Shown: one piece after another, positions 1 to 64,000 of the stretch | Numbering within the stretch: position 1 is the stretch's first letter | Layout of the letters: each line of letters begins with the position of its first letter | Origin: Chondrosia reniformis | Taxonomy: Eukaryota; Porifera; Demospongiae; Chondrillida; Chondrillidae | Assembly (NCBI GenBank): GCA_947172415.1 | Contig: OX359199.1 | Span: 4,304,001-4,368,000 of the forward strand | Length of the DNA: 64,000 nt | Direction of reading: 5' to 3' | Position numbers and translations under genes: made by a program | Notes under the pieces: generated by a model | What the model was told of the DNA's origin: nothing | Seen by the model: only the letters and a program-made list of their open reading frames with translations | The model's database searches: none

Positions 1-134
1 TATGGTTTGGGAAATTCATACTCTGAGCGCTCATCTCTAGTGCCCTTCATCCTACCTTGTATATGTTTGTGCATTCATTTGATTGTCAAAAAGCTACATA
101 GCTTGACACATGTGCACTTGTGAATATTGTGTAG

Positions 135-249
135 GTTTTACAAAGGCACCACTCCAAGATTAGGTCGAGTGTGTGCAGATGTAGCCATAGTCTTCACTCT
201 GTATGAGACAGTCATGAAAGTACTAGATATGATCTGGCAGACCAAATAG
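135..249 (+). CDS. SLC25A1: SLC25A1-like mitochondrial citrate carrier, last exon (partial)
   Basis: Terminal coding exon of a mitochondrial carrier. After an acceptor AG at 133-134 the frame reads [20 protein letters not shown] and then about 17 more residues to a TAG at 247-249. This matches the C-terminal end of the tricarboxylate (citrate) carrier as I know it: the loop FYKG..PRLGRV, the conserved D, then the last transmembrane helix. The protein exchanges citrate for malate across the mitochondrial inner membrane. The exon opens in phase 2, so the rest of the gene lies to the left of the window. Positions 1-134 are its last intron. It is convergent with the ARF gene, whose stop is 1.1 kb away. 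The similarity is read by eye and another SLC25 member cannot be excluded, but PRLGRV favours SLC25A1. Confidence 0.78.
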
Positions 250-1354
250 TGCAGGTATTTAGTGTTCAGAAATATCTCTATAGACAATCACAAATTATAT
301 AATATGTATAAACATTTTACAATTAACTTATGAAACAAGTCTTAAGAATTTCATTAATTGCCCTGTCATCTTTTCATTTAGTTGAAATGCAGTTAATATG
401 TATTCCAGTCCTATTTAAGACAGTGTTTGAGGGTTTGGCATGTAAATATACATAATACATTGTTACAGTAATTTTTCATGCAGTTATTGTAAAAAATAAT
501 ACTTGCTATTAAGGGCAGAATATAAATTGTAAAACTTAAAAGAAATTACATTTAGACAAGTTGTGTTTCAGTGCATTTTACACACACATACACACATATA
601 GCCCTTAGGATTCATATTTATGTAGCTACAGGGGTTTGGTAAACACACATTTCACCCCATTCAAACATTTCTTGCCTGTGGTGTTGTTCTGTTTCTGGCT
701 CTACCATACACTGAGTCACCTGAATGCATGCTTAATTCATGGAAATCCATGTACATGTGTACATATATACTGGCTGGGTTGTCATGTGCACGTGGTAAGA
801 CCCAGCTGTTGTGTTAATGTGGTCTGATACATTTTAGTAAATGTAAATGAATGCTGTTAATGAATGCAGTGGAATTAGACCTGTACGGGTTAATTGCAAA
901 ATTAAAATGGCACCTCCTTCTCAATTTTACTGGTATGCACTCTCCTCTGCTGTACTGCATAGAGCTGAGAACATAATTATACTTCCTGTAACTGGTACGT
1001 ACGTACGTATGTACATAGTACAAAGCAGTCATTGTACTAAAAGCACAAGTTGTAGGTGTAATTACCTACAAATTGCTGCAAAATAGCAGAAAATATCCAA
1101 TAACTATGTTATCATGGAATGTAACTACGTACGTACTCTTGATGTACATATATAGATGATTAATTAAGCACCACTCTGTATTACAGTGCAAAGTAAATAG
1201 CCTTCTGAAAAAAAAAACCTAGCAATAGAATCTGGCATTAATAATTAGGAAGATGGCTATATAGTATCATTTATCAGAGGACAAAATGTTTGGAAGTTAT
1301 TAAGAACTATTTAATATGCATATTCACAATAAAGCTTGTGGCTGGCTAATTAGG
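250..1354. other. Intergenic, convergent 3' ends
   Basis: AT-rich spacer between the carrier stop and the ARF stop. I see no coding exon. Short (TACG)n runs occur near 998-1015 and 1120-1135. The open frames here are short and have no recognisable content. Confidence 0.6.
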
Positions 1355-5117
<3,763 letters not shown>

Positions 5118-5299
5118 TTATGATTCTTAAACGTAAAACGATGAAGTAGCACTATTGATCTACAAATTTACTTAACACAAGTCTACAAGTATACAATTTA
5201 AGATAAATACTGAGCTAACCAGTGACTGGACGGACTTAAAAAGACAGAAAAGGGGGAGAGGCAGTACACTTCAAACTCTCCACGTTGGCACAGACACAA

Positions 5300-5340
5300 G
5301 GCCACAAATGACGTCACAGATGTCACGTTTCCGGAAAATC
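5300..5340. promoter_or_regulatory. Probable ARF promoter elements: CRE and ETS-type palindrome
   Basis: A perfect cAMP-response-element palindrome TGACGTCA lies at 5309-5316, followed by a half-site TGTCACG and the palindrome TTTCCGGAAA at 5328-5337 (two back-to-back GGAA ETS cores). They sit 220-250 bp upstream of the ARF start codon on the minus strand. Motif meaning is family knowledge; activity is inferred. Confidence 0.5.
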
Positions 5341-6349
5341 GTAACCAAATTAGGCAGATGCTTGGTTAGTATTAGGTTATGACCTATGTAAAACGGAGTG
5401 GATGACCAAGATAGATTCTTCCGTAATCTTTAGTTGAGTAAATCAAGTAGGTTTGTAATAGGTAGGTACTTATTGACGAACTGTTAGCAGTCAAAAAACT
5501 TTATCCCCAATTTTGGGGTTAGTTCCTATACATATGTTATTTAGAAAATAGTTAACTTATGTGTGCTATTCTTTAAAGGAAAAGGAAATGATCGAAAGGA
5601 ATAGATATGAACAAGTTTGAGCAATCTACATAAATTAACATTCAAAATTGAAGTAATGTTTGGGCGAATCTTTTTTAAAACTATCCCTAGTCCCTTTTCT
5701 TGTTTTCTACTAATATATGTTAATCTTGCAAGAAAAAGGGGCGTGACTAATTTCCGAACCAACCGGACCCATAGCACTAATGTATAATCACCTGGTCAAG
5801 TACTTATCTGAGGCTGAGCTAACTTGCTTACGTCCAGCGCGTGCAAACCTATCTCTCCGATATGCAACATAATTTGCGCACAAGTGTGAAATAAAAGGAA
5901 GAAGAAAATGAGAAGACTGCAATAGGTTACAGCTGTTCTATCTATTTGAAGCCGTTATTAGTTGTTTGGAGCCGTTTTAGAGGACTGCCGATTATGTATC
6001 CCATTTCAACGTTCGCCATGTTTTCGTGCAACACGATCAATTATGTAATCACATCACAAGTCATACAAAAACGGGAGTGCGCGTGATCAATCAAGAGACA
6101 TCGGAGACACTTCCGCTAAATAGCTGACAGTTCTTGGAATAATTCGAAGTATAATGTACCTACAGTGACTAGACTAACAGTGACAGCAATATTTCTCTTT
6201 AAAATGGGATTTGGGGAAGAGACAGAAGGTTATTAATAGACTAAATGTGATTAAGTTTCCATCCCGTAGTCATACGTACGGAAGATCTCGTTTATAATTG
6301 AAGTATGTATATTAATAAATTATCTCAAACTCCCTTGTCCCATGTGTAG
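5341..6349. other. Intergenic region between divergent ARF and KLHL genes
   Basis: About 1 kb shared upstream region. No conserved coding exon is recognised, but the KLHL reading frame seems to need a short 5' exon here (see that gene). A pyrimidine tract ending in TAG at 6347-6349 looks like its 3' splice site. Confidence 0.5.
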
Positions 6350-8058
6350 TGATTACAACTAATATTGCCAAAAGCGACGCAAAGTATGAATTCAAAGGCC
6401 ACTCTGTATCGATCCTTAGCTCAGTCAAGAAGATGTTGGAGAACAGATCACTGTGCGATGTGGTACTGAATGTCGGGATCCGACAGTTTCACGTTCACAG
6501 GATCATCTTGGCCGCCAGTAGCGCCTATTTCGAGGCAATGTTTACTGGCGCCCTTCAGGAGAGCACTCAGAAAGAAATCAATTTGAAGGGAGCTAAATCG
6601 GAGACTGTTCAGACCCTCATCGACTGTATGTACGAATCCACCATTACAGTGACAGAGGAGAACGCCATTTCTGTTTTACGTTTGGCAGCTAACTGGCAGA
6701 TGGACAAAATTGTGCAAGTTTGTGGTGAATTTATCAGTACAAGGTTGGACACGGAAAATTGTCTTGAAATGCTCAGTTTTGCAGATGTACATGGCTGTAG
6801 TGTGCTGAAGGAAGCAGCTTTAAAATTTACAATCGACCACTTTTCAGATATTTGTAGAACAGAAGCATTCGTCGACACTCCTGGGGAAATCCTGACAGAA
6901 TTACTTAAATCTGAAAATTTGAAGATTCAGTCAGAGGAGCAACTGTTGGATGACATTCTAAAGTGGTTCAATCACAGGCCTAAGACCAGAAGAGATGACA
7001 CGCTCAAGATGTTGAAGTTAATCAAGTTCCCTCTTATACCTTGGGAAATCCTACAGGAAAAGCTGATCTGTAACAATTTTGATACTGTGTATGACTGTAA
7101 CATGATGCTAACAAATGCACGCAATTACCAGATGCATCCTGATGTGGTGGCCGACTACAATTTGGATGATGCACTTTATGTTCCAAGGAGATCACTTGGA
7201 CAAAAGAAGCTTATTTACGTGGTGGGTGGTGAGATATACCCGTCTCGCAATACAGTCGCTAGTGTGGAGCAGTTTGATCCAAGAGCTGATCAGTGGTCAG
7301 AACTCTCGTCCATGCCCAGTGCAAGGAGAGGAACTGGTGTCTGCATCCTTCAGGGGCTCCTGTATGCCATTGGTGGCTCAAACGGAGTGATAGCTCTGCG
7401 CCTTGTTGAATGCTACGACCCTCAAACTAATAGGTGGAGCAAGCTGAATGATCTTTTGGAAGAGCGCAGTAGTGTTGGAGCTGGGGTGATTGATGGGCAC
7501 CTATATGCCGTTGGCGGGTATGATGGAGTTAGCAGCTGTCTGCAGTCTGTAGAGAGGTACGACCCAGAGGCCAAGCAGTGGTTCCTCGTTGCTCCTTTGA
7601 ATATCCCTCGCAGTATGATGGCTATTGCTACAGATAACACAAAGATGTATGCCATTGGAGGGTATGACGGGAGTTCAGACTTGGCAAGCTGTGAGGTGTA
7701 CAATTCTCTCACTAATCAGTGGAGTTTCATCTCTACAATGAATGTTCCTCGATGCATTCCTGGGGCCTGTGTGGTTGGTGGTATGCTCTATGCTGTAGGA
7801 GGCTGCGATCGCTCCATGTCATTGAACAGCACTGAAGTTTACCATCCAGAGACTGATACTTGGACAATGATCTTGGGAATGTCCAAACCTCGGAGTGGAG
7901 TAGGCGTGGCATCAGTCCAGGGGAGGATCTATGCTATTGGAGGTTATACGGGCACTGAGTTTTGTAGAAGTGTGGAGTGCTATGACCCCCAAACAAGGAA
8001 GTGGCATTTTATGTCAAGTATGAAAACTGGCAGAAAGAGATTTGGATGCTGCTCGTAA
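6350..8058 (+). CDS. BTB-BACK-Kelch protein (KLHL family), Cul3 substrate adaptor
   Basis: About 569 codons in one exon. BTB domain at about residues 35-133 (LCDVVLNVG, then FHVHRIILAASSAYFEAMF), BACK domain about 137-240, and six kelch blades about 288-569, each with the GG doublet and spaced Y and W (YAIGGSNG, YAVGGYDG, YAIGGYDG, YAVGGCDR, YAIGGYTG). The family bridges Cullin-3 to substrates for ubiquitination. The length matches KLHL proteins. The frame is open back to 6319 but has no ATG before residue 30. The first codon position is GTG, and the sequence before it (TCCCATGTGTAG) resembles a splice acceptor. The true start is therefore probably an ATG split A|TG across an intron, or an upstream coding exon. 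Which KLHL subfamily (KLHL20/18/3-like) cannot be settled by eye. Convergent with MIOS. Confidence 0.93.
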
Positions 8059-8346
8059 TCTCAACTACATAATAACATTTTGTATATAATACTTAGCTAA
8101 TAATACTTAATGTGAAATTAAAAATAGACCACTTGTCATGAAATTCACTATTATATTTTTGTGTATAAAAACTGTTAAGTTTTTCAAGTCTTTATAACAA
8201 TCTAGGTTATGAATTTCTACATCTTTTGCATATATAGTTATCACATAAAATATGCATGCGTATACAAAAAAACAAATCTGACATATACTTTCAAAAAGGA
8301 AACTGTCAACTTGTTGTAAACATGTACAGTTGGTATCCAATACAAG

Positions 8347-11300
8347 CTAGCTCTTAGTTACTGGTCTTGTGGTAGAACTATTACCTTGCTCGCTGTTGTC
8401 CAGCCCCTGACAGTGGCATGAGCACCCCACAGTAGGACATTCTTGGTGATTTCTGCACAACAAAATAGGACATTTGCATTTGGCTTGATAGATGCTAGAT
8501 GGGTGGATTGATAGATGCTAGATGGGTGGATTGATAGATGCTAGATAGGTGGATTGATAGATGCTAGATGGGTGGATTGATAGATGCTAGATGGGTGGAT
8601 TGATAGATGCTAGATGGGTGGATTGATAGATGCTAGATGGGTGGATTGATAGATGCTAGATGGGTGGATTGATAGATGCTAGATGGGTGGATTGATAGAT
8701 GACATAGATGATGCATGTACTCGGCTTTAAAACAATTTACTGGAACCACTGAAGTATATGAGATGTGTGTCCTCCATGCCTACAAGTTTGACACCAAGTA
8801 AACCAGTGGTCAAAAGGGGAAGATGGCTTCTCTCCTGTAATAGTGATTTGACAACAGATCACGATGATGAAGCCATCATCACTTTCAATATCACACCACA
8901 TGCAAGTATTCACCTATACATACTGTATAGGTATTGAAAATTTAAACACCAAGGTGACTGTCTGGAGTGCCCTAAGTGGTTCTGTCATAACATTAACATC
9001 AGGTCACATGTTACCTACTTTAGACAATTAGGTCCGATCTGTATATAATTGAATAATTGGATCTATATAGTCAATCTGTAATGTTACATAAATGAACTTC
9101 CTACTAATTATCACTCCCAAATTTTTCATTTACATGTACAAGAGGGTCTGTTACAGTATGTAGTGTAACAACATTCCTGTCATATTTCTCATAAGGAAAA
9201 CATTATTTTGTTCCAAAATACAACATAAGATACTACAGAACTTGTATTGCTTTACATGTACATTTATACTTACATATATCCAACATTACATGATGAAACA
9301 CCCTTAAGGCTCTGTATTGTCACTGTGAATCATACTTAAGTTATGAAAGCCACGGTACACTCTCAAAAGGCCATATTAGTGCCGTTTGCGTTGCAAATGG
9401 CTACTGACCTGTACTTCTGTGATAATGGTAAGCATCAAATGAGCCTGACCCCATGTAGTTGAGGCAGATGGCACATCTAGGAAGAGGTTTGTGACAGTTG
9501 GGGCAGCAGGTCACCTTCGTAGGCCTCACATTTCTACCAGCTGCAGCAAAAGTAGAGTAGACTGATATAGATTAAGATGAAAATTAAGAACTACAATAAG
9601 GACACCACAATAACATCTTCAGTCAAGTGCGACGTTAAGTTCCCTCCCACATCAGGACCTACCACTAGAGTTGACTGATTTTCCACAATAATTACAATTG
9701 AGAAATATCTGCTTCTGGACATTGTATGACTCTCTTGCGTGTCTCTCAATATCAAGATTAGCTCTACAAATGCAACCACAAGCATGAGTTAAGTAGATAT
9801 ATAGCAGTTCAAAATTAAGTAGGTAATCAGATGTTCCTTCAGAAATATATTACAATATATTAATTACAAATTTGCTCCTTTGGGTAGATTTTTAAACTTT
9901 TCAATGTCACCCCCTACTATTTTACTCTCTATAATGTGGTTGAAGAATATCTGTTTCCTTTTCCCTCCCAATATTGTCTGCTAGGTACAGTCGTAGTAAC
10001 TGGTGTGTGTTACCCTGACTGCATTCACACACCTGATGTGCCAGAGCCTCCACTTGTCCAGCAGCTCTTCATAACTACAAAGGGAATACACACATGTTGA
10101 ATAAATGAGTATGGATTGACCGCATCTAATAATCACCACATCACAGCATTCACCACAAAGAGGAATTACTCTTTATAACTTCTCAATAAGTGGTACGTAT
10201 GTACCAAAAAACAGTCACACATATAACAGGTTAGCAAATGGCTGAGATGAAATAGAGGGCAAATAAGCAGGGATAGTCACATCTCTATTGTTCAGCATTT
10301 CAATGGTACATACATCTAATTGTGTACATTGTGTATGTATTCATGAATACTACAGAGAATACAATCACTAATAAATGATAATAATTTTGAAATAGATACA
10401 ATAATTGTACTCTTGGGATTCTATTTCAAAATCTAATTATTAGAGAATGGTCTCTGTAAGTCCATAGAAACAAAATAACGCTTGTTAAATGGCAAAATGA
10501 GAATAATCTTGTCGTGTAGTTATCAGGTATCAGGTATTATAAATTGCTCTAAATGATAGTTTTAGTGATGGATGGATAAAAATACCATCTTTTTAAAGAA
10601 ACCACTGGATTTGTCGTACCCATCACAACTATTTTTCACCAACGAGGATCTATAAAATTAAAACACTATTCCACTTACCATGAAAGCCACTCCTTTACAA
10701 TGTCCACTTTAGCAGTGAATGTCAATGCTTGTCCTGCCATTAAATATGCCGTCTGAACATCACCTGTCTGAAGGAGGAGGAGTTACCTACATTAAACCTT
10801 CGTTTTGGTATATCAGAATAGGTAATACAATGTCAGACAACACTAAATTTACCAATGAATGTTAACACACTATGCGTATCACAGTCAGAGATGTTTGGAC
10901 ATTAACTTAGTGGAACCACTTAATATGCATTTAAATTATCTAATGTGATGTGGGAGAAGTAGATTATCTGAAGGTGTAAAACATTCCTGCTTCTCTCTCA
11001 GATCAGAAAAACAAAACGTACTAATTACTCAAAAATGGCTGTGGCAATCTTGTGATTTTATTGATTTCAACCAAACTTATAAAAAAACAGCAGGAAAGGG
11101 GCAATCCCTATAATTATAACATGTGAACACCAGTCTTACCTGATCTACGTAACCTAAGAGTAATTTCAACCCAACAGCAGTGATACCAGTGAGAAAGATA
11201 CCATCAATACAGCCATCATCTATCAACTTTATCAATGTTTTCTCCAAGTAGGTCATCAACTACAAACAAACATACAACTTGTCAACAGGTTTGTGTAAAA

Positions 11301-14300
11301 TTGAAGTACCATATTTGGCCATATATGTAGTAGTCCAACCCTCTTTACAACTATTTGGGCTCAGTTTACAATAGAAAAATGCTCAGCCTCCAAAGCAATG
11401 TTTCTATCTGAGATTGGCCTCTACACAGACAAATATGGTATCCTTAATTATGAAGCAGGAAGCAAAATTATATATAAAAGAAGACTGGTGTGACATACTG
11501 TAGCCAGAATGTATGACACCATGGTATACTTGAGGAAGTATGTACGTATGCAATGTGGTCCAGCAACTAACTGATTTCTGATTTAAATACAAACATGCAA
11601 AAGCCACACGGTCTTGGAACGGGAGGTCATTGCTTTCCTACATAAACAGAGCACATGGAGTGTTTCAGCTTTCAATGTACATAAACCTTACATACACAGG
11701 GCAATCATTATTGTATTACACCAGAAACTGTATAGCAGCAGAGCATTGGTGGGTGGACCAGAGGCACAGGTTGGATCACTTGATTGCTCAAGGGTCCCTT
11801 TTTAGGGGGGGGGGGCATTTGTTTCCCCCTGTAAAGAAAATTAAATTACCAATTTTTGGTAGTAACATACAGTACATTGAACAAGGCTGCCCTCAAAATT
11901 ATATTTTGTCCCTCCCACCTGGTACTATTTTCTACCTCACCTCATGACTATGTAGAGTAATGCAGTGATATAAGTATAGTGCAAGATGCGTCACAAAAGT
12001 GATTGTATAAATACTTCCTAGTGAAGGTCTTGTACATTTTATTGTACCAATATTTTAGTGTATATGTAGGTTTAGTTCTCGTTGGCCTTTCAAGAATCTA
12101 CTGCACTTTGTACAGTGCTTACCAGAATTCTGTCATACCCATCATGTTTTTGAGCCGACAGGAAAGAGAATAAAGCCCTGAGGTATGGCTCCTTCAGTGA
12201 ATCTTTCATTTCATTGCAAATCGTAAACCAGAGAGCATCGGGTCTAGCACTTAAACCAGTCAATGCCAGGGCAGCCATGTTTAAGCAAGTGCCTTTAGAA
12301 AATATGACAACATAACATATTAAAGACATCCAACAATTGAGTAGCTATGTAATGTGGTATTTAGCAAGGCTAGAGCTCACAGAAGAGTTGTGTAACCACA
12401 GCAATATAAACATTTAAGTGGAAAGGCACATTCTACATCTTATGGGACATTCTACATCTTATGGGACATTCTACATCTTATGGGACATTCTACATCTTAT
12501 GGGACATTCTACATCTTATGGGACATTCTACATCTTATGGGACATTCTACATCTTATGGGACATTCTACATCTTATGGGTGAAGTCTGACAGATTATATA
12601 CATAGCTAGGTATAGCCAAACTAACTTCTCTTGACATCACTTGCTGTGTTGATAGCTCCCAACTTGAGTGATTCAATGGATCTGTCATAGTTTCCATAAA
12701 ACATGGACAAGGCAGCTACTCTCTCGTATCTATCATGCATTTCTTCTCTGTGATTTAAGTGATAAACCAAGACATTACATCAAATAAAGAATACCCAATC
12801 ACATCATATAAAAGAGCTTCATCTATGTGTGATAACAATTATACCACAACCATTTTATATGCATAATCACATTTCACAGCCTTTCACCCTATATAGACAC
12901 CAAGGTCTATTGAAGAATATACGCACACTATACCCTACTCTCTGATACACGTATATTCTTAGATTATTTGTGTATATATACGCAAGCTGTTCTACTGCTA
13001 TCACAGTGGCCTTTGGGGGATGGGAATAAAATAAAATGGCTTCTATGCAGAACTTGCAGACAGCTAACAATCCTACGACCTAACACACCTCTTGCAGAAA
13101 GCTTCTAATGAAGACTCATCAGAAATCCTCACCCATCCGCACATTAGGAGAGCTAACTCCCTAAAAGTTTAAGAAAAACATTTCTTTAAAATCTCTCAAT
13201 GTAGATAAAGCTCTAACACAAACATGAACTTCATCACAGTACCTCTCCTTATTTACGAAAACCTTTAAATCAGGCAAATCTGATTTGGTGGTGCCAACAT
13301 AATCCCACACATTAGTAGGAGTGACTTGACTACAAGTTCCTCTCTGGCTGAAGTCCCCATGCAGAACAGACCAGACGCCTGGTATCATCCTCTTCCTCAC
13401 GCCACCTGTGCTCTGGTAGGGCTCCGTAGGTATCATCTTCTTATCTATGAAATTCTGCTGTTCTGAAATCTTCAGTCAAGGAAGGCAGTCATTATTATCA
13501 TCATGGCTCACATACAACAGAAACCTTTATCCACTTAACCACATTATAGGCCTCATTTTGTAGCCCAATGGTGAGAACACAACAGTATTGTAACAGATGG
13601 TACTTCCTGTCTTAGTACAAGCATCTAGAGGCAGTACTGAACACAGACTGCGCAATGTACTATATACCTACGTATAGTAATCTAAAGTACGTAAACAATA
13701 TTAGAATAAGGATTCTTGTAACAGCGACAAAATTCAAAATTAATCTTTTCAATGGTTCATTTTTGAGCATCACTGTTACTTGCTGAAGAAGATTCAAAAG
13801 CTTAAACGTCCAACAAAAGATCAAACCAACTGCATCCTTAGATGCTCAAAAGGTCGAAAGATGAACCATTCAAAAGAAAAGTAAAAAAAGTAATGTATAG
13901 TACATATTACCTATATAGCAGCTAAGAATTCATGGTAACTAAGTGTTCAATAGTAATTCTGTGTTGCCTAGGTTACAAATGGTTGATCTATGGTTTCCCT
14001 AGTGTGGTTAACCACAGTCAATGGTTACTCTTAATAATGCCCACCCAGGAAGCTTAACCATAATATATAGTACAAGACACAAGTTCCAAAAGCTCACTTA
14101 GTTACATGTCAGTAGTGGTGAATTTGCAAAAGAAATTAACTTTCTCTCAGCATTAAACCCATTTGCAGTTCTTACAGTATTTTTACTGACGATATACACC
14201 TCTTTTCCTCAGGGAAATACTATAGGCACTCTCTATAAGACTCATTGAGCACTTAAATCACATAAGGTAGTATTTATATACAATGCTTTAGGATATACAA

Positions 14301-17300
14301 TAATTAAGTATTTCCCATAGCACCTCAGAAGCCAGCCTATACTTATAGTCTTTGCATATCACTAAACCACCTAACCACCTCATACCATGCAGTCTCCACC
14401 ACAGGTAGGATGATACTGAGCATAATGGAACCTCACTTAGTAGTCAGTAGGTGTGTTAGAACACAATCTGGTATAAACCCTTAAAATCTTTGGGTCATTT
14501 CCAGCTGTTTCTTGTACAAAGTGTACAAATTTGTACCCTTTCAATATAAAACTGTATACACTTGTACAAGATACAGCTGCAAATTCTGAATAGCTGCTAT
14601 TTAAGATTTTAAGATTGTGTTAGGCAGTAATCTCTTGTAATACAGTCGTACAGAGAGGTCTTAAGAAGTTTCTCTAAGTACTTTATTATGTGGTTTGGTG
14701 ACTAGATAAACAGTATACGTATACAGAAATCATTCAGTTTTTTCTGGACGGTACCGTATGTATAAGTAGTGTGTTAGAGGGCTTATATTGGGGACTGCGG
14801 CTTCTATTTTTTCGATTACACGTAAAGGTGGGCTTCTATTGGAGACAGGCTTGCATTAGAGATCTGGGCTTTTATTAGAGATAATACGGTATATACCAGC
14901 TAACTATCCAGTTAGGTCTGGTTTTGCTGTATTAAAAAGGATACCTTGAAGCCAATTCCAAGCCCGCTGCAAATGTGAGTCTGTGTCTGAAACTAGTGAT
15001 ATGTTTTTCCCAATCTGGAATAATAAATGGAATCTGGAATGGATGTACTCAATTTAGTTGCAAAGGTTTCAAAATTTACAAGTCTAGAGGATGTGTCTGG
15101 TTGCAAGGGGCTGGTTAAGGGGGTATGTAAGGACATGTAATTTAGTTATTTACTTACATCAAGACCATATCCTCTCATAGCCCTATCCTTCATTATCATC
15201 GAGATATCTTTATCCAGCTCTGGAACTGTATTCACTAGGTCACCTGAAATGCCACATAATAACGTGTTGCTAGGAGACCAGACCTATGGACAAGACTATT
15301 CAGTTATAACAGACCAATAACTACTTGTAATTGACCAACAAGAGAAGAGAGCTCAGAATAGCGTATATGTTGTCTCAACCACGATGCTGGTCTTGGCTCA
15401 ATAACATCCTCCTTGCCCTCTTTAAACATACAGCACAGTTGTATAACATCATTGTTTTGCATAATCATTAGGTACAATTTCACGGTACAAATGTCTTCAA
15501 TTGTCATCACTACTTTAAGAGAAAGAATCGTAAAGAAAATCTATACCCCAAATTGCTTTCTATGAATGCTTAACAGCCAAAACAATATCTACCAAAAACT
15601 TTAAGTCAAGTCAAAATATTTTTCCCATTAACGACTTTTGACTGTATCACAAAGAGACTTACTAAAGATACAGGATCTGACACTTCCAGCTCCTTTACAG
15701 CTCCTGTTGGGGGTGGAAGAGGCAATCATCTTGTACAGTTATCAACTTCATCACATTGAGCCCCTCTTACCTGAACTTTGTGCTATCAACATGAGGTTAT
15801 CCCACTGTGGGTGCCAGTTCATACTCTGAATAGCCAGCGGCTTGGTGCCTGGAGTCGCAGAAGACACATATGCCAAATGAGTCAAACTTTCCCTTACATA
15901 TGTGCTAAAGCCAGTAATACGTTGGCCTTATAAGGTATATGTAATTCCAACCTCTTAAATAATCAGTCACTATATTGAATTATTTTGTCATTTATGACTT
16001 TGGGCATACCAACAGTATCCTAATGATATTGGCTTAAGATTAATTTATACATTTAATGTTCCCCCTCAATTTAGCCAGCCATCACATTTCTTATATCAAG
16101 TAATAGTCCATTATAGGAATCCATTATAATACATACGTTGACATCTATAGCATGTACAGTATATGAAACTTCTTTATACTACATAATGGAGGATATGTGT
16201 TAAATATTAGAAGCCTGAGATTTACTGGATGTGACTGGATATGATGTGGACAGTATCCTAGCTAATGTTACATGATGTGATAAAGCCTGGAAGTAGCAGA
16301 AATGGTACTTAATAAAATTGTCATTAAATTGATAGTAATTAAGTGTACTGTTCATAAAATAGGCTTTTAGAGAAACTTCTACATTCCCTTATCAAAGTCG
16401 CACACATCATACTACTCCACACAATTACCTGGCTGGCCAGAGTAGCAGTGTCTAAACCCAAGTGTGTTAACAAAGGAGTCGTCACTGTACAGCTCTGAGT
16501 GGAAATCCTCTGTTCCACAAGGGAGATCAATCAGCCTTAAATAAGGTGCCTCCTGTGACAGTAGGGCTAGACATCCTGACTTTACAGGGGACCAGCTGAG
16601 CTGCAGGACTATGCCCAGCTGGCGGTGGATTGAGAACACTGGTCTGGCAAACTGCCTGTCATCCCACATGCTCACTACATAGGCATGATCCTGTGAGATA
16701 GCAATGGGGAATATTGCACAAGTGGGATGCAATATTGCGCAATTGAAAAGCATTATTGCACAATGCCTACTTCAATAAGCACATAAATACTAAGTGTTAA
16801 TAAAAAAGTGAACTAGTGGTGATTCATTTATCAGAAAAGGCAGATAATCTTGCATATAGATATAAATATTACAGAGAAATACATTTACTAAAAATGAAAG
16901 AATAGTTGCAGTAGTATGGATCAAACTCAAGCAATAACATAATATGTACTAATCAAAGCTCTGAAGCTACAACTGAAGTCTACCCTGTATTCATTTCAGA
17001 GGACAGAAAAATGTGTAATGCTAATACAAACAATGCATATATTATTTTGGAAGTATTATACAAACAACACATACTGTGTCACTGAATGTCGCTAAACGGT
17101 GCTCAAATAGAGGATCAGCCGCTATGTGGAAGTTTCCAAACTTTTGAGCTGCTGTCACAATGTTAGGTCTATGCGTTTTGTGTTCATCTAAGAAAGATGC
17201 ATAAATTAAATGTTTTGTAATTGTTCCTTTAACCACAAGTGTTTAAACCCTCCAGACCATGGTTACCTCGAATGTCATATATGCGAATGACCTTTCCCAT

Positions 17301-20300
17301 TCCAGCTGCCAAGAGGTTGGCATCCCATGGCAACCAGCACAACGAGCTCACACTGTCCCCAACACCTAGATCAGGTGACAGGAATGTGATGCAATAATAG
17401 TAGTACCACCACTAAATCACAGACCATGAAGCCCCGCCTCCAAGACTACATTAGCTGTTCCACCAACATCTCCAGACTTCTGTAGGGCTAAGGTCTGGTG
17501 TTCAGTGCTTGGGAGAGATGGCTGATTAACTGTGTCTGACACATTCAGCACAAACAGTGAACTTTCACTTCTAACACTTTTGTCTCCTTTATAGCCAACA
17601 GCCAGCTGCAGGTATACACAAACATTTGAAAAAGTACAAGCTGGACCAATCTCAGCCAGTACAAGCTGGACCAATCTCAGCCAGTACAAGCTGGACCAAT
17701 CTCAGCCAGTACAAGCTGGACCAATCACAGCCAGTACAAGCTGGACCAATCTCAACCAGTACAAGCTGGACCAATCTCAGCCAGTACAAGCTGGACCAAT
17801 CTCAGCCAGTACAAGCTGGACCAATCTCAGCCAGTACAAGCTGGACCAATGTCAACCAGTACAAGCTGGACCAATCTCAGCCAGTACAAGCTGGACCAAT
17901 CTCAGCCAGTACAAGCTGGACCAATCTCAGCCAGTACAAGCTGGACCAATCTTAGCCAGTACAAGCTGGACCAATCTCAGCCAGTACAAGCTGGACCAAT
18001 CTCAGCCAGTACAAGCTGGACCAATGTCAACCAGTACAAGCTGGACCAATGTCAACCAGTACAAGCTGGACCAATCTCAGCCAGTACAAGCTGGACCAAT
18101 CACAGCCAGTACAAGCTGGACCAATCACAGCCAGTACAAGCTGGACCAATCTCAGCCAGTACAAGCTGGACCAATCTCAGCCAGTACAAGCTGGACCAAT
18201 CTCAGCCAGTACAAGCTGGACCAATCTCAGCCAGTACAAGCTGGACCAATCTCAGCCAGTACAAGCTGGACCAATCTCAGCCAGTACAAGCTGGACCAAT
18301 CTCAGCCAGTACAAGCTGGACCAATCTCAGCCAGTACAAGCTGGACCAATCTCAGCCAGTACAAGCTGGACCAATCTCAGCCAGTACAAGCTGGACCAAT
18401 CTCAGCCAGTACAAGCTGGACCAATCTCAGCCAGTACAAGCTGGACCAATGTCAACCAGTACAAGCTGGACCAATCACAGCCAGTACAAGCTGGACCAAT
18501 CACAGCCAGTACAAGCTGGACCAATCTCAGCCAGTACAAGCTGGACCAATCTCAGCCAGTACAAGCTGGACCAATCTCAGCCAGTACAAGCTGGACCAAT
18601 CTCAGCCAGTACAAGCTGGACCAATCTCAGCCAGTACAAGCTGGACCAATCTCAGCCAGTACAAGCTGGACCAATCTCAGCCAGTACAAGCTGGACCAAT
18701 CTCAGCCAGTACAAGCTGGACCAATCTCAGCCAGTACAAGCTGGACCAATGTCAGCCAGTACAAGCTGGACCAATCTCAGCCAGTACAAGCTGGACCAAT
18801 GTCAGCCAGTACAAGCTGGACCAATCTCAGCCAGTACAAGCTGGACCAATCTCAGCCAGTACAAGCTGGACCAATCTCAGCCAGTACAAGCTGGACCAAT
18901 CTCAGCCAGTACAAGCTGGACCAATCTCAGCCAGTACAAGCTGGACCAATCTCAGCCAGTACAAGCTGGACCAATGTCAACCAGTACAAGCTGGCCCAAT
19001 CTCAGCCAGTACAAGCTGGACCAATCTCAGCCAGTACAAGCTGGACCAATCTCAGCCAGTACAAGCTGGACCAATCTCAGCCAGTACAAGCTGGACCAAT
19101 GTCAACCAGTACAAGCTGGACCAATCTCAGCCAGTACAAGCTGGACCAATCTCAGCCAGTACAAGCTGGACCAATCTCAGCCAGTACAAGCTGGACCAAT
19201 CTCAGCCAGTACAAGCTGGACCAATCTCAGCCAGTACAAGCTGGACCAATCTCAGCCAGTACAAGCTGGACCAATCTCAGCCAGTACAAGCTGGACCAAT
19301 GTCAGCCAGTACAAGCTGGACCAATCTCAGCCAGTACAAGCTGGACCAATGTCAGCCAGTACAAGCTGGACCAATCTCAGCCAGTACAAGCTGGACCAAT
19401 CTCAGCCAGTACAAGCTGGACCAATCTCAGCCAGTACAAGCTGGACCAATCTCAGCCAGTACAAGCTGGACCAATCTCAGCCAGTACAAGCTGGACCAAT
19501 CTCAGCCAGTACAAGCTGGACCAATGTCAACCAGTACAAGCTGGCCCAATCTCAGCCAGTACAAGCTGGACCAATCTCAGCCAGTACAAGCTGGACCAAT
19601 CTCAGCCAGTACAAGCTGGACCAATCACAGCCAGTACAAGCTGGACCAATCTCAGCCAGTACAAGCTGGACCAATCTCAGCCAGTACAAGCTGGACCAAT
19701 CTCAGCCAGTACAAGCTGGACCAATCTCAGCCAGTACAAGCTGGACCAATCTCAGCCAGTACAAGCTGGACCAATCTCAGCCAGTACAAGCTGGACCAAT
19801 CTCAGCCAGTACAAGCTGGACCAATCTCAGCCAGTACAAGCTGGACCAATCTCAGCCAGTACAAGCTGGACCAATCTCAGCCAGTACAAGCTGGACCAAT
19901 GTCAGCCAGTACAAGCTGGACCAATGTCAGCCAGTACAAGCTGGACCAATGTCAGCCAGTACAAGCTGGACCAATGTCAACCAGTACAAGCTGGACCAAT
20001 CTCAGCCAGTACAAGCTGGACCAATGTCAACCAGTACAAGCTGGACCAATCTCAGCCAGTACAAGCTGGACCAATCTCAGCCAGTACAAGCTGGACCAAT
20101 CTCAGCCAGTACAAGCTGGACCAATGTCAACCAGTACAAGCTGGACCAATCTCAGCCAGTACAAGCTGGACCAATCTCAGCCAGTACAAGCTGGACCAAT
20201 CTCAGCCAGTACAAGCTGGACCAATCTCAGCTCTTATCACAACTTGATTTTCACTATAACTTTGTTAACAAAATTGGATTGTGCACTGTAATATAAACAA

Positions 20301-21505
20301 CACAAAAAACTAATACAATCAGACGCACAAACTTCGTTAAAAGCATACCATCCCACTCTATGATAACAAGACACTAAAGAAATAAAACATTGTCTAGCTA
20401 GCCTTACTACAGAGACGCTGAATACAGTAACAAGTACATGTGAGTATTAGACACCATTATTGTAATAGCCAATACAACCTTACAGAGAGCTGTATGTGAC
20501 TAACTTATGATGGCAGACAGAGAAACACAGGATGCCAACTTGATGTAGCAAAGATAGGATTACACTTACCAGATTGTACTGGATTGGATTCCATTCCAAA
20601 CTGCTACAAGTGCGGACAACACGAGGATCTAAAGATATAGGTTGTACAAACATTGATGTACTACTAGTTCATCCATATTTATCTTTTAAAAAGTTCATCT
20701 TGCAACTTTTAGAGCATCTTTGCAGTTTTATTGTCTCTCTCTCGTCTTTTAGACACTCTAAAAGTCGAAAGATGATCCTTTCAAAAGATAAGTTTGACGC
20801 AGTTAGAAGAAATCCTTATTCTATCATCCGTATTTGCATACTCAAACTATTACAACAAAGTTAAGAGATGGCGTGTATAAGGTGAGTGCAACTGCACATA
20901 CTGAGCACATTTCTGTAAACGTTGTCTTCAGGCTTTTCAACATCTAAACTGTACAAACCGAAATAAAAAGAAGGATTTCGTAAACATTTGTAAAACATGT
21001 GTCGTAAGTGGTTACCCCAGCACTTGAACTCTTCCATTTGCAGTACTGACTGCAAAAGTGTAGGGATTTGCACTAGACTTCTGCCAACTTAGACACTGTT
21101 AATGTTCAATAGAGACTAATTTTTGAATATGCCAATGTGTTTAATGTTACTATGGACTCACTGTGTTTTTGAATGAATATCCTTTAGCGAGGCCAATAAG
21201 AGTACCATAAGCAGTATCTGACAGCGATAAATCTTTGTAGAGAACATGAGGTACTCGTAAGAATCATTCACTGCTATAAAATATTATCATATACTCTGAA
21301 ATTACCGTCTATGCTTAACTTTACGGCACTGCTCTGCAATTATCAAAGGAGAGAAAGAGTCATTATTCCTGCTTCACAATGCAAACATTATTTATGCTAT
21401 ACACTTCGTTACCTTGCTTTCATATCGATAGAGTCTGAGATCTTCCTTGAAAACTACAAATTCATCCTCGTGGTTCTCCACTACTGACCACTTAACGACG
21501 GCCAT
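8347..21505 (-). CDS. MIOS: MIOS, WD40 and zinc-finger subunit of GATOR2, 25 exons
   Basis: GATOR2 relays amino-acid status to mTORC1 at the lysosome. Exons (5' to 3'): 21413-21505, 21306-21333, 21162-21273, 20902-20948, 20570-20628, 17425-17605, 17267-17365, 17075-17187, 16429-16690, 15771-15848, 15325-15509, 15158-15283, 14945-14966, 13243-13462, 13089-13160, 12641-12747, 12123-12292, 11572-11637, 11140-11259, 10679-10767, 10033-10074, 9663-9763, 9409-9540, 8741-8834, 8347-8452. Phases agree throughout; sum 907 aa (human about 875). Recognised: SSLCWLPWDANLLAAGM and SMNWHPQWDN (WD blades), LALLMCGWVR, YLEKTLIKLIDDGCIDGIFL, and the C-terminal zinc-binding region NCNYCGKS, CCPNCHKPLPRCAICLNYMG, WFTWCQTCRHGGHTSH, ECPTVGCSCHC. 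Weak spots: exon 3 reads better after a 2-nt deletion near 21250, exon 4 (20902-20948) is a phase-based guess, and exon 13 is only 22 nt. The largest intron (17606-20569) is almost entirely minisatellite. Confidence 0.9.
8485..8700. repeat. 23-bp minisatellite, about 9 copies
   Basis: Head-to-tail copies of a 23-bp unit containing TAGATGCTAGATGGGTGG, nearly identical; one copy has ATAGG instead of ATGGG. It lies in the last intron of MIOS (8453-8740) and takes up most of it. Confidence 0.95.
12428..12579. repeat. 19-bp minisatellite, 8 identical copies
   Basis: Eight perfect copies of ACATTCTACATCTTATGGG with no substitutions, in the MIOS intron 12293-12640. Perfect identity implies very recent expansion or homogenisation. 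Confidence 0.97.
13745..13881. mobile_element. Small MITE-like inverted repeat in a MIOS intron
   Basis: Ends are inverted copies: left TTTTCAATGGTTCAT plus TTGAGCAT, right ATGCTCAAAAGG plus ATGAACCATTCAAAAG. Total about 137 bp, no coding capacity. A relative sits at 20683-20789 in another MIOS intron. Confidence 0.6.
17634..20230. repeat. 25-bp minisatellite, about 104 copies, no indels
   Basis: Unit GTACAAGCTGGACCAATCTC followed by AGCCA, 25 bp, repeated across 2,597 bp in exact register: every 300 bp the same 10-mer recurs at the same offset, so there is no indel in about 104 copies. Variation is confined mainly to CTCAG / GTCAG / GTCAA / CACAG after CCAAT. Two copies have GGCCCAAT, at 18991 and 19541. 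Because 25 is not a multiple of 3 and no stop arises, all three forward frames stay open for more than 700 codons and read the same 25-residue repeat. It fills the MIOS intron 17606-20569 and is antisense to that gene, so the frames are not taken as genes. Confidence 0.98.
20683..20789. mobile_element. Small MITE-like inverted repeat, relative of 13745-13881
   Basis: Left CTTTTAAAAAGTTCATCTTG and ACTTTTAGAGCAT pair with right ACTCTAAAAGTCGAAAGATG and CTTTCAAAAG. About 107 bp, in the MIOS intron 20629-20901. Shares the terminal theme CTTTTnAA..GTTCATCTT with the other copy. Confidence 0.5.
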
Positions 21506-22492
21506 GTTTTCGAAGCAGGTCAAAAATTACTTCCTACTTATTACAGTAGTATATCAGCCCATTTAATGTATTCCCTTTGATCAATGCCTACACCTACCTT
21601 GACCAGTAACTTGAAGCTATAATGCACACCTGTTCCCGCCTTCCTTGCTACGTACCAGGGTTGGAAAAAAACTTTTAGCCTATGCATATCTATGCATTGA
21701 GCTGGCTGAAGGCCAGGGTATGCAGTATGTCAACTAGACACTGTTTTTAGGAGTTGCCATTGCTGGTGCACCCCATACCTTTAAAGCCAGCCATGCTATT
21801 TATCAAAAATACTCCCAAATGTGATGAAAGAAGTGCACCGGGTGCAAATACTTTAAGGACTGTAGATCTATCTAGGCATGGCCATACAATATGAATGTAC
21901 CTATGTATATGAAGCCCTGTGTCTGAGAGCAACAAGCATCCTTTGAAAGTCTGGCCTATAGAAGTGTCCATGCTCAGGTTCCCAGCATATACCGTATACC
22001 TACCAGGTGAGAGGGCGACCGCTTCAAGCATAAATTTACCACCCCTAGAAGCTTTGGGGTTAAGGTGCTAACCGCATACTGCATACCCATTCATTGGCCT
22101 GATCACATCAAAATGATGGAGAATGCGAACCCTGGAACCTGGCAAGGATTCCAAACTACAATAAAGACATAAGAGGAAATGCAATAACTTAATGATATGA
22201 GGACCATGAAGTGTAACTACAAAGTATGAAGATAAAGCCTATCCTTAACTGTCAACATGCATGTGAATTGAGAATATCTTGATAATATATACTACTTGTC
22301 CTACCATAAATTAATAGAGAAATTACCCCTCCATCAACATATTCTGACTTGCCTACCTATAAATTTATATATATAATAAATAAAAAACATTTACAAAAAT
22401 GATGTTAGAAGTAGGAATGGCAGTGTTCACTAATACATCTGCAAAAAGTATTGAAACAAGACACTGATTATATGATAAGGCTAATCATACAG
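21506..22492. other. MIOS upstream region, nothing coding seen
   Basis: About 1 kb between the MIOS start codon and the inverted repeat at 22493. No recognised exon, RNA gene or transposon. Confidence 0.5.
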
Positions 22493-22634
22493 AAGTTGCA
22501 TATATACTGAAATTTAAGTAACTTAACCATACACTTCTGTGTTTGGGCGCACTAACCTTAAGTAGGAATGGTGCGCCCAAACACAGAAGTGCATGTATGA
22601 TTAAGTTACTTAAATTTCAGTATATATGCAACTT
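22493..22634. mobile_element. Hairpin MITE with about 60-bp arms
   Basis: Left arm starting AAGTTGCATATATACTGAAA at 22493 is the reverse complement of the right arm ending TTCAGTATATATGCAACTT at 22634. The arms meet at GGGCGCAC / GTGCGCCC around an 18-nt loop. Nearly perfect, no coding capacity, downstream of the kinesin fragment. Confidence 0.75.
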
Positions 22635-22825
22635 GTACGTATATTTCCCAAGTATAATATTAGAAACCTACATACATACGTACGTATGTCTAACCAAGAA
22701 CGTACATACACATAATAAATCTTCACTACTACAATCAGGTACGTACTACAAAGTCTGACTTCTAAGATAAAAAAATAAGTTTTCAAGATTTTAGTCACTT
22801 CACATGCACTGTATAGGGTAGGTAC

Positions 22826-22858
22826 CATAAAATGTCTCAATATATGAGACATTTTATG
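22826..22858. repeat. Perfect 14-bp inverted repeat with 5-nt loop
   Basis: CATAAAATGTCTCA, loop ATATA, TGAGACATTTTATG. A stable hairpin in DNA or RNA, about 75 bp downstream of the last kinesin exon seen. Function unknown; could act in 3'-end formation or be a degenerate MITE. Confidence 0.7.
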
Positions 22859-23614
22859 ATACTTAAGTAAATATTTATTTAAGTATAAAAGTAATACATA
22901 ATTCATATGCATACATATATATATACATACCCTATCAACACAGAGTAAAGGTAATGCCAAGTGGTAGGGATGAACTGCTGGAAGAGGTGTCCCCTCTTCA
23001 CCCTTTTTGAGTGCTGCTTTATAAAGCATGTTGGCCCTTCTTCTACCAGGGGTCATACCAACCGGTAGCCTAGCAACAGATTGTCTGTCTATCTGCACCT
23101 CCTCGTGACTTCTGCAAATCTCATAACATGCTTCACATGAAAAAAAAGAAAGTACATAATATGTAATATATTAGCTTTGATGTGAGCCTATTGTGTCATC
23201 ACACAGGGTTTCAAAGAATAAGAGTAATAATAAAGGTCGCTACTAGCTGTGTACATATACATACGTACGTATGTACATATATGCACTCACAATTGTTTCA
23301 TCATAGTCTTCTGATTTGGGACTGACACATATTACCATCTTAACTGTTCCTTCACCATCAAAGTAATTCTTAAACACATGTGTCAACTTGGAATCACGAT
23401 ATGGTACAATCTAACAATATACAAAATAATGTAAATTCACAATGCCTAAAAAGGATTACATGGTACGTACATATGTACGTATTTACAGATACCTGAGTAC
23501 AACGTATACATATACTTCATTCAGTTGAAATACAGGTATAATTTACTCTCATTAGACCTCAATGTACGTAGTTTATCCACTCAAACATCTATTGTACTTA
23601 GGGTAATTTGTTTA

Positions 23615-23715
23615 ATACATACAGATACGTACGTACACTTTAATCATTTTTATTACATACAGATACGTACGTACACTTTAATGATTTTTATTACATACAG
23701 ATACGTACGTACATA
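23615..23715. repeat. Short tandem repeat, about 39 bp, 2.5 copies
   Basis: Copies of a unit with ACATACAGATACGTACGTAC followed by ACTTTAATSATTTTTATT, inside a kinesin intron. Contains the palindromic GTACGTAC core common in this window. Confidence 0.7.
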
Positions 23716-24153
23716 AATACTATGTATACACTTTGGTGATTCATTGAGTATTACCCGATTCAACTGACCTTGTTTCCACAGTGTAGTTGGTTGTCCCTCA
23801 GAGTCTCCATACATGTCCTCAGAACCATCAAGTTGGCATTTATGTTGTTGGCTTCCCTCAGCCTCTCACCATGGTTACCTGTCCTAGAGGCTCTCTCAGA
23901 CCCAGCCAAGTCAACCAAGGACAGTTGGTTCATGATCACTTTTGTTTTATCTTGAACTACCTACAGTCATTAATCACAGGGTACATACGTACATAATATA
24001 CACATACTAACATCGTTTCTTAGAAAATATCATTAGAGTCAAAGGTGGGATATATGTACTTAAAAGAAACTGGCTAATTAACAGGATAACAGTAACAGGA
24101 ATGTACGTACATACATACATATGCACTGAGCCGTGCAAAGGCTATGATGATAA

Positions 24154-24202
24154 GCAAAACTAATCACTGGCGGAATACGTACTTTCCAGTGATTAGTTTT
24201 GC
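24154..24202. repeat. Perfect 17-bp inverted repeat
   Basis: GCAAAACTAATCACTGG and CCAGTGATTAGTTTTGC around a 15-nt spacer, in the kinesin intron 23961-24501. Looks like a tiny hairpin element. Confidence 0.75.
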
Positions 24203-24350
24203 ATATATACGCACGTACATATGTCATTCATAATAATGTACATAAGCACAAACAGTTATACGTATGTATAGATATATACATACATATAACTGTAATACTA
24301 ATAATAATAGTAATACTACGTACATACTTACGTACGTACTGTACGTATGT

Positions 24351-24505
24351 AGGCACATAAACATAATTAGTTAGATTGCATACTGTGACAGACAAACCTC
24401 GTAGGCACATAAACATAATTAGTTAGATTGCATACTGTGACAGACAAACCTCGTAGGTACATAAACATAATTAGTTAGATTGCATACTGTGACAGACAAA
24501 CCTCC
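24351..24505. repeat. 52-bp tandem triplication covering a splice donor
   Basis: Three copies, period 52 bp, of a unit running from AGGCACATAAACATAATTAG to GACAGACAAACCTC. The last unit overlaps the 5' splice site of kinesin exon 24502-24727 (minus strand GAG|GTTTGTC), so the donor sequence is present three times. Confidence 0.9.
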
Positions 24506-25360
24506 TCCCCAGTAGAGTCAAGAGGGGCTGAAACCAGCTTTATGGTAAACACACTATGACTCCTGCTACTCTCTGCATTGAGCTGTGTGTGTGCCACTCT
24601 TCTCCTCTTCTGTCCATTCCACAGGGTCTCGTAGGCCTCCTTTGTGCTCTTAACCTCTACCTCTGTCACACCACTAATGAACATCTGTCGCCCACTACCT
24701 TCATGGAGGGTCTTTGACTGAGGTGCTCTACATGAAGTTACACATTGCTGGCATTAGTGCCATAACAAATTACAATAAACATGTAAGTACACATGTGGGT
24801 ATGTATTATATATGTACATACATACATGCAGATGGAGAGGTATATTTATCCTTTGGAAATACGAATGTAGCAATATGTACATACAGTAAAAACGCTATTT
24901 ATGTAATAAACATGTTATATTTAATTAAACCCATAAATGCCTCACCCTTGAGTTATTTGTACAGCAATACAGAAAATGCATTTACATACATACATACGTA
25001 TGTATATAGTGAAAAGGTAGACATACTGCATCTGCACTACAGACATATGGACATGTTCGTATACATACGTATGTACGTATGTAACAATAGATTTAGAAGC
25101 TGTCCATGAAAATTGTAATTACGTACGTACATACGTATGTAAAACAGCATAATATATTTGTAGGAACAGAACAAGCATTCATAACATCATTACAATGTGA
25201 CTAACTTTGGTTTCAAATCTGCCCTGTTTTCATTAATGTCCTCGAGTAGATTATATTGTAGATTTCTACATATGATACAAATACAGCGTAACTGCTGTCT
25301 TCATCAGCTTTCTGACTACATTTTATGTTTTCAGGGACACGCAAAATATCTCTTGCAACT

Positions 25361-26619
25361 CTTTAATACACACTAGTACTCAACTTCAACACCTGCTACT
25401 AATAGCCTTGTGTAGCCAGTCCTTATTTTCACTTCTTGATTGATTGTCCATGGCTAAGTCAATCAAACATCAGTAAAAAGTAATGTTGTGAGCAGAGCGA
25501 GGATAACATGTTTTCTTCCTTTTATGGCTTCTCACTGATTTTGGTTTCTGATGGTTGGCATCTCTGCTTTAACAATTATATATGGATAGATATTATGCAA
25601 TTATGCAGTTATGAAGGAAAAGTAGAGAAAATTGAATCACACTATTTATGCTGCAACTCTATCAAATGGGAAGATATAAAGCTACCTGTTTCTAAACATT
25701 TGTAACTGCGACTTTCCCAGCTGACACTTACGTATATGCATGTTAAAACTTAAGTATTATAATTAATATATATTATATAGTAAAGAATTGCATAAGAAAA
25801 CATGCAAGAAACATGGAATGGTTGACAGTTGTGGAAATGTTTAGGACATGCTATATCCGTATACTAAGGAAATTGCACCCTATCCTGCATAAGGAAATGG
25901 CATATATGTATATTCTGCAGCAGGAAATGTGTCCTCCATATATAATTGAGAGGTGACATTTCCAAATGATATCCTATAAAAATCCTGTACTAGGAAATGC
26001 CTGTATTCTACCAGTGTAATTAAGTTCATATTTACCCATTTGACAGAGTTACAACACGAAATTTAATATATATACATTAAAATACATACATATACATACG
26101 TATGTAGTTAAAGTATGGGAGAGATATATATATGGATTGTGTGGGATAAGGATGAGGCCTTCATTGCATACCTGCTTATGTAGGTGAGTGAACTTAATTA
26201 TGTATAAACATGCCACATCACGGCCAATCAATTCTGGACAATTTTAAAACTGTCATGATCAACTAAACATATTAATATCCATTTTGTGGTATATGGATAC
26301 ACAGAATGTTGTCTATGCATGCAGATGCCTGTATGGCATACGTATATAACAGCTGTGATGCTTACACCTCCTGAACCTTGTCGATATATATATATATGCC
26401 TTGCTAGCGTTTATTCCATGCATTTCAGTGGACACGTGTGCCTTAATTTAAAGGACCACAATTGCAAACTATTCATTTTCCAACTGCACAGGTGATCATG
26501 ATCTGCTGTATTATGTAACTTATTACATTCAAATATGATCGTGAGTATATATTATACAATGAATACTTTTATATAAACTAATAAAGTTTATAAAATGTCA
26601 CTTGCAAGTGCTGCATGCA
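25361..26619. other. Spacer between kinesin fragment and NHL gene
   Basis: Searched on the minus strand for a kinesin P-loop exon; none seen. A minus frame at 25380-25450 reads MDNQSRSENKDWLHKAISSR and ends at a possible donor, but resembles nothing. Otherwise AT-rich with (TACG)n tracts. Confidence 0.4.
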
Positions 26620-28856
26620 TTACAAGCATTTTGACGGTACTTTAAAGTTGAGCATGTCAATTAGTATGAAATCAGGGTAGAAGTTGTAATATTGAGCAAA
26701 TGAAAGGCTGGTACCTTCCCCTGATGGAGCAGATGTCTCATAATAGATTATTGGGTAAAATCTTTCATTAAACGAAAACCATGTCCAGAAAACACGTTTG
26801 CCTTGCAAAGGGCACACAGCAATGACAGTAGATTTCAAAGGACTAAGAGCTTTGTTTTCACTTATGAAACCCATACATTTGCACTTATCAAAAGACATCC
26901 ACTGAAGAACTGGTGGTCCAATATTAAGATGACCATCACAAGTAAGACTACCATTTAAATATTGAGATATTATATAGGTATCCTTTTTTACAAGGATGGC
27001 TTCATAGAGATTATTGTAGGATGCTACCATTCTTGTAAACATGGCTTCATTGATAGAGTCATAAATGATTTGTGTTGGAAAAGGGTCTTGCATTCCAACA
27101 GGAAGCATAGAGGCAGTTAAATAAAATTGCTTTGGCCATGGTGGTAAGATTAAATCATGGCAAGGTTTATAAGAAGATCCCTGAACATAAGGTATTCTTT
27201 TCCAGGATCTTGGTCTAGTTTGTTGAGTCTTTGTCCTTTTATTTATCATGCAGAGGGCTAATGCCTCCTTAAGTGCAGCAACGTCATCGCCTTGTGATGC
27301 AAAGGTCACAGTGGAGTAGTTGCCAAGAACTGGAATTAGGGAAGGGTTAGTATCATCATTTAGAAACATGCGCCATGGTCTACCAGTGCCAGTATGGAAC
27401 CAATACCAATCTACTAGTGTATTGTTAGCTTGACATTGCCATAAAACTGTATCAATATCAGACACAATTTCTGACCCAATACATCTGCACATGTGGCTAT
27501 TCAACCAGTTTGGAAGTGGAAATATCCATTTTAAATATGGAGCTTTCACACATGTTGCATTGTTATTTGTATCAAATTTCAAAATGTATGTGGTATTATG
27601 GACAGTTAAGAATTCTTTTATAGACTCATCTGTATTACCAATAGATGTTCTTACCAACATGGCTCCCTTTTCAGCACTATATTGTATTTCTGCCGTCCTT
27701 AAGTCATCTTCTGTGAATGGTGTAAGTAAGGCTGTAGCATTCCATTTAATAGGCCAAGGTGGTGGCAAGTTATCCTTGGGGCACATTGTGACATTTACCT
27801 GTGGTGGAATATTTACTGGAACAAATTTTAATGGTGGCACTTTACCAGGAAGGCATGCTACATAGATGCTGTCTGTTTTAGTATTAACTTTAATAGAATG
27901 CAACATTACATCAGACCCCATTATACTTTTTGTAGACTGGCTCAAAGAAAAATTTTGCTGTAACTGGCATTCTCCAATGTCACTCATATTGCTACAATTC
28001 ATTTTGACTGTCAACATTAGAATATAGGAATCACTTGATTTGGTCAAGGATGTCAACCAAACAGCTGCAACCCCTGTTCGTGTAGCACTAGTCATTACTA
28101 TGTCCATACCATAGATTTTAGCCTCTTGGAAGCAATTCCATTCACCTAGAAATTTTCCATCAGCGTGAATCACTTGTATCCTATAGTTAAGGGAATCTGC
28201 TATATACCCAAATTCTATTGCACATGTCTACTGCAAGCCGATGAGGTAAATTGAATTGCAAAGGGCCAGAACCTGGTTTATTCATTATATTCCAAACGTT
28301 AACAAGTTTGAAATTAGAATTGAACATAAGAATTCTATTATTTAGCCCGCCTACATCGCCATCAGTTACAAAAATGTTTCCCTTCGAGTCCCAGGCAACA
28401 TCTGTTACTCTGTCAAATTGCGGGGGATTGAGTCCAGTCCCAGCGCTGTTTTTTCCGCATATTCCTAGAGTACCCAGAAAAATACCGTCATAGGTAAATA
28501 TCTTCAAACAATGCCCATATTCGTTCCCAGCGAGAAGAGGGCCAGCCATGTCGGTAATCCATACTGTTGCGATAGAGTACCATTTAACCGAATGGAGTGC
28601 GGGAAACCAACCTTGAGCGTATCCCAGGAGTATATAAAGCTGCCGTTTCTGTTCCACACGCTTACTACAGGATTTGCTCTTTGCAGAATAAACACATGTC
28701 CTATAGATGAACATTTATTGCGACGTCGGTGATATTCTCAAATGAAATAGGACCTCCCATAGCAAATGAATCATCCTGTCTGAACTTGGTGCTGAAGCCA
28801 AATCCCACTCTTTTGTGGCTATTTGCTTCTCCTCCAGCGACTAAGAGAAGCAGCAT
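26620..28856 (-). CDS. Secreted NHL beta-propeller protein with two ependymin-like domains; frame broken
   Basis: One exon. ATG at 28856 starts MLLLLVAGGEA, a short hydrophobic leader. NHL repeats follow: ENITDVAINVHL, GHVFILQRANPVVSVWNRNG, VWITDMAGP, HCLKIFTYDG, VTDVAWDSKGNIFVTDGD, then ADSLNYRIQVIHADGKFLGE, as in NHLRC3-type six-bladed propellers. The C-terminal 517 codons (28173 to 26620) hold a tandem pair of about 170-residue domains, each opening PPWP and containing CRCIG or CKCMG, then WYWFH or WTWFSF. Their layout resembles ependymin-type secreted domains (my inference). Many NxS/T sites and cysteines fit an extracellular protein. Three breaks at 28701-28706 (extra TA), 28573-28580 (extra 2 nt) and 28199-28207 (extra TATA) shift the frame; without them one frame of about 742 codons results. 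Either a recent pseudogene or consensus error. Confidence 0.65.
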
Positions 28857-29774
28857 TACTATAAGTCAAAAGTGAGTAGTGGAGATTTTGGCGTCACCAT
28901 CGCTCGTGAAAACGCGCGTATATACGCTGGTATGTGAGAAGCACACTGTGGAGTATTGTTTATTCATTTCTGAACCCAATTAGATATGTGAGTCACTTTA
29001 ATCTGCTTTTGTCAATTAGTTCTTCTTGCTATGTAATTCACTGTAAGTGCAAGTAGATCCACGTCAAGGAACTTTGAGGGATTCCTGCTAATATTAGTTG
29101 TTTCGCCTGTATGTACCTAGTCTGAATGTAGCAGACTTATCAACTGAGGAACCATTAAAGGCAAAGGAGATACACTTCTCAGGTTTTAGAGGGAGATCAA
29201 CCTCCTTACATTTCATCAACCTCCTTACATTTCATGTCCAGTGTGGACAGGATAGATTAAGGCTCTGCCTTATCTGTGGATAAGACAGAGAGGTCATTGG
29301 CAAATGTTTTAATTTGATGTGGTGAGGAGTGGAGAGGCAGCATAGGTACTATAGGTGGTTCTTTATTATTAGGCAGAATTTTTTGGCATTTTCCCTATAC
29401 AAGGTCTCCATTGGACTGTCTCAAGTCAATGTAATCAATCCCGCTACCATTATATTAAATTTCCACTGTCACCTGTTTATACGGTATACTCTTCATATAT
29501 TATGGACATGCACCATGAATCAGAGATATCAATTATAGAAACATGCATGCAGCTGATGTATATAAGCAGGTAGTCGGTTCTCTGCTTCCTTTTAGGGCTG
29601 ACATGTAACACACCTGACTTATATAGAATTATACAAAGTCAGACACACCCCATGCCACCGTTCCTCCCTCCATCCTCTCCACCTCTGCAAGACCAGACTT
29701 GGTAGCTATGTCTAATAGAGAAAAGAAATTCCAAATTCTAGAATTGACTATCTGTACAAACACCGATAAGAACT
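28857..29774. other. Upstream region of the NHL gene
   Basis: No recognised gene. Directly upstream of the NHL start a TTATAG could be an acceptor, so a short 5' exon is possible. A 20-bp direct repeat (CAACCTCCTTACATTTCAT) occurs at 29198-29236. Confidence 0.4.
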
Positions 29775-30065
29775 TTGCCTAAGCCCGATCATTTAAACAT
29801 TCAAAACCAAACTTGTGGCAGATCTAAAGATGAAAGGCTATACTGTAATGTTGATACACTAGAAATCGGCTCATTAGGACACTGGAGTATTAACACTCAA
29901 AATGCACTGCATCGATTTATTAAAGATACCTACAATAATACTCAAAGATCTGTCACTAGAAGAATTCTTCAAGATGCTAGCAAGATATCCATTTCCGCTT
30001 CACAAACCATATTTTCTGCTAGTAAATCCACCCCATGGATTAACCCCTTCTATAATTATATTTGA
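29775..30065 (+). pseudogene. Possible C-terminal remnant of a retrotransposon ORF
   Basis: Open frame of 96 codons with CNVDTLEIGSLGHWS, then VTRRILQDASKISISASQTI and FSASKSTPW before the stop. The pattern of an EIGSLGH segment followed by an R-x-L-x-x-A-S/G-K-I-x-I-S-x-S helix resembles the tail of reverse-transcriptase proteins from invertebrate non-LTR elements, from memory only. No polymerase motifs precede it here. Confidence 0.3.
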
Positions 30066-30159
30066 GACCCTGTGATCTTGAAGATACTTTTTTACAACAC
30101 ATCACTTGATTTTCTGTAAATTTCAAAATAATGATGCATGAAAAATCTAAGATACCATT

Positions 30160-30330
30160 TTCCTACATGCTATGCCTATTCTGTTAAAAGAGCCTATAGG
30201 GGAACTAAACCTGAAGCCTGAGAGCTTTGGATGAAAATACAGGAGTCTTTTCTTCCTTCTTTTCCCTTCTTTCATTTCTTCTCCACTGGGTCAGACAGCC
30301 GTTTCTTGGAATTCCACCCTTCATCAGTGA
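30160..30330 (+). repeat. Dispersed repeat, copy 1 (other copy 34905-35070)
   Basis: Shares with 34905-35070 the blocks TTCTTCTCCACTGGGTCAGA / TTCTCTTCTCCACTGGGCCA, CAGACAGC.GTTTCT and GAATTCCACCCTTCATCA, plus a weaker upstream part. Same orientation. Identity unknown. Confidence 0.6.
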
Positions 30331-31790
30331 TCCTGGGAGTCTCTGTCTTTTTCTTTGTCTTGATCTTCTGTGAATCCTTGGCTCTCTATGCTAAATCTAG
30401 GGGCCTTATATACACTATTTTGGCGCCAAAAGTTAAATAAGGTGTTAACTAAGATGCATGCATGTGTTCATTCCCCAGCAATTGGCATGTATAGCGAATA
30501 TAAGAGGTGATGCAGATTTCATCTACATACCTCACCAGCAAGGTAAATACTTTAAAGATTTCTCCTATATATTTGTCTGTTGATGTCAGTCAAGCCAATT
30601 AAAATTCCACCTATGTAATTGTAAGTGTGCATGGTTTCCATAGGAACTGAAGGGTGAATGCACAACCAGCAGCCTGCATTATAAAATTGAAGGCAACACT
30701 TATCAGCAGGATAATTTATTTTAAGGGACATGCTATTTATCAAAGGGGCACTATTCATGGAATTAAATGTTAACAAATTAAATATTCCAAGATAATTAAG
30801 AATTAATTAATTCACTACCCACACGATATACGAGTGGCGCCATATACCGACATCTTCTTCGTCACTTCTTTGTCAAAAACTTATCGGAATAGGTTTCAGA
30901 TCACTGCGGCCGGCATTCTTACAGCTATAGAGTCTACTCCTATTGTTAAATGCTTCATCTTGAATTTGTTGTTTCGTCCAAGACTATCTCACGTTATAGT
31001 AAGATCTCATTTTATAGTGTGTATGACTCTTAACTGATGTGTTTTATAGATCATCCGTGATAGCGGACTGTGCTATATGCGAGGACTTACATGCTCATGG
31101 ATATACCTAGAGAACAAGTAGTTCGAATTTACTCGAACTACTTGGCCGCATCGTTGGGCTTTGATATACTATTCTTAATCCTAACGATTGAGGACGCTTA
31201 AGTGTCCTGAAAATTATAAATAACGACAGAAAAGCTTCGTTAACTAAAGCTTCCTGAACGCCGCCATTTGCAAAAACGATGTATTGACGTATAAATTAAG
31301 TGTTACAATAGTTGCGTATGAACTCGTATTATACATAATTCGACGTATAAAATGTGTTATAATAGTTGCGTATGAACTCGTATTATATATATATTTATAC
31401 AGTGCAAGTTACAATATACTAAGGTAATCAAAACAAAATGGGCACATCATCATAAAGTTTAGGGTATAAAACTCATTTTAAATTGAAGGGATTTTTTATT
31501 TAGGCCTCCGTTTGTTAGAAAACGGAGGACAAAGTCTCCATATAAAATGCCATAGGACTATAGAAAACCTATGGGAAATTTATATTGAAACCATGTGTTA
31601 TATTAATAAAAATTTTCAATTGGTCAGATAACTGTGAAACCGACATATATCATGGTAACAAACGGCTGGCGAAGTTTTGCTTAATTAAATGAGCAAAATA
31701 ACCAAGATATAACGAAGAATTCAAGGTTACGATTGCGCAATCTCGTGATGTATTATGATGTTCCTCTAGGGCGTCACCAACACCTCTCGT

Positions 31791-31949
31791 ATGTCGCTCC
31801 GTAAACATTTAGTGAATCTTGTGACGTTGCGAAAACGTCACCGACTCGTTGCTAAAGAAGTTCATCCTTTCGTGAACGGCTATGACAAGTCGACGCTCTC
31901 CTACGAGAAGGAGCTACGGAATAAGCGAGTTGTAGCGAAGGTTAGATAA
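31791..31949 (+). CDS. 52-aa basic ORF in left arm of the nested element
   Basis: Starts MSLRKHLVNLVTLRKRHR, contains GYDKSTLSYEKEL and ends VVAKVR. Strongly basic. The right arm (34194-34352, minus strand) encodes the same peptide with only a few changes (for example LPKRHR for LRKRHR). Retention of an open frame in both arms suggests it was, or is, translated, or that it is the tail of a larger protein once encoded by the parent element. No family recognised. Confidence 0.35.
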   Translation: MSLRKHLVNLVTLRKRHRLVAKEVHPFVNGYDKSTLSYEKELRNKRVVAKVR

Positions 31950-32269
31950 AGCGTATTTGTATACGTTCATGTTAAGTTTAAGCCAGAATTGTTGCTATAT
32001 ATTGATGTAAAATAAATAAAATAAATTCGTTTAGACGACCGTAGTAAAACTTTGGTACTTTAAGCTCCGTCATCTCTTCTTTTGTTTTCTGTTAATATTT
32101 TTACCTATCCATGTGTGTACGTACGTATGCAGGAGTGTAATTGGATACGTAGGGGTGGATTTGGATAAATATGCGTGCGTGCAAGCTCATACGGTACATA
32201 TAGTCACATTTATCCAAGTTTGTATTCAGTATAGTGAATATTCGATAGATTCAACTGTATATTTATGAA

Positions 32270-32425
32270 CACATTCATCCATGTTTGTACATATTATCCA
32301 TTATGGGTGTATGTATCGATGTTATATTCATCCATATTTGTACATATTATCCATTATGGGTGTATGTATCCATGTTGTATATATGTATCCATGTTGTATA
32401 TATGTATCCATGTTGTATATATGTA
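32270..32425. repeat. Short tandem repeats (about 46 bp x2, then 19 bp x4)
   Basis: Two copies of a unit with CATCCATGTTTGTACATATT and ATCCATTATGGGTGTATGTA, running into four copies of GTATCCATGTTGTATATAT. Interior of the nested element. Confidence 0.75.
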
Positions 32426-33147
32426 ACTTAACTAGAAAAACGGTTTGGCTCGTGTGTACCTATTACCTCATTTAGAGCATTTTAAAAGTCTTTGAATATG
32501 ACTGTGTGTTCTGTTTGAGTTCTAGAGGTACATTCTAAGGCAAAGTCTACAGTTAGTAATTTGTGTCTCAAGAAAAACATAAATGGGAGATTTCAAAGTT
32601 CATTCATTTGCCAAAGTAAACATGCTCCTATGCAAATGTATAAGGAAACGAAATAATCACTACTATCCCTTGCAGACTCCCTACACATTAATTACTCTAC
32701 ATAAGAGTATATAATCACCGTATATGCGTACTCTGATAAGAACAGCAATGTTTACATTCCAATTACTAAATATGGAAGGTGTTTGACCACAGAATGGTTG
32801 GCGTTAATTGCGACCGTGCAAAAGCAAACCGGGGAATACGCTTCTCTTTTAAAACGATTTGAACAGAGACGGTAGATTAGAGGAAGCTTTTTTCTACATT
32901 TTTTTAATTAAGAGTAGCTAAAAAGAAAGAGGGAATACAAGATAAATAAAAAGTAAAAATATATGGCACTTCTGTAAGTTATGCTACTACAAAGTTTTCA
33001 AAAGACATTCCTTACCTGGCCTTTGTCGGTCTGTATGTTCTCTGGTAAGGATGTCGCCATGTTTTCTTAATGATTTATTGACGCTACACACTTTTTATTG
33101 TGGAAAAAATCGATGTCTAAATGAACAAGTATTTCGCCTCCTGTACT

Positions 33148-33295
33148 CGAATTATTTGGGCGCTTTGTTGGCCTTTAATATATAAAATCATACTCCTAAC
33201 GATTGAGGACGCTTAAGAGCTTAAATAACGACAGAAAGGCTTCGTTAACTTAAGCTTCCTGAACGCCGCCATTTGCAAAACCGATTATATACGAA
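33148..33295 (+). repeat. Diverged partial copy of the long-TIR arm
   Basis: TCGAATTATTTGGGCGCTTT, CCTAACGATTGAGGACGCTT and GAACGCCGCCATTTGCAAAA match the arm blocks at 31130-31280 and 52670-52820 in the same order and orientation. Confidence 0.75.
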
Positions 33296-34193
33296 CATCG
33301 GAAGTATATAGCAAAATATAAGAACGCGTGGGCGCCCACTGTTAACACTATCATTGTGTTAATAGATATCCCTGTGTTTTATTACTCCTTTGAGTAAAAG
33401 AAGTCTATTGCTACAGTATATTGTTCAACGTTTGTCCTTGGTGATTTTGCTTTGAATCAAGTAAGTTTATTGATTACACAAGAAATATAGTTACTAGCTA
33501 AATAAATATTGGTAAGAAAGAAGTTAACTGTCTAATCAAATAAGTTCACTGAGGAATATAGTTCATACTATCACTAGCACTATTATTATTTTGACAGGAG
33601 TGCCCCTTCAGCCAGTGGCTGGTCTACCAGGGGTCCTATATATATATATATAGGTAATTGGAAGGCCATGCGTTTAACCTTATATGATCTGTAGAGACTA
33701 CGTACTACTCTGTATGCAGCAGTTGAGAATTTCAGTGTGGCTAAAGTCTTGTAGCGTTTAATATACCTGATTGTGATTATTTTGGGAGTCATTTCCATCT
33801 GTATTATATTATCTACCTCAGTGTGATTATCTTGGGAGTCACTTGCATTCGTGCATAAATTTGTAACTTGCACTGTGTAGTACTTGATTGTATTTAAACA
33901 TGCATAATATATAACACTCCTTATTCCTAAACATGGACAATTGCAAGTAAAAATATGAACAAAAAACACAAGAAGAGAAGACAGAGCTTAAATTACCGAA
34001 GTTTTAAGACGGTCGACTAAACGAATTTCTTTTGCATCAATATTGGGAGCTATCGAATAAGTGAGTTGTAGCGAAGATTAGATAAAGCGTATTTGTATAC
34101 GTTCCCGTTAAGTTTGAGGCAGAATTGTCCTTCAGGCTATATATATAGCAACATTTCTGGCTTAACCTTTACATGAACGTATACAAATACGCT

Positions 34194-34352
34194 TTATCTA
34201 ACCTTCGCTACAACTCGCTTATTCGGTAGCTCCTTCTCGTAGGAGAGCGTCGACTTGTCATAGCCGTTCTCGAAAGGATGATCTTCTTTAGCAACGAGCC
34301 GGTGACGTTTTGGCAACGTCACAAGATTCACTAAATGTTTACGGAGCGACAT
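34194..34352 (-). CDS. 52-aa basic ORF in right arm (second copy)
   Basis: Mirror copy of the frame at 31791-31949. Reads MSLRKHLVNLVTLPKRHR and ends VVAKVR. In this arm the frame is open further upstream (to 34430). Confidence 0.35.
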   Translation of the reverse strand: MSLRKHLVNLVTLPKRHRLVAKEDHPFENGYDKSTLSYEKELPNKRVVAKVR

Positions 34353-34904
34353 ACGAAGGTGTTGGTGACGCATTAGAAGAACATCATAATACATCACCAG
34401 CTTGCGCAATCGTAACTTTGAATTCTTCATTATATTTTGATTATTTTGCTCATTTAATTAAGCAAAACTTCGCCAGACGTTTCTTATACACATGTACCAT
34501 GATATATGTTGATTTCCCAGTTATCTGACAAATTGAAATTTTTTATTAATATAACACATGGTTTGCATATAAATTTCCCATAGGTTTTCTATAGTCCTAT
34601 GGCCTTTTATATGCAAACTTTGTCCTCCGTTTTCTAACAAACAGAGGCCTAAATGAAAAATCCCTTAATTTAAAATGAGTTTTATACCCTAAACTTTATG
34701 ATGATATGCCCATTTTGTTTCTAGGTCCTTTCTTGGAGCCATATGAATTATTTACATTATTTATATTATATTATTTATTTATTTAGATTACCTTAGTATA
34801 TTGTAACTTGCATTGTATATATATCCGTAACATGAAGCCATACATAAATCGCGTTATGAAAACAATAGAGGGGGCTGCCTGCAGCCCCTAAAAATCGTGC
34901 ACAC

Positions 34905-35070
34905 CATTTTCTTGCATGCTACGTCATATACTGTCATATGCTACGTCTATAGTAAAGGCCTAAACCTATAGAGAACTTGGGATGAGAATCGATATAAAGA
35001 GTTTTCTCCTTTTGCTTCTCTTCTCCACTGGGCCAGACAGCTGTTTCTGTGAATTCCACCCTTCATCATT
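34905..35070 (+). repeat. Dispersed repeat, copy 2 (other copy 30160-30330)
   Basis: See 30160-30330. Lies just upstream of CDIPT exon 1, so it may overlap that gene's promoter or 5' UTR. Confidence 0.6.
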
Positions 35071-35183
35071 TAGTTAGTCCAAAAATAATGTCTGATTTTT
35101 ACGGACATGCACCAACACAGATGATGTGAAATTACATGTGCATGTGCTACGTATTCTTTTTATTCATTAGCTCAGGTTTATTC

Positions 35184-38100
35184 ATGGGGAAGCAAGAGAA
35201 TATATTTCTTTTTATACCAAATATAATAGGTAAGTATGGTTAGAATTAAAATTTGGATATTACATATTTAAGTGATATACATTAAAATCTACGGTAAAAT
35301 ACATGATGGATGGTAATTAGATCATGAAGGAGGAAAAGGATTAAGAAAAGAAAAGGCCTAAATGTCCATATGCAATAAAATACTAGATGATATAATACAG
35401 GAAAACACAAACATTAAATAATTACACAGGAAAAAGTGATCTTTATAATACATGAATAATAATAATAATTTGGATTGTGAAATTCTTATTGTATATGACA
35501 TTGTAGTATTTACTCAATTTAAGTTGTTAACAAAATCATTGAAATTGGGTGCATTAACACAGTAAATGCAGAACATCTTTAATTTACCGGAAAGGTGGCC
35601 TTAAAGACACGTAAAGGTGTCTTTAAGGCGACTTTCCGGTATCCAGTAAAGGTCCTTAAAGGTAGAGCATCTTTCCATATTTAAGGTAAACTTATCCAAT
35701 GGAATGCTACACTTTCAGTGACCTTAAAGACACTTTAAATGTACTTAAAGGTAATAGCGCCTTTACAGTTATGGAAAGGTATGCTTAAAGACCCTTCATA
35801 TTTTCTATATTCACTCATATATTGTGCCATAAAATAAATATACACTGTACAAAAATAATTAAACAAAACTAACAATTTAGGGGTTTAATAAAAGTAAAGT
35901 TCAGTTTCTCTTTATTTTCAAAATATGTAAAACTTTAAGCTTCAATCTGTGACCCTGGTAGCAGAGAGGAAAGATACCAATTAGGTACATATTAATTAAA
36001 TCAACATTACACGCACAGTTAAACTTACTTCTAAGCTTCGAATTCAATTAGCTGCAGCGAATAATCCTGACCAGAGAGGAAAGACACCAACTACATAATT
36101 AAATCAACATTGCACACACTGTCAGTACACTTACTTCAATCATAATCAGCTGCAGCTAATAATCCAGACCAGAGAGGAAAGACACCAATTACATAATTAA
36201 ATCAACATTGCACTCACAGTTAAACTTACTTCTAGGCTTCAATCAGTGAATAATCCTGTTACCAGAGAGGAAAGACACCAACTACATAATTTAATCAACA
36301 TTGCACTCACAGTTAAACTTACTTCTAGGCTTCAATCAGTGAATAATCCTGTTACCAGAGAGGAAAGACACCAACTACATAATTTAATCAACATTGCACT
36401 CACAGTTAAACTTGCTTCTAGGCTTTAATCAGTGAATAATCCTGTTACCAGAGAGGAAAGACACCAATTACATAATTAAATCAACATTGCACTCACAGTT
36501 AAACTTGCTTCTAGGCTTTAATCAGTGAATAATCCTGTTACCAGAGAGGAAAGACACCAACTACATAATTTAATCAACATTACACTCTCAGTTAAACTTA
36601 CTTCTAGGCTTCAATCAGTAAATAATCCTGATAATAAATCAACATTGCACACACACTTCAAAGCTTTGGCAAATATACCCTAACTATAGCTATAGAGAGG
36701 AGAGTGTTTAAATAATCATGTAATCAACATCAAAAAAACTTATCATCACATAGAAACACTTTTCTGAAATATTATTAATAGAATTTTCAAATAGTAGGCT
36801 TACAAAGAGTGCATGTGCCTCAATACTTACATTGTAGAATTCACCGTCACTATTTTGATGCATTTCCAATTTGAAATAAATAAACCAATCAATGAAGAGA
36901 TTACATCATAGTTCATAAAATGGCTACCAATTAAATACCAAAAGTAAGTTACTATATAGCTGGAATGCTTACCGCCCTATGTTGTATGGTATGCCCCTAT
37001 ATTTCAATTTAAAGGGCCCTTAGGCACCCCATAAACGTGATACACTATATAAATCCACCATTAGAAGCAGCAACAGTAAAATGGTAAATATAAACTGAGA
37101 CTTAGTAAATTTCTAGTCAGATTAGCTATTAAAAGTTCTCTCAATTAGTATGTTCTTTATTCTACTGCATGTCTTGGTGTGCTTTGTGATACTGGTGCTT
37201 CCTTTCCATTTACAGATACATCACTTATATCATTGTTGTCCCTTGAAGTTCCTTCTGGCACTGCATTTATGGCCCATTTAAACTTGCCATAGTCAGCTGG
37301 CTTTCTTCTGCTGGACACCTGTGATTTATCTCTAACTCTTAAAATTTTTAACTGTTTTGCCCTCTTTGTTTCCAGTACTTTTCCCTCCTATATAAGTTGT
37401 CATTATATAAAAATGAAACATGTGATCCATATTGTTGAACATTGTAGCTGCATGAATGTGCATGTGGGTGCTTGAATGAATGCAGAATTGCACCATCATG
37501 CATTATTATACCCGTATACAAATCAAAGCTCTTCAAACCAAGCCAAAAATAAAGGCTGTACATGTGTATGCATTAGTGACAATAAAATTTTCATACTAGA
37601 AACTTGACAAATAATTATATAAGGGTCAATAAATTTTGTACAGACACCATATATACCTCATCAAGCAATTTTTTTACTGAAGTAATTCGCTTTCTTTCCC
37701 ATGGCAGGTGCTGTATATTAAAGACCCTTCTTCCCTCTTCATCTTCGTCACTGTGTTCGCTGGAGTGAACTTCAGGTTTCTGTAGTAGCTTCTTCAGTTC
37801 AGATTTTACTTTTGGGTCCCACTCTGTATATTCCAAAATATCCAATCTTCTTTGCATTTTCTGTATGAATATATAATAGAGTATATAGGTATTACATTAA
37901 ATGCAAAAAGCCTCGATCGCTGAAGGCTAAATATATACACAATATTTAGCTAATATAGCTGATATTCAATACAATTACAGCCACTGATATCGATCATAAA
38001 TTAGTTGAAATTTATCTTAGTATTTGGCAAGATAGCATTGTTAATTGTTTCATGATTATTTGCCCACGTGAAGAAAGTGAATTGAGATGTCGATAACAAA

Positions 38101-41100
38101 AGTGAATCGATTTAACACCTTGAGGTGTCTGCAATCATGTACACAAGTGGGTCAAGGTCCCCAAACACACTGGAATATATATATGGTGCTCAATTCAGCC
38201 GTATACAGTGCATATTTTGTATATAATATTGATATCTTATATACATACCTTCCATATCAGAGGATGTATATTTGTCTCCATAAAGCTCATTCATTTCCTG
38301 TATCACGCTTTCACAGATTTTTTGATTATATTCAGATGAAAAACTATATATTTTGTAGATATGATGACTATTTAATTAGCATGATTGGCATATTATGCTA
38401 TATATGTATACTTTTCATCTGGGTTCCATTTTTTTCCAAGAGATTTGGCTTGAAGATTATATACTGCCCTTATACTAGTCTGCAATTAAGTGATAACATT
38501 ATATATATAATACATATATGTACATCTAAATCATGAACTAGAACTTTTGCTCATGTACTCACTGAACAATGCTTATTGGTAATTTTGATCTTCTTGCCTT
38601 TTTTGTGTATGCGTCTACTAGGTGTAGATTGATTATGATCCTTGCGCTCTTCTGCATTGAAATTCTTTCTTAATTTAATCACTTCCTTCTTTATTGTTTT
38701 CACCTCTTGCTTAAGATCTGCCACAGCTTCTTGAATGCTCAATAGGTGAGTAATGATAATGTCATCATTTGCTTCCCCTTGCAGGATAATTGCTTCCTCC
38801 TTTAGAGTGAGCATACTGATTTCATCCTCACCTTCAGAATGATGTGATGACTCTGACTCGCTACAGGTAGAGCTGTATTCATGGTACAAATCACTACTGC
38901 AGTCACATTCATAGTCAGAATCATCACTTGAGCAATAAAAATGGACTGGTACTGTAGGTTTGGTAACATGTGGTGTAGGTAGGCTTAGTTCGACACATGC
39001 AGCTTCAGGTGTTGAGCTTGGACCAGCATCATCAATACAGATTGCATGATTTGGTGAAGTGCTTCCTTCCCTGAATAGATCGTCACTATTCATTTTCCAG
39101 CGACTGCATATATATAATGACTAGCAATAATTGAAGTACATAAATGGTATATGCTGAAAGTATAAGAATCAAATAGATCAGCTGCAGTTGCTGTCTATAT
39201 ATATGTATTGACAAAATAATGCAAAAAATACATACAAACTACCTCACCTATAGTGAATTCTGCACTTGGCTTAGTTGGTGGGTAAAGATTTCTTTCAAGA
39301 TATAAGCATGAAGGATTGCATAACAGAGCACATGGTTATAAAAATGGCTGTCAGTATATAGGAACAGAGTAAGTGCATTCATATATATCACTTAATATAT
39401 ACTTTCATATAGTGTTTGTGTTTAAAATTAATGCAGTGTGGCATGCATATGGAAGAAAACAAACCTGTGCCTTGCCTTTGTAAAAAGTGTAAAGGAGCAT
39501 TAGTATCAAGATGGACTAAAACTAGACATGGTAAAATTTGCTCTCCTCTCACTAGTACTTCAGAACTAGGGTATTCAGTAAATCAAAAACCTGAACTGAA
39601 CCTCTTTGATGAGAACTCCAGTGATGATGAAACTGTGCCGTTAAAGCTAGCAAGGACAGATGTATGTATATAGCTATTATGTATCATGCAGAGCATATAT
39701 ATATGTAGGAGCAAGCACGAACATTAATGAGTCATGTATATAAGGAGGGCTGCATCACTTCCACTCATGTTTTGGTATAAATTTAATTGTTAATTGTTAA
39801 TTAATCATTGGAGTATAAACTTTTCTCATATATAGATATCAACATCTGAATCATTAATATTGACAAAAGCAACTGTTACAGAAGATTTTGAATGCATGCC
39901 TCTGGAAGATAATTTGCAAGACCAGAATATGTCTAAATCAAAGGTATATATATATTATATATATACAGACTAAAATTAAAAAATATTAACTTTTAAATTG
40001 CCTGTCTTTCTTTCTTTTAAAGAGTGACCATTCTTTCTTGGAAGGCGTTCAATTGGGAGATGCTGTCGATATCAATGAATTATCTCATGAAGAATCTGAA
40101 ACTGAGGAAAACAGTAATTGTAGTAGTGATTCTGACTGGAATTCTGACATTACCACTGATCATGAGGATCACACTCAGTCTAGATCTGTCAACCCTATAG
40201 ACCTAGGCCTACAAGATAATGACAAAAATTCTGAACACAGTTCATGTGCAGACATTGCACAGGAAGAAAGCTTGGTAAAAAATATTCTAGACTTGGTTAA
40301 ACAGATATACCGATGGTCCATAGCTTATCGTATTGGTTATAATGCAACCACAGCCCTACTCAAGATATTGTGTGCCTTTTTCCTTCTTATTTTACCAAAA
40401 TCCACAACAGAAAAGCCTATTTTTCCTAAGAATGTTATGAAGTTGCAGAATGCAGTAGGATTTGATAAGGATTTGCAGTTTAACAAATTTATTGTTTGTC
40501 CCAATCCAGAATGTACTAAATTATTTGAATTTAGACAAATTTATCGAAATGAACATATTAATAAAGGAAAAACATCAGCTGAAATACTGCTACGTTCAAA
40601 GTTTTGCTATCTATGCAATGAGGCTATATTGAAGGAAAAAAGATAACCTGTGGGTATAATAAAATACACGCCACTGAAGCTGTACTGTTGCAGGAGTATT
40701 ATTTTAGCAGTAGAGTCATTATTGTCCAGAAATGATTCGAAAGACAAGTGGACTCAATGGGAAACTAGGGAGCTTCCAGATGTAGGATACCTGGGTGATA
40801 TATATGATGGCCAAGTCTGGAAAGAATTTAATTTGTTTCTGCCTCCAGTAAAAATCGCATAGGTTTGATATTAAACTGTGATTGGTTTAGACCATATAAG
40901 AGAAGAAATCAATCCATAGGTGTCCTTTATTGCAGTATAATGAATCTACCCCGAAATATACGGCAAAAACCTGAGAATGTCATTTTATTGGGCTTATTAC
41001 CAGCTTTAGCAAAGGAACCTACCTCATTGAACACTTTTCTCAAACCTATAATCGATGAGCTAAAACATTTTCAAAAGGGAATTGACCTATGCATAGGGGG

Positions 41101-44100
41101 CAAAACCGTGAAAACACAAGTATATATTTTATGTACCACATCTGATATTCCTGCTACTAGGAAACTATGTGGTTTCTTGGGACACTCTGCTCGATTAGGA
41201 TGTTCAAAATGTCTTAAGGAATTCTCCAGGCAAAGTTCAATTGGTAAAACAGATTATAGTGGTTTTCAAAGGTCAGCATGGCCTCTACGCTCTAACCAGC
41301 AACATCGACAAGCTGTAAGTAGTATACCATCTAACATAAGCAAAACAGCTAAGCAAAAGTTTGAGAGAAGGATTGGGTGTCGATATTCTGCATTATTGGA
41401 TTTATCTTACTTTGATCCTGTTAGATACCATGTTATTGACTTGATGCATAACATATTTGAAGGAACAGCAAAGAGAATGTTTCAATATTGGCTTGAAAAT
41501 AACATTATACAGCAATGCCATCTTAAAAATTTAGAGAAAAGAGTAGAAAATGTAAAAATAGTTGGGGGTATGGGAAGAGTGCCAGTAGGGATAACAACAA
41601 ATCATGGGAACCTTACAGCAGCAGAATGGAAAAACTGGACAGTAATCTATTCTCTCTATTGCCTCCAAGGCTTATTGCCTGAGATCCATCTAGCCTGTTG
41701 GCATTGTTTTGTTTTAGCCTGTAGGATATTAGTACAACCACTTCTATCTACAGCTGATGTAGTTAAAGCTGATGGGCTGTTGCTGGAGTTTTGCAAAAAA
41801 GCTGAAAACATCTATGGAAAGGCTTTTATTACACCTAATATGCATTTACATGGTCATCTAAAACAATGCATCCGAGACTATGGACCTCCTCAAGCCTATT
41901 GGTTATTTTCATTTGAGAGATATAATGGCATACTAGGTAGTTATACAAATGTAAACAAAAATCTTGAGGAGCAACTAATGGTAAAATTCCTTAGCATTTC
42001 CCATTCTGCTGCACTATGCTACACCACAAATCAAGTTGGTACAGCCTCAGAGCTTGATTTTACAATGTATTCCAACATGGACATGGATATAGAAAAAACA
42101 CGCATTGTCACTTCTGTTTTCCTATCTGCAGCAACTAAACCTGTTAATAGTATTAATTGGAGGCAGTGTCACCAAGAGATAGAACTGCCTCCAAAATTAA
42201 CAGAGAAGTCACAAAACATGGTATGCCTTGATTATGAGGATATGCATATTTTAGAGAGAAATTATTTAGCAATATTGCCTAATGAACTATCAATTCTTAA
42301 GGATACAGGAAACACTGTAAAAAAAGTGGTGTATATAACCACCAAAAAACAGTGACCACTATTTCCTCCAATATCTACCACCAAAATTCAGCTTTAGTGG
42401 TTATATACACCATTATTATTATCATTATACCTTCCTCCTGTATAAACACAAACCATCCTAATATGGACTTTAAAGCATGGGTTTGATAAAAGAAGAAGGT
42501 ATATTATCGTAGAGGTTCATTTGCTAGGTAATTTTAATACTCATACCGAGCTTCTGAGCTATAGCTTATCCTTAGCAAAAAATTCACAAAAATAATAAAA
42601 CGTTTCGGTCCGTGGACCTTCATGCATCAGCTATAAGTATAGGGTTCTAGAGGCCATTCATATCCGAAGATCAGACAATACCAATCTGGACTGTGGACTG
42701 ACTTAAGACTCTGTATGGCACCCATTCATTGAATGACTAGGCAACACTTCATTCACAACTATTCAAATCATGTCACTTCCCACCTTTAAAAATGAACTAT
42801 GGTTTCGTGTTATTTACTTATAGCTAATGAAGGTCCACGGACCGAAACGTTCTATTAATTTGTGAATTTTTTGCTAAGGATAAGCTCAGAAGCTCGGTAT
42901 TAGTAAGAAGGTATATATATGATTATAGTTACAAGACATACTCCAATTCCTGCAATTTTCTGTAAGAGTATATGAAGAAATTGTTAGTGGATTCCTATAG
43001 AGCTCAGCTGCAATTGCAAGTCAAAGAAAAAAACATTTAAGTGCATGGAACATCTACATCCACCTATATACGTAGCTATATATCATCAGCTTCCTGAATA
43101 GGTCATTGTTCCTCCCTATAACAACTGAATTTGAAACAATTAATGATGAGAAAGACTATACATATAATAGTCTCTGTTCATATATATACTTCAATGTTGA
43201 CTTGTTTAGTCAATATGGTTCAACTCATGAACATATACACACCTAAAAACTCATCTTAACATCCAAGCACATTCATGCATGCACAGATTCCCATATAGAG
43301 CTGTAAGTCAAAGAAAATAAACATTTAAGTGCAACATCTGCATGGCATACCTTATATCATCATGCATGCAGCTTCCATTGTTCCTCCCCAGCTAGTAGTC
43401 CATGCATCCAATAAAAAGTACAGATTTTGCTGACAAATTTGAAACAATGATATAAATGGGAATATATACATGTCGATGAGAAAGACTTACATAACAGTCT
43501 CTGATATATTCCAATGTTGACTTGTTCAGCTGCTTGCATCATCCTGCGCCCTGCATAAAAAGGTCAGTATGGTTCAACTGTCATCTAAAAATTCATCTTA
43601 CTCGCCCGCCCACATTCATGCATGCACAGATTCCCATATAGCTAGAGCTATAAGTCAAAGAAAAATAAACATTTAAGTGCAACATCTGCATGGCATACCT
43701 TATATCATCATGCATGCAGCTTCCATTGTTCCTCCCCAGCTAGTAGTCCATGCATCCAATAAAAAGTACAGATTTTGCTGACAAATTTGAAACAATGATA
43801 TGAATGGGAATATATATACATGTCGATGAGAAAGACTTACATAACAGTCTCTGATATATTCCAATGTTGACTTGTTCAGCTGCTTGCATCATCCTGCGCC
43901 CTGCATAAAAAGGTCAGTATGGTTCAACTGTCATCTAAAAATTCATCTTACTCGCCCGCCCACATTCATGCATGCACAGATTCCCATATAGCTAGAGCTA
44001 TAAGTCAAAGAAAAATAAACATTTCAGTGCAACATCTGCATGGCATACCTTATATCATCATGCATGCAGCTTCCATGCATTGTTCCTCCCCAGCTAGTAG

Positions 44101-47100
44101 TCCATGCATCCAATAAAAAGTACAGATTTTACTGACAAGTTTGAAACAACGATATGAATGGGAACATATACATGTCGATGAGAAAGACTTACATCAATGT
44201 TGACTTGTTCAGCTGCTTGCATCATCCTGCGCCCTGCATAAAAAGGTCAGTATGGTTCAAATGTCATCTAAAAATTCATCTTACTCGCCCGCCCACATTC
44301 ATGCATGCACATGCAGATTCCCATGCATATAGAGCTGCAAGTCAAAGAAAAATAAACATTTACACAGGTGAAACATCTGCATGGCATACCTTATATCATC
44401 ACACCTGCATAAAAGGTCAATATAGTTCAACTCATGAATCACACAGGAGCCATACAGACTGCATGGTGGATCTTATATAACTGCAATTCCAATAAGTGGA
44501 GTCCTGAAGACTGGCATGCATGACCAGCTATAAATTCTGTATTCCTCTAGGGACACTCAATGGAATTCATTTAAGTGGAGCCACACATACATAACACACC
44601 TTGCCTAGAACCCCCACCACACATGGAGCTAGCCATGCAGACTGGTGGTTTGTATAACTATACTTCTCTATATAAGGACAGTTAATTAAATTCATGGTCT
44701 ATGTTGTCCTTGTAGGGGATCCATCACTTCATATATAAACTTGCTATATATAGCTGAGACAGTATAAATTTGGGATATTTTATACTATAAGCATGCATGC
44801 TTATAGTATAAAACTTATATATTTACATGGCATGCCATGTAAATATATAAGTTGACTTAGTTATATGTCCTATATAGCTTGAGGTCATACTCTGGTATAA
44901 AAGGGTGTATCTATAGAAAGCATATATAAAGTTACATTCAAAACTGGTGAAATGGCACAGGCAAGCTTAACTACTATGAGTAGTGATCAAGTTAAACAAT
45001 GGCTCACTGAGATTGGCATTTCTATAGAAGTCGTTGATGCCCTGTTCTGTAAGTCAGGTTGTATAGCTGCAAGACACATTATACTTATAAAAATCACTTA
45101 TATAAAATTCATGTATATAGGTGAGGATGTGAATGGAACTGATTTGATGGAATTATTAGAAGATTCCAGCTCTGATGATTTTAACAGGATCTGTCCAAGA
45201 TTGAAGGACAGGTTGAAGTTGAGGAAAGCAGTGAAGGGAATTACAGAAGTATAAGCTATATATAATAGAGCAACAAAGGTCAAATAAAAATGTTTTGTAT
45301 ATATGTAGAAAGATAAAAATGCAGAGGATATTCAGTATAACTCAACAATAACAAAGGACCTGCAGGTACGTATATATAAAATTTGGAAAGGATATAAAAG
45401 GTTTCACCCAAAGGTTTCACAATATTATACATGCAGGATTCCTACGTAGTAGATGACACTACAATTGTAAGCTGCAAAAAGGAATTTAACCAAAAAGAAA
45501 AAGTACTGGAACAAAATAAAGTACAGAAGAAAACTCTGCACGCAAAATTTGACATACGTATATTCACATGCATGAAAACTGTATCTATATACTCTTTTAC
45601 AGGCAGTGATTGAGATAGATGAGGATGAGCCTTTGCCTAAACCTTTCCATTGTCAATTACCATTAGACTTGGAGTTGGAACTGAAATCAAACAATATAGT
45701 GTCCCTTAAAACAGTCAACAGAGTAGCTAAATTTGTAAGCCAGAAAATGTTTGGTTACTCTCGCAAAGTCAGCAAGGCAGACAGGGAAAGGGTGGCACAA
45801 GACATCCTCAATAAGTATCCCTTGCTAGGGAGCACAGTATGTATATATGCATGACGCAGGAATATAACACATACGAATTTCTCAGTTACAACTAGCTGTA
45901 TATGTGTTTTGAAGGAAACTATGTCACAAGCCATAAGGGCAAGATTCAAGGAACTAAATAGACGACCCAGAACAGGTATACTCAAAAAGAGCCCATTTCC
46001 AGATGTAAGTTTAAAGGATATACAATGCATGTTCTTTGTTGATATATATTTATTAAAATATTGTATACAGACCAAGAAACCAATTGTTAAGGCTGATGAT
46101 GATGAGGCCACTACTCCAACATTAAAGAAAAGAAAAATTGACAAAAGAGTACATATACATATATACTATGCACATGCTGAAATAGCATGCCATTAAACTT
46201 TGTAATTGGATATATACATGCAGGTGGAGATTACCTTTGCTGAGACAGCTGATGATGAAGCAGCTTTTTCAAGAATATGTAAGACTTTGCAAGATCAATT
46301 CAGGCTAAAGGAACAGAATAGAGCATTGATAAGTAAATGCATGTATATACGTACAGTTGCAACAGTGTTATTGCAAGTACGTACCAATATATTATACAAA
46401 GGTTCTTTGATGGTAAGAAGTTACATTTATAGAAGGAAGGATATTGAGAATAATCCTAGCCATGTGATTGGCATTATTAACAAATACCCCTTCTTAAGTG
46501 ATGCAGAAGAAGTTAGTGGATTGTTAACATTTCTATTACATGTGCATGTTATGTTCACCAGAATACATGCATATTTATGATGCAGTTTCTATTGGAGTTT
46601 GAACGCCTAGCCGGTCAAAAAGTCAATGTGGGACTTTTTTCTACAGAATATGCAGATAAAATTTTAGCAATGGCTAAAAAAGATCATTCTAAGAATATTC
46701 AATTGGTACTAGAAACATTTAATGACTTTGATAGCAAAACTAAAGGTACGTATATAAACATCTACAATTTGCCAACAATAGCATTTAATAGTACAATTAT
46801 GCCTCAACAGATGAAAACAAGGTTGTGGCTGCACTACAATGTCTTTGCTATCTGCTTTGCAATAAGGGAAGCCATGCAGATCCAAAGACTATTTGCCTGC
46901 AATATCCGGTATGCCATGTATGCACATGTACAAATTAAACTATATGTACATCAACATAATTGCTTTTATTAAACCATATATATACCTCTTATATACTTAC
47001 AGAGTTCCATTAACCCAACGGCATACTGTGAAGAACTTACTTTAAAGACACCAGTTTTTGTGTGGTCAGCTGAAGATGCTCATCTAGTGGTGGACTGTCA

Positions 47101-50100
47101 AATGCTGTTTGCTTGCAAAAAGCAGGATGCTGCACATACACTGTTAGCAGCGTATCATGTATTCAACATACAGTATCCCAAATCCCTTCATGGAGTGTTT
47201 TCGTTTCTGGAGACTTTGTATCTGGAAAAGACAAAAATAAATAAGACCAAACTTAGCAACAAAGTGAAGACTTTTATTGCAGTGTTATAAAGTTAAAATA
47301 CTATACCATTTTGAACAGAGACCATGCATAACATATAGTTTAAACTGCACGTTATTAGCATTTTCATGGTAATTGTAAGCAGGCATATTGTTGTATACAC
47401 AACACCTATAATTAAAGATACATATACTTACCATCTACTATATATAGATGCTTAAATAGTTACTACACACTGGTGACATAATATTTCTACTATATAAAGA
47501 ACATTTGTTGTTATATAAATGGGCACGCAGTTTTGCGCTAGGTGCATGCAGAGCTACATTGCCAGTAATAATGCCTACTAGTAGGTATAAGTGTCCACTT
47601 TGTAGTAATGGCTTTGTAAGATATTTATCAGTATTAAGTCACATAAAGAGAGATCATAGATTTGAACCATACTACATTAAATGTGGAATTGATGGATGTC
47701 CAGCAGGATATGCTAATGTAGAGGGTCTGCGCTCTCATATCCGCAGAAAACATAAACAAGAAAGCTTTGAAATTTCTACAGACCAAATTATGGATTCTTC
47801 TGATGGAATGGTAAGTACTGATGAAACTATGACTCATATGGCAACACCCAATGCAGATAGTCAGATGTCTGCAAAGGAAGCTACCAAAAAAGCATCTGCA
47901 AGATTCATTTTAAAGGCTAGAGAGGTTCATAGGCTACCACAGATGACCATTAATGAAATGATTAGGGATGTCAACCAACTGTATGGATATGTAATGCACC
48001 AGTATCAACAGGAAACTAGGACTGTGTTAGAAGCAGCTGGAGTAGATGTAAGTAGTTGTGACATCTATCAACAACTGGACAAGGAGGCACTACCTGACCC
48101 TTTCAAGGAATTGGAAACAGAGTATGCCCAAAAACAATACTTCAGGGAAGAATTTGGACTTATAGTATGTTTATAACTTTGACTACTTATACGCACGTAA
48201 TTTTATGATAACATATACATGCAGGAACCAACAGAGAGACGATTAGGACAAGTGATTGAAAGACTGCAAAATAGATTAATTTATAAATGGGAATGTGCCT
48301 ACGATATTGATTTCAAGAGTTCCCTCCAACAACTTTTAAACAATAAAAGAATATGGGAACAAGTATTAAGCACATATGAACCTATATATTATAGCTATAA
48401 GACATGTTGATTTACTTTACGTATGCAGATGACTGATCATGCAACACCCAATGGATTATTGCATGATATCTGTGATGGTCAGTACTATAAGGATCATTCC
48501 TTCTTCAGAGCCCACAGCAATGCATTGCAGGTTATGCTGTACTATGATGATGTGGAGATGTGCAATCCTCTAGGATCAAAAACCAAAAAAAACAAACTTG
48601 GTAGGTCTTGTCTTAAATTGCATCATTTCACAAGACTTAATTTAAACAATGTTATGATTTACAGCCATGTTTTACTTCAATCTTGCTAACATAAGGCCTG
48701 AGCTAAGGTCCAACCTAGCTACAATTCAGTTACTCACTATTGTGAAGAGCACATATCTCAACAAATATGGCATTGACAAAATTTTGGAACCATTTATTCA
48801 GGAAATAAACCAGCTAGAAAAGGTGACTCAGAAAAACAAAATGCATGCATATACAGTACCTTTTTGGGTAGGTTGTCCAGACCAGATGTTGCAACCGGCA
48901 ACTCGTGACTACCATTTGAACAAACATTCCTCCTCTAGAATAACGTCACCATGCAATTATAACATTTTTACTGATTACCAATTGCAACGCCCAGTCTGCG
49001 TGGACAACCACCCCAAAAGTACTGTATAAGTACATGTCCAAGCAAGGCAATACATGCATGCTACATGTAGTAACTGTACATATATACCATGAATGTCATG
49101 TATTGATATGTATGAATCTGTAGGGAATAGTTCTTAAAGTGCATGGTACACCTACAACTATATTTGGTACACTGGTTTGTGTCTCAGCTGACAATCTTGC
49201 AAGCCAGCTAATTGGAGGTTACAAGCAGCTAGCTTCAGCCACTAGAAAATGTAGATTTTGCATGGCAACAAAACAAGATGTACAAGAAAAGGTTAACATA
49301 TACGTATATATATATATATGCATATATATATCTTCAGTCTGAGATAATATTCTTAAGGCCTTTTCACACTGGCAAACTGAATGAGCATTAATCATGTTCA
49401 AACTTGCATTTTGTCAATGCGCATTTGACTAACACAAAAACAAAAAACACTGGCTACCGTCCTTTGCACAGTCTATCGACATTTATTGATAATCTATACA
49501 TATCAGAATACTGTTTATGGTCGAAGCCTCTAATTACCAGTTTGCTAGTGTGAACAGAGGTGCATGAATGCACCATTTGATACACATTTTGTCCGATGCG
49601 CATTCAAAGTGCATTCAAGATGCGTATTCATTTTGCTAGTGTGAAAAGGCCGTTAATTTTCAACGTGACCACTACATACATTTTCTACAGTTCAATGAAC
49701 ATCAAATTCTACCACGCACAAGGACCAACTATGATGAATATTGTAATTTATTGGAGATATGCACTGATACTAGATCATTGGAGGATATTGCCAAAACCTA
49801 TGGTATTACCCACAGGGCTGGATTAAATAAAATTCAACATTTCCATGTAAACGATGGACTACCTCCAGATATAATGCATGACTTGCTTGAAGGAGCAGTA
49901 CCATGTGAAATTAAGTGTCTACTAAAAAAATGCATCACAGAAGAACACTATTTTACTCTAATGTTCTTTAATGACAGGATGACATACTTTCAGTAAGTTC
50001 GTCAAAAGTACAACTGCATGTACTGTATAAATATACGTATATACATACATACGTAAGAGTAATATAATACATGCATGCTTGGTTAATGCAGATACAATGC

Positions 50101-53100
50101 AGCAGATCAAACAGCTAAGCCATCTTTAATTCTTACAAACACTCTAACAGGCAATGACAATCACCTAAAACAGTCTGGTAAGAAATATACAAATCATGTA
50201 CCAGTTTTCAGACATTTATTACAAATCACATGCATGTGAATTTGCATGCATGCATATGGTCTGCTATACAGCAGTATCTTTTAAGGACATGCTTATATCT
50301 ATACAGCCATGCAAACTTGGACCTTGGCAAGATATACACCTCTGATAATTGGAGACAAGATTCCTGAAGACTGCACATACTGGGAGACATTTTTAACTTT
50401 ATTGGACATCATGGACATTTGTTTTTCACCTTATGTTACCGAAGAGCAATTAACATATCTCACAGCATTAATTGAGAGTCACCATCAAAGTTACAAAGAA
50501 TGCTATCCTGAAAAACAATTGATACCCAAACAGCACTACATGATACACTATCCAAAATGCATTAAAAGGTATATTAAAAATTTTATACAGTACATGTACT
50601 TTAATATAAAGACAGATATATACACATGTTTGCAAATTAATACATCCATATTTATGTATATGTGCAGATATGGCCCACTGGTATCCTTTTGGTGTATGCG
50701 ATATGAAGCAAAACATCAATATTTTAAGAGAATGACGAGTGCACTGAGAAACTATAAAAATCTGCCTAAAACACTTGCAAGAAGACATCAGCATTTAGTG
50801 TCCTATCAGCTTAGTAATCCAGAAAGATTTGGCAGGTTTCATGGAGATGATGCTGTGAACACAAGTAAAGGTTGGTCCTTAAAAGCTGTACATGCCATAG
50901 TGTATGGCTCAATCATGTACCTGATCATTAATACAGCCATACAAGTTGATTTAAGACAACATGAACATGCCAGTATTATTCAGACAGCTGTGGGCCAGGT
51001 TGGGACATTATACAGGTTAATGTCATACAAATCTGCACAAGAAATACTTGCAAATTAACAGGATCACTTTTTAGATTACCATAACTATATATTAGTTTTT
51101 ATAGTCAACTCTCTGGTGCATTTATACTATATATATATAGGCACCCTTTTAGTACATTTTCCTCTATTTTTAGGGGCTGCCACAGGCAGCCCCTTATATT
51201 GTTTTCATTTGCCGATTACGTTGTATGGCTTCATGTTACGGAAAGATATATATATATATATATATCTATATATATAATACGGGTTGATACGCAACTATTA
51301 TAACACTTTATTTATACGTCGCTATATAATTAATACAGGTTCATATATACGCAACTATTATAATACTTTATAATACTTAATTTATACATCAATACATCGA
51401 TTTTGCAAATGGCGGCGTTCAGGAAGCTTTAGTTAACGAAGCTTTTCCATCGTTATTTATAAAGTTCAGGACACTTAAGCGTTCTCAATCGTTAGTATTA
51501 CGAATATATATATTAAATCCCAACGATGCGGCCAAGTAGTTCGAGTTAATTCGGGGGGCGGCAGCCCCACGAGTTTTTAAACTCGAACTACTTGTTTAAA
51601 TTAAATGTATACATAAATAATACATCTAATACACCTTCATCTTATGTCCCATTAACACAACACTCCCATGTCATCCCATACTCTGGTGATTGGAAAACCT
51701 CTAATAAATGTACCTTTGTGTGCAAGTGTTAATAGGGGCCTGCCTTATTCTAATTCTATTAACACTGCATAGTGAGTGCAATATTTATTGTTTTGAAGTC
51801 ACTGCAACTATGGCAACAATTGGTAGCCAGACAGTTGGGAATGTATAATTGTGTAAACTTACAAGAAATAGAGTATGGGGTGCCAAACGTGTCAAAATGT
51901 AGCATTCTCTCTGTTAGGGATATCAGGCTCTGATATGAAACATATCATGACCTGATATATATGCATACATATCATAAGCTGATATTAAAACATATCATAA
52001 GCTGATATGAAAACATATCATAAGCTGATATGAACTTCTTGGATGAACCCCTAATTAATTAATAATGCAATATCACTTGCTGCAATCACTCTGAGCATGC
52101 TCTGTACCACCTGCTTTGCTTTGCACATGTTGTGATAAAATGGCAGGCCGTCCTACTAAAGAGTTCCACTTAGAAGAAGTGAAGTACCTTTTGGCTTTTG
52201 ATTACAATTTGGAAGACATTGCTAATTTATTAAATGTAAGCAGATCAACACTCTATAGGCACATGAAGGATGCTCAACTGGAGAAGTATACTGATATTTC
52301 AGACCATGATCTTGATGAAACAATTAGAAGAATCAAACGTGACCACCCTAATGATGGTGAAGTTCTAATGCAGGCACATCTATTGAGAGTAGGATTACGC
52401 ATACAAAGACAAAGATTGCGACAATCCATACATCGTGTTGATCCCATAAATACTGCTTTGCGCCGTGCCAAAACAGTAAAAAGAAGGGTTTATCGGGTGG
52501 AAGGACCAAATATTGAACTCAAATCCTTCTTTGAGCACGCCGCGCCTTTTGTTAATCAACAAAGAACCTTTGTTAAGACGAAATAAGGCTTTGCAAAGCT
52601 GCTTACACTTCGTAAAAACAAAAACAAGTAGTTCGAGTTTAAAAACTCGTGGGGCTGCCGCCCCCGAATTAACTCGAACTACTTGGCCGCATCGTTGGGA
52701 TTTAATATATATATTCGTAATACTAACGATTGAGGATGCTTAAGTGTCCTGAACTTTATAAATAACGATGGAAAAGCTTCGTTAACTAAAGCTTCCTGAA
52801 CGCCGCCATTTGCAAAACGATGTATTGATGTATAAATTAAGTATTATAAAGTATTATAATAGTTGCGTATATATGAACCTGTATTAATTATATAGCGACG
52901 TATAAATAAAGTGTTATAATAGTTGCGTATCAACCCGTATTATATATATAGATATATATATATATATATATCTTTCCGTAACATGAAGCCATACAACGTA
53001 ATCGGCAAATGAAAACAATATAAGGGGCTGCCTGCGGCAGCCCCTAAAAAGGATTTTACTATCGATTTACATACGTACGAGTTCTTTTTGACCCCCAAAA

Positions 53101-56100
53101 TGGCCGCAATTTAAAATTCCACACTTACGCCTCCGCGTAGTGCACACTATCTATATAATATAGCTATGTTTTTTGTACTGACTTGTATGTTTGGTTTATT
53201 AGGTTACATGTCCATTTTGGTGAAAGGCAGATTTTTGATTAGTAAAATAGTGTTATCCTTTCACTTAGGCTGTCCTTGTTTGTCAGAGTATATATATATA
53301 TGTGTATATGAGTTTTACCGAAAACTGAAGTGCCATGTATATAGGAATTCCTTTACCTAACATGTAATGGATTGTTGTGTTAATAGGACATAAGATGAGA
53401 TGCAAGTGCCGCTCTTTAAGCTAAGCTTAACTTTAACTAAACAACAAGGTGTGTTTTATAGTTGGGTAAAATAATTTTATCTTTTCACTGGCTTTATGCC
53501 CTAATGCATTAGATTAGTTGTGGCAAGACTCATATCTTTGTGGTACATACATAGTGTGGTAACAGCCTTAGTAAATTAAGTTTACTTTTCAATATTTCTC
53601 ATTTTCAGATTGTGATTGTGAATGGTACAGGTTGTCTCTGTTTGCCAGTGTACATGTGTATGCTATAGTTTTGTGGAATAACAAGGTCAGTGACAGCTGG
53701 AATATATAGAATACTCTTTATGTTTATTCATACTTAACAATGCAAGGTACAATGTTTTTGTATTGTATGTTTGTATGGCACTGGATCATTACCTGTCCAT
53801 ATATATTGGTCATTGTGGTCCTTTTTGGGAAGACTATATAAGGAGTGGTGAGTTTGGGCCCTTGATGTAGTTTAAGCATATAGACTAACCATATATCTGA
53901 TATATGGTTAGTCTATGGTTTAAGTTGGGCAGGCTAGGGCAGGCCCTTCACACTTGGAGGTTTTCCACTTACTATTGTCACCTGAGTATGAATACAATTG
54001 ACCTTTTCCAGATTAGGGGTTCACCTGTATATCTATTTGTTCTGTGGAACTTTAGCCTTTAAAAGTCCCTAAAGGGATTGCTGAAGTTCTCCAGAGGAAA
54101 AAGATGTATGACATAAAACTGTCCAGGTTCAATAGCTAAATTACACTACTCCATGTATATGTGCAAACTCAGCCACTGAGCAAGAAATGAACAGCACAAA
54201 CAACTCAAAATTCAATTCATAGGTTTACACAATTAACATTCCAACCAGTCTGTTAGACACTCATGCCACTCCTTGTTGCCAGTACATATAGTCAGGTTGT
54301 CTCTCTGAAAGTTACAGAAGACCTTTAAACACAACAACTCAAAAAATCAATTCCTATATATACACAATTAACATTCCAACCCACTCATCCCACTCCTATA
54401 ACCCTAATTAAAACCCACTGTGTGTATTAGGTAATCTGGCCAATTGGAAAGACTTTTTGTCTAGTACCATGTAAACTTTGAACCAATAAATGGTACAGGT
54501 TGTCAGTGACAGCTGGATTTGATTTTATTGTTTTTACACATTCAAATCCAAATAAAAAAGGTTACAAATTTGTATAAGTATATATAACTTGTTCCCACTA
54601 TTAGAATTTAGTCAAAAAATGACTCCAATTTAGTAACTAAACTTTTCAGAGGTTTGTGGCAGAGATCACAATCAATTTGCTTGAAGTTGCAGTCTACATT
54701 GGGTCTACATGCACAGCCATTTTTACATTTGCACATCAACTGTTCAGCCCTATATATCTATAGACATATATCAGAATAGGTATACCTCTGATCCCTCCTA
54801 TGCTACCACTATACCATAAGGCTCTTTTGGAGTCTTCCACATTACAGCCATAAGTGAAAAGAGAAAATGATTTCACTTTGTAGCAACATGATCCTGACCT
54901 GAGCAGCTACTTGCATCATCCTCCCTATACCATAACTTATACACAATTAACATTCTCCACCAGGAGGTTAGACTTCCACACTCTTACTTGGTTGCCTTAG
55001 TTAATATAAATGAGCTCCATTTCATAGCCATCTTCAGTGTGGTGTACTACTATATAGTTATAAAGTTGTAGAAATAAGACACATAAATAGAGTTGCTGCG
55101 ACACACATGTGGATAAATGCATATAGTCATATACAGTTTGCATGTATACTATAGTCAGAGTATACGTGTATATGTGTGTAAGTGATGAGTTTTATCAAAA
55201 ACTGAAGTGCCATGTATATAGTATTTCCTTTACCTAACATTTAATGGATTGTTGCATGTGTTAATAGGACATAAGATGAGATGCAATTACTGCTCTTTAA
55301 CTTAAGCTAAGCTAAACTTTAACTAAACAAGGTGTGTTTTATTGTTAAGTAAAATATTTTTTTCTTTTCACTGGCTATATGCTCTAATGCTTTAGATTAG
55401 TTGTGGCAAGACTTAGTTCTTTGTGGTATACATACCTATATAGTGGTAACAGCCTTATATATTTACTTTCAATACTGACAATAAAGTAGCTTGTGATTTA
55501 TTGGACATGAATAGTCACACCACACCTGATACAGCCTTAATTATTCATAAGTAGCAGCCCACTTAGGATAGTAACTAAGACCATTACTGCAGTGTTAATA
55601 GAATTACAACATAGCAGGCTAGGGCAGGCCCTATAACACTTATATCCTCAGTGGGAATTTCCTACATTTGAAGGTTTTCCACTTGCCTTGTTCAGCAGTC
55701 AATAAACACTTTAGTGGTTTTATTTTACGGCCATGATGCACATCTTAACCCAGTGACTATACCTCTAGTTAGTAGTTAGATATGAAAAGACATTCTTTGT
55801 TCCACTAAACCATCTTAATCACGTGTTACAAAACGTCATCTCCCAATCAGAATGAAACATTCAATAAAGTGAATTTATAGTACAATAATAATGTAATGCA
55901 TGTCCAAAAAATAGTTTTCAAAGTGTCAACCTAATTTCTCTTCAGAATGTGAGTAATAAGAGCTGAAAGATATTTGCCATAGAAAAATGATATGTCCTTG
56001 AAAGTACTATATGATGAACTTTCATACCGAGTGAAATCATAAACAAACCCAGCATAACCTTTACTACTATCACGGGGCTCCACTTCAATAAAATGCCAAT

Positions 56101-59100
56101 CTCTTAGGTCAGTTACAAGTAAGACAACTCTATCCACTGCACTCTCAATGGTATCATCAATACAGTGATTAAGATAAGCTGCTCTCTTGGCATATTCTAT
56201 TCCCTGCCCTAAAGCATGATTTAATGCAGTTCTCTTCTCAAGTGAACCAGCAGCTTTTACTTCAACAACAACCTTAATTGGCAGGCCTAGCAAATTGGTT
56301 ATTGCTATAATGTGATCGACCTTTTGGGTTCTCTTCAACAAGGGGTACTGGTGTTTAAGTTGGTATAACTGTGAATTTTCCATAGTATTTGCTATATCCA
56401 CACCCATTCTCAACAGCATCGTTACAACTTTATCTATATAGTACTCTGAAGTTATTGTTTCTTTTTCTGGATTCCAGGGTGGCAACATGAAGGGTAGATT
56501 CAAGTCAATCAAATCTTCTTGAATAAGCTTCTGGTACATCCACAAGACCTGATCCGGAAGTATTGCTTCGTATAGTGATATATCAAACTCTGCAGTGAAA
56601 GATTTTTCATCATCTTCTGCCATTGCCTGCAAACATGCCTGATCCGAAGTTAGTAATGGAAAGTAACTTGCAGCTGTTACATTTTCCATGTGGGAAAACA
56701 TGAAGTTATCTGCAAAAGAAAAAATTAATTATGTGGACATGCATATAAATAACGGTACTGGTCTATATTAGTCTGATGAAATCAGACCTTATCCGTCATG
56801 CCGAAAGTAAAGAAGAGAGTTGCTCAACATCAAGTGGGCAATTAACGCTTAAAATTTAACACAAGATAACGCTTTCTTATTCCTTTAATAATTCAAGTTT
56901 AGAAGTACAGACGGGTTTAAAAATCCAGCTATGAAAAATAGACCTCTAACTCAACCTCTGTACCAAAATTCGTGTCGTTTTGATTTCGACACAGTAGCCC
57001 CTACTACCTTAACTTTAATCTATAGATGCCAACCATACGAATTCTTCCGTATTTTTACGGATTTATGATGTCCTGTATGGTAGTACGGACCTGAACGGTT
57101 ATTTACGAAAAACTAGCCATGTGAACAACTCCGCGTACACGTGAGAATCTGCAGAGGAAATATGGCGTCGTCTGATGGAGCGAATTATGGAACACCATCT
57201 CCAGTGCCTAAGGCTACCTCCACCACTACCTCTACAGACACTCACACAAGTTCTACTACTACCGAAGATTCAAATCGATTAGAAAACAGCAATGCAACTC
57301 TGCCCATGACTAATATTTTTGTGTTTAATTCATTCCTTTAAGAAACAAATTACATGGTTTATGTACGTAATATTATACTGAAGATATTCAATTTATACTG
57401 ATTTCCCTTAGTGTTCATACTGATGGGTGCTTTAATGGGTTGGCGGCTCTGTTAATCTATGGTTTGCCCCTTTGAATAAGCAATTGATTTTCTACTCTAA
57501 TGTATATAAACTGGACTGACCACGACATTTATACCAATCAGAAAATTTCTCTTGTGTGGTTTTGGTTCGCTCCCTCACTCCTTCATTTAGTTCAGATATA
57601 ATTTTCTTTATTTCTTTAAATTTCTCTCTCGTTTGTTCTATACAATGAAGACGTAAACACAGCAATAATTCCTCATTTACATTGGTGAACTCTCTTATCC
57701 GTAATACATTGAATAGAGCAGCCGTGTTTTGTTTTTCGGCTACTAAAAATGCGGCCTTAAAACACGGGAAAACACAAACCTAGAATCCTCTTTTGCTTTT
57801 CAGCTGGCTCATCTTCAATGATTAGCTCCGCTTGAGGGACCTTATAGTTGCCAAAACCCCTAATGGTAAGCCTAGATCCTTCAGAATTTGTTGGTACATT
57901 TAGCCTGGTAGGCCTAGTCCTCCATACATAGGCAAACCGTATCATCCTTGTCAACATTATATCTTCCTAACTCTACACAAAAAGAGACCACAACTCGGTA
58001 TAGAATAGAAAATCAAAGTAGTAAGAAGAGTTTTAGTTTGAAGGACAAAAGTAAACCAAAGCTCGACTCTCAAGGTTAAATCATAAATAATAGTTACGTC
58101 ATGCTCGCGGAAGGAAGAGTCATATACCGGAATGGAAAACGCATGGAAACACCCGCCTTATAATACACGCTCACTAATCTCCCCGCACACGAACTACTTC
58201 GCCGCTTTGTTGCATGGGCTTATATTTAGTTGTAATCTTAACGATTCTGGATGTTAAGTGTCCTCAAAATTAAAACGAACGATAGTGAAGCTTAAGTTTC
58301 TCGAATGCCGCCATTTGCAAATTAGCAATAACAACCGGAAGGGATGACACATTAACAGTGATGTTGAGTAGGAATTCCTAACATTATGGGGAAAACGAAA
58401 CAACCCGTACCATCCCTACATAGAGAGTACTACCGTACTCTCTGATAATGTACAGACATTGAGTCTTGATTAGTGCAAGGTTGTTTTGAAGCCAGCACAA
58501 CTATATGGCAACAAGGAGTGGGATGAGTGTTTAACAGACTGGTTGGAATGTTAATTGTGTAAACCTAGTGTTATTGATTACTCATGCAGTGGTTGAGTTT
58601 GTGTTCATATCTTAAAGATTGTTTTTCAGTGATATATGTATACTCATTGGAAGTTGTATAATGAAAGTACATAAACTATAGTATTGAAAGCCACTACAAC
58701 TGAGTAAAATGAAACCATCAAAGTGTTTATTGACTACCACATGCAACTGAAAACTCTGGCTCATTCTCATGAAGTTGTATTTATTACATTCACCACATCT
58801 TTTTCCTCTGGAGAACTTAAGCAATCCCATTATGGACTTTTAAAAGGCTTTAGTTCCACAAAATGAAATAGATCTAGGTGTGCCACAAATCTGCCTTTCA
58901 ACTTTGTAAGTTGACCATTGAGAAGGAACTAAACCTCCAAATGTAGTGTTAAAGGGCCTGCCCTAGCCTGCCTTACACTATATAATCATTAACTTTGTAA
59001 GTATATAGTCTCCCTGGGGACTCCTCAACTAGTTGGATCAATATGGACCTGTAATCTAATGAACCAGTGCTATACAAACATATACAATAAGCCAGTCCAA

Positions 59101-62100
59101 AAACATTGCACCTTATTGTTAAGTATGAATATGCACCTGTACTCTGACACAGGACAACCTTTATCATCCATGTACTACAAGGTAAATGACCTTATTATTC
59201 AGTAAAACTCGCATACACACATACGCTGGCAATAAAGACAACCAGTACCATTCACAATCCCTAGCTGAGCGTGAGAAAACCTTTTCAGTATTGAAAAGTA
59301 ATAAGGCTCATTACCATGAACTTTGAAGTCTTCCCATATGTAATCTAATCACATTAGAGCCTAAAGTGAAAAGATGAAATTATTTTACCTAACTAAGCAC
59401 AACAATGAAATGTTGTTTCACCAAGTTGGTTGTATCATCTTATGACCAACTAACACAACACTCCATTACATGTTAAGTAAAGGAATTCCTACATGGCACT
59501 CCAAAGTTTTCAGTAATATACACACATACACATATACTCTGACACACACACTTGACAAGGACACCAATTAGCCAAAATACAATATAAGTATTGAGGGTGA
59601 TTCTAATGGCCTAAGAAGGAGTTATGGTCAAATATAAGCATTACATGTCATTACAAATAAAGCGTTATGCTCCTCAGTCTTTTTCGCTTCAGTTAAAGGC
59701 GATGTAACTGTAACTTACTTTCGCTGATCGGCCATCTTGAACTAAACGTCACACGTAAATTGATATGTATACGTGTGAATGATGTGTATTATTGGAGTGT
59801 TGTGTTAATATGATGCATGGATTAAACGGGGTGGCTATTTTTACCTTCAAAAGTTGCCCTAAACTTACCATGGGGTGAAAGTTGAAATTCCTAACTTATG
59901 GCACTTAAAAAACTAAAAGCGAATTTCGCCTTCCACGACATGGAAAACTATATAATGTGTGTGTTCGTTGCATGTATGATGTCTTTGGCTATTAGACTTA
60001 AAGCTCCTAAGTCGACATATTCGTGTCTATAATTGAAGTGTACTAATAAGCGCCAAAACGCTGGTAGCCAGCGATGCAAGGTTAATATATATACTAAGCG
60101 TTCTAGAAAGATTGCTCTTTCTTTCTATATACAGTGCAAGTTACAATATACTAAGGTAATCTAAATAATGTAATTAAATAATTCATATGGCTCCAAGAAA
60201 GGATCTATAGAAACAAAATTGGCATAGCATTATAATATATATATATATACATATAGCCATACAAAGTGGAACCATACAAAGTGTCATGAACTGCCATGCA
60301 CACGCAGGACCTGCATACACGCCCCGAGCAATAATAAGGTTTTATTGACTGCATGTATATATCATGTCTGCTTTGGGTAACTTTTTTCTTAGTTTTTTTA
60401 TCTCTTGAGAATGGAGTGTACCATGCATTGATACCCCATATAACTGCATGTTTGCATGCGTGACATATTGCATGACGTTTGGTTGAACTGTTGGTAATAC
60501 CCATCACTATAGTGCTTTTTTGGTGGTTAACTTTGGCAAAATGATGGTAATGGCCACCAAAATATTTTCCACCACGGTGGATATTAGGATTGTGGCTATT
60601 ACCACCATATTTGGTGTAAATAGCCACCACCTTTTTTACAGTGAAACATTACCTTCCATCACTATGCTTTAAGTTTAAGTCCATTAAAATAGCATCACAG
60701 GTATTTGGGTCGTTTTCTCAATATCCAGACAGGTCGTTCATACTTGCTTCATGGGCCAATGAAGATGGAACCATTAATGTAACGAGTTATAATTTGAGAG
60801 CAGGGCAAATACAGCATTTCTTAAAACATTCTTTCAGGCTAAAAGATATGTCAACAAAAGTGGAGAAGATATTTGCTGTTGTATCATGGTTCAAAGAGGT
60901 TTCAACTATTGAAACAGAATTCCCCTTCAAAAGGCCATTAATAAATATAAGGAAAATTAATACCATTCCTCCAGGACCAGCAACATTCATGCCTGTTGAA
61001 AGGATATTTTGCAACATTGCAACTGCCAAAAACTTCATAAGACCAGCTTCTCATTCAGAAGTTGGTATTCCACTAGGACAGAAACACTGCATTTAAAATA
61101 ACCTAATTTCTACTGAAACACTATTCTTAATTCATATATAGTTTATAATTCCATGCACTAATCATAATAATAATGATGCTCCATTGCCCATGCAGTTCTC
61201 TTATTATATATATAATTGCTTCAATTGATGTTTAAGAAATGTATTGGAAGTCATTAAAATTTTGACTTCTCGTGACCCTTATATAAATTACATGTACATG
61301 TTGTGCCTTTGTATATATCAAAGCGATAGCAAATGATGCATTATCAATCTATATATGTATAGCATTTGATAATGTACACACATATTCATGGATTGGAGTG
61401 TTCTAATAATAGCAGCAATTAGCTGGATGATCCAATCCTTAAAGATGTTGATAAGTTGCTTAAAGATCTGAAAGATAATCTTTCCTGCATGTCTTTAATC
61501 TAACTTAAAGATTATAAAGATACCTTTACTGTCTTCAATCTAACTTAAAGATTGTAAAGATAACTTTACTGTCTTTAAATTTACTTAAACACAGTAAAGA
61601 TTATCTTTAAGGATTTCTTTAAGCATCTTTACAGCCTTAAAGATGATATTCATTTACAGTGTTAATATAGGAATAGCCTTAATTTTGGGCACTTTTACAT
61701 ATAGCATATAATAGCCCCAAAATTGCAGGCTATGGCATGCAAAAGCCCAATTGAAAATATGGGTGTATAGAAGTGTCGTGTTCATGGTGTAGGTGACCAG
61801 CAGAGAAACCTGTATAGCAGCTATAGATTAATTTATAACTTGGTCGGTGCCGTTACTCTATGTATATATAACTATGTGTCTCAACCCACAGTCTTTATAA
61901 GCTGACTATAATATATTAATTACTTTGATATAAATTTTATTTACTTGTCTTGAAGGGTACGTTCGTATTGCGTGCTCAATTGGGTCCTGCTTTTTTATGC
62001 CATCTGCTCCATACAAAGCAGCTGTACTTTTCATATTAAGCAATATTGTATTGGATGAAGTGGATGGAAAGACTGCAAGATATTTTAATCAGTGTAAGCC

Positions 62101-63801
62101 TGATTTGTGATATAGTTTCTAGGAATAATTGGTCATGTATGCATATTTGTATGTATACACTTGGGTAATTAAGGTTTGTCTAATGCGTATATGGCCCTAT
62201 ATGCATGGTTTATATACACATTACTATCTATCTATGATCTATTTATGATTTAGTGTACTATTTATGATCTATTTACGATTCAATGTTAGTAATTAATTTA
62301 TTGTGAATTGTTGAATCACTTGGTTGGAATCGAAAGAATTGCTATAATATTAATAGCCTATATACCCAGAATCCCACTTCGCGATTACGTATATACATAT
62401 ATAGGGGTGATTTGTGAACTCATGCAGTGGTGATTTTATATATAGTGTAATGCTTGTTATGAAAGACATTTAACTGCTTGCTATAATAAATCCTTCAAAT
62501 ACTTTATTTCTTATATTATATAGGCACACAATTTGGTGCAGTCTTTGATGTTGTCATTGATAGGTTGGTTGTACATCCTTTTAATTTTATGTATACATGC
62601 TGTGCATAGTAACATGGTATACATAATGAAGCATAATAGTCTACTAAGGAACATGAAGAATATAATAGACTGTATAAAATTTAACAACAAATCAGATGTT
62701 CCAGACATCCAAAAGATAAATTTACACAGTTAGAAGGAATCCTTATTTTTTCTTTTCTTTAATCCTATCCACAAGAAGACGTAACTATGCTGCAGCTGCC
62801 AACTGAAATGAGACCATGCATCAGTATATTATATATTTGATTTGGGTGTATGTACGTATATGTAGTTGTTGGCAAATTTGTAGTTTATATTAGAATTAGT
62901 TTAGAATTATACATTTCATTAAGTTTGGTTAGTGAGGGATGAGTACTTGAATATGGTGCATTTGATCCAGAAGAATCCATTTATATTACATGCATGTATA
63001 TATTTATTATAGACTGACAACAATGGTTCTGCTAATGTATCTCTGCATATTGTATCCCAAGTGGGCATTTTGGATACAAATGAATGGATTTTTGGATATG
63101 CTAAGGATGTGGATAAAAGTATATAGGTATAGTGTTATACAATATACGCATATTAATCTCTGTTTCTTAAGGGATGCATTTAGGGGGGAGGGGGGTATTT
63201 GCCCCCCCCCCTCGATCTGCTTAAATCTTGCACCCCTTTCTTGAAATTTTGGTAGGGGTACTGAAAAACTATTTTACCACCTTTTTCACTAGTTCTGCCC
63301 TTCAAGGAGAACCCAATCACAAGTCACACCAAGGATATGCTTTATTGAAGATTTACTATCACAATGTAGGTTATTATAAGTTAACTGGAATAAAAACATT
63401 TGAAAAGAATGAAATGCGTATGTATCTAGTACATACGTACATACATAGATGTAGATATCCTCAGTTTAAGTTTGTTGCTGACGAAGAGTCAAAGTGTTGG
63501 CCAATTATTCCAAGTTCTGCTATCTAATATATACATAATACCATACAGTATTATTTTTTTGGGTATTGTGTGTAACAATTCAAATATTTAAGTATTTTAT
63601 ACATGTCTATATAAACCATAAATTTCTGCATGTGGTCACATGTCATATGTGACACAATGAAATTGTTGTAGAGTTTATATACTGAGAGTTGTTAAATATA
63701 TACGTGTTACCTTGTGCAGATTGGCCTCAATATCTTGGGCTATGGCTGCGAGATTTTTTATATATCTTTGTACATGCTTCATTATACTGCAGGACCTGAA
63801 G
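35184..63801 (+). CDS. CDIPT: CDIPT, phosphatidylinositol synthase; intron 1 holds a 26-kb insertion; 3' end beyond window
   Basis: Joins CDP-diacylglycerol to myo-inositol in the ER membrane to make phosphatidylinositol. Exons: 35184-35229, 61956-62093, 62524-62563, 63013-63126, 63293-63365, 63720-63801; the gene continues past 64000. Exon 1 encodes MGKQENIFLFIPNIIG and ends in phase 1 at GTAAGT; exon 2 opens in phase 1 with YVRIACSIGSCFFMPSAPYK. Exons 2-3 give the CDP-alcohol phosphotransferase signature D-G-x2-A-R-x8-G-x3-D-x3-D complete: VDGKTARYFNQ, then CTQFGAVFDVVIDR. Later exons read LTTMVLLMYLCILYPKW, SSALQGEPNHKSHQGYALLK, LGYGCEIFYISLYMLHYTAG, each lining up with the human protein (213 aa; about 164 codons visible). 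All phases agree. Intron 1 is 26.7 kb, of which 35558-61661 appears to be a transposon; without it the intron would be about 0.62 kb. Confidence 0.88.
35558..35800. repeat. Left terminus and subterminal repeats of the composite element
   Basis: Terminal CACAGTAAATGCAGAACATC, then many TTAAAG/CTTTAA/AAAGG motifs in both orientations, including a near-perfect hairpin at 35586-35640 (ACCGGAAAGG.GGCCTTAAAG, loop, CTTTAAGGC.ACTTTCCGGT). Such dense subterminal motifs are usual transposase-binding sites in CACTA-type elements. Confidence 0.7.
35950..36640. repeat. 93-bp tandem repeat, about 7 copies
   Basis: Copies recognised by CCAGAGAGGAAAGACACCAA at about 36068, 36166, 36259, 36352, 36445, 36538 and a diverged one at 35960. 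The unit also has ATCAACATTGCACTCACAGT and TAAACTTACTTCTAGGCTTC. The central copies are 93 bp and nearly identical, so one frame stays open across two of them by chance. Lies between the left subterminal repeats and the first gene. Confidence 0.9.
37157..39093 (-). CDS. Acidic coiled-coil protein of the CACTA-type element, 3 exons
   Basis: Exons 38563-39093, 37657-37860, 37157-37387, all phase 0, giving 321 aa. The N-terminal half is acidic and serine-rich (CSSDDSDYECDCSSD, SESESSHHSEGEDE). A coiled coil follows around residues 115-150 (EAVADLKQEVKTIKKEVIKL), then a basic stretch (RRIHKKGKKIKI). Exon 2 has another acidic patch (SSEHSDEDEEGR); exon 3 ends with RRKPADYGKFKWAIN and a low-complexity tail. 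AATAAA overlaps the stop codon (GAATAAAG), a ready polyadenylation signal. It diverges from the transposase gene 356 bp away. Position and style suggest the accessory, DNA-binding partner found in CACTA elements (tnpA-like); there is no sequence proof. The frame is intact. Confidence 0.65.
39449..42355 (+). pseudogene. CACTA/EnSpm (tnp2-type) transposase gene, damaged
   Basis: Exons 39449-39661, 39836-39943 and 40023 to 42355, phase 0 joins. N terminus CLCKKCKGALVSRWTKTRH is the Cys/His start common to animal EnSpm proteins; an acidic segment follows. The tnp2 core includes YTPLKLYCCRS, GDIYDGQVWKEF, ILNCDWFRPYKRRNQSIGVL, LGHSARLGCSKCLKEF, VIDLMHNIFEGTAKRMF, WKNWTVIYSLYCLQGLLPE, NMHLHGHLKQCIRDYGPPQA, YWLFSFERYNGILGSY. 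D in NCDWF and D in DLMHN fit the catalytic acids expected for the family. Damage: in-frame TAA at 40644-40646, and a frame break near 40848-40850 that is repaired by deleting TA. The C terminus runs into a CACTG...CAGTG palindromic stretch (42313-42354) and may be truncated there. Likely a recently dead copy. Confidence 0.85.
42313..42354. repeat. CACTG...CAGTG inverted stretch at the transposase 3' end
   Basis: Begins CACTGTAAAAAAAGTGGTG and ends AACCACCAAAAAACAGTG, so it is itself a 42-bp mini inverted repeat with CACTA-type tips. It encodes the last residues of the open frame. Similar GGTGGT/ACCACC and CAGTG motifs form the small element at 60506-60642. Confidence 0.6.
42533..42910. mobile_element. 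About 375-bp MITE with about 90-bp inverted repeats
   Basis: Left arm AATACTCATACCGAGCTTCT ... AACGTTTCGGTCCGTGGACC... pairs with right arm AAGGTCCACGGACCGAAACG ... AGAAGCTCGGTATTAG. The blocks CCTTAGCAAAAAATTCACAA and TTGTGAATTTTTTGCTAAGG are exact complements. One arm has six extra bases (TATAGC). No ORF. Confidence 0.85.
42950..44440. repeat. About 350-bp tandem repeats, 4-5 copies
   Basis: Successive copies share CTGCTTGCATCATCCTGCGC, TTACTCGCCCGCCCACATTC, CTCCCCAGCTAGTAGTCCAT and AAAGTACAGATTTTGCTGAC. The GGTTCAA marker recurs at 43571, 43921 and about 44254 (periods 350 and 333). The first and last copies are diverged or partial. A short cousin (CTTGCATCATCCTCCC) lies at 54911. No coding capacity seen. 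Confidence 0.9.
44778..44853. repeat. Two abutting perfect palindromes (36 and 42 bp)
   Basis: 44778-44813 is a perfect 36-bp palindrome centred on GCATG|CATGC; 44812-44853 is a perfect 42-bp palindrome centred on GGCA|TGCC. They overlap by two bases and have no loop. They lie about 100 bp upstream of the SAM-domain gene. Cruciform-prone; could be a transposase site, an origin-like structure, or a promoter feature. Confidence 0.95.
44952..47290 (+). CDS. SAM-domain protein of the SAMD3-like family, 12 exons, intact
   Basis: Exons 44952-45048, 45121-45248, 45309-45365, 45437-45466, 45603-45836, 45915-46004, 46071-46148, 46224-46332, 46402-46511, 46586-46745, 46811-46908, 47003-47290; phases agree, 492 aa. 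Exons 1-2 encode a sterile alpha motif (VKQWLTEIGISIEVVDALF, then CEDVNGTDLMELLED, RLKDRLKLRKAVKGI). A mid region has SQKMFGYSRKVSKADRERVA and acidic and basic linkers. The C-terminal region holds MVRSYIYRRKDIENNPSHVI, FVWSAEDAHLVVDCQMLFAC, HVFNIQYPKSLHGVFSFLET and ends KTFIAVL, a layout I associate with SAMD3-like genes amplified in fish and invertebrate genomes beside transposons. SAM domains mediate oligomerisation or RNA binding; the role here is unknown. A 281-bp gap leads to the zinc-finger gene on the same strand. Exon 4 could extend to about 45557. Confidence 0.8.
47571..51058 (+). CDS. C2H2 zinc-finger transposase-like protein, 9 exons, intact
   Basis: Exons 47571-48164, 48225-48362, 48429-48600, 48665-48822, 49124-49291, 49691-49992, 50092-50177, 50307-50568, 50668-51058; all phases agree, 756 aa, no stops. 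N terminus: two C2H2-type fingers (YKCPLCSNGFVRYLSVLSHI, then CGIDGCPAGYANVEGLRSHI). Later MLYYDDVEMCNPLGSK, SADNLASQLIGGYK, KCRFCMAT, LPPDIMHDLLEGAVP, KQHYMIHYPKCI, SFWCMRYEAKHQYFKR. D residues in YYDD, SAD and MHDLLEG are candidates for a DDE triad. The same architecture occurs in animal proteins annotated only as uncharacterised C2H2 proteins; it resembles the tnp2/CACTA-type core (MHDLLEG compared with LMHNIFEG in the neighbour) but is a distinct lineage. Intron 49292-49690 contains a TTAA MITE. Together with the SAM gene it may form a two-gene transposition cassette. Confidence 0.75.
49353..49656. mobile_element. 296-bp MITE with TTAA target duplication
   Basis: TTAA at 49353-49356 and 49653-49656. 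Inverted ends GGCCTTTTCACACTGGCAAA and (reverse) CGGCCTTTTCACACTAGCAA. The interior has repeated GTGCATTCA / GCGCATTC motifs. Lies inside an intron of the zinc-finger transposase gene, whose splicing phase is unaffected. TTAA targeting suggests piggyBac-like mobilisation (family knowledge). Confidence 0.85.
51925..52032. repeat. 23-bp tandem repeat, about 4 copies, itself palindromic
   Basis: Unit ACATATCATAAGCTGATATG with a short A-rich spacer, about four copies (the first diverged). Each unit contains the inverted pair CATATCA...TGATATG. Confidence 0.85.
52116..52586 (+). CDS. Truncated integrase-type transposase N terminus (HTH) inside the TIR element
   Basis: 156 codons; the likely start is the second ATG at 52140 (MAGRPTKEFHLEEVKYLL). 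A helix-turn-helix follows: YNLEDIANLLNVSRSTLYRH, then HPNDGEVLMQAHLL and SIHRVDPINTALRRAKTVKR, VYRVEGPN. This is the N-terminal half of animal integrase-core (rve) proteins, in which ...VDGPN is followed by a W-H-x-D-G-N-H catalytic segment. Here the match stops right after VEGPN and 25 unrelated residues lead to the stop next to the right arm. So a DNA-binding domain has been kept while the catalytic core was lost. It could act as a repressor or binding factor for its parent element, or be a plain remnant. Confidence 0.7.
   Translation: MLCTCCDKMAGRPTKEFHLEEVKYLLAFDYNLEDIANLLNVSRSTLYRHMKDAQLEKYTDISDHDLDETIRRIKRDHPNDGEVLMQAHLLRVGLRIQRQRLRQSIHRVDPINTALRRAKTVKRRVYRVEGPNIELKSFFEHAAPFVNQQRTFVKTK
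53160..54310 (+). repeat. Left arm of a 6.4-kb inverted-repeat block
   Basis: Blocks in this arm recur inverted at 58480-59600: TTCCTTTACCTAACATGTAA, GGGCAGGCTAGGGCAGGCCC, AAGTTCTCCAGAGGAAAAAG and ATTAACATTCCAACCAGTCT. A perfect 37-nt foldback lies at 53880-53916 (ATAGACTAACCATATATC and its complement). Confidence 0.75.
55170..55720 (+). repeat. Direct duplicate of parts of 53270-53990
   Basis: GAGTTTTATCAAAAACTGAA, CTTTACCTAACATTTAATGG, ACAAGGTGTGTTTTATTG, TTAGATTAGTTGTGGCAAGA and CAGGCTAGGGCAGGCCC repeat, in the same order, sequences of the left arm at 53300-53950. 54340-54420 also repeats the 54220-54290 segment (CACAATTAACATTCCAACC). Confidence 0.8.
55931..56710 (-). CDS. PD-(D/E)XK-like nuclease protein
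   Basis: Open frame with ATG at 56701 (second ATG 56689). An acceptor-like TTTTCTTTTGCAG precedes 56710, so a 5' exon or UTR intron is likely. 256 aa. Residues about 115-185 read LKHQYPLLKRTQKVDHII, LPIKVVVEVKAAGSLEKR, ALNHALGQGIEYAKRA: an aspartate, a hydrophobic strand with E-V-K, then Q-x-x-x-Y-A, the order seen in PD-(D/E)XK restriction-type nuclease folds. No signal peptide or membrane segment. It lies between the inverted arms 53160-54310 and 58480-59600 inside the composite element. Such folds occur in transposon-linked and defence-type proteins. The assignment is motif-level inference; a non-nuclease alpha/beta protein is possible. Confidence 0.55.
   Translation of the reverse strand, partial: DNFMFSHMENVTAASYFPLLTSDQACLQAMAEDDEKSFTAEFDISLYEAILPDQVLWMYQKLIQEDLIDLNLPFMLPPWNPEKETITSEYYIDKVVTMLLRMGVDIANTMENSQLYQLKHQYPLLKRTQKVDHIIAITNLLGLPIKVVVEVKAAGSLEKRTALNHALGQGIEYAKRAAYLNHCIDDTIESAVDRVVLLVTDLRDWHFIEVEPRDSSKGYAGFVYDFTRYESSSYSTFKDISFFYGKYLSALITHILKRN
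57162..57341 (+). CDS. Possible first exon, Ser/Thr-rich N terminus
   Basis: ATGGCGTCGTCTGATGG is in a good start context (AAAT before ATG) and begins MASSDGANYGTPSPVPK, then a Thr/Ser-rich stretch to LPMTNIFVFNSFL and a stop. No donor or following exon is clear. It lies on the strand opposite the neighbouring genes and upstream of the nuclease-like gene. Unrecognised. Confidence 0.3.
   Translation: MASSDGANYGTPSPVPKATSTTTSTDTHTSSTTTEDSNRLENSNATLPMTNIFVFNSFL
57492..57957 (-). CDS. Small gene with mitochondrial-type N terminus, 37-bp intron
   Basis: Exons 57780-57957 and 57492-57742; phase 1 join across a 37-bp intron (GTTTGTGTTTTCC...TTTTTAG). 142 aa. N terminus MLTRMIRFAYVWRTRPTRLN is Arg-rich without acidic residues, like a matrix-targeting presequence. 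It continues SRLTIRGFGNYKVPQAELII, and the second exon has NTAALFNVLRIREFTNVNEE and a helical, charged tail (REKFKEIKKIISELNEGVRE). Size and shape would suit a small mitochondrial ribosomal or assembly protein (mS26-like was considered), but I do not recognise it. It sits between inverted repeats inside the proposed transposon, so it is either captured cargo or evidence against a single insertion. Confidence 0.5.
58190..58330 (+). repeat. Degenerate copy of the long-TIR arm
   Basis: CGAACTACTTCGCCGCTTTG, TCTTAACGATTCTGGATG and GAATGCCGCCATTTGCAAAT match the arm consensus at 52670-52820 with many changes. Same orientation as 52625-53046. Confidence 0.7.
58480..59600 (-). repeat. Right arm of the 6.4-kb inverted-repeat block
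   Basis: Inverted relative of 53160-54310: GACTGGTTGGAATGTTAATT, TTTTTCCTCTGGAGAACTTA, GGGCCTGCCCTAGCCTGCC and TTACATGTTAAGTAAAGGAA occur in the reverse order and strand. Between the arms lie the nuclease-like gene and the mitochondrial-type gene. Confidence 0.75.
60128..60232 (+). repeat. Terminal fragment of the 31395-34825 element family
   Basis: CAGTGCAAGTTACAATATAC, TAAGGTAATCTAAATAATGT and CATATGGCTCCAAGAAAGGA match the tip of the right arm of the nested element (complement at 34700-34823). Only about 105 bp, then diverges. Confidence 0.8.
60506..60642. mobile_element. 137-bp CACTA-type MITE
   Basis: Starts CACTATAGTGCTTTTTTGGT and ends CACCACCTTTTTTACAGTG. In between, several copies of GGTGG / CCACC such as TTTCCACCACGGTGGATATT. 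Tips and motifs resemble the 42313-42354 stretch. No ORF. Confidence 0.6.
60641..61096 (+). CDS. Mobile-element-type ORF next to the right terminus
   Basis: 151 codons. The recognisable part starts at about residue 19: SQVFGSFSQYPDRSFILASW, RAGQIQHFLKHSFRL, FAVVSWFKEVSTIETEF, PGPATFMPVERIFCNIATAK, VGIPLGQKHC. I associate this order (FGs...sfiLA.W, RaGqIq.F..H, a-V.WF, FmPVeRI) with an uncharacterised family common near DNA transposons in sponges and cnidarians, from memory only. The first 18 residues may be non-native, since the frame begins at the CAGTG tip of the small MITE. It lies 340 bp from the right subterminal repeats, on the plus strand, as the last ORF of the composite element. Confidence 0.5.
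   Translation: MKHYLPSLCFKFKSIKIASQVFGSFSQYPDRSFILASWANEDGTINVTSYNLRAGQIQHFLKHSFRLKDMSTKVEKIFAVVSWFKEVSTIETEFPFKRPLINIRKINTIPPGPATFMPVERIFCNIATAKNFIRPASHSEVGIPLGQKHCI
61434..61661. repeat. Right terminus and subterminal repeats of the composite element
   Basis: About 12 copies of (A/T)CTTTAA / TTAAAGAT / TAAAGATAATCTTT in both orientations, ending GATGATATTCATTTACAGTG and then TTAA. Mirrors the organisation of 35558-35800. The last block (minus strand) reads CACTGTAAATGA then CATCTTTAAGG, against CACAGTAAATGC and CATCTTTAA at the left. Confidence 0.7.
61662..61955. other. Right remainder of CDIPT intron 1
   Basis: About 0.3 kb between the TTAA at the transposon end and the acceptor before CDIPT exon 2. 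No other feature seen. The left remainder is 35230-35557. Confidence 0.6.
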
Positions 63802-64000
63802 GTACGTATATGATTTTTAGTTAAATAGCTTGATAAAATGCTTAATGCTTGATTATATCTCACTTCATTGCTTGCTTGTTACTGTATTAGATTCTATTTT
63901 TAGAATTAATTTCTATCATCAAAGCTACGTACATGCTGTTATATATTTATTAACACTAACTGCTTTTCATTTTTAACTTGCAAAGTTGCAGTTTAGCTAG

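Follow-up and report, generated by a model that had tools for sequence, protein, structure and literature searches.

Two nested CACTA-like transposons and a nuclease-like passenger in the first intron of a diverged CDIPT-like gene of a sponge

A CDIPT-like gene of the sponge Chondrosia reniformis has a first intron of 26.7 kb, which raises the question of how an intron of this size was built. The window, the 64-kb stretch of DNA analysed here, contains exons 1 and 2 of the gene as the initial annotation had placed them, and the two exons join in frame (MGKQENIFLFIPNIIG-YVRIACSIGSCFFMP...DEVDGKTARYFNQ). The exon from 62524 encodes TQFGAVFDVVIDR (by eye) and is followed by exons at 63029-63127 and approximately 63310-63375 (by eye), at 63711-63797 (by alignment), and by a last exon at 64440-64574 that lies outside the window. 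The CDP-alcohol phosphotransferase motif, identified by eye, is present as DGKTAR and GAVFDVVID in exons 2 and 3; its general form is D-G-x2-A-R-x8-G-x3-D-x3-D.

The window gene is not the sole CDIPT copy of the genome. A PF01066 family search over the genome, because it reads exon by exon, listed three other places and neither CDIPT-like gene. A gene at C5:6239328-6241686 (C1, C2, C5 and so on are contig labels) is nearer to human CDIPT with 55% versus 45% for the window gene in the matching exon. The likeness of the window gene to CDIPT extends to exon order, the position and phase of intron 1, and the motif. It differs in being a diverged paralogue, a second copy of a lipid-synthesis gene, whereas the C5 gene has an intron 1 of 87 bp placed as in the window gene. 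Thus, the label of an essential gene that had been given to the window copy is unsupported. The features of the locus are collected in Table 1.

Table 1. Features of the CDIPT-like gene and of the elements in its first intron (window positions)
Feature	Position	Strand	Remarks
Exon 1 of CDIPT-like gene	35184-35229	+	Phase 1, donor GTAAGT; intron position and phase shared with C5 paralogue
Intron 1 of CDIPT-like gene	35230-61955	+	26,726 bp
Left TTAA flank of A	35554-35557	.	4-bp target-site duplication
Element A, left part	35558-42312	+	Terminus CACAGTAAATG, subterminal repeats, most of transposase frame; complete copies on C1
Left subterminal repeats of A	35558-35787	.	10 CTTTA/TAAAG words
93-bp tandem repeat within A	36055-36630	.	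6.2 copies
Second open frame of A	38554-39120	-	189 aa; full-length matches in both C1 copies (99% and 93%)
A transposase (Transposase_21), 5' part	39990-42312	+	Broken by stop, frameshift and B insertion
2-bp duplication AA at left edge of B	42311-42312	.	Second copy 60644-60645
Element B	42313-60643	+	18,331 bp; nested within A transposase frame
B left inverted terminus	42313-42331	+	CACTGTAAAAAAAGTGGTG
350-bp tandem repeat within B	43268-44401	.	3.3 copies
Multi-exon B gene, SAM-like start	44952-47287	+	Pieces from 45576 onward conserved, in same order, in B2
B transposase gene	47571-51058	+	10 exons as modelled, 734 aa; C2H2 finger and DDE-type, metazoan EnSpm kind
Element C	51167-53050	+	1.9 kb; inverted ends of about 430 bp (99%); HTH frame 52140-52586
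Degraded inverted repeat around cargo, left arm	53308-54346	+	
Cargo frame, nuclease-like	55931-56701	-	256 aa; D...ExK...QxxxY pattern by eye
Two small frames upstream of cargo frame	57495-57966	-	Conserved in relatives
Degraded inverted repeat around cargo, right arm	58445-59494	-	
B right inverted terminus	60625-60643	-	Reverse complement CACTGTAAAAAAGGTGGTG; equivalent base ends B2 on C2, 2218960
Element A, right part	60646-61661	+	Transposase remainder (to 61093), subterminal repeats, terminus
Right TTAA flank of A	61662-61665	.	
Exon 2 of CDIPT-like gene	61956-62093	+	D-G-x2-A-R portion of catalytic motif
Stretch with further CDIPT-like exons	62524-63797	+	By eye, except 63711-63797 by alignment

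Nearly all of intron 1 (26,104 of 26,726 bp, 97.7%) lies between two inverted termini, and the remaining 622 bp agree with the normal 0.62-kb intron that had been predicted on removal of 35558-61661. On its own strand, each terminus (left, CACAGTAAATG at 35558; right, CATTTACAGTG, ending at 61661) is the sole CAC[AT]GTAAATG match in the 64 kb. Subterminal repeats are typical of EnSpm/CACTA elements, and the TTAAAG-type repeats reported earlier are borne out by 10 and 15 CTTTA/TAAAG words in the two 230-bp ends versus a window average of 0.79 per 230 bp. Elsewhere in the genome, the left terminus recurs at nine places with starts no more than 5 bp from 35558 (among 22 matches listed) and the right terminus at twelve places with stops no more than 3 bp from 61661 (among 29 matches listed). 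The termini are genuine element ends and form one CACTA-like pair flanked by TTAA, as first proposed. That they come from two separate short elements facing each other by chance is hardly credible. The ends share only a 25-bp inverted terminus (84%) and short words, with no long inverted repeat; however, left and right ends also co-occur elsewhere in the order seen in the window, with a spacing of about 8 kb at two places on C1 and of about 3.1-3.5 kb at six further places (C8, C7, C9 (two), C13 and C14).

The two C1 places are complete copies of this element, termed A (C1:4880314-4888286, 7,973 bp; C1:7345126-7353149, 8,024 bp), and both are without window positions 42313-60643. Their identity to the window copy is 98.8-99.7% over the two principal alignment pieces (7,719 of 7,771 bp) and approximately 95% across the last 0.2 kb.

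Element A is of the EnSpm/CACTA kind. The definition of this group (CMC/CMCT clade) was taken from PMC12730594, which gives a target-site duplication of 2-5 bp for the wider clade. The termini of A are CAC...GTG, and the seven left ends read on contigs other than C11 and C1 have CACTG. A clean duplication of the expected 3 bp is present in five of the nine copies with both ends read, a count that excludes one left and four right ends without a partner. Among the six short copies it is clean in four, 2 bp in the C14 copy, and absent in clean form from the copy at C9:1903204-1906573; the C1:7345126 copy has 3 bp if its first base was lost. The 4-bp TTAA of the window copy departs from the 3-bp duplication that most A copies have and counts against the explanation favoured below, as does the fact that this locus showed no empty site for A. 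In the C1:7345126 copy, the transposase is a single open frame of 922 codons that matches PF02992 at 37.9 bits (cut-off 28.6), consistent with a tnp2-type DDE transposase, and has fittingly placed C-x2-C and H-x3-H patterns, each with three matches in the protein. The transposase piece in the window scores 28.1 bits against the same cut-off and, besides being split, its frame differs from that of the C1 copy by a stop and a frameshift.

The 18,331 bp at 42313-60643 that split this frame are a second, separate CACTA-like element, B, inside A. The site GGATACAGGAAAACATTACC is uninterrupted in C1:7345126 and is split by B in the window; three A bases flank B on each side, compared to four A bases at the uninterrupted site. 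A 9-bp duplication was considered for B and discarded as a chance likeness between the B end TACAGTGAA and the target TACAGGAAA (bases read), the real duplication being 2 bp. When 14 other places were probed, the A/B border was crossed in none, ten having only the A side and four only the B side.

The initial annotation had regarded the locus as a single 26.1-kb giant CACTA-like element with cargo, mobile as one unit. The outer termini do pair up with everything between them; however, complete A copies are about 8 kb, B has ends of its own and relatives that occur without A, the A transposase frame is interrupted by B, and the A/B junction is confined to this locus among the places probed. Such a unit is now very unlikely. 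A search of this genome for further full-length copies that carry this cargo between these termini found none. The term composite transposon, in which two element copies flank a cargo and move with it, does not apply either since the outer termini are the ends of one element and there is no second copy of the unit. An assembly artefact that joined unrelated repeats is similarly improbable: while such repeats can mislead assemblers, at the inner junction 2 bp are duplicated and the comparator site is uninterrupted, and the outer junction has TTAA on both sides with exons in phase on either side.

Like A, element B is of the EnSpm/CACTA kind, judging from its ends, duplication, homologues and motifs. 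The ends are inverted CACTGTAAAAAA (CACTG ends), giving CAC...GTG, with the short duplication AA. A sister element on C2, termed B2 (2204831-2218960, 14,130 bp), has B-like ends and the duplication CA, and its left end is the sole CACTGNAA within the 3.5 kb of sequence read at that end. The transposase region of a B copy on C9 is 94-95% alike; the right end of that copy did not turn up in a pattern search of 9 kb. From 4820 candidates, 120 homologues of the B transposase were identified at E <= 1e-3, the best in Amphimedon queenslandica. A Pfam scan gave the B transposase no PF02992 match of its own over the cut-off. The precomputed PF02992 tag is attached to 5 of the 120 homologues, and PF02992 was detected at E <= 0.01 in 8 of 19 scanned sequences, 4 of the 19 having been picked for that tag. 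Conservation of the motif residues over 19 sequences is high (D284, 19; D377, 19; C397, 18; C400, 19; H616, 18; H620, 17; E640, 17; gaps 0-2), and in B the C(2)C and H(3-4)H motifs fall between the second D and the last E of the acidic residues. In all, the locus resembles EnSpm/CACTA in its CAC...GTG ends, 2-4-bp duplications, DDE transposases with C(2)C and H(3-4)H, and PF02992 in A. It differs in the B transposase, a diverged metazoan type that has a C2H2 finger and lacks a Pfam transposase match of its own, and in the extra nuclease-like gene of B. The SAM domain ascribed to another B gene was not confirmed, with SAM_3 at E 0.02, below the Pfam cut-off. No flanking duplication was seen for element C.

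The cargo of B is less readily assigned. Its D...ExK pattern may be a PD-(D/E)XK nuclease core; VDHIIAITNLLGLPIKVVVEVK and QGIEYA are similar in B2, and the frame is also open in B2 copies on C2, C7 and C14. Comparison with Pfam, PADLOC and the PDB produced no convincing match; in the PDB, two designed proteins matched weakly (E 0.72 and 2.6). The mean pLDDT of a single-sequence fold was 34.3, which is too low to use. A search of a collection of 5.8 billion proteins gave no homologue at E <= 0.01 among 350 candidates. A Crinkler-type nuclease was considered as an idea. The small mitochondrial-type gene that had been suggested was not confirmed: two stretches compared with Pfam had no match over the cut-off, and 57.5-58.0 kb contains two small conserved frames, which are perhaps first exons of the cargo gene. 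The cargo block was also considered as an independent transposon with its own ends, a reading that is disfavoured, as the repeat and comparison tables gave no clean termini or duplication at approximately 53.3-59.5 kb.

Between B and B2, the transposases have a dN of 0.23 and a dS of 1.56 (605 codons, seven conserved blocks), NG86 values of dS above 1 being rough and ranging here from 0.96 to 3.27 by block with one block undefined. The nuclease-like frames have a dN of 0.30 and a dS of 0.29 (249 codons). Fourfold-site identity is 0.53 (0.43-0.61) for the transposase and 0.75 (0.62-0.87) for the nuclease-like frame, with bootstrap intervals that are barely apart, and the comparison represents one pair of lineages as the three copies of B2 hardly differ. 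The block is inverted in B2 relative to B in elements with far more diverged transposases, which suggests that the cargo has likely been exchanged between transposon lineages, by recombination or capture. Alternatively, the cargo may be old in B elements with no exchange, its young-looking silent sites owing to selection or gene conversion. Gene conversion would lower dS as well, and B and B2 are 84-97% alike over the non-coding stretch at 53.15-54.35 kb, so conversion may extend to the region as a whole. However, the inversion argues against a cargo without exchange, as does the C9 copy of B, which yielded no nuclease frame over the 21 kb read (right end not located), and conversion would in any case be one kind of exchange. 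An old cargo is possible and, on balance, unlikely. Among the 118 matches listed, none places a B-type transposase near the nuclease frames at C4:5320955, C10:3674233 and C13:3659030.

Exchange of the cargo fits within the explanation favoured here, which is very probable: two serial transpositions, A into intron 1 and B into A, with B carrying a passenger block that likely moved between lineages. Element A, at approximately 7.8 kb, would have inserted first, lengthening the intron and leaving exons and splice sites untouched, so splicing of the CDIPT-like gene is probably still possible. The larger B, whose 18.3 kb counts insertions now within it, would then have inserted in the A transposase frame, leaving a 2-bp duplication and bringing the SAM-like gene, the C2H2-DDE transposase gene and the passenger block with the nuclease-like gene. 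As a result, the window copy of A would make no transposase of its own and would be mobile at most via transposase from other copies. The order of A then B rests on parsimony; alternatively, B could have inserted into A at another locus and the two moved together once, with no other copy remaining.

Nested transposons in introns are common, and thus the main finding of two serial insertions mostly shows the two-step build of a 26-kb intron, which is for the most part ordinary genome biology, the passenger gene being the one curiosity. Among the matches listed in a literature search (titles and abstract openings), none concerned sponge CACTA elements or a nested pair of this kind within an intron of an animal. 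The wheat literature includes nested CACTA elements. The cargo could matter more since its frame is open in three recent B2 copies and was apparently passed between lineages. As a tentative and rather doubtful proposal, the CACTA-like transposons of this animal genome trade a fast-evolving nuclease-like passenger among diverged lineages, and the gene may benefit its carrier, the frame being open while amino-acid change matches silent change. If true, the edge of the carrier could lie in cleavage of competing elements or of host DNA, or in aiding repair after excision. According to PMC12730594, fungal DNA transposons carry TET/JBP genes that were apparently handed passively between transposon lineages. 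The likeness lies in a passenger gene shared by different transposon lineages; in contrast, the passenger here is nuclease-like, the host is a sponge and both lineages are CACTA-like. The apparent passing of the cargo resembles the TET/JBP transfer among fungal transposons and would be testable across related genomes.

The initial annotation correctly placed exons 1 and 2 of a CDIPT-like gene, with their phases, 26.7 kb apart, and nearly the whole intervening intron is bracketed by the CACTA-like terminus pair that it described. Intron 1 is 26,726 bp long, of which 26,104 bp (97.7%) lie between the termini at 35558 and 61661, leaving a remainder of 622 bp. Across the whole window, the 11-letter pattern of each terminus matches on its own strand at that terminus alone, and CTTTA/TAAAG words number 10 and 15 in the two 230-bp ends as compared to an average of 0.79. 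What had been proposed as one giant cargo-bearing transposon is, however, two insertions, a CACTA-like element B within an outer CACTA-like element A. Both have ends of their own and are flanked by a short duplication. From a search of the assembly (117 Mb, 15 contigs, with the window at C11:4304001-4368000), copies of A on contig C1 were found that lack B. A probe of the A/B junction matched 14 other places, ten by the A side alone, four by the B side alone, and none across the border.

Coordinates of the features discussed (C numbers denote contigs of the same assembly; other positions are those of the window)
Feature	Coordinates	Strand	Length	Remark
Element B	42313-60643		18,331 bp	nested in A
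SAM-like multi-exon gene of B	44952-47287			SAM_3 E 0.02, under cut-off
1.9-kb element	51167-53050		1.9 kb	HTH frame
Cargo frame	55931-56701	minus	256 codons	nuclease-like, within B
Repeat adjoining cargo gene	56791-57013		~220 bp	
25-bp tandem array	17633-20231			104 units, 97% match
Open frame	6433-8058		541 aa	BTB-Kelch type by eye
Complete A copy	C1:4880314-4888286		7,973 bp	
Complete A copy	C1:7345126-7353149		8,024 bp	
Element B2	C2:2204831-2218960		14,130 bp	duplication CA
Second CDIPT-like gene	C5:6239328-6241686			

The ends of A recur elsewhere in the assembly. Among the 22 matches listed for a 301-bp left-end probe, nine places besides the window start within 5 bp of 35558 and, at 92-99% identity, extend through the rest of the probe; counter to a sharp boundary, a weak match on C13 (85%, 73 bp) begins 14 bp further out. 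Of the 29 matches listed for the right end, 12 other places end within 3 bp of 61661. The C1 copies share 98.8-99.7% identity with the window A in the two principal alignment segments (7,719 of 7,771 bp) and about 95% in the final 0.2 kb. At 38216/38217, both contain 191 bp that are absent from the window copy. Six shorter relatives of 3.1-3.5 kb are found on C8, C7, C9 (two), C13, and C14. Duplications were counted in the nine copies for which both ends were read, excluding one left and four right ends without partners. Five have a clean 3-bp duplication (TAT, TAG, GCC, ACA, TAT), the C1:7345126 copy has one provided that its first base is lost, the window has 4 bp (TTAA), a C14 copy has 2 bp, and the copy at C9:1903204-1906573 has no clean duplication. 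The transposase of the C1:7345126 copy is a single open frame of 922 codons that matches PF02992 at 37.9 bits (cut-off 28.6), while the window's piece, at 28.1 bits, falls slightly under. C-x2-C and H-x3-H occur in A at fitting places, in each case as one among three matches to the pattern. From its ends, duplication and transposase, A is an EnSpm/CACTA element.

In the C1 copies, window base 42312 is joined directly to 60646. Between these junction bases lies B, whose ends CACTGTAAAAAA are inverted and which is flanked by a 2-bp duplication, seen as three adenines on either side compared to four in the uninterrupted site. B lies within the transposase frame of A. When the C1:7345126 copy is taken as reference, that frame also has a stop and a frameshift in the window. 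A would have inserted before B, both presumably by the cut-and-paste action of DDE transposases, and the window A may be immobile unless other copies supply transposase. A 1.9-kb element with inverted ends of about 430 bp (99%) has no flanking duplication that could be seen; its HTH frame resembles an integrase N-terminus. Pieces of it also occur in a copy of B on C9, which starts near 3978407, is 94-95% alike in the transposase region, and gave no right end when one was sought. B also has a sister element, B2, with three copies on C2, C14, and C7. The left end of the C2 copy is the sole CACTGNAA within the 3.5 kb read there. Over a compared stretch of 3.7 kb, the identity among these copies, each on another contig, is 99.95-99.97%, so B2 moved very recently. 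C2 and C14 are 99.97% identical over 3.9 kb, 0.9 kb of which overlaps the 3.7-kb stretch.

Downstream of the SAM-like gene, the B transposase gene was modelled with 10 exons encoding 734 aa. Among 4820 candidates, 120 homologues were found at E ≤ 1e-3, the best from Amphimedon queenslandica; the named ones, judging by those names, belong to sponge, soft coral, fishes, sea cucumbers, a limpet, a tunicate, insects, and ticks. Precomputed domains include PF02992 in 5 of the 120 and SAM in one. In an alignment of B with 18 of them (four chosen for a PF02992 tag and one for a SAM tag), PF02992 was matched at E ≤ 0.01 by 8 of the 19 sequences, and B itself had no such match at this threshold. The D, C(2)C, H, and E residues that PMC12730594 gives for the EnSpm/CACTA clade are well kept in the B transposase: over the 19 sequences, D284 (19), D377 (19), C397 (18), C400 (19), H616 (18), H620 (17), and E640 (17). 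Between B and B2, a dN of 0.23 compared to a dS of 1.56 (605 codons, seven conserved blocks; dS 0.96 to 3.27 per block, one undefined) indicates purifying selection on the transposase.

The cargo frame of B has, by eye, a D...ExK...QxxxY pattern like that of PD-(D/E)XK nucleases; none of the libraries searched supported this identity, and a single-sequence fold was unusable. None of 350 candidates drawn from 5.8 billion proteins was a relative at E ≤ 0.01. Elsewhere in this genome the frame has 10 further matches, spread over 8 places. It is open across 254 residues in B2 on C2, C7, and C14 (55-56%). The C4 and C10 matches (39%) are open for about 235 residues, the C13 match (39%) has one stop, the one at C9:2062796-2063562 is split into three pieces, and that at C7:5675637 is a fragment. 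The B and B2 frames give a dN of 0.30 and a dS of 0.29 (249 codons), a ratio of 1.0 that, taken alone, would fit no constraint. The argument for constraint is instead that the frames are open and that the core is better kept (66% identity compared to 40% in the first part). When neutral drift to this divergence was simulated, with substitutions alone and every change equally likely, both frames stayed open in 0 of 1000 runs. The repeat adjoining the cargo gene has at least 17 other copies at 91-95%, a lower bound from scoring 40 of 2832 candidates.

For the same two elements, silent divergence in the cargo (dS 0.29) is below that of the transposase (1.56). Identity at fourfold sites is 0.75 (0.62-0.87, 52 sites) in the cargo and 0.53 (0.43-0.61, 128 sites) in the transposase, with the intervals barely apart. 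The cargo block is inverted in B relative to B2 and flanked by degraded inverted arms, and the C9 copy of B has no nuclease match within the 21 kb read. The simplest reading is that the block was exchanged between element lineages; gene conversion would give a similar picture.

The host gene was assembled by alignment to human CDIPT for exons 1, 2, and 63711-63797, and by eye for the remainder. It has the catalytic motif, but a short stretch that is HKMIDLSGNP in human CDIPT is much altered. The second CDIPT-like gene, on C5, is nearer to human CDIPT (E 2.7e-10 compared to 0.0021; 55% compared to 45% identity in the matching exon), and its intron 1, 87 bp long, interrupts the gene at the same position and in the same phase. 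Thus, the transposon sits in a diverged paralogue, and the first proposal of an essential gene is not supported. Splicing of the intron would persist. Elsewhere in the window, the 25-bp array (GC about 52% at 18-20 kb) reads as a repeat of 25 residues in each of the three forward frames, with open frames of 815, 755, and 732 aa, since the unit length is not divisible by 3 and no phase of the unit contains a stop.

The nested CACTA-like pair is real, well resolved, and ordinary in kind. The passenger gene of B is unusual, and it may serve the element, not the host.
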